From Craspedostauros australis (Eukaryota > Bacillariophyta > Bacillariophyceae > Mastogloiales > Achnanthaceae), in the NCBI GenBank assembly GCA_026770025.1, contig JAMXDE010000006.1:2610001-2674000 (forward strand): 64,000 nucleotides of DNA, read 5' to 3'. The notes beneath the pieces are model-generated. The model did no database searches. It was not told the origin of the DNA and saw only the letters and a program-made list of their open reading frames with translations. Made by a program: the position numbers and the translations under genes. Shown here one piece after another: positions 1-64,000 of the stretch (position 1 is the stretch's first letter; each line of letters begins with the position of its first letter).

Positions 1-18
1 GTCTGGCTCAATCATGTG

Positions 19-1332
19 ATGCCAGACAACAATGGGCAACCACGTAAAGTCCTCATCTTGTCGACGAGGGTGAAGGAGAAGACAACGACTGTGGGAATGA
101 CGTGCAAGTTTTCAAAAATGCACGCACTTGGTTTCAACTCAGGCGGAACCAATGCCATCGACAAAGGGGCCAAGTCACAAATGCTACCTTCACAGTCACA
201 CAGAATCCCCCAATACACGGACAACAACAGCAACTCCAGCAACCCGCCATCTGCCAGCAATGCCCAGAAGGTGACCCCATGGCCACAACCCTTACAACCC
301 AGGAGCCCAATGGGCAGCCGCATTCAATCACGCTTCCGATCGGCAAGAACGACAAAGAATCTCCGCACCTTTGGAGCACGCAACATGCTTCATGGAGACG
401 ATCAATCAGTCACGACGCAGGTGACTCAGGTGTTGGAAGCCCAACTCGAATGCCAGGTTGAGAGGGTGGCCGAACTTGAGCTGAGGGTGGCACTGCGAAA
501 GCAGGCTGCCAGAGAAAGGGCAGAGCTGAGACGGCAAGGACAGCTCAACCAGAGCCGTCCGGGAATGGTGGTGACTGGCGGTACAGCTTCTGACGAGGCT
601 GCCAGAAACCTTCCTGATGGCGTCTTCAACAAAATGGACGACCTCACCAGACCGTATTTCGTAAAGGGCCCAGGATCAGTCCAGCACCCGGCAATGATGC
701 AGAATGGTCAGACTGGGACGGGCAACATGCACTCGACGAATCCGCAGCAACTCAGCACAGGACAGATCCTTCCGCACGGACGGGAGGAAGGAATATCGGC
801 AACAACAACAGCTCAGATGTCTCCTCCACCAACACGAGATGTTGATCCATGTGAAGGAATGCTGGTCCTTGCGGACCAAGCCAACAAACTGACAGAGGCA
901 GCAGCGGTGGGAGCAGCAGCAGCAGAAGCAACCAACCTTGCAACTGCAACAACCACCATCACAGCGGGGTCCACAGCTGTAAATACGAATCAGAATCCGG
1001 AAGGAGAGAATGTGAGGCAATCCGCAGGCAGTGCAGGCGCTCAGATGACCAGTCAGGAGGCGCCAAACCAACCTGAAGGCGGAGGGGATGGGCCAACAAC
1101 CAACTACTCCTTGGTCGAAGATGTTGAGATAGTGCAGGACCCAACAGCACCATTGAATGCTGCAGAAGCACCATTGAATGTTGATGAAGCACCATTGAAT
1201 GTTGATGAGGCACCATTGAATGTTGACGAGGCACCATTGAATGTTGACGAGGCAATGGACATGACCGGAGATGGAGAGAGGCAGGGTGACAATGGAGGCA
1301 GTGACGGAAACGAGCATGACACAACAAACTAA
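19..1332 (+). CDS. hypothetical low-complexity protein, possibly 5'-truncated by window edge
   Basis: The first in-frame ATG is at 19, but the frame is open to base 1, so the true start may lie outside the window. The predicted protein is about 437 aa, rich in Q, N, T, G and A. A charged Leu/Arg/Glu segment near residues 138-180 looks like a short coiled coil, and the acidic C-terminus carries five copies of a 7-residue repeat (APLNVDE). No catalytic domain, signal peptide or membrane segment is visible. Another frame (about 48-461) is also open and could be the real reading frame for the 5' part, so a frameshift or intron is possible. I do not recognise the family; a retroelement gag-like protein or a spurious ORF in repeat-rich DNA are alternatives. 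Confidence 0.35.
   Translation: MPDNNGQPRKVLILSTRVKEKTTTVGMTCKFSKMHALGFNSGGTNAIDKGAKSQMLPSQSHRIPQYTDNNSNSSNPPSASNAQKVTPWPQPLQPRSPMGSRIQSRFRSARTTKNLRTFGARNMLHGDDQSVTTQVTQVLEAQLECQVERVAELELRVALRKQAARERAELRRQGQLNQSRPGMVVTGGTASDEAARNLPDGVFNKMDDLTRPYFVKGPGSVQHPAMMQNGQTGTGNMHSTNPQQLSTGQILPHGREEGISATTTAQMSPPPTRDVDPCEGMLVLADQANKLTEAAAVGAAAAEATNLATATTTITAGSTAVNTNQNPEGENVRQSAGSAGAQMTSQEAPNQPEGGGDGPTTNYSLVEDVEIVQDPTAPLNAAEAPLNVDEAPLNVDEAPLNVDEAPLNVDEAMDMTGDGERQGDNGGSDGNEHDTTN
1147..1251 (+). repeat. 21-bp tandem repeat, five units, in frame
   Basis: Five consecutive 21-bp units each encode APLNVDE or a variant (the first reads APLNAAE). Third-position differences between units (gaa/gag, gat/gac) show they are not all freshly copied. 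The period is a multiple of three, so unit gain or loss would keep the frame. Confidence 0.9.
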
Positions 1333-2031
1333 GCAGCAACCACGTGAGAAATAGATACACACCTTTGAAGAATCTATTGTGGATGTAGTGTGCTCATGAT
1401 AGTCGGAACAAACGAGGAAGTACTGAATGGTTGATTTGTACCACAAGAAGAATGACATTGTGTGGGTAGTGGGAGAGTAGAAGGAAGCACAAGTTGGCCA
1501 TGACAATGAGGAATGTCCGGACAACACACACGATCAGGCGACAGGGTGTAAAAGTCAAAAATGGAGCCACGAATCTGGGTTTTGCATAAATCAGGATGAT
1601 TGTGCAAACAACTGACAGGAAGAAGGCTGAAAGATGGCAAATTTTCAGTTTGGTTTTTGACTTTTGGACTGTAGATTATGGAAGAAACTGTTGTTGCCTT
1701 ATCATGGGAAATGCAAAATTACCGTCTTTCCCCCCCCCCCCTGTGCTGAACGAACTCTTCCGCATGAACACAACCCCACATCAACCAAGACTGCCTTGTT
1801 ATGTCTTCTGGCCAAGGTGCAAAGCAAAATTTGCTCCTTGCCTTCTTTCCCAACAAAAACAAGCGCAGCAAGATGTTTGGCAACACACATGCTCGGTTGC
1901 GCATTTCCAAATCTTCCAACCGCTTTTCTCACAAATCGCAATTCTGCACAAACAACGGCAACAACGGCAACAATCACAACAGCCACAGCAATAACAACAC
2001 CAACATCATCATCATCATCATCATCATCATC
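1333..2031. other. intergenic, 5' leader of orphan-family gene 1
   Basis: No supported gene. It contains a C homopolymer ending near 1741 and, just before the next start codon, a CAA-rich leader followed by a (CAT)n run ending in the ATG itself at 2032. An open frame runs upstream from 1801 into the next gene, but its sequence (polyN/polyI) looks like translated leader. Confidence 0.5.
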
Positions 2032-2706
2032 ATGGCGCCACGCTCCCTTTACGATATCATCGAAATCGATAGCAACAACAACATCATCCGCATTCCCGAC
2101 AGGCAGCAGCACCAAGATGATGACTGCTGCTCCACCGTGACGACAGCACCAGCAGGCAAGCAGCAACAGGATGGCCTCACCTCAGCTCCGGCCTGTCCAC
2201 CAGCATCTACGCCAAGCCCGAACCTTCGCAAGAGGCAGAAGACCACAAAGTGCGTCACCTTCGCTCCACGCACCCGCTCGCGAAGAACCATCCGCCGATG
2301 CGATTACACGGACGAAGAGAGGAGCAACACTTGGATCACAAAGGACGAGATGGCGGAGATCCGATCCGACGCGGTGCGCGTCGTCCGTCTTATGAACAAG
2401 GACAAGGCGATCAACGGCGACACCCGCAGAGGGTTGGAATGTCGCACACGCAGGGAGTCAGAGCACCGCCAGGCCGTGATCACCCATGCCCGACAGATGG
2501 TGTTCGATGCACAGGAATCCCACCGCGACGAAGGGACCATCGCAGCTGCTTGCATCAAGGCGTCCGCAAATTGGGTCAAGCACGCCATCCGCGTGGGTGA
2601 GAGGGATGCGAGGTCAGCTGCCCGACTGGTCGTTCCACCGGTCGAGCATGACGCCAGTGATTCTGAGGCGTCGTCATCATCGGATGGAAGCTCCATCTCC
2701 ACCTAG
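2032..2706 (+). CDS. diatom orphan-family protein, member 1 (VTFAP/RGLExRT)
   Basis: A 224-aa protein starting MAPRS, the same start as member 3 at 51516, which is why I prefer 2032 over the longer open frame beginning at 1801. The N-terminus is variable and N/Q rich. A basic KRQKTTK patch precedes the conserved block VTFAPRTRSRRTIRRCDYT (about residues 74-92), then EE..TW.T..E...IR, a helical stretch, RGLECRT, and an RQA..HARQ..F.AQ helix. The tail is Ser/Asp rich. The conserved block resembles a large uncharacterised protein family that I know from diatom genomes, in which a Tyr-x-x-Glu-Glu segment and RGLExRT recur. No enzyme motif is visible; the basic, highly helical composition would fit a nuclear or nucleic-acid-associated protein, but that is inference. 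Two paralogues occur at 38281 and 51516. Confidence 0.75.
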   Translation: MAPRSLYDIIEIDSNNNIIRIPDRQQHQDDDCCSTVTTAPAGKQQQDGLTSAPACPPASTPSPNLRKRQKTTKCVTFAPRTRSRRTIRRCDYTDEERSNTWITKDEMAEIRSDAVRVVRLMNKDKAINGDTRRGLECRTRRESEHRQAVITHARQMVFDAQESHRDEGTIAAACIKASANWVKHAIRVGERDARSAARLVVPPVEHDASDSEASSSSDGSSIST

Positions 2707-3420
2707 AGAGATCGGCACACCACACTTTCTGTCCTGGCACACGAACCATCGGCACCAACAGTTTTGACAGTCTGATACCAACATACCAAATATAGAGCTA
2801 ATACAACACAATAGAGTAAAACAAACGAAGCAACAACGTCTTCAAGATGCATACGCTCCAGCTTGACTGCGATGCGAGTGCATGTCTATCCTGGAGAAAG
2901 TGCTCTGCTCTGCCCCAGTCCTAGTCTACAGTCGTGGCTGCGGTTGTGCTGGTATGTACGTCACCTGCAGCAACAAGACTGAACTCTGCCGGTGTTGGTG
3001 CCCGTTCGTGCGCCGTATGCGGACTCTGATTTCCGTCATGCATGTGCATGTTCCCGTTCTGTCTCTCAATCGCACACTGGTCGCTGTCTCTCTCTCTCTC
3101 GCGTGGGGTTTGAACGGTTACGGCGAAACGGTGGATGGTGATGTCAACCAAAAGAGGAGGCGAGGAGAATCATGGACCTTGCGTGTTGAGCACAGGTTGA
3201 CGATGACTCGCGCCTCGAATGTCATGGCGGGGAGGTGACGGAGTCGGCGATGTTTCATCAATACAATTACTCTATGTTTGGTGCCAAACTCGATGGCAAG
3301 AATGGATGCCGCCGCCCGAGTTGACGCGATGCGGCGGTGTGGCTAAATGTTGTTGTCGGTTGCTGGTCCACGCAGCAGTTTGGACAACCACGACGCCAGC
3401 AATCAGCAGCGAAATACGAC

Positions 3421-3466
3421 CTGCACTCAATGTAAAACGGTGTCGCGATAGCACTAGTTGTGGAGT
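3421..3466 (+). repeat. 46-bp dispersed repeat, copy A
   Basis: Matches the reverse complement of 12849-12894 at 45 of 46 bases by eye, starting CTGCACTCAATGTAAAACGG. Flanking sequence on both sides differs, so this is a short isolated shared block. Confidence 0.8.
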
Positions 3467-5350
3467 GTTTTTTTGAGTTTTACTCGTGATGAGTCGTGAT
3501 AAAGTAGACTAAAATAGAGCACACCCAAAACCATCCAAACAACTGCTTATGATGTTATATCTCAACAACGCACCATCTAAAATTAAAACTAGACAGTGCA
3601 TTCGGACGCTTGGCTATCGCTTATTCTGAATATCGAAGTTAAATTTGTATGAACTTTATTTTTAATGTCGTTTTGGCTTGCTGTCAGTCAGATGGTGGGT
3701 GGCAAAAATTCTCGATGGCACCATGCTGCCCTCCCTTCAGCACCCATGATCACCATTATCATCCCTGGCATTTTCACAATCTGCGCACCAAATTAGCTCC
3801 GCATACCCCCCATCTGTCCATCCCATGAAGCTTCTCCACGGATAGCCGCATCTCATACTCCAAACTGTCCCTGCACTGAAAAGCAGAAATTTTGAAAACA
3901 CGATTTCGATGCTGATGCCATTCGGATTTGGATCCGTATCTCGTCGATACGATCCTTGCAGCTCCTCCACATGCCCCTCATGCGTTCCCACATTCTATGG
4001 CGACACACTGATGTGTTCAGAATGGGTTGGGAGTTCGTACCTCCAAAGGTACACCTCCATGTGCTGATGTCACCATGGAGTTTTTGCGATACCCAAAAAA
4101 ACCATTTTGTGTGCATCCCACCTTGCAGCCTCTTACAGACCGTATCCGTGGAGAAGGCTCCGCCCTGGTCATCTTGAGTTGATTTCGAACACATCTTGTA
4201 TGGGTGGCTTTGCGATTTGGGTGACTTGCCAATGGCACCCATCACGAGCGAAGTCACGTGGTGTGTCCGCCGCCACCCACCAAAAAACTCTTGCCCTCCA
4301 CTTGTTTCTTGCGGAGGGCACCTTCCAGTCCACCCCCGACCCTCAAACTTCGTGTGCATCTTCATCGTATCCTCTTGGATGTGTCTTGCCCATCAATAGT
4401 CGTTGGAATGGCCTGTGCATTCCAGGCAGAGACCATATCCAACGAGCAGATGTTCCTCTGAATCGTGTCGCTTGCGCGTGGGCCTGCCACGGCCCCAAAT
4501 CAACCACTCCGGCATCACCCTCTCGCTCATCCACCAATCTTTACATGATGGTTCCGCCTATGCGCTCAGATCTTGCACTGGACCGCTGGTTGTGGCAGTG
4601 ACGATGATGCCGTTCGACGGCGCTTGAGGAGTTTTGTTGTGTTTCTCCATTGTCGTGTTGTTGTGTTGTGTTTGGTGTTCTCAAACAGTTTTTGCTGTTG
4701 GGGGCCATGGAGATTAACCACAAATCTACCGAGTGCGCCAACCAATGGGAACACTTTGCGAGTCCCGAATTGCGAATCCATTCCACAACGACACAGCGGA
4801 GGCACAAAATCCTCCTCACAAAGTTGACAGAGGAAACACAGCGCATCTCAAACGAGTTCCTCCTGTTTCTCTGCTGCTTGTAGTCATAGCTTACACAGAA
4901 TGTAGAATGACTGTGACCTTCCCACAAAGGAAAGAGTGGATGGTACAAGGCACCTTGTGACCATCCTCCTGTGTTGTCCATGCCGTTCTGTGGTGCGCTG
5001 CGCTGTGCTGCGCGTCAATGACTGGTGATGCGCTGTGCTGTGCTGTGCTGTGCTGTGCTGTTCTCCTTGTGTGCCTGGTGTGCGTCATGACCAGCCAATC
5101 TTGTACAATCAGCTTGCAACCTCTATTGGCACACAGCTAGTATTCACCATGAGTTCCCTTGTTGTTAGACCATGTGTGCTGAATCAATCCAATCGTTGTT
5201 CGAGTCTTGAGTCCTTTGTGTCAATCACACTTCGATTCGAAAGATCCAAGAAAACGACTCGAAAGAATTCGGAAAATGTGATGCGGGTTTCAGACCCAAG
5301 ACAAAATTAGGAAGATGATCCAAGAGGATCAAAGAGACTCTATTAGACCT

Positions 5351-5378
5351 CCAAACATGTGTCATAGCACATGTTTGG
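5351..5378. repeat. perfect 11-bp stem hairpin upstream of transposase
   Basis: CCAAACATGTG and CACATGTTTGG are separated by a 6-base loop, about 270 bp before the transposase start codon. It could be a subterminal element of the transposon or a regulatory hairpin. No matching copy was found downstream of the ORF. Confidence 0.7.
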
Positions 5379-5646
5379 ACACAGATACACTAATTAGCAG
5401 GAGTAACCAGCAGTTTGGCATGGTTACAACACGATGGACAATGGTGAATAGCACCATTAGTGGGGCCAAGAAGTAGAAAACAGGAAGATGATGAGCACTT
5501 ATTGATGAGCTCATAATCTCAACAAACTTCACTTTGTAAACCATCACTTCAAACAAGCACACACAATAACACAGTTCTATCAACCTTCACCCACATTGGA
5601 CGTAGTTGTATCATCCTGCAACCACTGAACTCTTCACGTTGCAAGC

Positions 5647-8196
5647 ATGCTGCGCGCTGGTGATTGTGTGAAGGTGGCACCCCACCAACGCTCAGGTGGC
5701 AAGCTCCGTGACCTGGGCGTATGTCATGTTGAGTTTGCAATGAAGCAGACCACGGATGGTGCTACAGTCAAACGCGATGGGCCTCTTGCACCAGGAGAGG
5801 TGGCAATGGTCATGGTGACCCCAGTGATGGGGCAGAGCCGAATGTATGTTGTTCGTGAGGATCTGTGCGCGCCACACAGCCTCGCTACCTTCGCACGGAC
5901 TCGCACTGCTGGTGGCCTTGCTAAGCCTTCCCTCCTTTCTCCCCAGCATCACTCCGTCGCTGCTGTGCGTGTCAACAACAAGGCTAAGCCCCCCACACCA
6001 TCCCCAACTACCACGGAATCGCAAGAAGCCAGCATCGCTGCTTTTCTCGAGGTCTCACGTCAGCAGAAGGAAACAGCAATCGACCGTCTCAACAAGCAGA
6101 TGAAGAGAGGCACGAAAACAAAAGGATGGTTGCGAAAGGATGGAGGGCGTAGCAACACTAAGCCCACCAATAGAAAGAAACAACTTGATACGCAAGACAA
6201 GCACAACTACATCGTTCTCTACTTCAACTTGGGTGCGATCCCAGCCAACACGAAATTGATCGCCCATGCTTGGGATATTGGTGCCACCACTGTTGCAAGC
6301 AACATCAAGAAATTCCAAAAGAACAAGCTGGAACGGAAGAAGCGCAGTGATGCAGGCAGCACCATCTTCACCTGCCCCAAGAAGCAACAGCAATACTTCA
6401 CGCCGCGTGCCATCTTCGCGAAACAACTGCAGCTCAAACATCCACAACAACGGTTGCCGCCTGAAGACATCTCTTATGCCTATGCCTCTGCTTCTCCTGA
6501 AGAGCTGGCATCCGCAAAATCCCTGTCTGATTCGTGGTTGGAGCGTGGTCCGTTCCTGCAATTTGAGCTCCAGGATGTGTTGCAACGATGCAATGGCGCA
6601 ATCTCGTGGGACGATATTGCACGCGAACTAGCAGGAAGGGGCAATGTCCAATGCGTTTGCGCGAACACCATTCGAACATACGTGATGGGATTGGAGGGCA
6701 GCAACTACCGTTCTACAACAATGCTCCCCAAGATCAAGGGCGACATCAAGGTGAAGCGCGACAGGTGGGCCAAGGACTTCTGTGTGTTCTGGGAATCAGC
6801 GGAGCTGTTCCTGAAAACGCAAGTTGTTGTTGTCCACATGGACGAAAAGTGGTTCTACTCTATTGTCGCTCGGCGCAACCTCAAACATGTGCCCCAGATG
6901 GGAGTTAAGCCTGTTGACCATGCTGTGCACCACAAGTGCCACATCGAAAAGACCATGGCGATTGCATCAACAGCGTTCGCCCCAACAAATAACTGTTTTG
7001 CGAAAGGAGGAAAGGCGTATCGGGTTAGCTTTGAACGTGTTGGGCGCATGGTCCCAGCGCAGAAGAATACGTACCAGCGAACTTGGGTCTCGCCAACCAA
7101 GTACAAGCACCTTCCTGATCCCAACAAAATCTCTCGTGTGAAGGGTGAACTGTACTTCCAAGCACTGGAGATCACAGGCAGCAAGGAAACAGATGGTCGT
7201 CTTGATAAGCCCAAGCCGAAATACAGCCTCAAGAAATTCTTCCGCGAAAAAGAACTCCCCGCACTGGATTCGCTCGCCAACAAAATCAGGGACGAAACGG
7301 GCAAGAACGTGGTGATTCGGTACCAGATGGATGGCGCAGGGCCACACAGAGACACGGAACTACTCAGGTTCATCAACGAGGAGTTCGACAGTCGCGGATG
7401 GCATCTACGATTTCAACCATCGAATTCTCCCATCACGAACGTGAAAGACGATGCGATATTCCCAGCGATGTCGAAACACGTGTCAGCACATCAAGGTAAG
7501 CACCACGGGAGTCGCATGTTCACCACTGATGCGTTGTGGGAAGCTTGCAAAACCTGTTGGGAGCAATTTGGGCTGGACAAGCTGGCGCGTGCGTATGTTC
7601 GTCACCATCAGATTGCCTACGCAATTTGTGCTGCGGAAGGAGGTGACGAATTTGTGACGGAGCGCAAGGGACTGAGCATGAATGTGCGGAAACAAACGTT
7701 CACTGAAACTGACAAGGACGGCAACGAGATCGGTGTGACTGTGTCTCACATGGACTTCGCGTTGGAGGAGGATGATGATGAGGCAACCAACATGACCACC
7801 AAGAAACCAACTGCAACAGGCAAGAAAGACAAATCAGCTGGCTTCAAATATGCCAAGCCTGACATGAAAGGTATGTACAATGATGCCCTGAAGGTGATGG
7901 CTATCAGTGCTCTGCAGTGCCTGAAAACGAACCTGCCAACAACCAGCAGCCTCATTCCGTTGCTGGAGGAGCAAATCGTCGCGACCACCAAAGCCAACGA
8001 GGAGGCTGAACACCAGAAGAAAGGCAAGAAGAAGAAGATACCCAGCAAGAGCAAAGCCGAGATCATTGAGCCTCGCAACAGCAATAGCAAAGCCAAAGCA
8101 GCACCCGCCATGAACACATTCGACGTGGCCATGTTCGCTGGCAAGGACGAGCATCACAGCAAAGCAGGGCAGGATACCAACACAGCAGAGGTGTAG
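5647..8196 (+). CDS. Tc1/mariner-type transposase with extra N-terminal domain
   Basis: Uninterrupted 849-aa ORF. Residues 1-90 (GDCVKVAPHQRSGGKLRDLG...) have the look of a small beta-barrel chromatin-reader domain (Tudor/BAH-like; inference). Residues about 180-390 contain helix-turn-helix-like sequence, including the LELKHP...PPEDIS and ISWDDIARELAG stretches. The catalytic core has D399 in HMDEKWF, D562 in QMDGAGPH and D601 after NSPITNV, giving DDD with 38 intervening residues between the last two. That pattern and the HxDEKWF motif are typical of plant-type mariner transposases. The C-terminus is Lys-rich with nuclear-localisation-like runs. The usual NSPDLN motif is NSPITN here, so two residues differ from consensus. 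At 849 aa it is far longer than most mariner transposases (roughly 340-500 aa). I found no terminal inverted repeats, so element boundaries are unknown and a domesticated gene is possible. Confidence 0.85.
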   Translation: MLRAGDCVKVAPHQRSGGKLRDLGVCHVEFAMKQTTDGATVKRDGPLAPGEVAMVMVTPVMGQSRMYVVREDLCAPHSLATFARTRTAGGLAKPSLLSPQHHSVAAVRVNNKAKPPTPSPTTTESQEASIAAFLEVSRQQKETAIDRLNKQMKRGTKTKGWLRKDGGRSNTKPTNRKKQLDTQDKHNYIVLYFNLGAIPANTKLIAHAWDIGATTVASNIKKFQKNKLERKKRSDAGSTIFTCPKKQQQYFTPRAIFAKQLQLKHPQQRLPPEDISYAYASASPEELASAKSLSDSWLERGPFLQFELQDVLQRCNGAISWDDIARELAGRGNVQCVCANTIRTYVMGLEGSNYRSTTMLPKIKGDIKVKRDRWAKDFCVFWESAELFLKTQVVVVHMDEKWFYSIVARRNLKHVPQMGVKPVDHAVHHKCHIEKTMAIASTAFAPTNNCFAKGGKAYRVSFERVGRMVPAQKNTYQRTWVSPTKYKHLPDPNKISRVKGELYFQALEITGSKETDGRLDKPKPKYSLKKFFREKELPALDSLANKIRDETGKNVVIRYQMDGAGPHRDTELLRFINEEFDSRGWHLRFQPSNSPITNVKDDAIFPAMSKHVSAHQGKHHGSRMFTTDALWEACKTCWEQFGLDKLARAYVRHHQIAYAICAAEGGDEFVTERKGLSMNVRKQTFTETDKDGNEIGVTVSHMDFALEEDDDEATNMTTKKPTATGKKDKSAGFKYAKPDMKGMYNDALKVMAISALQCLKTNLPTTSSLIPLLEEQIVATTKANEEAEHQKKGKKKKIPSKSKAEIIEPRNSNSKAKAAPAMNTFDVAMFAGKDEHHSKAGQDTNTAEV

Positions 8197-8925
8197 CTGC
8201 AAATCAAAGTAGTAGTAGTATATGTTATAGGCGCACCTGTGATTGGAGTGCCCGTGTGCGCATCGTCTGTTGGATGGCATGGAGGATTGTGATGTGTGGT
8301 GTGTGATGTTTGTTTTGTGTTTTGTGTTTTGTGATGAGTGATGTGATTTTGTGACGCAGACCGTTATTTTTGTGTCGTGAATGGTGTGCGTTGTGGAGCC
8401 ATCATGTTGTGTCGTGCCGCTCTGGTCGGAAAAATTCCAGCCGAACCACACACACAAAACGCTCCAAGGCCTCAACTGCGTCGATCGGAGCGCCAGCACA
8501 ATCGGTGTGTGTCGCACAAACCAATCGAATGGCAAAGGCTTCTCTCTGTTGTCGCCGCACTTGTATATCTGTACCACATCGTACCATGCCAGTACTCCGC
8601 TTTCTTTTCATCACAAATGTGCAACCCTCATGATCTTCGCTGCCATCAAGTCCAAGCATCCGTACTCGTCACTGGAGCACCAACGATGCATCCTCTGATC
8701 ATTCATCTCTGTTGGTGCCTTGTCAATGGCACGGCCACTGGCACAATCGTCATGTATTGGTAGAGTAGAGTAGAGCAAAGCAGAGCGCAACAAATACACA
8801 CCATAAAATGCTCGTATGCTATACTATGCTGTGTTGTGATGTGATGTGCTAGTGCAGCTCCTATAATACGTTACATACGACTATGCATTGTGCCCATTGC
8901 ACCCACTGCACCTTTCTTGTGTAAT
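8197..8925. other. intergenic, 3' flank of transposase
   Basis: No supported gene. TGTGAT/TGTTTTGTG-type repeats near 8290-8350 and short AGAGT repeats near 8760-8780. I looked here for an inverted repeat matching the transposase 5' flank and saw none. Confidence 0.4.
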
Positions 8926-9262
8926 CTATCTATTCCACCACAGTTCGGAAGCATCCAAACCCCGAACATTGGTGATCTTCTTGATGCATATCATGTTGTT
9001 GCGCTTGGTATCGCACGCGCTGTGATGGCTGGGTGACAGCCAGCTGACATCGACCTCGTCAAATCCGCATTCGATGAACCATTCCGTCGTCTGCGTGCTG
9101 AAGACGAAGATACAGGATGCCCCCTCCTGCAGACACAGACGTTCCAGATAGCCAAGCATGGCATCACCGAGTCTTTGTTTTAGTTCGCACATAGCGCTTC
9201 CTCGATGAGCTGGCCTCGAACAAGACAAGTTTAGAATACTCGACGAGTTGAACGACGAGCAC
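8926..9262 (-). pseudogene. fragment of GNAT / N-acetylglutamate-synthase-like gene
   Basis: Read on the minus strand, the frame encodes PAHRGS...LGDAMLGYLERL, then SCIFVFSTQTTEWFIECGFDEV, then a KRNNMICIKK end. This follows the order of the acetyl-CoA-binding GNAT half of N-acetylglutamate synthase: the Arg-Gly acetyl-CoA loop, a GDAML.YLE helix, a LTTRT..WF.ERGF segment and a final RNSKV strand. Family members make N-acetylglutamate, the first intermediate of arginine synthesis. The N-terminal amino-acid-kinase half is not visible anywhere upstream on this strand, the loop region contains an odd insertion (AMCELKQR), and no clear ATG or splice acceptor opens the segment. I therefore call it a gene remnant; the last exon of a gene whose other exons have decayed is equivalent. 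Confidence 0.5.
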
Positions 9263-9663
9263 GCAAGTGCACTCGTATGAACGTCTGGACAGAGCGGTTG
9301 AGACTGCAGTCAGGTTGTGTGGTTCATCTTCGGATATGCCCCCTTGAAGTCATGGGCAAAGGTACCATATCATACTATACTAGCACATGGAAGTACCAGA
9401 ATGCACAACTGGCAAGGCGCGGCGCCGCACAGGATGCAAGCGATTGTTACACGACCGTATTGTAACGTGTGAAGATGTACTCTTAATTTGTTATCTTGAT
9501 GACGTTTCCGGATCACATCGATACGTGGCGATGCAATGTGATCGAGATATCTTCTCATTGTTGGCCTTTCTGTCCTCCGTCTGTTCTTCAGTGTTTGTGT
9601 GCCAGCATGTGTTCGTGCGAGTACACACGCACATGTGCGTGCGGCAGGGAAGTGGAATTCTCT
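9229..9663. other. intergenic between two minus-strand gene relics
   Basis: No supported gene. It separates the GNAT-like fragment from the end of the methyltransferase relic and shows no clear coding signal for either. Confidence 0.4.
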
Positions 9664-12600
9664 TCATCCGTCCTCTCCGCAGAACGACGCCGCTCTTGTT
9701 TGGTGACGATGTGCGATGGCTCTCAGCGTGCTTGAGGACCCTGCCATGCCTTGTTGTGCCTGCGCTTGTGTCTGCAACTTCTGAGATGTGCTGATCGGCG
9801 CACCGGATGTGAAAAGATCATCGTTGGACATGTGCTCACATGGATCGAAAAATTCCATGTCACTGCTGTTGTCGTCGCTGTTGTCGTCGTTGGCCTCCAT
9901 GCTTACTTCGTTCATGACCATTTCATGTGGATCCCTGATCCATCTCACTTCCGTCCTGCAAGCTTCTGCCATCTCCATTGTCAACATGACTTTCGTCATC
10001 GCCAATGTCAACATCGGCGATGTCGCCGGAAAGGTTTTGTTTGCCCGCATTGTCACTGATGTCATCGTCTTCCTCCTCTCCGCAGCTGTCCGCGCCGATG
10101 TCGAAATCTCTGGATTGGTTGGACATTCTGGCATCAAGATGATCATGTGTTGATCTGCGAAGAGTGAATCAACCTCTCAGTAGTCCAGAATATTCGACAT
10201 GGTTCCTTGCTGGCGACCTTGTCGCGAGAGATTGGATCTGATTTAGCGTGAAGCCAACTGGAAGCGCGAGCGAGCAGTCGATGAACATCCCGATCTTGCG
10301 TGACCATACAATACCTCACTTCGGCTGCTGGACGGGCCTCATTGGCCTCATGGTCCTCCTGCCGCGCTTCCTTCAGTCTCCGCTTGAGGATCTCAACCTC
10401 GGTATGAGGTCTTTGGAACACATGGTGGTGGAGTTGTGAAGTTGCGCAGTTGAGTCATGGGTCCTTTGTGAGAAAGGAAAGCGAGGGAACATGCGGCACA
10501 ACTGAAGAAGTGAAGGGAAGAGTGCCAAAATCTTGAAAATAGAATGAGAGTTCGGTCGACATCTCGAATCCCCCCACTTCACACAATGAAGGCAATCTCA
10601 GCGATGGCAAGGCAGTGGCACCTGAAACAGAATTGGAGTCTCTCTGGATCTCAACTTACAATCTTTGGGTGTGTAGGACGCGATTTCCATCCACGAGACG
10701 TTGGGGAGGACAGCTGCAATGTTGGCATGATGTGCTGGTTGTGGCACGATTGGCTGCACGACGTTGGCATTGACACACATCATGAGATATTTGAACGGCT
10801 CTCGGAAGCTATCACGGTAGTGGCTGATAAGGACGGCTCCATATTCGACTGAGGATGACAACTTCATTTGTGCCATGGGCATCTTCCACCATTCCGCTGA
10901 AACGGACTGCGGATTCAACAGTGTTTGTGAAACCTTGAGTCTTCGGCGGGATCACCGAAGATGGATCCACACAGTTGTCCCTCCGCGAAACCATGATGAA
11001 TTCATCATCCACTCAAATCGTTGCATCGATTCGGATGATGCGAAAGTATGTGTTCGTTTGTTGTTCATTTGCAATGCAACGATGAAGAGCAAGAGGTGGG
11101 TACCAAGGCGTCAGATTCTATTGCATCGTGGTGAATTGGCGTTGGCATTGTGGCGCAGCGCACAGCAGTCCACTGTTCGCTTCGCACAAGGAACAGAGCA
11201 AAATGATCTCCAATAATTGCACAGTGGGTGACGAGCAACAGGCCCATTGCAAATTGACAGCAATGGACCGTCGAAGGGCTGTGCTGGCTTGAACAGGTGA
11301 ACGGATGGTGGTGAAGGTTGTGGGCGATTATCAACAGACCGTTTGTCATGAGCGTCGCCGCATGGCACCTACCTGGTGCGATGAAGATACCGTCTCTGGT
11401 TTGAGGAGATTCTGTATTTTCAATATGCACGCGATATTGATACCAGCCCGGTGTAGATCCGGTCAAACACAAATGGGGCCTCTCCTTTGTCTGCAGCTAT
11501 TTCCAGGGCGTTGCCTGGATGACATGAATGTCATCAATCTTCTGTGCTCCAAGATTATTTGGCGTCCATCTTTGCAATGACTCGTGGCAACGCTGAACCA
11601 CCTCTTGTTGAAGCTCAATGCATGTCATTTGATTTGGTGGAGGAATGGAGCACCAGGTGCGGGATGTGTTGTGATGTGACGAGACGTGGCAAGAAGTAGT
11701 TAGATGTGAGAAGCGATAGGAACATAGTCGTGCAGCAAGGGAACTTGGTGCCGATCATATGACAACTAGTGTCTGGTGTGATTCGCAGGTGTGCAGCTCA
11801 AAAACTGCACCATCTCAACATGTTGCTCAGACAGGAGGAGAAAGAAGAAAGAAAGAATTCAGGCATGGGCCCATACATTCAGGTGTGCATGAGCGAAGAT
11901 CCACCTGCTCACATCATTTCAAAGCATGTCATAGCAGAGCGACGAATCACGACCATCACTTACCATATTGTGCTGAGCAAGGCCCGAAGAGGGACACCAT
12001 GAGACACATCAGATATCCTGTTCCAGGGCCTGCATTGAGTACCTTGAGCAGAGTGTTGGGATGAAAGTCGAACAGCTCCATGATGAAGTTGTACATGTAT
12101 GGGGCTGAGGAGCGAACGTAACCCTCTCGAATGGGCTGATCGCTGTGGGCCACTCGAAGTTGGCTTTGCACGACGAGGTGCGCCCGATCAACATTTTGGC
12201 ATTCATCCGCCACATCCATGGACTTGATGACGTCGTTGCCCAAATTGCCTGGAATGTGGAATACAGCCAGGGTGTTGGGATGGTTGGCAGTGTAGTTCGC
12301 GGAACCACGGAACGTGTCGCAGAAGGTCGATTCTCGGATGCTGTTGGCATCCATCCCCTCTGGCAGTTCGCAGCCGTTCGCTGCATCACAATCCAGCTTG
12401 TCACGGTTGATGATATTGATGACCTTTGGATCGATGGTGAGGAAGGATGTGTCTTCGCATTTGGAATCGTCTGCATCATTGTAGACATCAGCGGTTGCGG
12501 CTTGTGCTGCTACTGTTTCGTCTGCGTCGGACAGCTCGTCAATGCGCTTTGTCGAATTCCGAGACGATTGGATGTTGCTGGTTTCCATTGTGAGACTGGT

Positions 12601-12744
12601 CAACGTGGAGTGTTGTTGGCTGTCCTGGCATGGCAAATTTTGTTGTTGCCGCGCGCAGTCATCATCGTGTCTTGTGGAGGAGGAGTCACACGATGTCTCT
12701 TCCTCTGTTGTGACTCGTTTTTCATGACGTGGAATCCGTTCCAT
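9664..12744 (-). pseudogene. decayed protein-L-isoaspartate O-methyltransferase-like gene
   Basis: The minus-strand frame from about 12744 gives an acidic leader, then DVIKSMDVAD..QNVDRAHLV, DQPIREGYVRSSAPYMYN and LLKVLNAGPGTGYLM. These match the order of PCMT (repair of isoaspartyl residues by SAM-dependent methylation): substrate region, SAPHMHA motif and SAM motif I. This exon ends at 11964 at a GTAAGT donor. The next coding segment (about 11610-11500) reads CIELQQEVVQRC, SAM motif II-like, but no AG acceptor precedes it. The frame then breaks near 11515 (stop at 11497-11499) and at least twice more near 11445 and 11390 before LLKPE...GIFIAPG. Further down come a segment ending SYTPKD at a GTAAGT donor (10665-10918) and a coiled coil FQRPHTEVEILKRRLKEA (10143-10421), again lacking an acceptor AG. 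An acidic tail split between two frames follows. Protein order is preserved but it cannot be translated: a gene relic. Confidence 0.75.
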
Positions 12745-12848
12745 GTGACGTAGAAGACGGATCAGCGAGAGTAAACACGAAATAGCTCTAAATATCCAAT
12801 CGCCGTTTCTCCCAAAAGCAAGCAAACCAGTGGCAACAAGGGGCCAAA

Positions 12849-12894
12849 ACTCCACAACTAGTGATATCGCGACACCGTTTTACATTGAGTGCAG
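12849..12894 (-). repeat. 46-bp dispersed repeat, copy B (inverted)
   Basis: Reverse complement of 3421-3466 with one difference. It lies at the upstream edge of the methyltransferase relic. Confidence 0.8.
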
Positions 12895-15800
12895 CTAGTA
12901 GCACAGTCGCGACATCACCACCGGACGAAATTGGTGCTCCCATGACATCGCGATGAGACATGGTTTGCTCACACAAAGGAGTGACTCCACCACAATTGAT
13001 CCGTTGATCCATCAACCGATTCGTTTCTCCTGCGACATGGAACAAGTCATTTCGGAGCAAGCCCATGCGGCTTTTCGGAGTGACTGGTGGTGTCGGCCAT
13101 GGATCGCAATTATACTGAGGCGTCGCGGATCAAAGAGCCCACATCGACAGGACAACCGAGGGCGACGTGTCCACTTGCGGATGTACACACCGGTTGTTGT
13201 TAGATTAGATCAGGCAAGGCCTTCGTTGAAAAGCGCGGAGAGTACAAGCGATAGAACCATGGACTTTTGATGCGTAGCGAGATGCCTGGTCGGTGCTGGG
13301 GCTTCTCCGGCCCCGCGTGTGGTCGAGGGGTCGCCAAAAGAAACGTTTCGTCACTTCTGTTGTGGATCTGTGGAGCTGGTGGAAAGAAGGTCACACCAAG
13401 GAGAGAACAAGGGAAGGAAAGAAGAGCCACAGCATCCCCTCGGTCTCACACACAACACGGGGAGGAACCCAACAACTTGTCCCACCCTCTCCCGCACTCC
13501 CTTCATGATGTGTTGCGTGTGTGCGGGCGGTTGTGGATAAGTGATTTTCGCTGTTTCAATCCGAACAAAGTTGACATTTACTGGCCTTCATGATAATCCA
13601 AATGTTCAACATGACCTGTGGTATCTAATGGCCCTTGTGAGAGTGTCCCGGCGTACGAAGAACAAAGAACAAAAACACTCCACATGGTGCGTTGTGCACA
13701 ACCCACTGCCACTTTCGTCACACAATCGGACTCCTCACCTGTGTAGCAATACAGGCTACATGGTTTCAGCTCTGGGGCGAACGGAGATGGAGCTACTCGC
13801 AACATGACGTACCGTACCATCCCCGTACGAGCCACAAGTAGGGAATGGAGAGATTGACAGCAAAAGCCGAAGATGCAACCATCAATTGAACTCTGGTGTC
13901 GTGGGACGATCCATTCTAGCCTTTCGGAGATCTATCCCAGGTCCTCGATGATGAGCGGCGATCTTCAGACTTCGGAGACGGTGTCAAAAGCATGCAAGTG
14001 AGACGGTGGAGATCGATTGCAGAGCATACGGTTGGACTGCTACTCGAAGCATGGCAGGCATGTGTCAGTACTTGTGGCTAGTGGCTAATTTCCGGTTTTT
14101 GGCACTTATCGGTAATTATTGGTAACCATTGGCCTATCGCCGATGGCACAAGCAGCCATTCGATGCATTGACGGCTGTTGCCTGACATCTTCACATCGTT
14201 GAAAAGAGCAGAGTGGAAGCTCTCTGTTGATGTCTTCATTGTTGGCAAACGGTCTCCGCTTGCCGTTCATCTTGATGCCTCTTTTGGCCCTATTTCGGCC
14301 TTTTTCATATGGACGACGTACGGACACGAATCCGGATTTTTTGTTGGTAACCATTGGTAACTGCGTAGAGTCTACGGCATTCTGGTACAGAAATTTGTTG
14401 CTTTTTTGTCCAATCTCGACCGATGGCCTTCCAGAGACCCGCATCCAATTCTGTTTCGTCTATTGCTCAAGTGAATGGCATGGCTGAATTCGTCACTTCA
14501 TTCTGCTTTGGGTGGTGTGTTGGTCAACAGCCCAGAATGCTGTTGTGTGTCGCGTTGGGTCTTTCAAGCCAGTCACAAATGCTCGTGACAGCCATGATCA
14601 TCAATCCGTGAACACACACAAGTTCGCGCCAACAATTATCGTGTGTTTTTAGGTGTTGTAGATTCGGACTGTGTTGTTCATTTGAGTCTCGCTACTTTAT
14701 GCAAGGTTGTGCATCGCCCTGACGTCGGATCATCGTGCCGTTTGTTGCAATCGACACAGTATCCTCTCCTTTACCTTCCCATGTAGCCTAGGTCTTCGAA
14801 TCTCACTTCCTCCAAAGATATACCAACTGCAAGTTCTTTTCGTCGCTTTCCGGTGTACTATCCTCACGAGGAAACACCGCTTCCTGACTACGCGCCACAA
14901 CTGTCTTCATTGTCACTGGTTGTTGCACCCTCGCAAAGAATAGCCACTTTTCTCACGCTCATGTGATGGGTGAAGTCGTTGACGCAGTCACTGTTCGTGC
15001 TCCACCAAACCGTGTTCCAACCGTTCTGTGGAGGAAGCCTGATGTTCTGTACTGATCTTCAGTGCAACTATGGCCGATCAAACACTGGCCTCTACATTGC
15101 GGACGCAATACATGCTACAATGCGCGCACATTGCGTGGGAAGCATGTGCAGCACAGTTGCACATGCTCAGCAATGTGGAGGATCCTACGAAGAGCGATCA
15201 AAGCATTGCGAGATTGACCTCCTCGGTGTGAAACAATCTACTCTACTCTATTCTGGACTGCTCTTGTGTGCTGCTGCTAACCAAGGATCATTGCTCCCCC
15301 AAGCAGGATGGATGCAATGATATACATGCACCCAAGTTGCTGTTGCCAAGACGGTTGCTGATATATGGGTATTCCGGAGTAGAACTGAAACGCTATTGCA
15401 GAACTTATCAACCATATCATGAAGTACAATGTAATACGATGAACGAAGCCACAATGGATGATATCAGGATATAAGGAACTGATCATAGCATGTGAAGAAC
15501 ACATCGGTCGGTACCACATCGTGCTGTGATCATTTCAACCGCGTGCTAACACGCGCTGGGCCACACAAAAAGCCGCCACGATACATCGCGGTGATGGGCA
15601 TTCGTGAATGGCGAAACCGAGTGGCGGCTCCAGAGAAACGAACAGATCTCGAGGACTACCCAACCAATCGCCACCAAACTTGGAGAGGGTGATTAAAAGC
15701 CACGCATGAGAATGATCACAAAAGGAGAGCTCAAACAAGCGGAGCGGCATGGACTTGCCGAGGAGGTTTGTGGCAAAAATGGTGTTGTTTGGCCGCTTCG

Positions 15801-17553
15801 CGTGGGACTGACGTACAAAATGTACCGTCGTCTACGTCAAAATCGACTCATGCGACTAGTTACCAATTGTTACCAAAGGTTACCAAAAAAATTGGCCTCC
15901 ACCCAAGCCACGAGACACTAGAGACTGGGATTAGACAGACATTTATATTACAGTACATACTGATCGAGGAATCATGCTGTACTCTACACTCCTCGATGCA
16001 TGCTGTGACGACGAACGAAAAGCATCTCGCGGCGATCCGATTGGAGTTCTTTCCCCAGAACGGGCCACCCACGCCACCAACATTGTTGTCCCCTGTGCCT
16101 GCCCTCCAGAGACACCACGAAGGCGGTGAGGTCTGGTAGTTTGGGAAGATCAAGGCCCAACTTGCATCCATGTCCCTCGGCCACCACCGGATCGTAGAAA
16201 GCACTGGTGCCGGCAAGTGTTGTAGTCGTCTAAACTATGTTAATGTAACACAAACGTGTACCACATGGTTAAATTAGGGCTTCATACAGCGCGGCATGTT
16301 GGTACAGAAGATGGTAAAGTACATCGTGGCGGCGGCAAGCACAATTGCTCTATTCTACTCTTTTGGACTTGATTTCTGTGGTCTGGTCTGGAGTGGATTG
16401 GATCGGAGTGAAGGAGGCATGCCAAACACATCTCCTTGTCCTCGTTGTGTTGCGTTGCGTTCTATTCTCTATTTTAGCCTTCGGTAGCATGACACAAACG
16501 TGGATCGGGCGTGTTCGCTTCGTACTCCAAGTCAGTCTCAAAAAGACACCGGAACGTCCCGACTGCCGGCTTTTTGTTCCTCCACAGAAGGGGCTGGATC
16601 CGTTGTTTTGTTCTGCATTTGGGTTGTGGAGGTGGCGACGATGATTGGCTTGAGGTATGAGTGCGCACGTGGTCTAAATTACCCACGGCGGTTCTCATCA
16701 GATGTTCCTCTGTCTTCTTCTTTCGCCGACGTGACGCGATGAAACCGGAGAACACGCCGTAAAGTGTGCTCGTTTCATTGCTCATGTGACCACAAACACC
16801 AACAACAAAATCTGATCGTGCGTTTGTGCACCCAGACGCGAACACACCATCGTCTTTTTCGCCACGTCTGCTTCCCAAAACGGAACGGAACCAAGGTATC
16901 ACCGATGTGGCGATCCTATTCCCCGATCCAAAGCGGCATTTTGCCATTTCCATTCTCTTGTTCCCACTCACGAACCTTCACTTTGTAGCGTCGGCGGCTT
17001 CCACCACCCACCAACACCCACCAACATCCACCAGCGCGCCTGATTCCTGTCACACCCGACACGATCACTTAGCGTCAACATGCAATCAGATGCCGGAACA
17101 ATAACACATTCCGAAGTGGACGGCGCAAGCCAGCCCACCGACAACGCACCATCTGCGCCGAAAGCACGATTTTGTCAGTGTGAGATGAGTGTCAGATTGT
17201 GGGTGCAAGCATCTCACCCAAACTCTCCATCTCTCTTCTTGGCATCACGCAGCGTCACACATCTTCGCTCACCGTTCGAGTTCCTCGCGGTTGGTACGCG
17301 CTCCACTCTGTCCTTCGTGGACTACGACCCACGATTATCTTTGTTCTGTCCTGCCCAACTCGAAGTCAACACGAACAACACAACGAAAACACAACAACTC
17401 AAATGACACAAGGTGCAATCCAGAGATCCACTTTCTGATCCTTCACTCTCATCCTCATAAAAATCATCCCAGTTGACTCAACACAACGAGCTTCACCTGC
17501 GCATCAACACCAAACCAGCCACCAACCGCATCAAAGCAAATAAACAAAACAAG
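12895..17553. other. 4.7-kb intergenic region, no supported gene
   Basis: I find no ORF with a recognisable domain and no RNA gene. GGTAACC/ATTGG-type motifs recur at about 14115-14135 and 14340-14360 and in inverted form near 15860-15895, which may be remains of a repeat. The stretch 17000-17553 is C/A rich and should contain the nitrate transporter promoter and leader. Confidence 0.45.
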
Positions 17554-19241
17554 ATGGCAGCAGTCGATTCAGGAGCCGCTGTAAGTGATTGCACTATCCA
17601 ACACGATTGATGGAAGAACTTGACATACACGAAGTCCCCGCGTGCATGTGCATTGTATGCGAATGATCAGATGAATGAATGAATGAATGAATGAATGAAT
17701 TGGATGAATGAAATGATGACAATCCACCGCCTCTCCTAAACTCACTCTCACCTCATTCCAAATCCCATCATTGCAATCATTCTGCACATCGAAAACAACA
17801 ACAACAACAATAACGACAACAACAACAACAACGACAACAACAGGGCGAGTGGAAGAAGTACTCCACCTACGCCATCAACACCGATCCAGACCAGGATGAC
17901 AAGGCCACAGAGATCAAGCTCTGCAGCTTCGCCCGCCCGCACATGCGAGCATTCCACTGCTCGTGGTGGTGCTTCTTCATCGCTTTCTTCATCTGGTTCG
18001 CCATCGCCCCACTCCTCAGTGAGATCCGTGACGACCTCGGCCTGAGCAAGGAGGAAGTGTGGACATCCAGCATCGTCGGTGTCGGAGGAACCATCTTCAT
18101 GCGCTTCGTCCTTGGACCAGGATGCGACAAGTTCGGTGCCCGCATCCTCTTCACCCTCGTCCTCTGCTCCGCCTCCATCCCAACAGCCTGCACAGGATTC
18201 GTCCAGACCGCCACAGGACTCGCCGTCCTCCGTCTCTTCATCGGTGTTGCTGGTGGTACCTTCGTCATGTGCCAGTACTGGGCCAGCCGCATGTTCACCA
18301 GAGAGGTCGTCGGAACCGCCAACGCGCTCTGCGGAGGATGGGGTAACCTCGGAGGAGGTGTCACTCAGCTCGTCATGGGATCCGCCCTCTTCCCTCTCTT
18401 CAAGGAACTCTTCGACGGAGACTCCGAGCAGGCCTGGAGAACAGTCTCCATCATCCCGGCCGTCGTCGCCTTCGCATCCGGTGTCATCGTCTACTTGATC
18501 AGCGATGATGCTCCAAAGGGTAACTACAGTGAGATGAAGGCACATGGAGTCATGGCCGAGGTGAGCGCCGCCGCCTCCTTCCGCAGCGGAGCCACCAACT
18601 TCAACACTTGGGTCCTGTTCATCCAGTACGCATGCTGCTTCGGAGTCGAGCTGACCATGAACAACGCCGCCGCCCTCTACTTCAAGGATGAGTTCGACCA
18701 GTCCACCGAGTCTGCTGCCGCCATCGCCTCCATCTTCGGATGGATGAACCTGTTCGCCCGCGGAATCGGAGGCTTCCTCAGTGACAAGGCCAACGCCAGC
18801 ATCGGAATGCGCGGACGCATCTGGGTCCAGACCATCCTCCTGTTCTGCGAGGGAGCCCTTGTGCTGGTCTTCGCCAACACCGGAACTCTCGGAGCTGCCA
18901 TCGCCGTCATGGTCTTCTTCTCTCTGTTCGTCCAGGCCGCCGAGGGATCCACTTACGGTATCGTCCCATACGTCGACCCACCGGCCACAGGATCCATCTC
19001 TGGAATCGTCGGAGCCGGAGGCAACTCTGGGGCCGTTGGGTTCGGACTTGGATTCCGTCAGCTGGGATACAAGAGCGCCTTCGTCATCATGGGCTGCACC
19101 ATTCTGGGATCCGCCTTCTTCTCCGTCCTCATCAACATCAAGGGCCACGCCGGTCTTTTGTGTGGAGAGGACGCCCCAGTCCAGACCAAGAGCACCTTGG
19201 CCGTCCCAGAGCCAAAGGACGACAAGGATGATGAGGCCTAG
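17554..19241 (+). CDS. NRT2: nitrate/nitrite transporter, NRT2 (NNP family, MFS)
   Basis: Two exons: 17554-17580 (MAAVDSGAA) and 17844-19241, joined across a GTAAGT...CAG intron of 263 bp that contains a (GAAT)n run. The protein is 474 aa, close to algal NRT2 length. It is a major-facilitator nitrate importer of the plasma membrane, normally driven by a cation gradient. The sequence shows the first long hydrophobic helix (SWWCFFIAFFIWFAIAPLL), about a dozen membrane spans, the nitrate signature WGNLGGGVTQLVMG in mid-protein, and the second Gly-rich signature GIVGAGGNSGAVG near the C-terminal half. The C-terminal tail is cytosolic and charged (PKDDKDDEA). Codon use is strongly C-ending, as expected for a highly expressed gene. 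The start is supported by the A-rich context before ATG and by the clean donor nine codons later. The long antisense frame is a composition artefact. Confidence 0.95.
17581..17843 (+). other. NRT2 intron with GAAT microsatellite
   Basis: GTAAGT donor at 17581 and CAG acceptor ending at 17843, phase 0. It contains about eight tandem GAAT units near 17670-17700 and CAA-rich sequence before the acceptor. Confidence 0.9.
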
Positions 19242-20416
19242 GCAACAGCAGCCAGCCAGTGGTCCCCTGGTGTTTACGAATTGCCTCTCACAGCAGAAAC
19301 GGCAGCAGCAACAGCAGCGGCAACCACATTGCATGTCCCAATAATTTTGATTTCTAGCACCGTTCTTCACGTGGTGTTTCTAACAGTCTAACACAAACCA
19401 ACAACAACAACAAAACAGCAAGCGAGCAAACGTATGATTAGTATATTATTAGCACGATGGTGGATGGCGGATGGCAGCAGCGCCAGGAGCGATAGCTCCA
19501 CCAGATGTGCAGCATAGTCTTGTTGCAGCATGAAAACTCTGCGGATATGATCATGCTTGGTGTCATGTCATGCCGTGCATGATCTTATCATGGCATGACA
19601 TGGGATGTGGTAAGGGGTGGGAGATGACAATGCGGAGACTACGATGTTGGTGCAGCAGATTGAGACAAGCACTAGATACTGCAGAATGCTGTCTGGTTTG
19701 TTTCGATTAGGACGGACAGGTGGCGGGCAGATGATGATTCTGCATTCATTGCATGCTCCATCTTCAGTCTCGAGGACGGTGACAACCTGGGGCAGAGGTG
19801 TGATTGTCGGCACCCCCAATCAGTCTGAGCACCAAAGTGACGAATTAAGTAACGAATCGATTGATGATGGTTTGGTGGTTACAGTACTTGCCCTTGGCCC
19901 AATCTTTGTCGTAGGCGAGCAACTGAAGGACCACCACTTCCTCTCACTCTCTCCCGAGAAAGGGCGAGATGCGGTAATCGCAACAACATCAGCCCGTTGT
20001 GCGCTTCAGTTCCCAAACGTGCAACAGTCCTATCGCACGTCAGTGGTGACCACATATGAACGGTCAGTGTCTGTGTTGACATTGACCGTTCAACATACCC
20101 GTCCAACCGAACTGTCACTTCCAACAACACAAGAGCAAGAATTCACGACAGATTTGATCGCAACGATCTGGCCAAACCAAACCTACATTCCTGTGAGCAA
20201 CAGAAGATGCAGCAGGAAAGTTAACAATGCCTCGTTCGCCAGGGATGGATTCGCAGAGATCACTACCATGCCAGTGACGCCAAGCAAACAACTATTGTAG
20301 AATACAGAGAGTCTTTGGGTGTGGATTATTCGGCGGATTTCGACGGCCTCTGTTCACGACAAAGGATGGGAGAAACAAAATGAAGAGGCGTCACACCTAC
20401 GGCTACGTATGCCGTA
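19242..20416. other. NRT2 3' flank with two hairpins
   Basis: A 227-codon frame at 19617-20300 has no recognisable domain and I do not call it a gene. Inverted repeats: CATGTCATGCC at 19564 pairs with GGCATGACATG at 19592, and TGAACGGTCA pairs with TGACCGTTCA near 20057-20092. Confidence 0.5.
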
Positions 20417-20440
20417 TCTTGTTTTGCCGTCATACCAGAA
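20417..20440. repeat. target-site duplication, left copy
   Basis: Left flank of the non-LTR element. It begins TCTTGTTTTGCCGTCA and ends CCAGAA, with two extra bases (TA) between these parts relative to the right copy at 28788-28809. Confidence 0.8.
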
Positions 20441-20557
20441 CCCGAAAAAACAAAACAAACGATAACACTAGATAAACACAAAAAAGAAACACATCAACAA
20501 AAATCAGTACTCAAACTACAGCAAATTCTACGTGACACGAAAGATACCGACACGACC

Positions 20558-23003
20558 ATGAAGGCAATCAAACATGTTAGAATCGCAGACGACAAAGCCG
20601 ACGACGTTGAGATGATGGACGAGCAAGGACAAGCTGTGCAGACAGCAGCTCCAAAGCCGCCTCCCAAGCCAAATCCGAGAGCAATCGAAGAAGAGGCGAT
20701 GGAGAAAAGAGGGGAAATAGCGACGACGTGGAAAGACCCGAACACTGCGCGGTGGAAGAAGCTTCATGACACCATCATTCAACAAGCCAAAGCCTTTCGG
20801 CCAGACGAGACGTATGGAGAAGAGGACAGAGCACTGCATAACCAGACGAAGAAGACCCTGGTCATGAAAGCGAGGTGGGAGAAAAGCGACACATCAATGG
20901 TGTCGGCGCACATGCCAACCATAAGCGAGATGACAGGCTTTTTTTCAGACGGTGATGGACGGGCGCACAACCAAGTTGGGGAAAACAAAAGTGACTTCGG
21001 ATGATCCGGCACGAGTTGCCATCAAACAACTCGTGGCAGACCTGTCTCTCACAAATCCCATCCGATGCTTTGCAGACGCCCTCAAGCCCGGCAACAAGAC
21101 CATGGCAGCTAATCAGATGACCATTCTATGGGCAGCGGCAACGAACTACATGGGCTGCCAATACATGGACGAGCAAGCTCCGCCGGAAGTCGATTCTGAC
21201 AACGAGAAGACAAAGGTGGACAGTGATGACGAAAGTTATGATCTGGAAGCCCTCATGACGAAGAAGCCTCTGAAGCAAGCCAACCTCACAGCCTACACAA
21301 CAGCAACAAGAATCACATCACCAGCCCCGCGGGACGCAGCAGGTAACCTCAAAGCTGCACGAGCTCCAACCACCAAAGAGAGTCAAACACGTGGCAACAA
21401 CGACGAAGGCGAAGGTTGGACCATCTTGCAGAAGAAACCTGTCCCACAGATGTCAAGTCCCAAGCGAAGATACTACGAGCGGTTCGAAATGAGATTGAAG
21501 ATTCCCAAAGGATCCAAAACGCCGGTCAGAGACTTCCAGGAGCGCTTTCGATTGTGGTATGAAGAAGCTCTGGGGATGGACAAAAGCTTGATCATCAGCC
21601 CTTGGTACAAGAAGAACAAAGCCAAAGGCTGCATAGTCACGGCGGATGACATTCCCGCAGCATGGAAAGATCTTCGGTACTTCATTGGTAGAGCCAACCC
21701 AACGTCAAAGAGCGAGGATGTATATCTCCAGGTGCTCCTATCATCGAACATGGACATGCAAATGTTCACGAGCTGGAACACGGAGCTCGAGGGCGCCTAT
21801 CTTGAAGGTGAATACTCATACATTCAAGATCTCAAGGATGCAGAACACACAACGGAGATTGGATTCATGGCGTACTCAGGAAACTTCACCAAACCAAAAC
21901 AGGCTCTCGCGATCATCAATCGGCTGCTGGAAGGCAAACGCGCGAAACTCAAAGTCGGAGGAAGGGTGAAGTACATGGGGAAGGTGTCAGAAGAAGTGAA
22001 GGAGCAACATCTTCAACTAGGCGGAAGTTGGTACAACGCCCCGTGGATGGCCCTGCATCTTCATGCAGATGTCAAAGATGCTCGAAGGGCCTCCAAACTA
22101 TTGGGAAAGATCTTCAATACAAAAGAAGGCGATCAAGGTGGACTCAACTACAGGTATGTCCCAAAGCCAGGGACATCAGTGATGGGGGCAAAGACAGCCG
22201 CGAAGGTGCAGGCGATGACCCGCAAGCATCAAAGCTACGTCCGCCGGCTCAAGTACGAGCAGCTCAAGGGCGACTTCGCACTGGACGTGAAAGACCCAGA
22301 GACCCAGACAATCACGCTTCGGGAATTCCTCGCCAACCAAACCATTGACGGATGTCCAATGATCCACGACGTCAGCACAACACACATGTCGGACGGGAAG
22401 GAGGACGCAATCCACATCGTTGCATTCGAAGAGCGATATGCACAAGCGGTGGGATTGATCCACACCATCGGGATCAGATGCTCCTCGGAGATCAACGAGT
22501 CCACCAACAAGTGGTTTTCTGAAGACATCGTGGCCATGAGCAGCAACATGATCAAAGACACAAACGGAGAATACGTGGACGTAGAGACCGAAGAAGAGAT
22601 GGACTTTCTCTTGGATGAAGGATTCGGCAATGTAGTCATCGAAGGAATCAACATCATGGAAGCGGACGACGAAGCACCAAAGCGCAAGAAGGCACGACTG
22701 GAAGACGAAAGCTACAAGACCTTTGGAACGGAGTATGGGAAATCAGAAGCATCATCTAGATACACAATTCCAGAGTCACAAACAGCAGCAGATGAGAGAG
22801 AAGCGATCGAAGCAGAACTGGAGGAAGCCATGCGAATGGCCAGAGAAGCTCAGGAATTGGAGGCGAGTCGTGTTCGAGTGCAAGAACAAAAGAACACGAT
22901 AGCCAGTCAGGAAACCATCATCGCGGCCTTGCGCGCCCAACTCGCGGCGTCCGAAGTCCAGCCACCCGCTCCAAGCAAAGGCGGGGGCGAGGACCAAGAA
23001 TAA
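20558..23003 (+). CDS. LINE ORF1 protein with one frame change
   Basis: Frame A runs from ATG 20558 (MKAIKHVRIADDK) to 21004. Frame B, shifted by +1, is open through 23003. Homology to the second element's ORF1 continues from A into B around a run of Ts at about 20939-20945, so this is either a one-base indel or a frameshift site. The joined product would be about 815 aa. The N-terminal part is acidic and helical. The central part has the conserved blocks VADLS.T.P, a GYLE-like E..IGFMAYSGNFTKPKQALAIIN stretch, KVGGRVKYMGK and WMALHLHADVKDARR, all recognisable in the 30-35 kb copy. The C-terminus is a coiled coil with Leu/Ala heptads (about the last 70 residues). No CCHC knuckle or RRM is evident to me. 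LINE ORF1 proteins normally bind element RNA; that role is inferred from position only. Confidence 0.7.
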
Positions 23004-23121
23004 TGACAGGCTGGGGGCAGGCGAAGCATCGTCAACCACCCCCGCAAGCCTAACAGATGCAACCCCGGAGGAAAGGCGCCGAGAAGGGCCGGACCTCCTC
23101 GACAAGGGCTGGGGAGACTCT

Positions 23122-26100
23122 ATGTTCACCAAAGGCGGCACTATGATACGAATAGCCGCTCTGAACGTGGGATGTCTCCAGGCTGAGTCGAAACACTGGA
23201 AAAACGATGACCTGTGGCAATGGGTCAAGCAGCAGAAGATCGACGTTGCTCTCCTCTCAGAAATAGGAGTCAATTGGTCCAAGATCGGACGAATGAATTC
23301 ATGGAAATCAAGGACTAAGAAGCACGTCTACACGGAACGACACTCTCTGTCGTATAACGAGAGAGAACAGCTGGGCAGCCTGAGACAGTGGGGCGGCACA
23401 GCCTGTACCATGACGGGAAATATCACAGGAAGGTACAAAAGCAGGGCCAATGATCCGCGTAAGCTCGGCAGATGGGCAAGCATGGCGATCAGAGGTAAAC
23501 GCGATACGACTATCAGATTCGTCAGCGTGTACATTCCAAATAAAGGAGGACAAAGCGCGGGAACAGTCCATAACCAGCAGGCCTCCTGGCTAGAGTCGCA
23601 GGGTATACACACACCACCCATTTCGCAACTGATTCAAGATCTCGAGGAGTCGATTCGACAGTGGAAGGAAGCAGAAGAAACAGTGATAGTGGGCGGCGAC
23701 ATCAACATGCCGGTGAATCGTTCTCAGATGGCCAACATGATGGCGAGGCTACACATGAAAGAAGCGATCCTCAGCCGACATCCGACGGGCCCAGGAGTGT
23801 CTACCAACGTAAGAGCAAGCACAGACAGGGTCATCGATGGCATCTGGGTGCCGGCGTCTCTACAAATCGTGCGCTCAGGATACAGTGAATTTGGTCCCTG
23901 GGATCATCGCACAGCATGGATAGAGGTAGCCCAAGACTCGGTCTTTGGCACAACGAGTCGGCCCACCAGCAAATTCGAAGGCAGAAGAGTGCGTCTGAAC
24001 AGGCCCATCACGGTCAAGCGGTACCAGACAGAAGTCAGAAAACAATACAGGCGGGTGAACATGCAGAGACGGGTTGAGAGTCTAAGGGAGGAGATCGAAT
24101 CATCAAAAGCGCTCACTCCGGGCCAAGTGGAACGAATGGAATCCATCGACAGCGACCGCACGCACATCATGTTGGCAGCCGAGAAGAAAGCCAGGACTAT
24201 ACACATGGGAAAGGTGCCATTCTCTCCGGAAGTCAAAAAGAGAGCCATGGAGAAGCAGTTCTGGAACTTGGCGTGGAAGCGACGTGGAGGCACGAAAGTG
24301 AGTTCCCGTTGGTATGAAAGAGCAAAAAAGCAGGCAGGTATCTCAACCCGCACAGCCACTCTCAGTAAAGAGGATCTGGACAAGAAACGAAAGAGAGCGC
24401 ATGAAAAATGGAAGAAGGCAAAAAAGGACGCGCAGAAACATCGGGCCACTTTCCTGCAACAACGAGCAGACGAGGAAGCCAAAGCGGGCAATATATCCGC
24501 GGAGTCCGCTCTCGTCTCCATACAGAAAAGAGAAGAAGTAGTGGAAACCTTCCGCGCCATAAGACAGGTGATGGGGGACTACGATTCCAACAGCAAGGTG
24601 ACGATGGTTATCGCCAATAACGAAAGTGGCGAAGAGGAAGTGTACGACAAAGAACAAACAGTCATCACCCAATGCATGAAAGCGAACGAGGCAAAATACA
24701 GGCAAGCGTACGTGACCCCGCTCCAGCATCCCACCTTCGCTCGAGACATACGGAACATGAGTATACAATCCGCCCAGCGCAGGCATCATCGCAAGCTCGG
24801 CCAGCACGACAACCATCTTCTCGATGAACTCGGCAAAACTGGCGCAATACCATGGAAGGCCGAAGATCTTCACATCACCACGTCCAGCCACCAGCAACTG
24901 TGGTCCAAAGCGAGGGAGAAGACTACGTCGGGTCCATCCGGCCTCCATTTTGGGCTGTGGAAGGCGAATGCCAAGTGTGATGATCTCGCAAACATCGACG
25001 CGATCATGAGAGAGGTGTCTCTGAGGACGGGGTATAATTTGAAGCGATGGCTGAAGTGCACCGATGTCACCTTACTAAAGGAGCCAGGAAATTTCCGAGT
25101 TTCCAGGTTCCGCACCATCAGCTTGGTGGAAGGAGATTTCAACGCTAATCTCAAGTGGATCGGTAAGATCATGATGAAACACGCGGAGACACACCAGATG
25201 CTGCCGGAAGAACAGTACGGCAGCCGCAAGCAGCGAAGCGCGGCAGAAGTCAGTCTCAACAACAGAATGACGGACGACATCATCAGGATCACGGCGGCCA
25301 CCAGCTGCATATGCTCAAACGATGCGAAAAGCTGTTACGACAGAATGGCGCATGTTCCCCTGGAACTCAGCATGCGGCGACTGGGTGTGCCCGAAGTCGT
25401 GGGGGAAAGTGTAACATCGGCAGTGCAGTCCATGCAGCACCATGTGCTGACGGGTTTTGGAAGGTCCACAAGAACTTACCCTCACCGTGGATCCAAATTG
25501 CAAGGCCTACTACAAGGACTAGGCATATCCCCGGCAGGTTGGGTGGCAATGAGTTCTCCGATCATGGCAGCAATGACAGCAAGAGGATTCGGATTCAAGG
25601 CCGTCAGTCCAACCAAGCAAGTGTCCACAAAGCTGGTATGTTTCTCGTTTGTGGATGACACGGATCTGATCCACTCGGTACAGTCGGACGTCAATGATCC
25701 AGAAGAGTGCGTCAGGGAGATCCAACAAGTGGTGGACGCGTGGGAAGGGATGCTGCGTGCTACAGGCGGAGCTCTCGAACCCCGGAAGAGTTACTGGTAC
25801 CTTATGTCATTCAAGTGGGAAGGCGCCGGATGGAAATACAAAACGATCGAAGAGCAACCAGGCGACATCAACATCCGCCAGCCAGACAGCCAGGACAGGT
25901 CCACGCTACTGCGACTTCGAGTCGACCAAGCTAGGAAGGCGCTTGGAGTCATGGTCAGGCACGATGGAGTACAGAAGGACAATGAGGAGTACTACGCAAG
26001 CAAGGCCGAGCAGTGGGCAGACAAGATGAGGAGAGGACGCATGTTACGAACGCACGCGTGGATCGCCATGAAATCGACAATATGGAAGGCTCTAGAATAT

Positions 26101-28650
26101 CCATTGACAAGTGCGACGTTCACGAGAGAAGCCACCGAACGCATCATGCGACCAGTCCTTATGGCAGCCCTGCCGGCGGCCGGAGTTCAACGAAATGTGT
26201 CTCGCCAACTGGTGTTCGGGCCAAGTGAAGGTCTGGGACTTGGAGTGGAACATCTGTACTACGTGCAGATCACAAGACATCTTGAGAGTGTGGCGCGCCA
26301 TTGGCAGAGGTCAACGCTGACAGGAAAGCTCATGCACACGTTGGTGGAGCTTCTTACGATACAGGTTGGAGTTCCAGACGTGTTCCAACAGGATCCAAGC
26401 CAGTGGGGACACTTGGCCGAGGACTCTTGGATGAAGTCGTTGTGGATGGAGACAAGCGGGGTGGGCATCACAGTGCAGTGGGAGAGCAGGATACTGCATG
26501 CCCCCAGACAAAATGATGCGCCAATCATGGTGCGCGTTAAAGCCCTAGCGCTCGGTCCGCAGCAGGAAAAGATCATCAACTTGTGTCGGATCGCCAAGAA
26601 AGTGTTCTGGCTGTCGGATATAGTGTCAGTGGGCGGCGATCATCTATTGCCATCGGCCGACCAGCCTGGCGACGTCCCACTACGGGCCACATGTCTCAAT
26701 TGGCCTCCAGTGGGGAAGTTGAGTTCAGCCAGCTGGAAAGCGTGGCAACAGGTCATTCGGAGGATTTTCCCAGCGTCCAGAACCGGAAGCGTTCAACTGG
26801 AGCAGCACCTTGGGCAGTGGCGAGGATTCACATCGCAGCAGCCATTAGTATTTTGGGACCCAGCGAGTGACAGACTGCACGACAAGTCGCAGCCCTCGAA
26901 GGTGTTCGCCAGAATACCTCGGCGCAGTAGGCGCAGACTCTACGCAGAAATCGAAGGAGAAGAGTGTAATCCCGCAAAGCTCGTGGACGGTTACCGCCAT
27001 TCGGGAAAGATCGTAGTGACAGGAGCAAGCGAGGGAATGACCGCAGAACCCAGAAGTCCGACCTCTGTGGAGATGGCCATTCAAGCCATGCAGCGTACGC
27101 AATCTTGGTCAGTCCAACAGTACGAAATAGCGGGGTCCTGGGACACGGTGGCCCAATCCATAAGGCAGGGGACTGCGGTGGCGTGCAGCGACGGCTCAGT
27201 AGCAGACGGCAGCGGAGCCTCAGGGGCGGTCATACTGGCGGAATACGGCGGTGAGACAGCGCAACTGATCATCGCAAATCTCGCCCCAGCAACAAACGGG
27301 GTCATGCAGTCGCACAGGGCGGAACTCTCGGGACTCTACGGAGTTCTGACGATGCTGGCAGTGATCTGTGAAGTGCATGGCGTTGATGGCGGCAGCGCTG
27401 AGATCGGTTGCGACAATGTTGGTGCTCTGAAAGCCCTGGACAAAGAGTGGCGGTTGTCGCCTTCCTCCACAGATGCAGACCTGCTGAGGGCGGTTCGCAA
27501 CAGCTGCGAAGACCTACCAATCACGATTCGAGGGAGACATGTGAAAGGGCATCAAGACAACAAAACGGAGTGGCATAGACTGGACAGATGGGCCCGACTG
27601 AACGTGATCGCAGACAAGGTGGCAGGAGCGGCGAGAAGCTCTATGCTTGGCACAACAGCCTACGACGGCCATATACGCGGGGAGCGAGTCTCGTTCATGG
27701 CAACGGCAAAACTGACGCAAGTAAACTACTCGGCGGTGGCCGGAGAGCGCACTCAACAGGAGGCTGTCAACGTCCTTATTTCTCGGCGGGCGATCGATGA
27801 CGCATCCCACGTGGCGTGGCCGACCATAGGCCGCGTGCTTAAGCAGATCGGCCAGCCGAAGAGGGTGCTCATCACCAAGCTGATCACTGGTGAGGCTCCT
27901 CTGGGAAAGCGCATGAAACGCTGGGGAATGCGATTGTCGGACCAATGTCCGGGATGCGCAGCAAGTGAGGACGCCAAGCATTTCTGGCAGTGTCCCAGCG
28001 GTGGCAGGCGCGAAGTGGCTCATCGTCTTCTGAGCGATATTCGAAGGTGGCTTCAGAGATATCCAACCCATCCTGCGGTGGCGGCAAGTATTTCTGTCAT
28101 CCTTCGCAGCCAGTTCGACAACTCAGCTTATCTCCAAATAGCCAGCCCGGGGAGCATGCTCCATGAGGCTATTCAACATCAGCTCGCAGTGGGGCACCAG
28201 TCCCTCCGGAAGGGGCTAATCGTCACTCACTGGGAAAGCATGCAGGAGGAGTACTTGCGGCAGCAGCAATCGCGAAGGTCAGCAGCGAAGTGGGCAAGAC
28301 AACTGGTGCGGCGTATCTGGCACATCGCGTGGGAGCAGTGGACTGTGCGCAACGACGAACTTTTTCACAGTCAAGACTCGGCCGAGGCCGAAATGATCCA
28401 AGCTCTGGAAAATCGAGCGGCATCACTTCGGCTTCGCCTCGAGGAAGATCAGGCAGCCAATCGACGCATTCTGTTGTCTCAGCCGGCGGAAGGGGCTACC
28501 ACAGCACAGGTCGCGGTGTGGGTGGAGCAAGCCGCCATGATACTGCGTGAACCGGCCGCCTCTGGCGCCCTGCTCACGTGGCTACGTTATCGCAGGCAAG
28601 CTCATCCAGACCCTGGCTACGGCCCTGGTGGCTCCACGGAGGGTGGATAG
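23122..28650 (+). CDS. LINE ORF2: APE endonuclease, reverse transcriptase, RNase H
   Basis: 1,842 aa from the ATG at 23122. The same frame is open back to 22903, overlapping the end of ORF1 by about 100 bp in the +1 frame, so initiation may be by re-initiation or frameshift. Endonuclease at about residues 9-270: N15, E47, GGDIN with D193/N195, and WDH with D261/H262. Reverse transcriptase at about 620-900: motif A D734 in CSNDAKSCYD, and motif C FVDD with D845/D846 instead of YADD. RNase H at about 1350-1510: D1357, E1401, D1431 and D1498 with a VKGHQD segment. A CPGC...H....C zinc knuckle lies near 1608. All catalytic residues that I can align are present, so the enzyme looks competent. It would nick target DNA and prime cDNA synthesis from the nick. 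The RT-to-RNase H spacing is long (about 450 aa). Confidence 0.95.
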   Translation: MFTKGGTMIRIAALNVGCLQAESKHWKNDDLWQWVKQQKIDVALLSEIGVNWSKIGRMNSWKSRTKKHVYTERHSLSYNEREQLGSLRQWGGTACTMTGNITGRYKSRANDPRKLGRWASMAIRGKRDTTIRFVSVYIPNKGGQSAGTVHNQQASWLESQGIHTPPISQLIQDLEESIRQWKEAEETVIVGGDINMPVNRSQMANMMARLHMKEAILSRHPTGPGVSTNVRASTDRVIDGIWVPASLQIVRSGYSEFGPWDHRTAWIEVAQDSVFGTTSRPTSKFEGRRVRLNRPITVKRYQTEVRKQYRRVNMQRRVESLREEIESSKALTPGQVERMESIDSDRTHIMLAAEKKARTIHMGKVPFSPEVKKRAMEKQFWNLAWKRRGGTKVSSRWYERAKKQAGISTRTATLSKEDLDKKRKRAHEKWKKAKKDAQKHRATFLQQRADEEAKAGNISAESALVSIQKREEVVETFRAIRQVMGDYDSNSKVTMVIANNESGEEEVYDKEQTVITQCMKANEAKYRQAYVTPLQHPTFARDIRNMSIQSAQRRHHRKLGQHDNHLLDELGKTGAIPWKAEDLHITTSSHQQLWSKAREKTTSGPSGLHFGLWKANAKCDDLANIDAIMREVSLRTGYNLKRWLKCTDVTLLKEPGNFRVSRFRTISLVEGDFNANLKWIGKIMMKHAETHQMLPEEQYGSRKQRSAAEVSLNNRMTDDIIRITAATSCICSNDAKSCYDRMAHVPLELSMRRLGVPEVVGESVTSAVQSMQHHVLTGFGRSTRTYPHRGSKLQGLLQGLGISPAGWVAMSSPIMAAMTARGFGFKAVSPTKQVSTKLVCFSFVDDTDLIHSVQSDVNDPEECVREIQQVVDAWEGMLRATGGALEPRKSYWYLMSFKWEGAGWKYKTIEEQPGDINIRQPDSQDRSTLLRLRVDQARKALGVMVRHDGVQKDNEEYYASKAEQWADKMRRGRMLRTHAWIAMKSTIWKALEYPLTSATFTREATERIMRPVLMAALPAAGVQRNVSRQLVFGPSEGLGLGVEHLYYVQITRHLESVARHWQRSTLTGKLMHTLVELLTIQVGVPDVFQQDPSQWGHLAEDSWMKSLWMETSGVGITVQWESRILHAPRQNDAPIMVRVKALALGPQQEKIINLCRIAKKVFWLSDIVSVGGDHLLPSADQPGDVPLRATCLNWPPVGKLSSASWKAWQQVIRRIFPASRTGSVQLEQHLGQWRGFTSQQPLVFWDPASDRLHDKSQPSKVFARIPRRSRRRLYAEIEGEECNPAKLVDGYRHSGKIVVTGASEGMTAEPRSPTSVEMAIQAMQRTQSWSVQQYEIAGSWDTVAQSIRQGTAVACSDGSVADGSGASGAVILAEYGGETAQLIIANLAPATNGVMQSHRAELSGLYGVLTMLAVICEVHGVDGGSAEIGCDNVGALKALDKEWRLSPSSTDADLLRAVRNSCEDLPITIRGRHVKGHQDNKTEWHRLDRWARLNVIADKVAGAARSSMLGTTAYDGHIRGERVSFMATAKLTQVNYSAVAGERTQQEAVNVLISRRAIDDASHVAWPTIGRVLKQIGQPKRVLITKLITGEAPLGKRMKRWGMRLSDQCPGCAASEDAKHFWQCPSGGRREVAHRLLSDIRRWLQRYPTHPAVAASISVILRSQFDNSAYLQIASPGSMLHEAIQHQLAVGHQSLRKGLIVTHWESMQEEYLRQQQSRRSAAKWARQLVRRIWHIAWEQWTVRNDELFHSQDSAEAEMIQALENRAASLRLRLEEDQAANRRILLSQPAEGATTAQVAVWVEQAAMILREPAASGALLTWLRYRRQAHPDPGYGPGGSTEGG

Positions 28651-28695
28651 CAACGACTACATTTTACATGAAACGATACACAGATTCCGTGCTCC

Positions 28696-28714
28696 CTTCG
28701 CGCCCTGCGCGAAG
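28696..28714 (+). repeat. hairpin in LINE 3' UTR
   Basis: A 7-bp stem (CTTCGCG/CGCGAAG) with a 5-base loop, 46 bp after the ORF2 stop. Stem-loops at this place serve as reverse-transcriptase recognition sites in some LINE families; the role here is inference. Confidence 0.6.
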
Positions 28715-28787
28715 TTGAAAGGAGGCGGAGAAAAGCGCCACCGGCGCAGCCTCATAAGAGGGTTTAATCATTGTGTTATTTATTTAT

Positions 28788-28809
28788 TCTTGTTTTGCCG
28801 TCACCAGAA
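28788..28809. repeat. target-site duplication, right copy
   Basis: Begins TCTTGTTTTGCCGTCA and continues directly to CCAGAA, matching 20417-20440 except for a 2-bp difference. Directly follows the TTAT-rich element tail. Confidence 0.8.
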
Positions 28810-28925
28810 TGTTAGGAGGGCAAGGATCGTGCGAGCGACATGCTGTGCTTGGTTATGGTGGGTGGTGAGCCTTCGATTGAGCAAAATGAAAACTTGTCTC
28901 CTCGTATTCTTCAATCTGTGTGGTC

Positions 28926-28930
28926 AAAAA
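28926..28930 (-). terminator. RNA polymerase III T-run terminator of tRNA-His
   Basis: Five Ts on the minus strand, six bases after the tRNA 3' end. Confidence 0.8.
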
Positions 28931-28936
28931 GGGTAC

Positions 28937-29008
28937 TGTCCGCACTGGGAATCGAACCCAGCCTTTCACAACCACAATGTGAGGTACTAGCCACTATACG
29001 ATGCAGAC
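28937..29008 (-). tRNA. tRNA-His (anticodon GTG)
   Basis: A 72-base minus-strand cloverleaf. The acceptor arm GTCTGCA pairs with TGCGGAC (one G-U), with discriminator A. The D arm is GTAT/GTAC. The anticodon stem is TCACA/TGTGA around loop TTGTGGT, giving anticodon GTG. There is a 4-base variable loop, and the T arm is CTGGG TTCGATT CCCAG. A GGTTCGATTCC-like B box and a TAGTGG-containing A box are in place. No intron. The CCA end is not encoded, as expected for a eukaryotic nuclear gene, and a TTTTT terminator follows. It looks functional. Confidence 0.95.
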
Positions 29009-30142
29009 TTTGTGACAGCAATGCTGCTGAGCTGCTTGATTTAGAATTTCTATAGCCTTATGTTGTGCTCTGCACCACGATCTCGTCGCGTGCAAAACTT
29101 CTCTGATTGTGCTGGTGGTAGCAACTCTCGTGGCTTCTCTCTTGCAAACCAATGATGAGGAGAGCCCAAACACAATTGATTGCGTCATTCGCTCTGGGCT
29201 CTGTGAGATGGTGACGAGGCCGTCGCCTCGCCAAGTACTCGCTTCTCGCAAGTTTGTTGCATGCGGCAGAGGCGACTCCAAATCACAAACGATTGTGGAC
29301 TGCCTTGGTTCCTTTCGGAACACACACAACGAGTTGCTTGCTTCGCTCTCCTCCTTATTGATTCCATCACGAGAAGCCCTCATGATGTTGGCGTGGATGC
29401 GTCTGCGCTTCCTCAGTTCTCCACCTGAGTGTGACGTATGGTGCTCTCCCTCTCCGGAGAGTTGTGCGAGTAGTCGTGGGTTGGTGTTGGCATCGGCGTT
29501 GTGGATTAGTCGCACGCACGAGTGCACGGTCCAGAATCTCGCATTGGTACAGAGGACACTCCAGTTCGAGGACATTGTTGTGGGCATCCAATGTCACGTT
29601 GCTCGCTTGACCGACAACATGATCACCTCGCAATGCCTGTTCAGTCTCGAATTGTGATGTTTGTGATGATGACTCACGCACGGATTCACATTCACGTTTC
29701 TGTTTACATACGGCCCCATTCAGCGAAGTCGAGTATTATTCTGCGGATTTGAGATACTGAAACGTGATATTTTTAGACATCAATTTTCCGTCTTGTCCAT
29801 TAGGGTTAGATATATTTAGCTAGCTTTTACGACACAAATACATGGCTGGCTTGTCCTCATTGTGGACGAAAATGGTGACGTCATCGACGGTCGATGCCAG
29901 ACTGAGATGGTATCCAGCGGCCTCGATGGTGATGTTGTGAAAGGTTCAGCGCTACGTTCATTCCTTGTGTTGTCGATGGTTTGGCTCTGGTGTGCGTTAC
30001 CTCCTTTGTGCGTGGGATGTCAAACAGCACGGTGTTGGTGGTGGCATCCCTACACGTCCACTTCCACGTTCACGGCAATAGCAACACTTGCGAATATGAC
30101 ACAACATAATATAATATCATATAATATCATATAGTACAATAT
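29009..30142. other. intergenic between tRNA-His and degenerate LINE
   Basis: Frames of 180-200 codons overlap on both strands (28994-29681). The minus-strand reading (ETEQALRGDHVVGQASNVT...) looks mildly protein-like but breaks after about 60 codons. I cannot identify it. AT-rich ATAATATC repeats occur near 30100-30130. Confidence 0.4.
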
Positions 30143-30162
30143 TGTGTAATGGAGCATAAGAC

Positions 30163-33100
30163 CAGGGACCAGGAAAACAAAAACAGTAGAAACACGTAAA
30201 GATAGTACAAAAATGAATGCAAACACCGAAACAGCACCGACGTCAACGGGTGTCAACCATAGAAAAGATACAGAAGTGAGGCCAACAGCAGCAACAATGG
30301 CAGGCAAAGCGATGGTAAATCATAAGGAGACTGCCAACGGCATACGTGGAGGAGGACAGTCACAAACAAGGGCTGTCAAGACCATGCCACAGAAGGCTGG
30401 GAGCAAGAAACGGGATAAGATGCTGACACTTGTGGAAGGAGAAAACAAGGAAAGAGTCTCCACTGCGCACAGGACAACGACAAGCATGTGGAAATCTCTG
30501 CCAGGAGAAATCCGCAAGGTGGCTGTTTTGTTCTCCTACCGTGAAGTGACGGCAGAGGAAGGCAGGTCAATCCATATCCTGGTGAAAGGGATGATGAATC
30601 AACGATACAGGTGGACCAGGAAGGCAACTGCAAAACAGGAAACACCATCCTGGTGCAGGAAGTGCAGGTGTTCATCAGCATGGCTATTGATGGAAGAAAA
30701 GAAATTTGGTGTGGCGCAAGTGCCCAAAACAGATGAACGACGACAGCAGATCCAACAACTCGCTGCTGACTTGAGCATGACAGATCCAAACATGGTGCTG
30801 AAAGACATGATGATTCCCAATTCAGGAGGGCTCCTGAGGAAGACTGAGATCACCATTGCATGGAGAGCGGCTGTGAACGTGTTGGGGTCATGGTACCCAG
30901 ACATCAAGTTTGTTACCCAAGGCAAAGATGCGGTAGTGGGGGAAGCCGAAAGCAGCATGATGAGCACAACCGCAGAAGGGAGTGGCAAGAAGGGAAAGAC
31001 GAGAGATAGCAACATTGTCCAACCAAGAAAGCTCAAGCAGAAGAAAATCAAATTCATGACCATCACACCAACTGTGAGAGAGGTGGAGGGACAGCATTTG
31101 GCAAAGACGATGGAGCACAACACAAGTAGTGAGAGTGAGGAGTCTGACAAGGATGAAAAGTCAAGCAAGAGTGAAGGGAGTATCAGCACAAAACCGAATA
31201 GTGCTAAGTACGTTACTCCCGTAGCCCCCACTATCTATAAATTTCACTTGTGTTCGGATCAGCAATCGCATCGCCTGTAGCTCAACAGTGGAGCACCAGT
31301 AATTCTAACTGAGGTTCCTGGTTCGAATCCTGGCATGGTACTTTGCTTTTGCTCTCCCCTCATGATTTTTTGATAGTGCTCTAACAGGGAGCACAAGCAG
31401 TGCAAAATCGGATGAAGCCAGTGATAGCAATGCATCCGTGGAGAGCAAGACCACGCATACACTGAAGAAAGGCATGGTAGCGAAGAGATTTGACTTGACA
31501 GTACCAGTCATATCAGGCGGCAATCCAGAGAAGAGGTATCTGAAGCCACTTAAGAATGGCTAGGGGCGCTCAAGGATCATGATGACACGATTTTTCTCAT
31601 GGTGTGGAAGGTACAAGACGCCAACAAGGCGATTGGCAATGCCAACCAATTCCCAACGACTGAGAAGGAGCTGATGGTGTACATGAGCACAACGAAGGCA
31701 ACATTGAATGGTCGAACGGTGGTGGCACAAGTGCGTATTGCTATGACATGTGATCCAAAGGGCATCGTGTCAAAGTCAGGATCGCAGCTGAGTTTCTTCT
31801 ACCAGTCAACTCGACAGACTCTGTAAAAGAGACTGCTGGATGAAGTGGAGTACACAAAGCAAATTGGAATGCTCACCTACATGGGGAACTTTTCCAATGG
31901 ACCTGCTATATGTGCCATCATCAACAAGCGTCTGAAGGCTGCAGGAGTCGACGGCAAAGTTGGGGGAAGAGTCAGGGCGGACGGAATGATCAGCCAGGAA
32001 TGGCGAGATGCTCATAAAGCTATGGGGAGGAGTTTCAAGGTGCAACCTTGGCAAGCTCTCAGGCTTGAAGCTGACATCCGCATCCATGTGAGAATCGCCA
32101 AAATCTTCTGCGAGATGTTCGATGACATCTCCAAGATTGGGTCAGGAGAACTCTGCAACAGATTCATCCCCCATCCAATGGCAATGACGTTGGGCCCAGA
32201 TGGAGTGGCAGCCACAAAGATGCTACAGAAACGCAAAGCGGAAATGGGAAGGATGGTGGAAGTGTCGATCAGAGGGGTCAAACAATTTGATGAGCTGGAC
32301 ACGACGGATCCAAGGAACCACTGAGATCGAACCTTGCCAATCAGGTGCATCTGATCACAAAGAGGCCGGTGTTTATCCACATTGACAAGCAGGAGGTGCC
32401 CTGGAATGGCGAGACCGACACCGCCTACGCATACATGTTCCCAGAGCATCTGGTGAGGGCAGAGGGGATCGTAAACACCCTGGCAGCAAGGTGCACGTGG
32501 GAAGTGGGAGCCACCAGCGCGAACTGGTTCACTCCGACTGAGCAAGCCAAGGTGCATCAGGTGCAGTACGACGAGGAGACCGGGAAGTACGTGGTGCTCC
32601 AGATCGAATTGATGTTGATGGTGGCAGACGAATTTCTGGATGTCAAGATCAAAGGACTCGAAGTGGTGGAAGGATCGTCATTTCGACTGCTGGCGCTTGA
32701 CGACAAAAGTGCATACTCGTTCACGACGCACACCAGTCGAAAAGGGACGGCGCTCGACAAGCCTATCAAGTCGGTCATGAAGCAATGCATGGTGGAGGCT
32801 CCTGCGAGCATCCTACCAGGCCGTGGCGACAAGTGCAGGTACAATGCGAATCTTCCAGGCGGTAGGAAGCAAGTGGTCAATGGTGGTTCCACAGTCGTGG
32901 TGGGCAAGTGTGGCCAAATAAGCATCTGCAGCACAGCTGGAAGTGCGAATGGTGGAGGATCTGATACAACCGAGGAGGCAGGGTGATCGCCCAATAATGA
33001 AAACCATTGCGGAGCTGTGCAACAGGGAGGAAATGCGACAAGTGAATCTGTGTCAAAGGTCAATGAAGTTGTTCTGGATGTCTGAGATTGTTACGGCGGA

Positions 33101-35333
33101 CGGAACAGGCATTCTGAAGGCGGTCCTTGAAGATGATGGAGCGATGGTGGAAGCCAGTGAAGTGAACGTGCCTGGAGTTGGGCGGCTCAAGCAAGCGTAT
33201 TGGGCAACATGGAGGTCCAAGCTCAAGGAGATGCTGGGTCAGAATAGCATGCTTCAGGATTGTTTACGGCTGGGCAAGTGGAGCAGGGCAGGCAGTGCGA
33301 CCTCCATGAGGTAGAATGAGCAAACTGGGAGGCTTCAGGTCCATGGCGATGGATGGATGGAATGGAGGGAGGTTCTGATGAAGTCAAGAAGGAAGCTGTG
33401 TTGGCAGGTGCCAGCAGTGGTGAGGAATGGAGAAGGGTCCCTGTGGATGGCTACAGGCAAGGAGATGGCATATGGATGCTGACAGTTGGCGAATGGGATG
33501 ATACCACGGTGGCAGATTCCCAGGGGATGGAGAGTGTCTGGGAGGATCTTGGCGAGGCCAAGTTGTGGGCTGTGAAACACATCAGATGCGAGGTCGACTG
33601 GAGATATGGCCCAGAGTATATGAGAAGAGACGGCGGTTGGCAGAAGTGACGGGTCTGGCAGAAATGACAAGGGAATGGCGGCATGGGCGATGGCCATTGA
33701 TGAGACTCTGGAGGTGATGGTGTTTGGAACCTTTGAGGCTCCACGGAGGGAGGACCTGACATCGTCCCAGCGAGCGGAGTTGGCGGGAATCTACGGTGCA
33801 CTGATGACGGTTTGGGAAATGGAGGAGAGGTTTGGAATACAAGGCGGATGGGGGCGCTGAAGCTGTGACAACCTGCAAGCCCTGAAGGTACTGGAGTGGG
33901 TACATTAATTGGATCTGGCAAGTCCTGGTCACGACATGATGGTGGCTGCCATGAGGGTCCGAAGCCAGCTGAGTATAACATTTGTGGGACGACACGTGCA
34001 TGGGCAACAGGACGAACACAAGAAGCCTGATGAACTTGATGTGTGGGAGTGTATGAATGTCATTACCGATCGGCTCGCGGTACAGCGATGGCGAATGCTC
34101 GAAGAGGGCGATGCATGGAGCTCTCACCAGAACACAGGGACGTGATCGTGGCACATTGCAAGACAAGGCATTCACAGGTCAAGCATCACATATGCCAGGG
34201 TTGTCAGAGATGTGGTGGAGGCGGACATGGTGAGGGTCAGGCGCAAGCGAGGCATGGAGGTGATTGGTGGTGATGCCAACAAAAGTGCGCAATGACGGGT
34301 GGCAGGCGAGCTCACCAATACACAGAGGGTGCTCATCATGGAGCTCACAATACAGGAGGTGGCTGTGGGAATCCGGATGGTTCAGTGGAAGGCGAGGACG
34401 AGTGACAGCTGCCCCAGGTGCAGCGAGATGGAAACTCATGGCCACCTCTGGGCCTGCTGCTCACCGGAATCGATGGCGTTTTGGAAAGTGCAGCAGAAAC
34501 GGCTGAGAAGCACAATGCAGAAGATGCCGACTCATCCTACCATTGCAAAAATACAGTTGAGCAATGTCAAGCAAGTGTTGAGAGGGCTGGGACCTGTTGG
34601 ACACATATGCGCAAACCGGGCTGAGACAAAGCTGATGGACAATCAACAGGAGGTGGGATGGGATTGGCTGGTCACAGGTGTGATCGTGAGGTCATAGACC
34701 AAGTTACAGGAGCAGTACTATGCGCAAATCGGTCGCAGGCTGTTCACAGCAAGGTGGGCGGCACGAATTGTGCGCAAGCTCTGGAAAGTGGTGTGGGAGC
34801 ATTGGCACCAACACAATCAGGAGATGCATCGCACTGATGAGGGGCCAGAGGCTCACATGAGGCAGGTGGTGCAAGACTACAGCTCCACCCTGCAAGATGC
34901 AGCGCAACTACAAGGGGCAAGCATGGCTGTGTGGGCCTGACTGCAGATGTCAGGCAAAGGATCCACAGCTATGGGAACGGTCGCAATATGGTTTGGACAA
35001 GTGCACCGAGTGCTGCAGATACCAGGCAATAAGTTCCTGTTGAAGTCCGAACTTGGCTCCACCGATGGCGGTAGCTGGCCATCGTGAACAAGGCTGTCCC
35101 TGGATTTCCCTGCGTGAGTACACAAATACATACACCTTACATATTACCAGAGAGCCGCAAAGAGTGGAGAGCAGGATAGGTGGAGGCTGTCGTGATCCCC
35201 TGAGCATGCATACATATTGACTCGATAGCCGTTCTGCCTTGTGCCCTACACGAGATAAAAGCGGGCGGTGTAAAAAAGCCTCCAGCGCAGGCTGGGCACA
35301 CACTAATCAACTTAATCCATGAGTTATATGTAT
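30163..35333 (+). pseudogene. degenerate LINE relative with EN/RT deletion
   Basis: Homologous in order to the element at 20441-28787 but diverged and broken. ORF1-like frames at 30213-31230, 31400-31560, 31600-31825, 31845-32324 and 32345-32986 reproduce landmarks such as LAADLSMTDP, MGNFSNGPAICAIINKRL, KVGGRVRADG and PWQALRLEADIR. From about 33000 the sequence corresponds to the region after the reverse transcriptase in ORF2 (NLCQRSMKLFWMSEIV). Then come RNase H remnants (SSQRAELAGIYGALM, VGRHVHGQQD) and the zinc knuckle (SCPRCSEMETHGHLWAC). The endonuclease and reverse transcriptase are absent, so about 3.4 kb is missing relative to copy 1. Several stops and frameshifts make every part non-coding. 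Similar blocks (TGTAATGGAGCATAAGAC near 30145 and TGCAATGGAGCACAGTGAC near 35336) may be an eroded target-site duplication. Confidence 0.85.
31206..31372 (+). mobile_element. tRNA-derived SINE inserted in the degenerate LINE
   Basis: A 167-bp insertion interrupting ORF1 homology, flanked by 8-bp direct repeats ATAGTGCT at 31198-31205 and 31373-31380. It contains an A box (TAGCTCAACAGTGG, 31278-31291) and a perfect B box (GGTTCGAATCC, 31320-31330) at tRNA-like spacing, and ends in a T-rich tail (ATTTTTTG). The acceptor arm does not pair, so it is not a functional tRNA. Confidence 0.75.
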
Positions 35334-35355
35334 AGTGCAATGGAGCACAGTGACT

Positions 35356-38280
35356 TATCCTTTGGTATGCAAAATATAATTTTGTTGAACACTTAGGTTT
35401 GTTTGTAAATACAAAGTCCTGCTGAACCTGCTTTGCTCCCATGGACATGGGACGCCATGGCCATCTACTAAGCCATTGGCATGGTGTGGAAAGAGACTGG
35501 TGGCGGTAGTGTTGTTTTCTTGTTGTTTATGGTGTTGTGATGTGAGTGTTTGCAGGTTCACTGACACTGAAACAAGAAATTGAGAGGAGAGCAGATGAAC
35601 AACAGCCAGAAGCCAACAATGACTGTTCGCGACGACCAGCAGAGAGGAGGTCCAAACACACAGGCAGGGAATAGACCTGAAGCAAGGATGAGGCTGTAAT
35701 AGAGTAGGCGTATGGAGGGAAGGCAGTGTGTGCTGATTGGGACGTGGACGAAGCTCAATGTCCTGGGCCATGAGCGGTGGGGGAACCGAGAACAAGGCAG
35801 TGTGACAGTCTTGGTGGGGGGTCAGGATTTGGATTACACACCAACCCACAACTCTGGATCTCGACAACTGATCCACGGCCCAGATGAAGCAGCAACTTCA
35901 GCATGCCTACTGCCACTGCGCAATCCTCGACATTGTTTCGCAACAACCCGCCTCACCCACGCGAAATGTGAGTGTGTCGACGAAGGACACGACTGGACAT
36001 TGGCCAAAGCACGACTGAGAATTTCGAATCCAAGTTGCCCCTCTACGTTCGCATGCCTCACGTGTCTAGCCGTAGATTAATGCGAAAAATATAAACTTTT
36101 TAACTACAAGGCCCAGAAGCTTGTAACTTCACCCATATACTATCTACAACATAATAGGACTATTTAAGAAAAAATATTAAAAATCCGCATTTGTATACTA
36201 TCGTATCCTGAATGGGGTCATACGTTTACGTTTACGTTCACGTTCACGTTCATGTTCGCGTTGACTTTCATCGACCATCACGAGACTCTTTGTGACAAAA
36301 CAGCAGAACCCCTCATCCATGTTGTAGTGTCGTAGTTTTGTTGTGCGCACTGGTACATTTACAACAAGGAGAAGCACTCTTTGGACTACATGCATGAATA
36401 CTGTACGAGTAGAGACGACGACGGACTACGATGTGGTTTCAACTGCTCGACGCATGACACCCCTGATCTGGAGTGAACTGTTACGACCTCCGCGGCAAAG
36501 AGACAGCGACACAAAACACAACGGATCGCAGAACATGACACTCCCAAACTTTCGTCGTGATTCGTTCTGATCTGGAATGATCTTGCCTGCGAGCTTTGAG
36601 TGCATGCGATGTCGCACATACCAGCGCAGAATAGAGCATCGTCGTCTACTCTGCGCAAGTTCGTGTCAAGATCAGACACCCAACAGATACCTAAGGACGA
36701 ATCACTTTTACGAGTATCACCTCCAGAATAGTGCCCACAACTACAGTGCAAACTTGCTTCAATCCCGAGGGTGGATTCGGAGATGGACACGACCTCGGCG
36801 AACCACTGCGTTTCAGGTTTCGATTCTGAAGTCCTCTTGTTCACCAACGAAGATTGTCGTTGGGCATGGAGCACGAGCTACTCGTCGAGTACATGCAAGT
36901 ACATTGGTGTTTGCGAATAGAGTCTGGCAAGACTAGATCGTGGTACCTTGGCGAGGATCAGCCTGAGAATCAATCTGCAGCAGCACCACGAGCATCAGCA
37001 TCCGAAGGAGAGGTCAGGATAGGGTCAAGTCGTGAGATGTATTATACTTCCTAATCGTACGCGTGATAGGAGCACCTCCTGCGTTGCCCATTCGCAGCGC
37101 GGGTTGGATGCATCAACAGTGGCCAGGTTGGGAAGTACAAACAGCGCCCCCCTTGAACTCTACTCCACTCTACTCTACTTCACTTGACTCGACTCGACTC
37201 GACTCGACTCGTTTCCTGTTTCGGTTGTGTCCATCTCCAACCATTTCTGACTCTTTGGTTTGCCGCTGCCCAAGATGTTGGTGTTTTGGTTGCAATAGCT
37301 CCTTTGGTTTCATCGTCCGTGACGGTGTGCCCAGAGTGATACTCGTTGAAAGCATCCAGCACGACCCAACCAAAGCCAATCCAATGTGCTTCCCTGTCTG
37401 CATTCTGTCATGACGACCTCCTTCCTTCCAGTCTGTTGGTGGGAGAGTGTCTTGTCTGTGAAGGGGAGTTTTTGGCGGAGGTTGTGAGATGTTGTGCCAT
37501 CATGGCAGCACCGCTGTGCCCAAATTGTGAGGTTGGATGTGGAGAGCTCGTGAAACAGTCGGCATATTTGAAATTATATATGCCGATGAGCGTTCTCCGC
37601 GTTTGTGCGTTTCCGAAGGGTCACATAACGAACGGCATCCAACTTCATTCACGCGAGCCCAAGCTGCTTGTTGAGGTGACAACGAAGCCAGATGTCATTC
37701 ACATATTATCCTTCAACTGCGTTGACACATAATCCGAAACAGAAACATCCATGAAAGCGTGTTGGGGCAACGCTTCGCTCACACAAAGCGAGACGGCGCA
37801 GCAGAGTTCCTGCTGGGCAATTCAAACAGAAATGCACAAACTGCGCGATGGGCAGAATCTACGAATAGGCATCTACCTGGGCAAGCTTCTTCCGCATCGC
37901 CACGAACCGGCGACACTCACATTCACACACGGAACTTCACTGAGTGCGTTATGACTACATGATTCGCCGCATTCATCGCATGTATCACCTACACCGAAGA
38001 CAGTGCCGATTTCTCCACATCGCAACATGAAACAAAGAACCAACACGAGAAACGACTAACCGCAAAGCTTCACCCACATGAGCGAAAATGGAAACTTGTT
38101 TGTGGCAAACGCACGAACGCAAACTGTCAACAGTTCGTCACTGCTTCGTGCATTTCTTCATCTTGCACTATCTCCTCTCACAATTCACAAGTCAGCACGA
38201 ACAAAAACTCAAACCACCACACAACAAACAACACCAGCCTACCACCGTCCCAACAAACGACAACAACAACGACAATCAAC
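35356..38280. other. 2.9-kb intergenic region, no supported gene
   Basis: Contains TTTACG/TTCACG direct repeats near 36222-36256, AT-rich sequence at 36080-36190 and a CTACTC/GACTC tandem tract at 37157-37210. The last 250 bp are CAA-rich leader of the following gene. No frame shows a recognisable domain. Confidence 0.45.
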
Positions 38281-39021
38281 ATGATGCCACTTTCTTCTTA
38301 CAACAAGATCGAAGCCGATAGCAGCAGCACCATCAACAACAACGCTACAACCAGCATTTCCAAAAAGAAGGGGCAGAAGCATCAGCGCCGCGAAGATGGC
38401 TGTTCGTCTGCCATGATGACAACATCTACAACAGGCAAGCCTCAACAGGATGGAGTCATCTCCGCTCCGGCCTGCCCACCACCACCGGCAACATTGGCGC
38501 CCACGCCCAACCCAAGCCTTCGCAAGAAGCAGAAGACGACGAAGTGCGTCACTTTCGCCCCACGCACCCGCGCGCGAAGAACCATCCGTCGCTGCGACTA
38601 CACCGACGAGGAGAAGGTCAACACTTGGACCACGAAGGACGAGATGAACGAGATCCGATCCGACGCTGTCCGCGTCGTTCGAATCATGAACAAGGACAAG
38701 GTCGTGAAGGGCGATACACGCAGAGGGCTGGAATGCCGCACCCGGAAGGAGGTCGAACGTCGCCAGGCAATGATCACGCAAGCTAGGAAGGCGGTGTTCG
38801 ACATGCAAGAGTCCCAGCGCGACGCCGACGAGTGCGCGCGAGACGAAGTTGCCATCGCGGCTGCGTGCATGGAGGCTTCCGCAAAGAGCGTCAAGCTCGC
38901 CATCCGCATGGGAGAGAAGGACGCCAAGTCTGTTGCCCGTGTGACCACCCGATCAAGCCAGCGCAACACCAACGACTCTGAGACATCCTCCTCATCGGAT
39001 GGAAGCTCCGTCTCTGCCTAA
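38281..39021 (+). CDS. diatom orphan-family protein, member 2
   Basis: A 246-aa intronless protein starting MMPLSSYNKIEAD. The variable N-terminus (Ser/Asn/Pro rich, with KKKGQKHQRR) is followed by KKQKTTKCVTFAPRTRARR, TIRRCDYTDEEKVNTW, EIRSDAVRVVRIMNKDK, DTRRGLECRTRKEVERRQA and an Ala/Lys helical segment, ending in the same acidic/Ser tail (SETSSSSDGSSVS) as member 1. From CVTFAP to the end it is close to member 1 (2032-2706) and more distant from member 3 (51516-52058), so members 1 and 2 are the recent pair. Its 5' leader is CAA/ACA rich like that of member 1. Function unknown; no catalytic signature, signal peptide or membrane segment. Confidence 0.85.
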   Translation: MMPLSSYNKIEADSSSTINNNATTSISKKKGQKHQRREDGCSSAMMTTSTTGKPQQDGVISAPACPPPPATLAPTPNPSLRKKQKTTKCVTFAPRTRARRTIRRCDYTDEEKVNTWTTKDEMNEIRSDAVRVVRIMNKDKVVKGDTRRGLECRTRKEVERRQAMITQARKAVFDMQESQRDADECARDEVAIAAACMEASAKSVKLAIRMGEKDAKSVARVTTRSSQRNTNDSETSSSSDGSSVSA

Positions 39022-39496
39022 ATCAGCGCAGGACGATCCTCATCTGCCACATGCCCCACCAGTGCAAGTACCTTTGATGACTTGACATCGCAAGTCACTT
39101 TCGCAGCCACAGCTACTACCTTCACATACGTACAAAGTAATACAATAGAATCAGAAACAAAACAAAAGTATAGTCCCACCGCCACCAATCGAAGAATCGC
39201 TACCATGCATGCGAGTAGGTACCATACTTCGAATACCTGCTCGTGCACCAGCAACATACAATAGCATAGAGTAAAGTACTAGTACGATCTATGCATCAGC
39301 AGTGGTTGTAGCAGCAGGAGCAGTAGAAGTAAGAGAAGAGTATGGTATGCTCCAACGTCAGCAGCACAGGTCTGACGACTGCTACAACCGGAATATCGCG
39401 GACAGAATTGAAGCTTCACGCAAGGACCCAGGTGATGAATTTCCGGAACGTCTTTGCAGCAGACGCGCTCGAGCTCACTCTCGTGCAGGCAGGCTG

Positions 39497-39533
<37 letters not shown>

Positions 39534-41988
39534 TGAGCACTGCTACGCCGCGCATGCTCCAGCAGAAGTCACGAATGCCGTATACGCCACCACCATCTTG
39601 CTTCGGACCATGGAGAAAGCCCATTGCTGTTGATGACCTTCAAACACCGCGGGGCTGTGTTGATGGAAGAAACCTTGGTTACACTTTCTAGCTCGTGTGC
39701 GCGTGGTTGGGGTATTTGCACGAGAAGTCGCCCACGTACCTATCAATACTCTCCGCTGCAGCATCCTATTCTATTCTATTCAATTATTCTCTGCTTGTTT
39801 TCATTTCACGGTGTCAGACCGATCACCCAGACGCACCAGGCACGAGTTCATGCAATGTCTTCTACCCCGCTCTACGAGCTATTAAACTATGCATGAGCGT
39901 GCACGTTGAGAAAATCCACGCTATTCCTCTGCTGGTGCATACTATTCGTACAGAACGAGCGTAAGTAAGTACGCCTCATCGACGAAGACTAGATGATTCG
40001 ATTTCGCCGAGCGGTGATGTGAGCAGAGACGCGCGACAAATACGTCCAGACCGTCGACAGAGGGGCCGAAGGGTGAACACCTGTCGAAGTGTCGCCGACA
40101 CACGCTCCGGACGCCACTCTGGAGTTCTTCGCGACGGTCTGATGGAAGGCATACCCGGCATTGGCCATGGTCATCCCGTGGCATCATTCGCAATGCGTCT
40201 TTTGACATGTAGCAGATGACCGGGCAGAAAGGCAAGGACGATCACGAACACAACAGAAATGGAGGAATAATAGGGATAGCACAATAGAGTAGAGCAATCT
40301 ACTCAACTCAACTCCACTCTGCCATGCTTGCTTACTCGTACGATACTTTCACAGAGGCAGGGGATACTCCGGTCATCCCGCCATTGAGTCTCTCCTTGGT
40401 CGTGGTGTTTGCCATCTCCCAATTCGCGTGATGAAAGCGAAGAGAGAGGATGCCGTCACCACGCGCATCCATCCATCCATTCATCAACCCACCGATCTAT
40501 CAGTCCATCGCTGAGAGCGAAACGGCGGGGAAGAGGGACGCGAACACCAAGCCTCACACTCACACCTCACACCATGACCGCCGTGCAGTGAGAGCACAAT
40601 TCATCCCAGACCAGCGGGTTGATTGTTGCCTCCAGCCACCACCACCATTCGCCATCCTTCTTTCAAAATGTGAGGGTTGATTTGGTGGTGGTGAACACGT
40701 ATCGGGGTTTCTTCTGGCATAAATGGAAGCAAGGAATGTAGGACGGAGGATCTTATCGTTCTCTTCGCTTCTTCTTCAAATTCGCCATCTCCAACATCTA
40801 TCGCCATCGACAGAAACCTACCAAGAGCTGAATGCGTCTTCGATCTCGGAATGGAGACGACCAGAGGCCGCAACCGGCGCCACCACCATCGACGTCGGTG
40901 GCATGGAATGCTATGGAATAGAAGTGGATCCCTCCAAACTACTTCAATCCAGTCGCGCATCAATGGCTCCTCATTGCCGATTTGAGAATCGTAATGGAGC
41001 AAGTTCGATTCCCGGCGAATATTTGGACGCGCTGCAAATTATCCCCCAAGCTTCCGACCAATACCACGGACTTCGAGCTGGAGCAGCAAAATAGGAAAGA
41101 GCAGAACAGATTGCTCGAGAGCAAAGTATCTCCAAGGAATCTCCATATGCTCTATTCGTACGAGTACTTGGAAAAGCCAAGCAACGCGTGGACGTGCATG
41201 CATGAATGCATGGATGCGTACGTGCTTGCGTGTGCTTGAATGTGTTGAGAGATCTGCTCTGCGGATTCCACCCGGGTGTTATCTATTGGGTTGCAGGTAG
41301 TGCCGTGCGATATCACGTGTGCCACCAAGCATGGTGGAGACACATGCACCCACAGTGATTTGTTGGTATTGGTATGGTGGACGAACGATCAGATTGCCCT
41401 TGGAGGAGTGTAGAAACCCCAGTGTTGGTTTCTGAGAGGTCATGCTTCTTCCATCTTGGATCATCGTGGTGGGAACTTCGCCGAGGTGGCGCGCAAAGCG
41501 ATGTTGAAAGTTAGTTCGGATACATCGATATTACCTCAAACTTCCATATACAACCCAATAGTCAAAATGATTCAGTAATTCACCGTTGATCCCATAGTTC
41601 AGGTGCACGATTGAATCGAAACGTGCGATTCTGCACTGTAATCCATCCAGTCGAAGCAATATGAACGATAGATTCATCCGATTGCATTTACCGCTTTTTC
41701 GGATACTACTTTTTTCATTCACGAGCGAAACGCGACAGAATGAGCAACAACAAACGCCAAAGAAACAGACAAGAAAGGTCCGTGTGTGTGCCGTTGTGCC
41801 TGAGGTCCAACACCCAAGCAGTAGCGCCATCGTTGGTTGCTCGCAACAACAGCTCCAACATCATCCGCATCACCACCACCAGCCCCAACAGCAACAGCAA
41901 CAGCCACCGCACCTGCCGAACTCGTCGTGTCCATCCTCCACGCCCACCGACCGTCGCTACACTATACCAGTAAACAACAAGTGCAACC
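39022..41988. other. 3-kb intergenic region, no supported gene
   Basis: Holds a long CT run (about 39500-39532), TATTC repeats near 39770, and CATC/CCAT repeats near 40470. The final 300 bp are the CAA-rich leader and promoter area of the ribosomal protein gene. Confidence 0.45.
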
Positions 41989-43024
41989 ATGAGCCTTCAG
42001 AAGATCCGCAAGAGCAGTGGAGTAAGTCATCAAGATGGTGACAGGAGCATGCGGAGCGCGAAGCGAAGTGACGGGAAGATGGAGGTTTTGAGTCTCTGGG
42101 ATGGTCCGGAGCTCTTGTTGGAAGCAGATCGGCGCCAGACGATGTGCCGTGTCGCCATGGCATCACCACTGCCGCCACCACTGACATCGGCGCCGATCTA
42201 CCGACAACGCCGTGCGAAAGACCACGAAGGAATCGCAGCCCCGCAAGAGATGAACTGTTGAAGTTGATTTTTCCACTCGGAGACGTGCTTTTCACAAGGG
42301 AGCCTGCGATCCTGACCTTGAGTGTTCAGCAAAAACAAGAGAGGATTGCTTCAAGACGAATGAAACACACATGCTGACTGACCAAACCAAAACGCTTTCT
42401 GCCTTGCTACTTGACTTCTTCGGCCTTGATCTGGACGCCACGCGTCACACCGCATCATGACATGACACGACACAACACGCATGGTTTCCGCAGGAGCCCG
42501 ATGAGTTCGAGGCCTCCGTCGCACAGGAGCTCCTCAACTTGGAGATGACATCCACCGAGTTGAAGGCTGCTCTCCGTGATATGTACATCACAGCTGCCAA
42601 GGAGGTTGACTGCGGAGGTGGCAACAAGGCCATTGTTCTATATGTTCCTTTCAAACTGCTGAAGGCCTTCAACAAGGTCCACCCAAAGCTTGTGAGAGAA
42701 CTGGAGAAGAAGTTCTCCGGACGTCACGTCCTGATCATCGCACAGCGCACAATCCTCGGAAAGTCCTACTCCAGAAACCAGAAGACCACCGGACTCCTCC
42801 CACGATCGCGCACCCTCACCGCTGTCCATGACTCCATCTTGGACGACATCGTCTACCCAACTGAGATTGTCGGCAAGAGAACACGCGTTAAGGTTGACGG
42901 AAAGCGCATCCTCAAGGTCTACCTTGACTCCAAGGACCAGGCCAATGTTGAGGGACGAACTGACACTTTCTCCTCTGTTTACGGCAAGCTCACGAACAAG
43001 CAGGTGCAGTTCTACTTCCAGTAA
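41989..43024 (+). CDS. RPS7: 40S ribosomal protein eS7
   Basis: Two exons: 41989-42021 (MSLQKIRKSSG) and 42494-43024, with a 472-bp GTAAGT...CAG intron in phase 0. The 187-aa product is near the usual eS7 length (about 190). Conserved landmarks are EPDEFE near the start of exon 2, KAALRDMYITAAKEVD, the NKAIVLYVPF strand, LVRELEKKFSGRHVLIIAQR and RPRSRTLTAVHD (here PRSRTLTAVHDSILDDIVYP), then EIVGKRTRVKVDGKR. It is a structural component of the small ribosomal subunit and acts in 18S rRNA maturation in other eukaryotes. A short first exon ending after about ten codons is common in diatom ribosomal protein genes (my recollection). Downstream lies the convergent FUN14-like gene. Confidence 0.97.
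42022..42493 (+). other. RPS7 intron
   Basis: GTAAGT donor directly after codon 11 and CAG acceptor before GAGCCCGATGAG. Relatively long for this window; no snoRNA boxes that I can identify with confidence. Confidence 0.85.
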
Positions 43025-43737
43025 ACAAAAGGTACTCTAAGAAAACGAAGTAATCGCCACTAACACTTGATGGACGAACGTTCGCTGCATACTATTATAT
43101 TATATGATACCCTTCATGACATTCGTAGTATCTGTAGTCGTACCATACAAGCATCCTCACTGGATCAGGAATGGCATGAAGTTACGTATCAACGGGGAAT
43201 GTGTGGGTTATGACACGTTGCCCTTGGAATCTTGCCCGACCTCTCTCTCCCCCACGGAGGGCATCGCTGATGGGAACAAGAGAACGGCATCAGCGTGCCT
43301 GTGATTGTGCATCTCGTGTGGTGTCTCTGCGTGGACGGCATGTTCTTGTGCCGCAAGATATTTGGTGCGGAAAGCAGATTGACGCAGCGTGCAAAATAAT
43401 GGCAGGTACAGCAGGTATAGTACGACAATGGAAGTCTCTTTCAAACGCTCAGAGAGTGAACAGTGTCACACTATTGAATCCCTGAATCGCAATTCTGGGC
43501 TCTGATCGCACACACATGGGCCATTCTGCCTGTTTCCCTCTCTCTATAGATGCATATATATATATATGTAGAGAGAGAGAGAGAGAGAGTGAGGTGGAGT
43601 ACGAATATTGATACTCTCTAGAGTATTGTAGAGGGCTCTCTCTCTCTCTCTGGCAGAGGTTGATATGGTTACGGATAGTGGGCGATGGGCTGGTACATGG
43701 TCTTGTCGCCTGTATTTGGTGCGAAGATTCACCTACG
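43025..43737. other. convergent intergenic region with CT/TA/GA hairpin
   Basis: 3' flanks of RPS7 (+) and the FUN14-like gene (-). Contains CTCTCTCT, then TATATATATATATG, then a GAGAGAGA run at about 43537-43592, which can fold into a long hairpin, and a second CT run near 43637. Confidence 0.6.
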
Positions 43738-44792
43738 TTACACCACGAAACCAACAAACGCCCCAGCCGCAAGTCCCATAGCCGCCATCTTGTCCGTCTC
43801 CAGGAAGCTCTGGACCTTGGCTGGGTTGACGGAGTCTCGCACCTTCTGTCGGAAGCCTTGCGCGGTCTTCAAGGCTCTTCGCTTCATACTCTCGGCAAGC
43901 TGTACCTGCTCGTCCGAAAATGATGGGATATCGTCGAGGAGACCTGCGGCATTCAGCACCTCCGAACTGTTCATAGCCATCGTTATCGTTGTCGTCATCA
44001 GTATTATCGTGGTTGTGGTTATTGAAATTGATTCGTGATGAGTTGTCCCCAGCCGTGAGATAGTTCCACGTGGTTATGTTATGTTGCGTTGCGTCGGGTT
44101 GCGTTGAGCGGTGGGATTTAGCCAGTCCGATGCGCACATTTGGAAGAACACGAAATGTGATATTCCAGGGATGGACAGAAATGGATGGAAAGAAATGAGA
44201 GAGAAGCACAGAGCACGCACGAGTATGGGTGAGTTGGAGTGTGCGCATTGCATATTCGAGCACAGTATAGTAGTGTTTACATTCATCATATTCTACAAAG
44301 CTTTGCAGCTTGAGGTTGTGTTGACGAGACGGACGTCGCGGCATGCCATGGTATCAACACAAGATCTCTCTGCCCCCAATCGCCAGCGACTGCCTGGCCA
44401 TCACCTGACCAAGCAATACAACGGAATGGAATGGAATGGAATGGAACGTGGAAATAGGAGAAGCAACGTGGAGAATAATTGATAGAGTACCCCGCAATGA
44501 ATCAGCAAAGCAAAGCAGACCAATTCACAAGCAGAACTCACGCGACGAAAGCCGCCCCCGCGAACTTGACGACGCCGACGGCCGAATTGACGGCGACCCT
44601 GGATCCGCCAAAGCCAATGGCAGCGCCCGTGGCGAACTTGCCAGACTCCGGCAGACCGTCGTACTTTTCCTTGAAGAATGAAAAGAAGCCGCCATCGTCT
44701 TCGCCGCTGCCTGCCACCATCTTGGCGGGACTTGCCACGACCAAGGCGACGAGGAGGAACTTGACAAGGGAGGGTAACGTGAAGGATTTCAT
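43738..44792 (-). CDS. FUN14-like small membrane protein
   Basis: Two exons on the minus strand: 44792-44542 and 43966-43738, joined across a 575-bp GTGAGT...CAG intron in phase 2 to give 159 aa. Residues 1-28 (MKSFTLPSLVKFLLVALVVASPAK) look like a signal or targeting peptide. GKFATGAAIGFGGSRVAVNSAVGVVKFAGAAFVASEVLNAAGLL forms one or two Gly-rich membrane segments, and the C-terminus KMAAMGLAAGAFVGFVV forms another. Between them lies a helical, charged region. A Gly-rich GAAxGFxxS...VxxxxGxxF segment plus a C-terminal Gly-rich anchor is the layout of FUN14-domain proteins, which sit in mitochondrial or other organelle membranes. The match is by pattern only; an unrelated small Gly-zipper protein is the alternative. 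It shares an upstream region with DIS3. Confidence 0.65.
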
Positions 44793-45391
44793 GATGTGAT
44801 GTGCAGAGCAGTCTTTCTGTTGTCGTTGTTGTCGTTGATGTGTGAGTGGATCTGCGAGATTGGATCAAGGTCGAACTGGTGTCTGTATGGTATGGTGCGA
44901 TGTGATGGATTGGCGGACCGAGGTGGGTATCTTCAACGAGGCGATGATTTGTGTTCTGTTCTTGCAGTTCCTGTTGGTTGCTGTGTTGCTGTTGTTGTTG
45001 GCGCCATTTGCTTTCTCGCTTCGCTGTTGAGGTCTTTCCTCCAAACAAGATCTCTTTTGTCGGATCATCGTGGAGACTTCTCCACGTCTCCGCGTTGCAG
45101 TTTTGGCATCAACATGTTTGGTCGTGCGAGTCGACACTCAACTTTGATTGTAGGATATGGTGGTCGTGCTTCTTCGTCAAGCAGAAACAACACGAGACAC
45201 CAAGTTCGTCTCCTCAGCCACTCACGAAACGGTCCAAGTTGGCGCCAATTCGGTTGCTTCTGTGGCATCAAAATCCCATCTGCATCCGCATCATCATCAC
45301 CATCGTCACCATCAGCGACACTCTGGGAAGCCCAAAGCACATACACACACGCCACTGAACGCCACTGTACGCCACTGTACGCCACTGCACG
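44793..45391. promoter_or_regulatory. shared intergenic region of divergent FUN14-like and DIS3 genes
   Basis: 599 bp separate the two divergent start codons. It contains CAA/GTTGTT-rich leaders on both sides and an 11-bp CCACTGTACGC tandem block immediately before the DIS3 start. No TATA box that I would call. Confidence 0.5.
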
Positions 45392-48300
45392 ATGGACGTC
45401 GAACACAGCAGCACGGAGATGGACCATGGGATCTCCAAGGCCCCATCGCTGTACGAACGGCCATTCTTCTACCGCCAAACGCGGAAGAAGGGAAAGATCC
45501 TGAAGAACGTATCCGAGAGATACCTGCGCGACGATCTGGGCCTGGGGTACTACTACGAATCGAGCAACGACGAGAACCTGCGCGTGAAGGAGGCCAGGAT
45601 CGGCAGGCCGCGGCTGATCCGCGATGCGCCGCACCTGCTGTCCATGCTGCGTCCCTGCAAGCCCAACGCTCTCGTGGTCTGCGACACCAACGTCCTCATC
45701 CACAACCTCGATCTGCTGGAGATGACGGACACGGTCATGCCCAACGTGGTCTTCGTGCAGACCGCCCTGCTCGAGCTGCGATCCAACAGCAGCGCGGCCT
45801 ACGAGCGCGTGGCGAGGATGATGCGGGAGGTGGAGAACAACCCTCGCTTCTGCGTCTTCCTCGCCGATCAGCATCATGTGGAAACGGCGCACGTTGCCGA
45901 GGCCGATAGGACCAGCATCAACGACGAGAACGATGCCCGCATTCGTCATGTGGCCGCGTTGTTTGCGGAAAACCTCACCGGCAGCGACGTGCGCGTCATC
46001 CTCCTGACGGACGACAAAGGAAGCCGGGAGAAGGCCGACGGGGCCCTGTACGAGGCCAGGAGCGTGCGCAGCTGGGCGCAAGAGCTCGAGAAGCACCACC
46101 CCGATCTGTCGTTGCTCGATACCGTCGCCAACTTCGAAGCGCAGGTGGGCAGCACCGGCGAGGCGCGCAAGAACTGCTTTCCCCGCCACCTGCCTGCTTC
46201 CGACATTTCGGACGGTGTCAAATCGGGCACGCTGTACCGCGCCGTCTTTCGTTCGCTCGACGACACCAACGGCCGCATCACCATCCGCAAGGGCGACGAG
46301 CGCGTCGTGGTCTCCATCCGGGGCAGAATGGATCGCAACCGCGCCCTCGATGGTGATGTGGTGGCCGTGGCGCTGCACTCGCCCGATCAGTGGCTGTCGT
46401 CGCCAACGGCCAAGTCCAAAGCCAAATCGAATAGTGCATCATCCACAAAAGCTCCCTTGCAGGCTGGCATCGCGCCCGACACGGCCGAGCCCACCCAGGC
46501 CGAGCTTTCCAACGTCTCGGATGTCGCGCAGACATCGCAGGACGGCAAGGCCATGTGTCCCACGGGAAAGATCGCGGGCATCATGCGGCGCAACTTCGGC
46601 AGCTACTGCGGCTCCATCTGCAGCGGCAGCGAAAAGAATGGCAAGATCTCACCCGAACGTCGCAAGATCGTAGAGACGCACGAACGCCAGCATCCCGACG
46701 GTACCACGACCTGCGTCTTCTTCCCCGTCGACAAGAAGATACCGACCATCCTCATCCGCACATCCCAGAAGCAGCGTCTCGTCGGCCAACGCATCCTCGT
46801 CACGATCGACTCGTGGCCCGCCGACTCGCACTACCCGCTGGGCCATTACACCAAGCTGCTGGGCCCCATCGGATCCAAGGACGTCGAGACGCAGGTGCTG
46901 CTGCTGCAGCATGCCATCCCCCACGAACCATTCTCGGCGGCCGTCCTGGCATGCCTGCCACCAGCCGATTTCAAGTTCGTGCCCACGCCGGATCGCACGG
47001 ACCTGCGTCACATCCCCGTCATGTCCATCGACCCGCCGGGCTGCAAGGATATTGACGACGCCCTGCACTGCACGCAGCTCGACAATGGCAACTACTCGCT
47101 GGGCGTGCACATTGCCGACGTCACGCATTACGTCAAGCCGGGCACGGCCATCGATCTGGAGGCGGCCAGCAGATCGACGTCGACGTACCTGGTCAATCGG
47201 CGTTTGGATATGCTGCCGGCCCTTCTGACGACCGACTTGTGCAGTTTGAAGGGCAACGTCGACAGGTGAGTGATGGTGCCTCGTCGTGTCCTATGCTACA
47301 TCGCAGGTGTCCTGGAATCATGCGTCGTCCTGTTTCGTTTGTAGGTTCATATGAGCATTGCGTGGATGCAGCTTTGTTCTACTGTGGGTTCTACTCTGTT
47401 CCATAGTATGCTACTGCAGCGTGCTTTATTGCATCTCAAGATCCTTTTTGCCTTCAATAACCCAACTCACACCACGCCGTGGCGCCGTTCTATCCATTCA
47501 CTTTAACTATTCCTTTATTCCTCTGGTAACATGCGCTTCTACCTCCAACGCACGTATGTATCTGTACATGCCATTTGCATCATCGTCCACCGCAGATACG
47601 CCTTTTCCGTGATATGGGAGGTGACACCAGATGCGCAGATCGTCGATGTGGAATTCAAGAAATCCATCATCCATTCTGTTGCGGCGCTGACGTATCAGCA
47701 AGCGCAGAGCATGATCGATCAGCCAGAGAAGGATGACGGTCTGAAGGAATCATCTGTCAAGCGCCTGGCCAAACTGGCGAGGCAGTTTCGCAAACGAAGG
47801 ATCGACGCCGGTGCGCTGACGTTGGCATCGCCGGAGGTCAAGTTTGTGCTGGACAGCGAATCCCTCAACCCGACCGACGTGCAATCGTACCAGCTGCTCG
47901 AGGCCAACGCGCTGGTGGAGGAATTCATGCTGCTCGCCAACGTGACGGTGGCAAAGAAGATTTTACGATCGTACCCGACTCTATCGGTCCTGCGACGCCA
48001 CCCGTCGCCGAACAGAGCGATGTTCCAAACCTTGATCAGCAAGGCACGTTCCCGCGGATTCGAGATCAAGATCGAAGATTCAAAGCAGCTCGCCGACTCA
48101 CTGGACGACGCGGTGATCGAGTCTGAACCGTACTTCAACAAGCTCCTCCGGATCTTGTCAACTCGGTGCATGTCGCCGGCGCAGTACTTTTGCTCGGGAG
48201 AGTACCGCGCCACGGATTGGCATCATTACGGCCTTGCGGCGCCTGTGTACACTCACTTCACATCCCCTATCCGCAGGTAAGTCATGCACTCTTTGTTTGC

Positions 48301-49162
48301 GAATTATACATACACCGCAAGTCATGACACGATGTTGTTCCACGTGCTGCATCACGTCTAACCTTGCCATCTGTATCCGCACCCACGTCCACATCTATCC
48401 TGCAATTGCATGGTATGTACGCTCACCTCTCACCACCAATCCCTAAACTACCATGCCGTACACATTCAAAATCTTGATCCATTCTGCCAAACTGAACTCA
48501 CGGGCATCGCCAGGTATGCGGATGTCTGTGTCCATCGCCTGCTTGCGGCTGCGATCAACGTCGCGCCGTTGCCAGCCCATCTATCGTCCAAGTCTTACAT
48601 GCACGATCTTTGCGAAAACATGAACCGCCGCCATCGATCCGCACAGCTGGCCGGGCGCTCCAGTGTTCAGCTTCACACTCTCATCTTCTTCTCGGGCGAT
48701 GACGGCGCCAAGGTTGAGGACGCCTACGTGCTGGACATCGACATGGGAGATGTGCATGATTCGCCGACAATGAGCATCATAATCCCGCGGTACGGCATTG
48801 AAGGACGCACCCAGCTTCCAACTGCTCGCAGTGCCGATGGCGACACCCACCCAGATATCTCCTACACGAAGGATGACGAAAGGCACACAATAGCAATCCG
48901 GCGAGATGGCAAGGAAGAGTCCATCCAGGTTTTTGATAAGGTCAGAGTCAGGATCTACGCCAAAGAAATCCAAGACGGCCAGAAGGACCTGAAGATCGAT
49001 CTGGTGGCACCGGCGCTGTTCACGTTGTCAGCTAGTGCGACAGATGTTCCTGGAGGCGAGGAGGTTGCGAATGCCGACAAGAAGAGCAGCAAAAAGCAAC
49101 GCGGCAGGGATTCGTACAAGGACAACGCTGATGCGAAATCTAGCAAGCGCAGACGGAAGTAG
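45392..49162 (+). CDS. DIS3: exosome catalytic subunit DIS3/RRP44
   Basis: Three exons: 45392-47265, 47596-48276 and 48514-49162, with GT-AG introns in phase 2 (both split an Arg codon), giving 1,067 aa. It is the processive 3'-5' exoribonuclease and endonuclease of the RNA exosome. Domains in order: an N-terminal region with FFYRQTRKKGK, a PIN endonuclease domain with D98 in VVCDTNVLIH, cold-shock-like domains to about residue 500, and an RNB domain with catalytic SIDPPGCKDIDDALH (D547, D553, D555, D556). LVNRRLDMLPALL and HFTSPIRRYADVCVHRLL follow, then a C-terminal S1-like domain and a Lys/Arg-rich tail (KKQRGRD, SKRRRK) likely to be a nuclear signal. Length is somewhat above the usual 950-1,000 aa because of a Ser/Ala-rich insert around residues 340-385. 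All RNB catalytic acids are present. The gene is strongly GC3-rich in exon 1. Confidence 0.97.
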
Positions 49163-51515
49163 TAGGAACATTTGAGTAACGCTCAGCCAACAGTTGAGCA
49201 ACACTGGAGCAAAAAAGGAATATAATCCTATATCACGTATCAGCAGTTGGATTCCTAACACAGCAAACATTCTCTCTAGAGTGTTCGCATGCCATACCCC
49301 ATCCGCTGGCGGAGAGGAGGCTGGGTGGATGCAACAGCATCTTTGTTGTATTGCAATAGTTGCCTGCCGCTGTGATTGTGGTCAGCGTGTCATTGGGGCG
49401 GAGACAGTATTTGTGGAAGTTGCTGCTTCCCCAACGTCTCCACAAGAGCCTATCACGTACGAATCTTAGAGATTTGTCACCGACGCATGGACGGATTTCT
49501 ATCTGCACTGGAACCAACAAGACAAAGGCGAACTTGTCTGAAGTCGACACCACACGCACACTCGGCCACTTCTTTGGGATGAGAAGAAGGGGACAGAATC
49601 GGAAGAACGGCGTCCTTTTTAGGAAGAGTCCAATTTCGCCTTCCATTGGATTGGTGCGTACGGCCATACGCGTACAGCGCAAGAAGATGTGCATCGAGTA
49701 GAGTAGGGCAGACCAGAGCGGAGCAGGGGTGACAACTCTGGAGCATTTCGAACTATCCACGGCTTCGACCATCTTTATCATTGCTGCCAGTTGGGCTGTT
49801 CATTGTTGCCGCTGTTGTTGTCACCACAGCCATCATCATCACACAGAGAAACTGCGCGGCTACTTTTAGATGCCAGATCGGAGGCAACGACAAGCCGAAA
49901 TAAACCAAAAGGTTGCGAGTGGTATGAACGCGGATCTGCGCGGTACCTGCGAAGAGACCATGGGCGATTTGGGCATTGGACGCAATGCGTTTCAAGATTG
50001 TCGTCGTCGTCGTCGAGATATGCATCGTCGCTCTTGATTGCGTCTGTGGATGAACAAAAGCTCTCAACGACATCCGATGACGCTCATCGAATTGTCCCAA
50101 TGATATTCACATACAAGCCAACGCCACTACTATCCATGCGCACACTCTATGTCGGTAGCAGTTGTCCAACCTACGTGGACGTAAAGGTATTCCGCCGTTG
50201 AAGTCTCAAACGAATGCGATCTCATTTCGACTTACGTACGAGTACGGGCATGTCGTCATCTCACTCCATACTCGTATAATTCGTATCCAAGTAGAGACGG
50301 AACAAGAAAGGAATAGAATTGGTCACAGTGCCACCAACACCAACAGCAATAACAGCAACAACAACAACAACAGCGGTAGCAACAACCACAGTGACAGTAA
50401 CCGAGCAGTGGCAACAAAGTCACATAGAGCACGGTCGCGATTGTGACAGTAATGACGGTAGCGACATCCATACACGTACTATACATTCGATTTGGATGCC
50501 GATTACGATTGTTTTACTCTACGATCTCCTACTCTGCTTTCGTTCGGGCACCTGGGTGGACACGCAAAGCGCATTCCTTGGTGCTTGTGAGAGAAAGTCA
50601 AGTTGTGACGCTATCGCGTTTCGTGTCCACATCTGCGCGAAATTGAACCAAAATGTGAGGCTGGAAGGAAACCAAATGCCTGAAAAAGTTGTGGATGGCT
50701 GTTGTTTGCAAATACGTGAGCGGACTTCGCCGATGTTTCTCCGATGCATCATATGTGTCGGGCATGAATTATACTTCCTCGGCTAAGTTTGTGAACAATA
50801 AAATCCTCAGTTGCCTTCTTCACAGAACAGACGGATGTTCTTCTGTATGGAAAGGTACCAATATTGTTGCTCGCTGGCACTTCAAAATGGCAACATTCCT
50901 GCCCCACGCCATAAGTGTAGTGATAAGCCTAGTATTCATGTTTCACAAATAACACCTATTGGATTGGATTGATAATTTACACAAGGTTGAGATCTGTGTT
51001 CGAGGCCGCCACCACAGCCCCAAATGATGGCGGAAGACACCAAAAAGGAACAATACGTCCCTCGCCGAGGTCATGAACACGGCGAATAGTGCAGAGAGCA
51101 CGGCAACTATTTTCATCCCAGGCAGCCATTCACGCCTGACCACGCACGATCAGACAACCAGTGTGCGACTTGTAGGAGCTCCGCATTGGACATGCAACAA
51201 GTGCCAGCAAAAGGCCAAACGGAGACAAATAGTCCGCCCAAAAGTCAACCAATCCCGGTGCTGACTGATGATTTGTGCGCCCACAACGCCAACCAAGGAA
51301 CATGGCTGGTGAAAGCGGATGAAAGGTGGAGCACCAACACGACTCTCTGGATGGCGATGAGATGGAGCGCGACACAGGAGAGAACGATCACAACGACTGG
51401 GTGTTTCTGTGATCACATCTGATGGGTGGCCTCACCCAACTCATAAAATCAACTTCCAGAGCAAATACAAAGCCAACCAGCCAACCAACAACAAGATCAA
51501 CAGCAACTATTCAAG
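49163..51515. other. 2.3-kb intergenic region, no supported gene
   Basis: CAA/CAG trinucleotide-type repeats near 50330-50400 and GTCGTC repeats near 49998-50015. A 182-codon minus-strand frame (49233-49781) has no recognisable domain. The last 200 bp are a CCAACCA-rich leader. Confidence 0.45.
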
Positions 51516-52058
51516 ATGGCACCACGATCAAGCATGTACAACTTCGCAGACAACAACCAGCTGCAGCACAGCGGCGACGACTCGTCTACATTCACTGTCA
51601 ACGACAGCTCCAAGCACGTCGTCAGACAGTCACTCGATCGCTGCATCGAACCAGCCAAGCGCCAGGTCACATTCGCCCCAATGACGAGGGCCAAGCGCAC
51701 TCTCCGCCGCACCGACTACAGCAGGGAGGAGATCGAGGCCACCTGGTACACATCCAGGGAGACTGATGCCATCCGTTGCGAAGCCAGAGAGACGCTGCAC
51801 AGCCTCAACCACAACAAGCCACTCAGCGACAACGAGTGCAAGCGCGGGCTGGAACACAGGACGATGCAGAACGGCACCAAACGCCAGGCCGTCATCGATT
51901 ACGCTCGCCAGGTCGTGCTGGATGAGCAGCACCGTCAGTGGAAGGAGGGAACTGGAGTGGACGCTGACTCCATCTCGCACCAGTACACCCTCGTCTCGCG
52001 ACAGGCGCAGGCATCCGCATACAGAACCGGACGTCTCGACCACCGCACTGCCCGGTAA
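51516..52058 (+). CDS. diatom orphan-family protein, member 3
   Basis: 180 aa, starting MAPRSSMYNF like member 1. After a short Ser/Asp N-terminus it has KRQVTFAPMTRAKRTLRRTDYSREEIEATWYT, then IRCEARETLHSLNHNKP, RGLEHRTMQNGTKRQAVIDYARQVVLDEQHRQWKEG and an ISHQYTLVSRQAQASAYRTG segment. The parts YSREEIEATWYT, CKRGLEHRT and VLDEQ.RQ match, as I recall them, the core of a very large diatom protein family better than members 1 and 2 do, so this copy looks ancestral-like and the other two derived. No introns. Function unknown; helical and basic. Confidence 0.85.
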   Translation: MAPRSSMYNFADNNQLQHSGDDSSTFTVNDSSKHVVRQSLDRCIEPAKRQVTFAPMTRAKRTLRRTDYSREEIEATWYTSRETDAIRCEARETLHSLNHNKPLSDNECKRGLEHRTMQNGTKRQAVIDYARQVVLDEQHRQWKEGTGVDADSISHQYTLVSRQAQASAYRTGRLDHRTAR

Positions 52059-53405
52059 CAACTGTAACAGATGGGATCGCAACAACGACGATGGCAGGGA
52101 AATAACGATATCGGCAACAGACGATTGCTCAACCTACAATAAACTTACCAACATATAACAGCATGTACCAGAACACAACAAGAGATCCACCATACCACAC
52201 TCAACTCTGCTATAATCTCTAGAGTAGACCATTGTGTTCGACTGCAAACTAGAATAGAGACGCGGATCTGACCGTGCATTGCACCAACGTTCATTTCTGT
52301 GCTTGGTTGAATTGCAAGAGAGTAGCCTCTGTATCAGTTCCTTGGCGGGAGATCGCACCACGCACCGAGCAGCATACAGAACGCGGTTGGCACCCGTATC
52401 TACATACCAAACTGCGGCCGTTCGCCTCCAGATCAGTCGCGGCGTTGGTCGCTCGTACTCATGACGATGCTCATGTCACTGCTGCAACAAAGGTCATTCG
52501 TCAGATGAAATCACTCGGCGAAGCTGCACACCAACCGTCCACCCAAAGAGACAGTGGCGACGAATTGAATGGTATGCCCAGCGCTGTGGACAACTATTCT
52601 ATTCTACAGTATTTGGCAGGACAACTTCACTGGTCACTGCACTCGATGATCGACTTCGTATCCAGCAGCTATCCTCGAATGCATTTCGGAATTGCCACAT
52701 CCACACTCGCTATCCATACGTGTACTCGGCTGACATTGGGAATACGAGAAGGTCGTACTCTATCTCTATCTCCCTCACTCGCTCCCTCCCTCCAGAGAGT
52801 GTGGCTGTGGAGATGGATCGGTAGCAAGAAGGTTGTCATGACAACAGAACATCATCTTTCTCGGCACCAACGCAAACGCAAACAAACAAAAAAGCACCAT
52901 CAAACCCAACACGTTTCAAGAAGTTCGCCAGGGAAAATCCTGAACAGCAACACGCACAGGATCGGGCGCGCTTGCACCGAAACTCCACAACACGAAAACA
53001 ACATTCTCCGTATCCGCTCTTGAATCACACCGAACATCTCCGACATCAACGCACAACACACGCACAATTAGGCCATTGAATGATTGTTTCGCCGGCTACG
53101 CAAAATGACATGTTGGTGTTCGGACGATTCCAAGACGGCAGTTGTGCTCTCATCGTTGGTTGAGCTTCAATATATTGAAAGTCATCGTTTCAGACCGTAC
53201 GGCGTCGGATCAATCGAAAGACAATATTCTTACGTGACTCGTTATACACTAATAGATACCAATCAATAAGTACTTATCCGTAAACAGTACTTTCCGAAAT
53301 ACATGGTACCATATAATCGGACACACAATCGGACAATTGAACAATATTGGACATCAATAGTTATGTCTGACCGCATTCAACATTGGCTTTCGGAAGAATG
53401 AAACA
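52059..53405. other. intergenic, no supported gene
   Basis: A 249-codon plus-strand frame (52274-53023) has no recognisable domain, a low-complexity Ser/Leu middle and no paralogue here; I treat it as chance. CTCTATCTCTATCTC-type repeats occur near 52760. Confidence 0.4.
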
Positions 53406-54512
53406 ATAGAGGCCTATCGCATTTCACATTCACACCCCTGTGTTCATGTCACATGTGGCACTCACGTTCGGATTTCACATTGGTACTCGTGACTCGTTCG
53501 TGACCAACACGGAAAGACGACCAACATGACTGGATCGGCTTCTCTTCTGTAGAATACTGTTCTAGTTTAGACTGTTTTGATCTGAATGCTTCGTTGCATG
53601 TTATCGCATCACTTGTTGAGACCAAAGGTTGATAGGATCATTAATGGGTGTGCTCTGAGTTGCACGCAACACACATCCCTCTTTCTCCTCTTAGGAGTTT
53701 CGTGTTGTGAGAGGTTCGTTGCCATCTCTTCTGTCTCAACTTTGCCACCAACAGAGGTCCGGTAACATATGCGCAAGCACTTTGTCCCTGCTGATTCATA
53801 GCTTGTTCAAGGCTCTGTTGCCAATATCGATGGCAGAGACCTCTCGATCATCGTATCATGGAGATGGATCAGCAGTTTGTTGTCCAATAGAAGGTCTCCA
53901 CGCAGTCTACACAGAACTATTGCGATTGCACGTTGGGTTGGTTGGAGACCAACAACGACTTCCGATATGGCAGTCAGGATCTCCAAAAGATGCAAAATGC
54001 GCGTTGGTCGAAGTCCCTGGTCGTATCTGACTACACTAGTCCGCAGAGCATCAGGAACACGCCACGGATGTTGTATTGGGTGAAATAGGATATGAGCAAA
54101 GATTCCTCAGCTGGATTATGAAGGGGGCCTTTTGTAATTGCGCGCAGATATCATATGTGAAGCTTACAGGCATATTCGACATTGTAATCGCTCTCTATCG
54201 CTCCATGCACCCCTCATTCGGAATGCTAGTTTCATCGTCACTAGCATCTCAAAAAACTATCATCAGCACGACAAGGACGACTCAACATTGCTGCAAATGA
54301 AGAGAAATGATTGGTCGTTGGTTTCGTTCCAACACGTGGAAGGTTGGCTTGCCGGGACTGCAATGTGAAACTCAATTCTGTTTTTGGCTCCTAAAACGCA
54401 ATCGAGTTTCACTTTCCGAGGGGGAAGTTCGCATGTTGCCCCTCTAAAAATGTCATTATCAGGTTATTTTGTACCGTGGGACTCCCAATGTGAAATGCGA
54501 TAGGCCTCTATT
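53406..54512. mobile_element. 1.1-kb segment bounded by perfect 26-bp inverted repeats
   Basis: The left end 53406-53431 (AATAGAGGCCTATCGCATTT...) is the exact reverse complement of the right end 54487-54512. Just outside the right end, AGAGGCCTATCGC repeats the terminal sequence, creating a 29-bp palindrome at 54497-54525. The interior has no transposase; frames such as 53707-54030 are unrecognisable. This is the structure of a non-autonomous DNA transposon or MITE. No convincing target-site duplication is seen. Confidence 0.65.
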
Positions 54513-54736
54513 AGAGGCCTATCGCGGCAACAACGGAAGAACGAAACGCCCCTGTTGTCTCAGCGAGCCAACAACACGAAAACCAACGACGCCACACACC
54601 AAGACCACGAGATCAATCAAAGGCAACGACCCAACACGTGACTGCCGTCCAGCCACTCCGCCTCTCTTGGCCAACGACCTTCAACTCCCGTCAACTCTCT
54701 TGCACCCTCACCTCCAACGGAGACAGTCCCGTCATC

Positions 54737-55009
54737 ATGCTTGCCACAGCCTACAGCCGTATTCACGCCGCCACCTCGAGCAGGTTCACCAGCGCCGCCG
54801 CGCGCGGATTCTCTGTCCCTCCGCAGAGCCTGTGGGCATTCCCTGGCTTCGTCGGCTTCACCTGGTTCATCTGGCAGGGATTGACCGATGACATCAAGCA
54901 GTCCGTCGGTCTCTACTGGGACCCGCATGCTGTTGTGAAGCGCGTCGAGATGGAGAAGGAGCAACGATTGGCCGCGCGCGAAGCCGCCAAGCTGGCTGCC
55001 AAACAGTAG
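54737..55009 (+). CDS. small membrane-anchored protein, short paralogue
   Basis: 90 aa from the ATG at 54737, chosen because it aligns with the start of the paralogue at 63162; the frame is open further upstream. Residues 1-28 (MLATAYSRIHAATSSRFTSAAARGFS) are Arg/Ser/Ala rich without acids, like a mitochondrial presequence. PPQSLWAFPGFVGFTWFIWQGL is a single membrane helix. It is followed by TDDIKQSVGLYWDPHAVVKRVEMEKEQRLAAREAAKLAAKQ, a charged helix facing the other side. From the membrane helix to the stop the DNA is nearly identical to 63245-63424. A small subunit or assembly factor of an inner-membrane complex is a reasonable guess; I do not recognise the family. It ends where the paralogue continues into its acidic extension. 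Confidence 0.75.
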   Translation: MLATAYSRIHAATSSRFTSAAARGFSVPPQSLWAFPGFVGFTWFIWQGLTDDIKQSVGLYWDPHAVVKRVEMEKEQRLAAREAAKLAAKQ

Positions 55010-58000
55010 TAATTGCCAGAAAGCACGTACGCATCGCGCACACTGGGAACTCTTGGGATGGCTGGGGGCTGGAAGCTGGAGGCAGAATCGTCACAATACC
55101 CCACCGTGAGTCTGGCGATGATATCTCATTCTACGATGCCGAATCCAGACCAAACTGAGCTGAGCGTGTCACGCCGACACAAAAGGCCATAACAACGACA
55201 ACGACAACATCATCGTTATCATCACGTCGTAGCTCAAGTTTCCGCTTCGGTATCTTTCCAGACATGAACAAAGGTCAGCAGCGAAACATCTTTGGCGTCG
55301 TGACCTTGGTGTTGTGCTAATATCGCTGTCGAGCTGCCGCAGAATTTTAAGTTTCTAGGTATCACAAAATCAAACGACCATCAGCAATCACTCACGGCCA
55401 ACTTCTCAAAGACAACCTCTCACATGTCCCATAGCATTCGTTCCAACAGCCACGCAGATCAACCGATCTAACGATTGCTATTTCACTTCTCCTTGCTGGG
55501 GCTTGCTGCAGTACTCGGGCGTACGAGTGTGCACGAGTAGTGCTGTGCTATGCTCTCCCGCAAATACTTCACCTTTTCTGCGAGTAATGTCTTGGAATGC
55601 GATACCACATGACTATCGCGCATGGGTTGCTAACCACTGTCTGACGAGCAGGTCGTACGGTATCATCCGCTAGCAGGAGACTGTGCTGTATTTGAGAAAC
55701 GAACTACAATTCCAGCAACCAACATTTGACCCGTGCATCATTGTTATCACTCATATGCGATGTAATCACTGAGATATTACTATTGCCAAACACCAGATTG
55801 CTCGCACCATGCCATCCTTGGAACCAATCCAATCCGAGGCGATGTGATCGCTTCGTCAGATGGGACATCCAACATTCCCAGTGCACATCCAAACGAACGA
55901 CAACTGCAATTGATGGAGGCTGTACCAGAACGTTGGATGGTGCAGCCTCTCTTCTGCATGAAGATGCTGTTGTCCATTCTATCTCGCTTCCAATTGCAAT
56001 TCCATTTGCAATTGCAATGCTGGCGTTGGCGCACGGAGCAGCCCGTTGATACCGACATTGTGCCAGGTCGCACCCAACCGCAACTGAAGGGGAAGGCTTG
56101 GCTGCTGCTACCTATTGCACACGCGGGTATGGAACGCGTCAATCGCAAAGGTTGCGGGATGATTGTGTCGACATAATAACATCGGCCTCTCACAACCGAG
56201 CTATGAGCATAGCGCAACACTCCGACAAACATGACCAGCCAACCAGTTCGTCAACCGTCCAAAGACCAAAATGAATAGAACAGAGGAGTCGCGTACAACG
56301 GTCAACTTGCCAACATGCCCAGAGCGTACATCCTCATTATTGGCCCATTTCGGTGGCAGAGTCAAACATGGGGATCGTCGGTGCAAAGGTCGCGAAGAGT
56401 ACCATGCAATAATGAGGCATTCTCACGGGCTACTGGCTTGACTGTGCACGCGGAGAACTTCAAGTGATGGAATCAATCGCAGACACTTGGTGTCTTTGGT
56501 CGTTGCTCAGCGCTTTCGATCCTGATAAAGGACGAGCAGGGTATAATATTCTATTCTATTCTATTATACAATATTACATTATATTCTATTCTAGAATATA
56601 TTGCATAATGACACATAACGTACGAATAGAAAATGGCATGGCTCTACTTGTATCTCCATGAATTGTTGTGTTGAGAAGAAGCCTCTGCCCAAGTCCACGG
56701 AATAGCGTGCCGCTGGATCCATCATGGGAGGCTTTTTATTCGAGACAGTGTCATGTGATCACCACCACTTGTACCATACCATCAGAACGAGTGGTACAAT
56801 GGCCGCAGCCTTGTCTTCAAATTGCAGATTGTGCTCATACTCGGAGACCACCTTGGTCGCGACTCTCTCGTCCAAAACTGCGCTCCAACCACCTCGTGCG
56901 CTCCAGACGGCGGTGGTCGCTGCTCGCTGCGCTGCGCTGTGCTGATTCCATGAAAAGGGCGAAACAAAGAGAAACAATCAAGTTCCCTTTTTTGGAGCAA
57001 GACACTCGCGAACCTCCTCCCGAGAGCGCCAAGGGAGGAGAGGGCGAATTTACTGCCGCAACAGAATGGACCACGATGTCGTCAGCCAGCAGGGGTCGAC
57101 GAAACAGACAATACTCATCAACTCTCACACTGTTTGTCAAGGCGCTGAGTGACAGGAAGGCCGCGCTAGAAAAGCACGTCTCCTGCCTTTTGGTGGATGT
57201 TCCGAACAGGACTTGGGACAGCCCATTTTGTTTTCACTCATTTCATGTTGTTGAGTATAATACTGATCTATTATATCTCACACCTTCTCTGTTTTATCTG
57301 CGCCAACACCAACAGCCTTGTTGATGGCTCTGGAGGTTGGGCTGGGCTAGGTTGGGTTGGGTTGGGTTAGGTGCATTACTATCTTCGTTCACCGTAATGG
57401 CAATGTGGCTGTGGACCTACTGCGTCGACGGTCTGCCACTGTGTCGCCAACGCTTGTTCAAATGCTGGTATGGCCACGCATGGACGGTTGGCAAGGTGAT
57501 GCTTGTCGGTTCTCTCTCTCTCTCTCTCTCTACTCGCAGAGAGACATATACCGCTGAGTCTCAGCCAGAGCTCGAAACGATCTCCGCACCGTCGACATGC
57601 TGCGATGGTGTGGGCAAGTACATGTGCCATGACGATGTGAAAAGAGCCGGCCATATTACTCGTACTACTCTATTGTAGAATCGTAACACAGCAAGCTATG
57701 GGATGGCACTGACATGAAAATGAGGGTCTGGAAGAATGTGCTGTCATGGATGTCCCTCAACGTACGGGATTTATTCTGGGACAAGGGACCTTGCAACCAT
57801 ACGCTCCAGTGCAAGTGCCAATTGATCAATTCCTTTTGCCAATGTTGTTGGTGAGTATAGTAAGAGAGTGGCTGGATACACCATCATGTGCATCATGTGC
57901 TGGGCGCAGTCGTAGAACAGTACTGCGAGTAATCTGCATCTAATATGTGGTGTTTTACCGTTTTATCGACTATGTGCGAAATTCATCTATTGCCTGGATG

Positions 58001-58708
58001 GAGAGTTGCCTGGCATTTCCCATCACTCTTGGAGTGTGTAGTGCCTCCAGTCTGTGGATTGGCGGGTGCGTGGTCGCCAGGGGGCCATCGTTGCCGCTGA
58101 TGCTGCTACTTGTGCTGCAGCACCGTTCCGTGTGTGCCCTCTTCGTCGTTATTCGATTTGATTTGTAGATAATTCTTGCCGTCTGGGTGGGTCGCGTTTG
58201 TCTTATGACCTCTTTGCTTGCTGCATTTTGGAATAGGATCCGTACTTGCCGTCATTGTCATGATCCTAATCGACGTATGAGGCGACTTGGCCTCGATGTG
58301 CCGTGTGGTATTGCAACGTAGCAGGCTGCATTGGTCTCTTCACTGCTGTTGTTTCCCTTCCACCCTTCGCGTGGTCCCTCAAGGGTCTTTTGTGAATGCT
58401 CAACTCTGCCAGGATCATCTTGCATGGCTTTCGCTGGTTCTCAGGTACGCACCCATGAAGCTGTGTATTGATCGTATTGTCCGTATGGTTTGTCTGTGCA
58501 TGTGTGTATGTGTGTATGTATCAATGTGTATCTCTCTATAGAGATGATCGAATGGTTGTTTCACCCTATGTCCGTTGGTCTCAATACGACGAGCACAGTC
58601 GTCATCGCCGTTGTTGTCTTGCAATCCGAGCCAGAGCTGCCTTCACAGTACCAGTACGAGCACGAGTACTCTGCACGTCACTGCTCTCCAAGTATGATAC
58701 TCGTGCTC
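55010..58708. other. 3.7-kb intergenic region, no supported gene
   Basis: Contains TATTC/ATTATA repeats near 56545-56600, GGTTG-type repeats at 57340-57370 and a CT run near 57511-57530. A 218-codon plus-strand frame (56668-57324) has a basic, Ser-rich middle but no recognisable domain and I leave it uncalled. Confidence 0.45.
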
Positions 58709-59296
58709 TCAGCAGTCATACTCTCGGTATCGATGGCGAGACTGTCTACGACTGCGCCGTGCGGATGTTGTTGTCCGATCCAAACGGATCTGAGAAATCT
58801 CAACCACCTCTTTCTTACCCGTGGATTGCCACTTGATCGTAACACGCTGCCGCCAGGTCTCGAAGTCGGCTGCTTCCATCCATGCTGGATGCTCTGTCTT
58901 GCCGACAAGGACCCACACGTAGAGGCGGCTGGAAGTTTTTCGCTTCTTCGCCGGACCTGCTGGCTGCTCTGACTTCCACAAGTGTCTTGGCTGCTGCAGG
59001 CACTGTTTATAGCGCTTTCGTTTGATTTGGCGAGGGCAGGTGGGATGATTGTCACGCGCATGGCGATGGCGACGATCTCCAATCTCTTCGTCATCATAGG
59101 GAGCAAGGCTGTTCATGTCATTGTCCTCACCACCGCTGTTGCTGATAGTGCTACTGCCGCTAATGCTAATGCTAGTGCTACCACTGCCGCTGGCGGTAGT
59201 GGCGGTCACATTAGTGCCATCTGTTGATGGTGCTGTTGATGGTGTTGTTGATGATGTTGTCGATGATGTTGTCGATGATGATGTAATGTTACACAT
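58709..59296 (-). CDS. hypothetical nuclear protein with possible Tudor-like domain
   Basis: 195-aa minus-strand ORF starting MCNITSSSTT. Residues 6-70 are a Ser/Thr/Gly tract encoded by imperfect ATC/ACA repeats. An acidic EDNDMNS...DDEEIGD stretch and two basic clusters (RQIKRKRYKQ, AKKRKTSSR) that look like nuclear signals follow. The C-terminal 75 residues, SRLYVWVLVGKTEHPAWMEA...RVTIKWQSTGKKEVVEISQIRL, have the strand pattern of a small Tudor/PWWP-like barrel: an aromatic VWV, a Pro-Ala turn, a V.W.STG hairpin and a final VEISQI strand. The conserved-looking C-terminus is the main reason to call a gene. The upstream 300 bp, a repeat of GAGTGC units, are probably leader. Chance ORF remains possible because the N-terminus is simple repeat. 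Confidence 0.5.
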   Translation of the reverse strand: MCNITSSSTTSSTTSSTTPSTAPSTDGTNVTATTASGSGSTSISISGSSTISNSGGEDNDMNSLAPYDDEEIGDRRHRHARDNHPTCPRQIKRKRYKQCLQQPRHLWKSEQPAGPAKKRKTSSRLYVWVLVGKTEHPAWMEAADFETWRQRVTIKWQSTGKKEVVEISQIRLDRTTTSARRSRRQSRHRYREYDC

Positions 59297-62200
59297 GTTT
59301 TACCTGCGATCCTGTCAGAACCACTTTGTCTGTCTGTCTCGGTCGTCGTTTTTCGTTTGCCTTGGTTGTTGCGACGCACTTGCCTTTGCTTGATCGTATC
59401 TGGACGATTGAGAGTGAAAGCGAGAGCATGAGCGAGAATAGGAGTGTGAGTGTGAGTGCGAGTGCGAGTGCGAGTGCGAGTGCGAGTGCGACGATGAGTA
59501 ACTTCACCAAGCGGTATCGGTGGTTGTCCCCAACGGTTGTATAATATGTTGTTGTGCTTACTTGTTGGTATGTCTGTCGGCTGGTTTATGGCTGTGCTGC
59601 TGCTTGTTGTCCTGTTTTGTGGTGCTGATGTTCGAGGTTGGTGTACTACTCGTACTGGCACTCGTGCTCTTGCTCGCGCTCGTGCTTGAAGGCACGTGAT
59701 AGCAGCGGCGTCAAAGTCGTGAAACGATTCCGGAACAAAAGGACGCAGAAGTCCTACCAGGGTCTACGGTGTTGCTGCGTTGGCCGTCTTTCCCGTCCGT
59801 CTGTCGAATGTCCGTCTCTCCTCTCTCTTTTCTGTTGCTGTTTCTTCCTCTGTGTTGGTGTTGATGTTTTTGCTCTCTTCCGCTTTGTTGATGTCATGGG
59901 CCAATTCCACCGACAGCGCCCACCACCCGAACTGTATTCGTCCACCACCTGCTCGTGCACGGTCTCAATCATTCAAATACATGTGCCCCCTCCAACAGTC
60001 CACGTACGAACAAGGTACATAAGACGCAGACATCTCTCTCTCTCTCTCTCTAGACTGATCTGTCTTCATTCGCACACTTGCTATACATGCTCAAAACGGC
60101 AAGCAGTCATAGACGAGCAGTTCGTATTCATGTTGGAGATCTCCCATCATGGTCTGTCAGATGACATCAAATTGCATCAATCCTCACCGCGATCCTCTCT
60201 TGGCAAGTGCAGGCAAGTGTACCCCCTCCAAACAGACAGACAGACAGAGAGAGAGAGAGAGAGAGAGAGTAGACGACTCTGCTCTCCTCTATTTGCGTTT
60301 GCAATGGACCAAGGCCTCGATCCCAACCTCCACCAATGTTGTTCTTATCAACTCGACACCATGCATACGAGCTGCTCAGAGCTTCCCAATGAAGGCAACC
60401 GATTGGTTCCGCCATGGAGAATGGGAGCCAGGTGGGTGTTGGAAAGGTTGGCGTGTTCGCTCGCGGTCAATGACGAATGACCAACACTACAGTGGACTTG
60501 TTATCGCCAATTTCCCTGTCGTTATTTGTGTGGCGGTTTGGCTGGCTTCGCTTATCCTACATGTCAAACATCCAGGGACGCGGGCTATGTCAATGGGCAC
60601 AAACAACTCTCGTGGCGAGAAAAGAGCGTCACCACTCGCTTCCCTTCTCGGAAGCTTCGACCTCTATTTCTCACCCAAAAGAAAATTCATCCAATCAGAT
60701 CGCCACACCAAAACACAAACGGACCAACGAATGAACAGACAATCGACCCTGGGGTGCCCAAGCATACGAGCCATAATACTCTGGAGGGATAGAGATAGAG
60801 ATAGACAGAGAGGCTCAAGTCGATTACAATCATGGAGCAGAGTTGGATTACTACACTTGTCATGGTGCTTGCCCTGTGTCATTAGAAATCAAGGACTGTT
60901 TGCAAACCCCATCGCACTCCCATGGATCATCCAATCGACATGGTTGCGGGTGTGTCCGTGTGAATGCATGAGAAAACAACGAGAGGGCGAGGAGGAGGTG
61001 CTCACCACATTATCCAGCATGTGATGGCGTTGCTGGTGGAGACAAAGTCCTGCACGAGAAACCTTGACAGGATAACTCCATTCTTGCGAGAACACCACGA
61101 AAGTGCCACATGCATCAGCAGGATGCAACAGATCTCAAAATCAGAAGCCGACGATGGCAATAGAACAGTCCTACCTATTGTGCGACGCAAAGTCTTTCAT
61201 GCAATAATATGAGAACTTGATCATGGAAATGCGATGCGTCAATGCCAGCATGTGCGTCCGCAATCAAGGCCCATGCTCCTGTAAGCATACGGTGCTGCGT
61301 CGTGTCGCATCGCATTCGATTGCCTCAGGAAAATGCTCGTAGAGCAACACCATACGTACTCCAGGATACGGTGCGATTGTTTGGATTGTTGATCAATCGT
61401 AGAGTATGAGGGGTTGCATGACATTGAATTGCATTGCATTTGATTGGGAGCCGCACAGTGAGTTGATGACAGCCGCGATGCACGATCGACACTGATCAAT
61501 CCGACTTCCCACTAGCATGTCAGTAGCAAGACATACATCGAAGCAAAAACAGCAAAACAGCACGGAAGCCGATGCGCCTGCATGAGGACAACTTGGTCAT
61601 GAAAAGGATAAGCGACCAGCTCGCTCATACCAATCACAGAGTGTGACGGAATTGTGGACGATGTCTACCCACTTGAAACTCAACAACTTTCCTGCAATAG
61701 TTGGGATGGCCTTGATGATTTCCAGCGCCTGCTGACATATTCTCTGTCTCTCTCTCTCTCTCTACATATATATATGGAGAGAGAGAGACAAGTACTCCTA
61801 CCGCCATTGTGAAAGACAGTCGTCGTCATGTTTACGGTTTTGAAACGCTTGCGCAATGGATCCAAAGAAACAAGCAAGCAAGCACGTTTGTAAGCACATT
61901 CGTGAGTACTCCACATTGCTGACAAAGCTTGCATGAATGAAGCAGCAGCAGCAGCAAGAAAGGAACTGCGATATGCTATTCCTGTGCTATCTCTCAATAC
62001 TCATATCACTGCGGATGACCTAAGATCCATGACAAGTCAGATATGTGTTGCATGAACGGAGCAAGGCCCAACTCCAACACAGACAACGTGAACGACCAGA
62101 GCAATAGAAAGGTCGATTCCACAGTGGGAGCCGCCAAGACCGACATGCTCTGGAGTATTAAGGTTCAGCATCCCCTGATCGCGCGGCGATGAGCGTGGAG

Positions 62201-63161
62201 GAGGTGAAGGATCCCGTCTCGGCCATCATCAACCAACGCGTACGATCTATAATAGCCGGTTGTCTCGAACATCGAAGCGAGCTACCTGTACTATTTGTCA
62301 CCATCACATCATGTAACTTGTCAAGTGTAATACAAGATGGCATAGCATCATAAGATGCCCCTCTCGAGAGAAGATGGCTGAAAACTGCAAGGCAGCCCAC
62401 TCAACGAGCATAACGCATGGTGCCAAGGCACTGCTCTCCACACAACACAACACAACACCTCGGTGTGCAACACTATACATACTCATACAACGCGTTGTCG
62501 GCAGCACGAGAGGCGGAAAAGGAGTCTTTGTCGCCATTGTGGTTCTTGTTGCTGTTGTCGTCGTTGTTATCGTCATTGCTATCGTCATTGCTATCGTTTT
62601 CGGCGAACGAGAAGAAGAGATTCAAGCTCTCCCAACCGGTTAAAAGAAAAGGAGACGAACTCCTCCATGGGGTGTCGCTCGTTCATCGTGTTCCTGTCTT
62701 GTACCTGTCTGACGAAACTCATCGAATGGCAACAATAAGGACTTATTTAGCTCCTCTTGTTGGGTGACGTCATGCGTACACAGTCTGTATGTCATCCGGT
62801 GCAATTCGCATTTCGTGATCCGATTGGTCAATGCGAACACTTTGTCTCGCACATCTGCACGTTGGGACAAACGTTGAATTCGAATCGCCAGCAACAACAC
62901 CAAGGAGCGCCGTGTGAAGGCAAACAAGGCGACGAACGGGCCGACGATGGAGATCGAGGCATTCGCTGCGCCGCACGAGTACGTGGTATCGGTACGCAGA
63001 TACTGTACCTACGCGTGCGAGAACAGGAACGCACCTGAATCCAACGCCGGAAGCAAGTCGGCATCAACACTGCAAGAAAGGAGAGTGAAGATCGGCACCG
63101 ACGTCACCATCAATACACTCACACCCGTCACACGACCCAAACGCAAACGCAAAGACACATC
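59297..63161. other. 3.9-kb intergenic region rich in microsatellites
   Basis: (GTGCGA)n near 59450-59490, CT run at 60032-60052, GA run at 60244-60269, and a CT/TA/GA hairpin at 61744-61790 resembling the one at 43537-43592. GTTGTC/ATCGTC repeats near 62540-62600. Frames of 280-290 codons at 59638-61024 are overlapping, low-complexity and unrecognisable. Confidence 0.45.
59450..59490 (+). repeat. GTGCGA hexanucleotide repeat
   Basis: About six tandem units of GTGCGA/GTGTGA; would read as Arg-Thr on the minus strand and Ser-Ala on the plus strand. Confidence 0.85.
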
Positions 63162-64000
63162 ATGTCCGGAGTCTACGGCCGAATCTTCGCGGCCACATCG
63201 AAGCGGCTGACGAGCTCCGCCGTGCGCGGATCCTCGATCCCTCCGCAGAGCCTGTGGGCAGTCCCAGGCCTTGTCGGCTTCACCTGGTTCATCTGGCAGG
63301 GATTGACCGATGACATCAAGCAGTCCGTCGGTCTCTACTGGGACCCGCATGCTGTCGTGAAGCGCGTCGAGATGGAGAAGGAGCAACGATTGGCCGCGCG
63401 CGAAGCCGCCAAGCTGGCCGCCAAGGCTCCAAAGCCGTCGATCGAGGAGACCATCGCCGCCGTCGTGGAGCAGGCCGAAGACGAGGAAGACGAGGAAGAA
63501 GAGGAGCAGCAGGCTGAGGAGCCAGTGGTGGAAGAAGAGGAGGAAGAGGCCGCGCCTGCTCCAGCCGCCGAGGTCGAAGCTGGGTCTGGCGATGACGAAG
63601 AGGAGGAAGTCGAGGCTCCCAAGAAGAAGGTCGACGACATGACCATGGAAGAGAAGTGGGCCTACTTCGCCGAAAGGGCCACAAACCCAGGCGACGACGA
63701 TGATGATGACGACGATGACGATGACGTAAGTGTCTATGTTTGTTGGCACATGCTGAATGTCACTCAGTCGGTTCTTCACAACTTGGCCACAACACTCGCG
63801 CAGAGCAGAGCAGACTTTGCCTACCACCCTGCTGCTGATGCCAATGCTACTGCCCATTCTGCTGATGACGACAGCTCCCTGCCTCATACAAGTACTATAT
63901 TCATATGCATGCCTATGCATAACTGTTCCACATGCTCTCCCATCCAACTCACACCTTCACTCTGTCTTTTACACCCACCCGGCCACCTCAATGCATCACA
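63162..64000 (+). CDS. membrane-anchored protein, long paralogue with acidic extension (partial)
   Basis: Exon 1 runs 63162-63725 (188 codons, phase 0) and ends at GTAAGT; the frame stays open to the window edge, so the 3' end is not seen. The N-terminus MSGVYGRIFAATSKRLTSSAVRGSSI is presequence-like. PPQSLWAVPGLVGFTWFIWQGLTDDIKQSVGLYWDPHA and the following charged helix are almost identical to the protein at 54737-55009. After AAKLAAK, where the short copy stops, this one continues with APKPSIEETIAAVVEQ and a long Glu/Asp-rich tract. KKKVDDMTMEEKWAYFAERATNPGDDDD then leads into the intron. The acidic tract suggests binding to basic partners, but function is unknown. The long frame on the opposite strand is an antisense artefact. 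Confidence 0.8.
   Translation, partial: MSGVYGRIFAATSKRLTSSAVRGSSIPPQSLWAVPGLVGFTWFIWQGLTDDIKQSVGLYWDPHAVVKRVEMEKEQRLAAREAAKLAAKAPKPSIEETIAAVVEQAEDEEDEEEEEQQAEEPVVEEEEEEAAPAPAAEVEAGSGDDEEEEVEAPKKKVDDMTMEEKWAYFAERATNPGDDDDDDDDDDDVSVYVCWHMLNVTQSVLHNLATTLAQSRADFAYHPAADANATAHSADDDSSLPHTSTIFICMPMHNCSTCSPIQLTPSLCLLHPPGHLNAS

Follow-up and report, generated by a model that had tools for sequence, protein, structure and literature searches.

The 64,000-nucleotide stretch of the Craspedostauros australis genome analyzed here, referred to as the window, carries three similar genes, and the locus raised the question of what their shared core might do. A sequence-only reading had described the genes as intronless paralogues, dispersed rather than in tandem and preceded by CAA-rich leaders, and had placed them in a very large diatom family whose charged helical block might have a binding role. 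In our estimate, the chances were evenly balanced that the three genes were local duplicates in a diatom family comprising about a hundred or more candidate targeting (regulatory) subunits of protein phosphatase 1 (PP1).

The window genes and their family

The positions of the genes, their cores, their linear motifs, and their leaders are given in Table 1.

Table 1. Features of the three family members in the window
Feature	Position	Strand	Remark
Family member 1, 224 aa	2032..2706	+	uninterrupted ORF
Family member 2, 246 aa	38281..39021	+	uninterrupted ORF
Family member 3, 180 aa	51516..52058	+	uninterrupted ORF; without acidic tail
Conserved core, member 1	2248..2613	+	
Conserved core, member 2	38542..38928	+	
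Conserved core, member 3	51660..52046	+	
RVxF-type motif KCVTF, member 1	2248..2262	+	
RVxF-type motif KCVTF, member 2	38542..38556	+	
RVxF-type motif RQVTF, member 3	51660..51674	+	KRQVTF matches the strict RVxF-ext consensus
CAA-rich leader, member 1	1882..2031	+	14 CAA in 150 nt
CAA-rich leader, member 2	38131..38280	+	14 CAA in 150 nt
CAA-rich leader, member 3	51366..51515	+	13 CAA in 150 nt

Members 1 and 2 were 68% identical (E 7e-78, residues 2-223), and members 1 and 3 were 44% identical in the core (E 4e-17, residues 72-173), as expected of the proposed paralogues. Every shared motif that had been quoted was found in the ORFs, as was the acidic Ser tail common to members 1 and 2, and the uninterrupted frames indicated that all three genes are probably intronless. 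A further in-frame ATG was located at 1801, upstream of the start of member 1 at 2032; we favored the latter because an MxPxS start was common to all three members. In a family tree, the three members formed one clade (local support, 0.918), which indicated that they were local duplicates; they were dispersed as described, over 50 kb. The leaders were also as rich in CAA as claimed. The background was a mean of 3.4 CAA per 150-nt piece of the window (SD, 2.4), 13 or more were present in 0.4% of the pieces, and the leaders of the other long window ORFs with a full 150 nt upstream (n = 8) contained 1 to 8.

In the 74.8-Mb genome, 135 stretches matched the family at E ≤ 0.1, and merging these stretches yielded 124 candidate loci that were dispersed and partly clustered. 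Silicon transporter and light-harvesting genes were also present in the same genome, a gene content that by itself would mark it almost certainly as that of a diatom. None of the three window proteins had a Pfam match above the curated cut-off. At E ≤ 0.1, any one Pfam-A family was matched by 2 of the 60 cores at most, and a set of 28 N-terminal pieces, the 60 cores, and the three window proteins gave sporadic matches only. Dysbindin (7e-5) and GST_C (2e-4) matched one core each and were dropped because 1/60 cores matched. PDB sequence searches with the family returned nothing below E 0.2. Among 10 of the longer member ORFs (taken from a list of 18, out of 89 in total), no partner domain was credible, with one Cwc15 match (0.005) falling below the cut-off. 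The family was very large and had no known domain, as the sequence-only reading had proposed, and neither of the two outcomes that it had named as contrary to its proposal (no relatives beyond the three genes, or a known domain that explains the block) was obtained.

Neither a scan with the family consensus nor a DNA pattern detected relatives in viral contigs, and the DNA pattern gave one match in prokaryotic sequences that was attributed to chance (profile E 0.02); both negatives were weak because the pattern recovered only 25 of the 89 known family ORFs. The titles and abstract openings retrieved from the literature did not describe the family, and the one paper retrieved on RVxF motifs in diatoms was unrelated.

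Copies that are many, dispersed and clustered, and lineage-specific as far as the searches reached might be remnants of elements, domesticated or mobile, that serve no cellular function. However, the core was under purifying selection (dN/dS of 0.05-0.38 in 11/11 pairs tested), an in-frame Met was located upstream of the core in 88/89 family ORFs, and 66/67 matching stretches in one search set had no internal stop. Purifying selection already disfavors this explanation, and we considered it very improbable. Because the selected block is charged and helical and matches no known domain, the binding role that had been suggested for it seemed sensible, judging from its sequence.

An RVxF-type motif ahead of the helical domain

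The unit shared by the family was a core of ~128 residues. It begins with a linear motif, and a linker connects this motif to a domain that is predicted to be all-helical and that carries a near-invariant RGLE and the signatures V-L-x-E-Q-x-x-Q and A-x-x-x-G/A-x-x-D. The most conserved residues were D, G, F, V, A, Q, R, L, W, and E. The block was charged and predicted to be helical, as originally described, but it was not uniform: its first five residues behaved as a separable linear motif, and the conserved VTF within it matched the PP1 docking consensus RVxF.

The RVxF expression is short, and passages of a Plasmodium study put the loose form in about 25% of proteins by chance (PMC4794898), which weighs against a link to PP1. 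In a non-circular test, members were identified through a profile restricted to the helical columns (26-128), the motif was sought in the 60 aa upstream, and expected counts were obtained from shuffles. The loose consensus, [RK]x0-1[VI]{P}[FW], was present upstream of 73/81 helical domains (4.1 expected) and missing from the other 8. A stricter form was present in 55/81 (0.65 expected), and RVxF-ext, the strictest published consensus, was present in 31/81 (0.06 expected). In the 60 aa downstream, the loose, stricter, and RVxF-ext forms were found in 2/65, 1/65, and 1/65, respectively. Among the loci that had been held out (L079-L098), 12 domains could be tested, and 11 of them carried the loose form (0.87 expected). 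Locus L012 had KKFQF in place of RVxF; this locus and the 8 domains without the motif count against PP1 docking.

The aligned cores showed a similar pattern. Column 3 was V or I in 83/84 and column 5 was F or W in 84/84, K or R was located at position -2 in 71/84, P was never present at the x position, and F in column 5 was almost never replaced by L, I, M, or Y. In the two proteins with tandem cores, each core copy had its own motif.

These residues might instead form an N-terminal strand or cap that packs on a family-specific helical domain, which would bind protein or nucleic acid and have no connection to PP1, the likeness to RVxF being coincidental. We rated this reading as possible but doubtful. 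V3 and F5 were about as conserved as W29, V86, and A119 of the core, the core is charged, and the spacing from F to W was usually fixed, at 24 in 62/84 members, as might be expected of a packed strand. In our judgment, however, a buried strand would be unlikely to demand K or R at -2, the exclusion of P, and an F that is hardly ever exchanged for L, I, M, or Y. The motif was also kept despite long linker insertions. Specifically, six members (five of them independent) had a core that lacked the aligned N-terminal part but retained the tryptophan, and all six had an RVxF motif upstream with a longer linker that placed F 29-54 residues from W; the product of the shuffle chances for the five independent members was 1e-7.

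An AF2 model of the three window sequences had low confidence (mean pLDDT, 53.7; pTM, 0.27), too low to support a search for related folds. This structure prediction, which the sequence-only reading had recommended, placed helices after the motif. The model had a coil with pLDDT below 50 and no strand or other secondary structure at the motif, which also spoke, at that low confidence, against a packed strand. Together with the displacement of the motif in the six members with longer linkers, this may point to a flexible, intrinsically disordered segment of the kind that carries RVxF in PP1 regulators.

Candidate PP1 targeting subunits and known systems

These patterns are best read as a family of PP1 targeting subunits that has expanded within one lineage, with PP1 binding as a predicted property. 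The [KR]-x-[VI]-x-[FW] element, which lies at one edge of the core, would fit into the RVxF groove of PP1c. The hydrophobic pair V-x-V (columns 9-11) that follows may contribute a strand in the manner of phi-phi motifs. Selection of the target or location would fall to the all-helical domain, with its RGLE turn, and to the variable tails, and many paralogues would provide many addresses for one phosphatase. We infer both the occupancy of the groove and the target-selecting part played by the helical domain.

Other PP1-related features were sought. In the case of the hydrophobic pair, column 9 was V in 41/86 and column 11 was V or I in 56/86, and degenerate phi-phi forms are allowed according to passages of PMC10731240. 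SILK motifs ([GS]IL[RK]) N-terminal to RVxF were found in 1/89 ORFs in the exact form (0.66 expected) and in 6/89 in a relaxed form (5.0 expected); since they were not enriched, a SILK-motif PP1 regulator was dropped. Between phi-phi and the tryptophan, no column from 13 to 28 had R in more than 16/88, so a conserved Arg motif was also absent, and the missing SILK and Arg motifs are points in favor of the packed-strand explanation. W29 was present in 82/90 cores; because the spacing from F to W ranged from 17 to 54, this tryptophan may belong to the helical domain.

The sequence-only reading had also raised a nuclear location, and the family could comprise regulators that bind DNA or chromatin in the nucleus and have a basic segment near the N-terminus. 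Such a segment precedes the charged helical core in members 1 and 2 (LRKRQKTTK and LRKKQKTTK, respectively). However, it is lacking in member 3, the Pfam scans found no DNA-binding family, and the most conserved residues do not, in our judgment, form a typical DNA-contact pattern. We considered this explanation improbable.

Compared with known systems, the candidate PP1 targeting subunits most resembled the RVxF-phiphi-R-W regulators (Phactr1, PPP1R15A/B, spinophilin, and PNUTS) in that an RVxF-type motif is followed by a possible hydrophobic pair, by a tryptophan that may correspond to the Trp motif, and by a helix on the C-terminal side. In Phactr1, passages of PMC7599070 assign these elements to LIRF 519-522, EVAD 527-530, R536, W542, and an amphipathic helix within 545-565. 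The tryptophan is at F+20 in Phactr1 and F+19 in PPP1R15B, as far as the passages cover them, whereas in the diatom family it is mostly at F+24 and as far away as F+54. The diatom family also differs in lacking the Arg motif and in having an extra conserved helical domain and about a hundred or more paralogues. The Pfam and PDB searches gave no profile match to any known PP1 regulator; the consensus had looked reminiscent of PPP1R15/GADD34, but homology was dropped for want of a match, and the docking-motif analogy alone was kept.

Lineage-specific PP1 interactors of Plasmodium are similar in being protist proteins, many of unknown function, with the same motif. Passages of PMC4794898 describe an RVxF-ext screen in which ELISA confirmed 35 candidate interactors and mutation of the motif confirmed two. 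These are separate proteins chosen by motif, whereas the diatom proteins share motif and domain. Expanded, partly clustered diatom- or species-specific families have been described, for example in Seminavis; the passages of PMC7335047 did not describe ours, and we could match it to no named family.

We propose, a little short of even probability, that one diatom encodes PP1 targeting subunits as about a hundred or more paralogues, all sharing a single helical domain that had not been described before. Its holophosphatase repertoire would then be lineage-specific, with a duplicating adaptor family that redirects a few catalytic subunits. For comparison, the abstract of PMC4794898 puts the human PP1 regulatory subunits, all kinds taken together, at up to 200. 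If true, the proposal would reveal a large phosphatase-adaptor expansion, in which a single family has about 124 candidate loci in one alga, and an adaptor repertoire with a role comparable to that of large receptor or F-box families elsewhere. It would also give a testable biochemical role to a large family that has so far been a blank in a diatom genome; changing two residues per protein is predicted to abolish binding. As for the catalytic side, PP1-type LMCSFQ sequences were located after two PF00149 matches in the same genome, and the backwards control pattern gave one match.

Genomic distribution of the family

The three window ORFs proposed as paralogues in the sequence-only reading were present (see the table of features), and comparison of the proteins upheld their relationship. 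Members 1 and 2 were 68% identical over almost their entire length, and member 3 was 44% identical to member 1, with the similarity lying mainly within the core. Because members 1 to 3 formed a single clade in a FastTree core tree (local support, 0.918; 86 of the 94 core stretches), we regarded them as local duplicates across 50 kb. Their leaders were also CAA-rich, as had been claimed, with 14, 14, and 13 CAA in the 150 nt before members 1, 2, and 3, respectively, and a window mean of 3.4. Across the family, the 150-nt segment preceding the first Met held a mean of 9.2 CAA triplets (86 of 89 ORFs), which was twofold over random pieces from the same loci (4.7).

Members 1 and 3 were used to search the genome (74.8 Mb in 90 contigs in the assembly holding the window, which spans 2610001-2674000 of contig C4), yielding 39 stretches at E<=0.001 and 67 at E<=0.01, respectively. 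A family-consensus query yielded 135 stretches at E<=0.1, including 107 at E<=0.001, and these 135 merged at 1 kb into 124 loci. As a check, 20 loci with a consensus E of 1.2e-5 to 0.017 were fetched and compared with a profile that predated their retrieval. All 20 matched it, the weakest at E 2.2e-10, and the best E in the reversed-ORF control was 0.14. As far as tested, the weak consensus matches were mostly real, with the check reaching E 0.017 and most matches above 0.018 lying outside the checked set. The 124 loci, weak matches included, were clustered: 47 neighbor pairs lay within 50 kb, whereas 2,000 random placements averaged 9.8 such pairs and never exceeded 20. The family ORF set comprised 89 ORFs from 87 fetched stretches. 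No relatives were found in the prokaryote and viral collections, where the search had weak sensitivity, and our literature search found no description of the family.

Table of features in the window and in two-core family loci
Feature	Position	Strand	Remarks
Member 1	window 2032-2706	+
Member 2	window 38281-39021	+
Member 3	window 51516-52058	+
682-aa ORF, then 1842-aa ORF	window 20955-28650	+	weak Exo_endo_phos match in the 1842-aa ORF (E 3e-4, below cut-off)
tRNA-His (GTG anticodon)	window 28937-29008	-	immediately downstream of the 1842-aa ORF
Dis3/Rrp44-like nuclease ORF	window 45392-47269	+	PIN, cold-shock, start of RNB
Family locus L064	L064 734-2455		tandem cores, RVxF-type motif on every copy
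Family locus L076	L076 2-1717		tandem cores, RVxF-type motif on every copy

Core anatomy and the RVxF-type motif

An iterated profile defined a core of 128 columns, with K/R, V/I, and F at columns 1, 3, and 5, V-x-V/I (9-11), D-Y-T/S-x-x-E (19-24), W (29), S/T-x-x-E/D (31-34), I-R/K (38-39), a variable loop in which as many as 80 residues are inserted (53-61), R-G-L-E (62-65), A-V-L-D-E-Q-x-x-Q (85-93), I-A-x-x-Y (104-108), and A-x-x-x-G/A-x-x-D (119-126). Conservation was helically periodic in columns 32-52 (p 0.003), 72-96 (p 0.002), and 101-127 (p below 0.0005). Mean hydrophobicity was helically periodic in columns 32-52 (p 0.02) and not in columns 72-96 (p 0.92) or 101-127 (p 0.09), and columns 1-14 showed neither helical (p 0.94) nor significant strand (p 0.17) periodicity. 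For member 3, a shallow AF2 model with a mean pLDDT of only 53.7 placed helices at residues 70-76, 80-97, 105-144, and 150-170 and, at the same low confidence, coil near residues 49-53. Loci L064 and L076 each encoded a two-core ORF, and L081, L093, and L094 had one core each, with an insertion splitting the match into two stretches. Ten of the longer members were examined for partner domains, and none was credible.

Core dN/dS (NG86) was 0.05 to 0.38 in all 11 tested pairs, with dS saturated in the most distant ones. It was below that of the N-terminal flank in 9 of 10 computable pairs (exception, L021/L031). Against the C-terminal flank, it was lower in 6 of the 8 pairs compared, the other two being L028/L025 and L021/L007. 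The flanks may contain untranslated bases because the ORFs were read stop to stop.

Columns 1-5 fit the PP1-docking consensus [RK]x0-1[VI]{P}[FW] as well as more stringent versions of it, as given in PMC4794898. Among the 84 domains having the columns concerned, V/I occupied column 3 in 83 and F/W column 5 in all 84; K/R was at -2 in 71, and P was at x in none. As a guard against circularity, the profile was rebuilt from columns 26-128 only, and the motif was sought in the 60 residues upstream of its matches. The loose form was found in 73 of 81 domains (4.1 expected from shuffles), the stricter form (RVxF-ext minus the first basic residue, with H also permitted) in 55 (0.65 expected), and RVxF-ext in 31 (0.06 expected). 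The corresponding counts were 2, 1, and 1 of 65 in the 60-residue segments that follow the core and 19, 2, and 0 of 428 in random 70-residue pieces from other ORFs of the same DNA. Most of these other ORFs are not genuine genes, which makes the shuffles and the downstream segments preferable as controls. Our literature search found nothing connecting RVxF to diatoms.

Eleven of the 94 core stretches lacked the combination of V/I in column 3 and F/W in column 5. Four were C-terminal pieces of split cores, L012 carried KKFQF, and the remaining six retained W29 with the aligned N-part absent. All six (five independent cases, L027 and L034 being near-duplicates) had an RVxF 29 to 54 residues ahead of the tryptophan, where the usual spacing is 24: RVVGF, RNVTF (two), KSVSF (two), and RSVRF. 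The shuffle probabilities of the five independent motifs multiply to 1e-7. Such displacement would be expected of a tethered docking motif; alternatively, the displaced motif may be a strand carried by a long loop.

A putative role in PP1 targeting

The docking reading can be compared with known regulators. Phactr1-type regulators contain an RVxF, a phi-phi strand, Arg, Trp, and then a helix, which remodels the groove of PP1 (PMC7599070); PPP1R15B has a similar run, KVTF through W662 (PMC4394352). The diatom family follows this order, from an RVxF through a V-x-V pair and a tryptophan to helices, but lacks the Arg, and no homology was detected. The genome contained 29 PF00149 stretches, which included PPP-type phosphatase genes as well as some that were not PPP enzymes. 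LMCSFQ, which forms an edge of the RVxF groove specific to PP1, was found 103 bases beyond one of these stretches and 515 bases beyond another; the reversed control pattern had a single match. We therefore consider that the family most likely tethers PP1: a family protein would dock onto PP1, and its helical domain and tails would select the target.

Other features of the window and genome

The pair of long window ORFs is possibly a non-LTR retrotransposon. Only positions 1-91 of the 326 in the RNB domain were covered before the frame of the Dis3/Rrp44-like ORF ended, and the next segment may therefore be an intron. The genome also encoded light-harvesting proteins and many silicon transporters, which makes a diatom source almost certain, and the silicon transporters are very greatly expanded. 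Outside the window, PF03842 silicon transporter matches occupied 88 stretches, 32 of them near complete, covering 483 or more of the 513 positions with scores of 762-831 bits. Fragments and stop-bearing copies were present, and 28 of the 32 near-complete copies had no internal stop.
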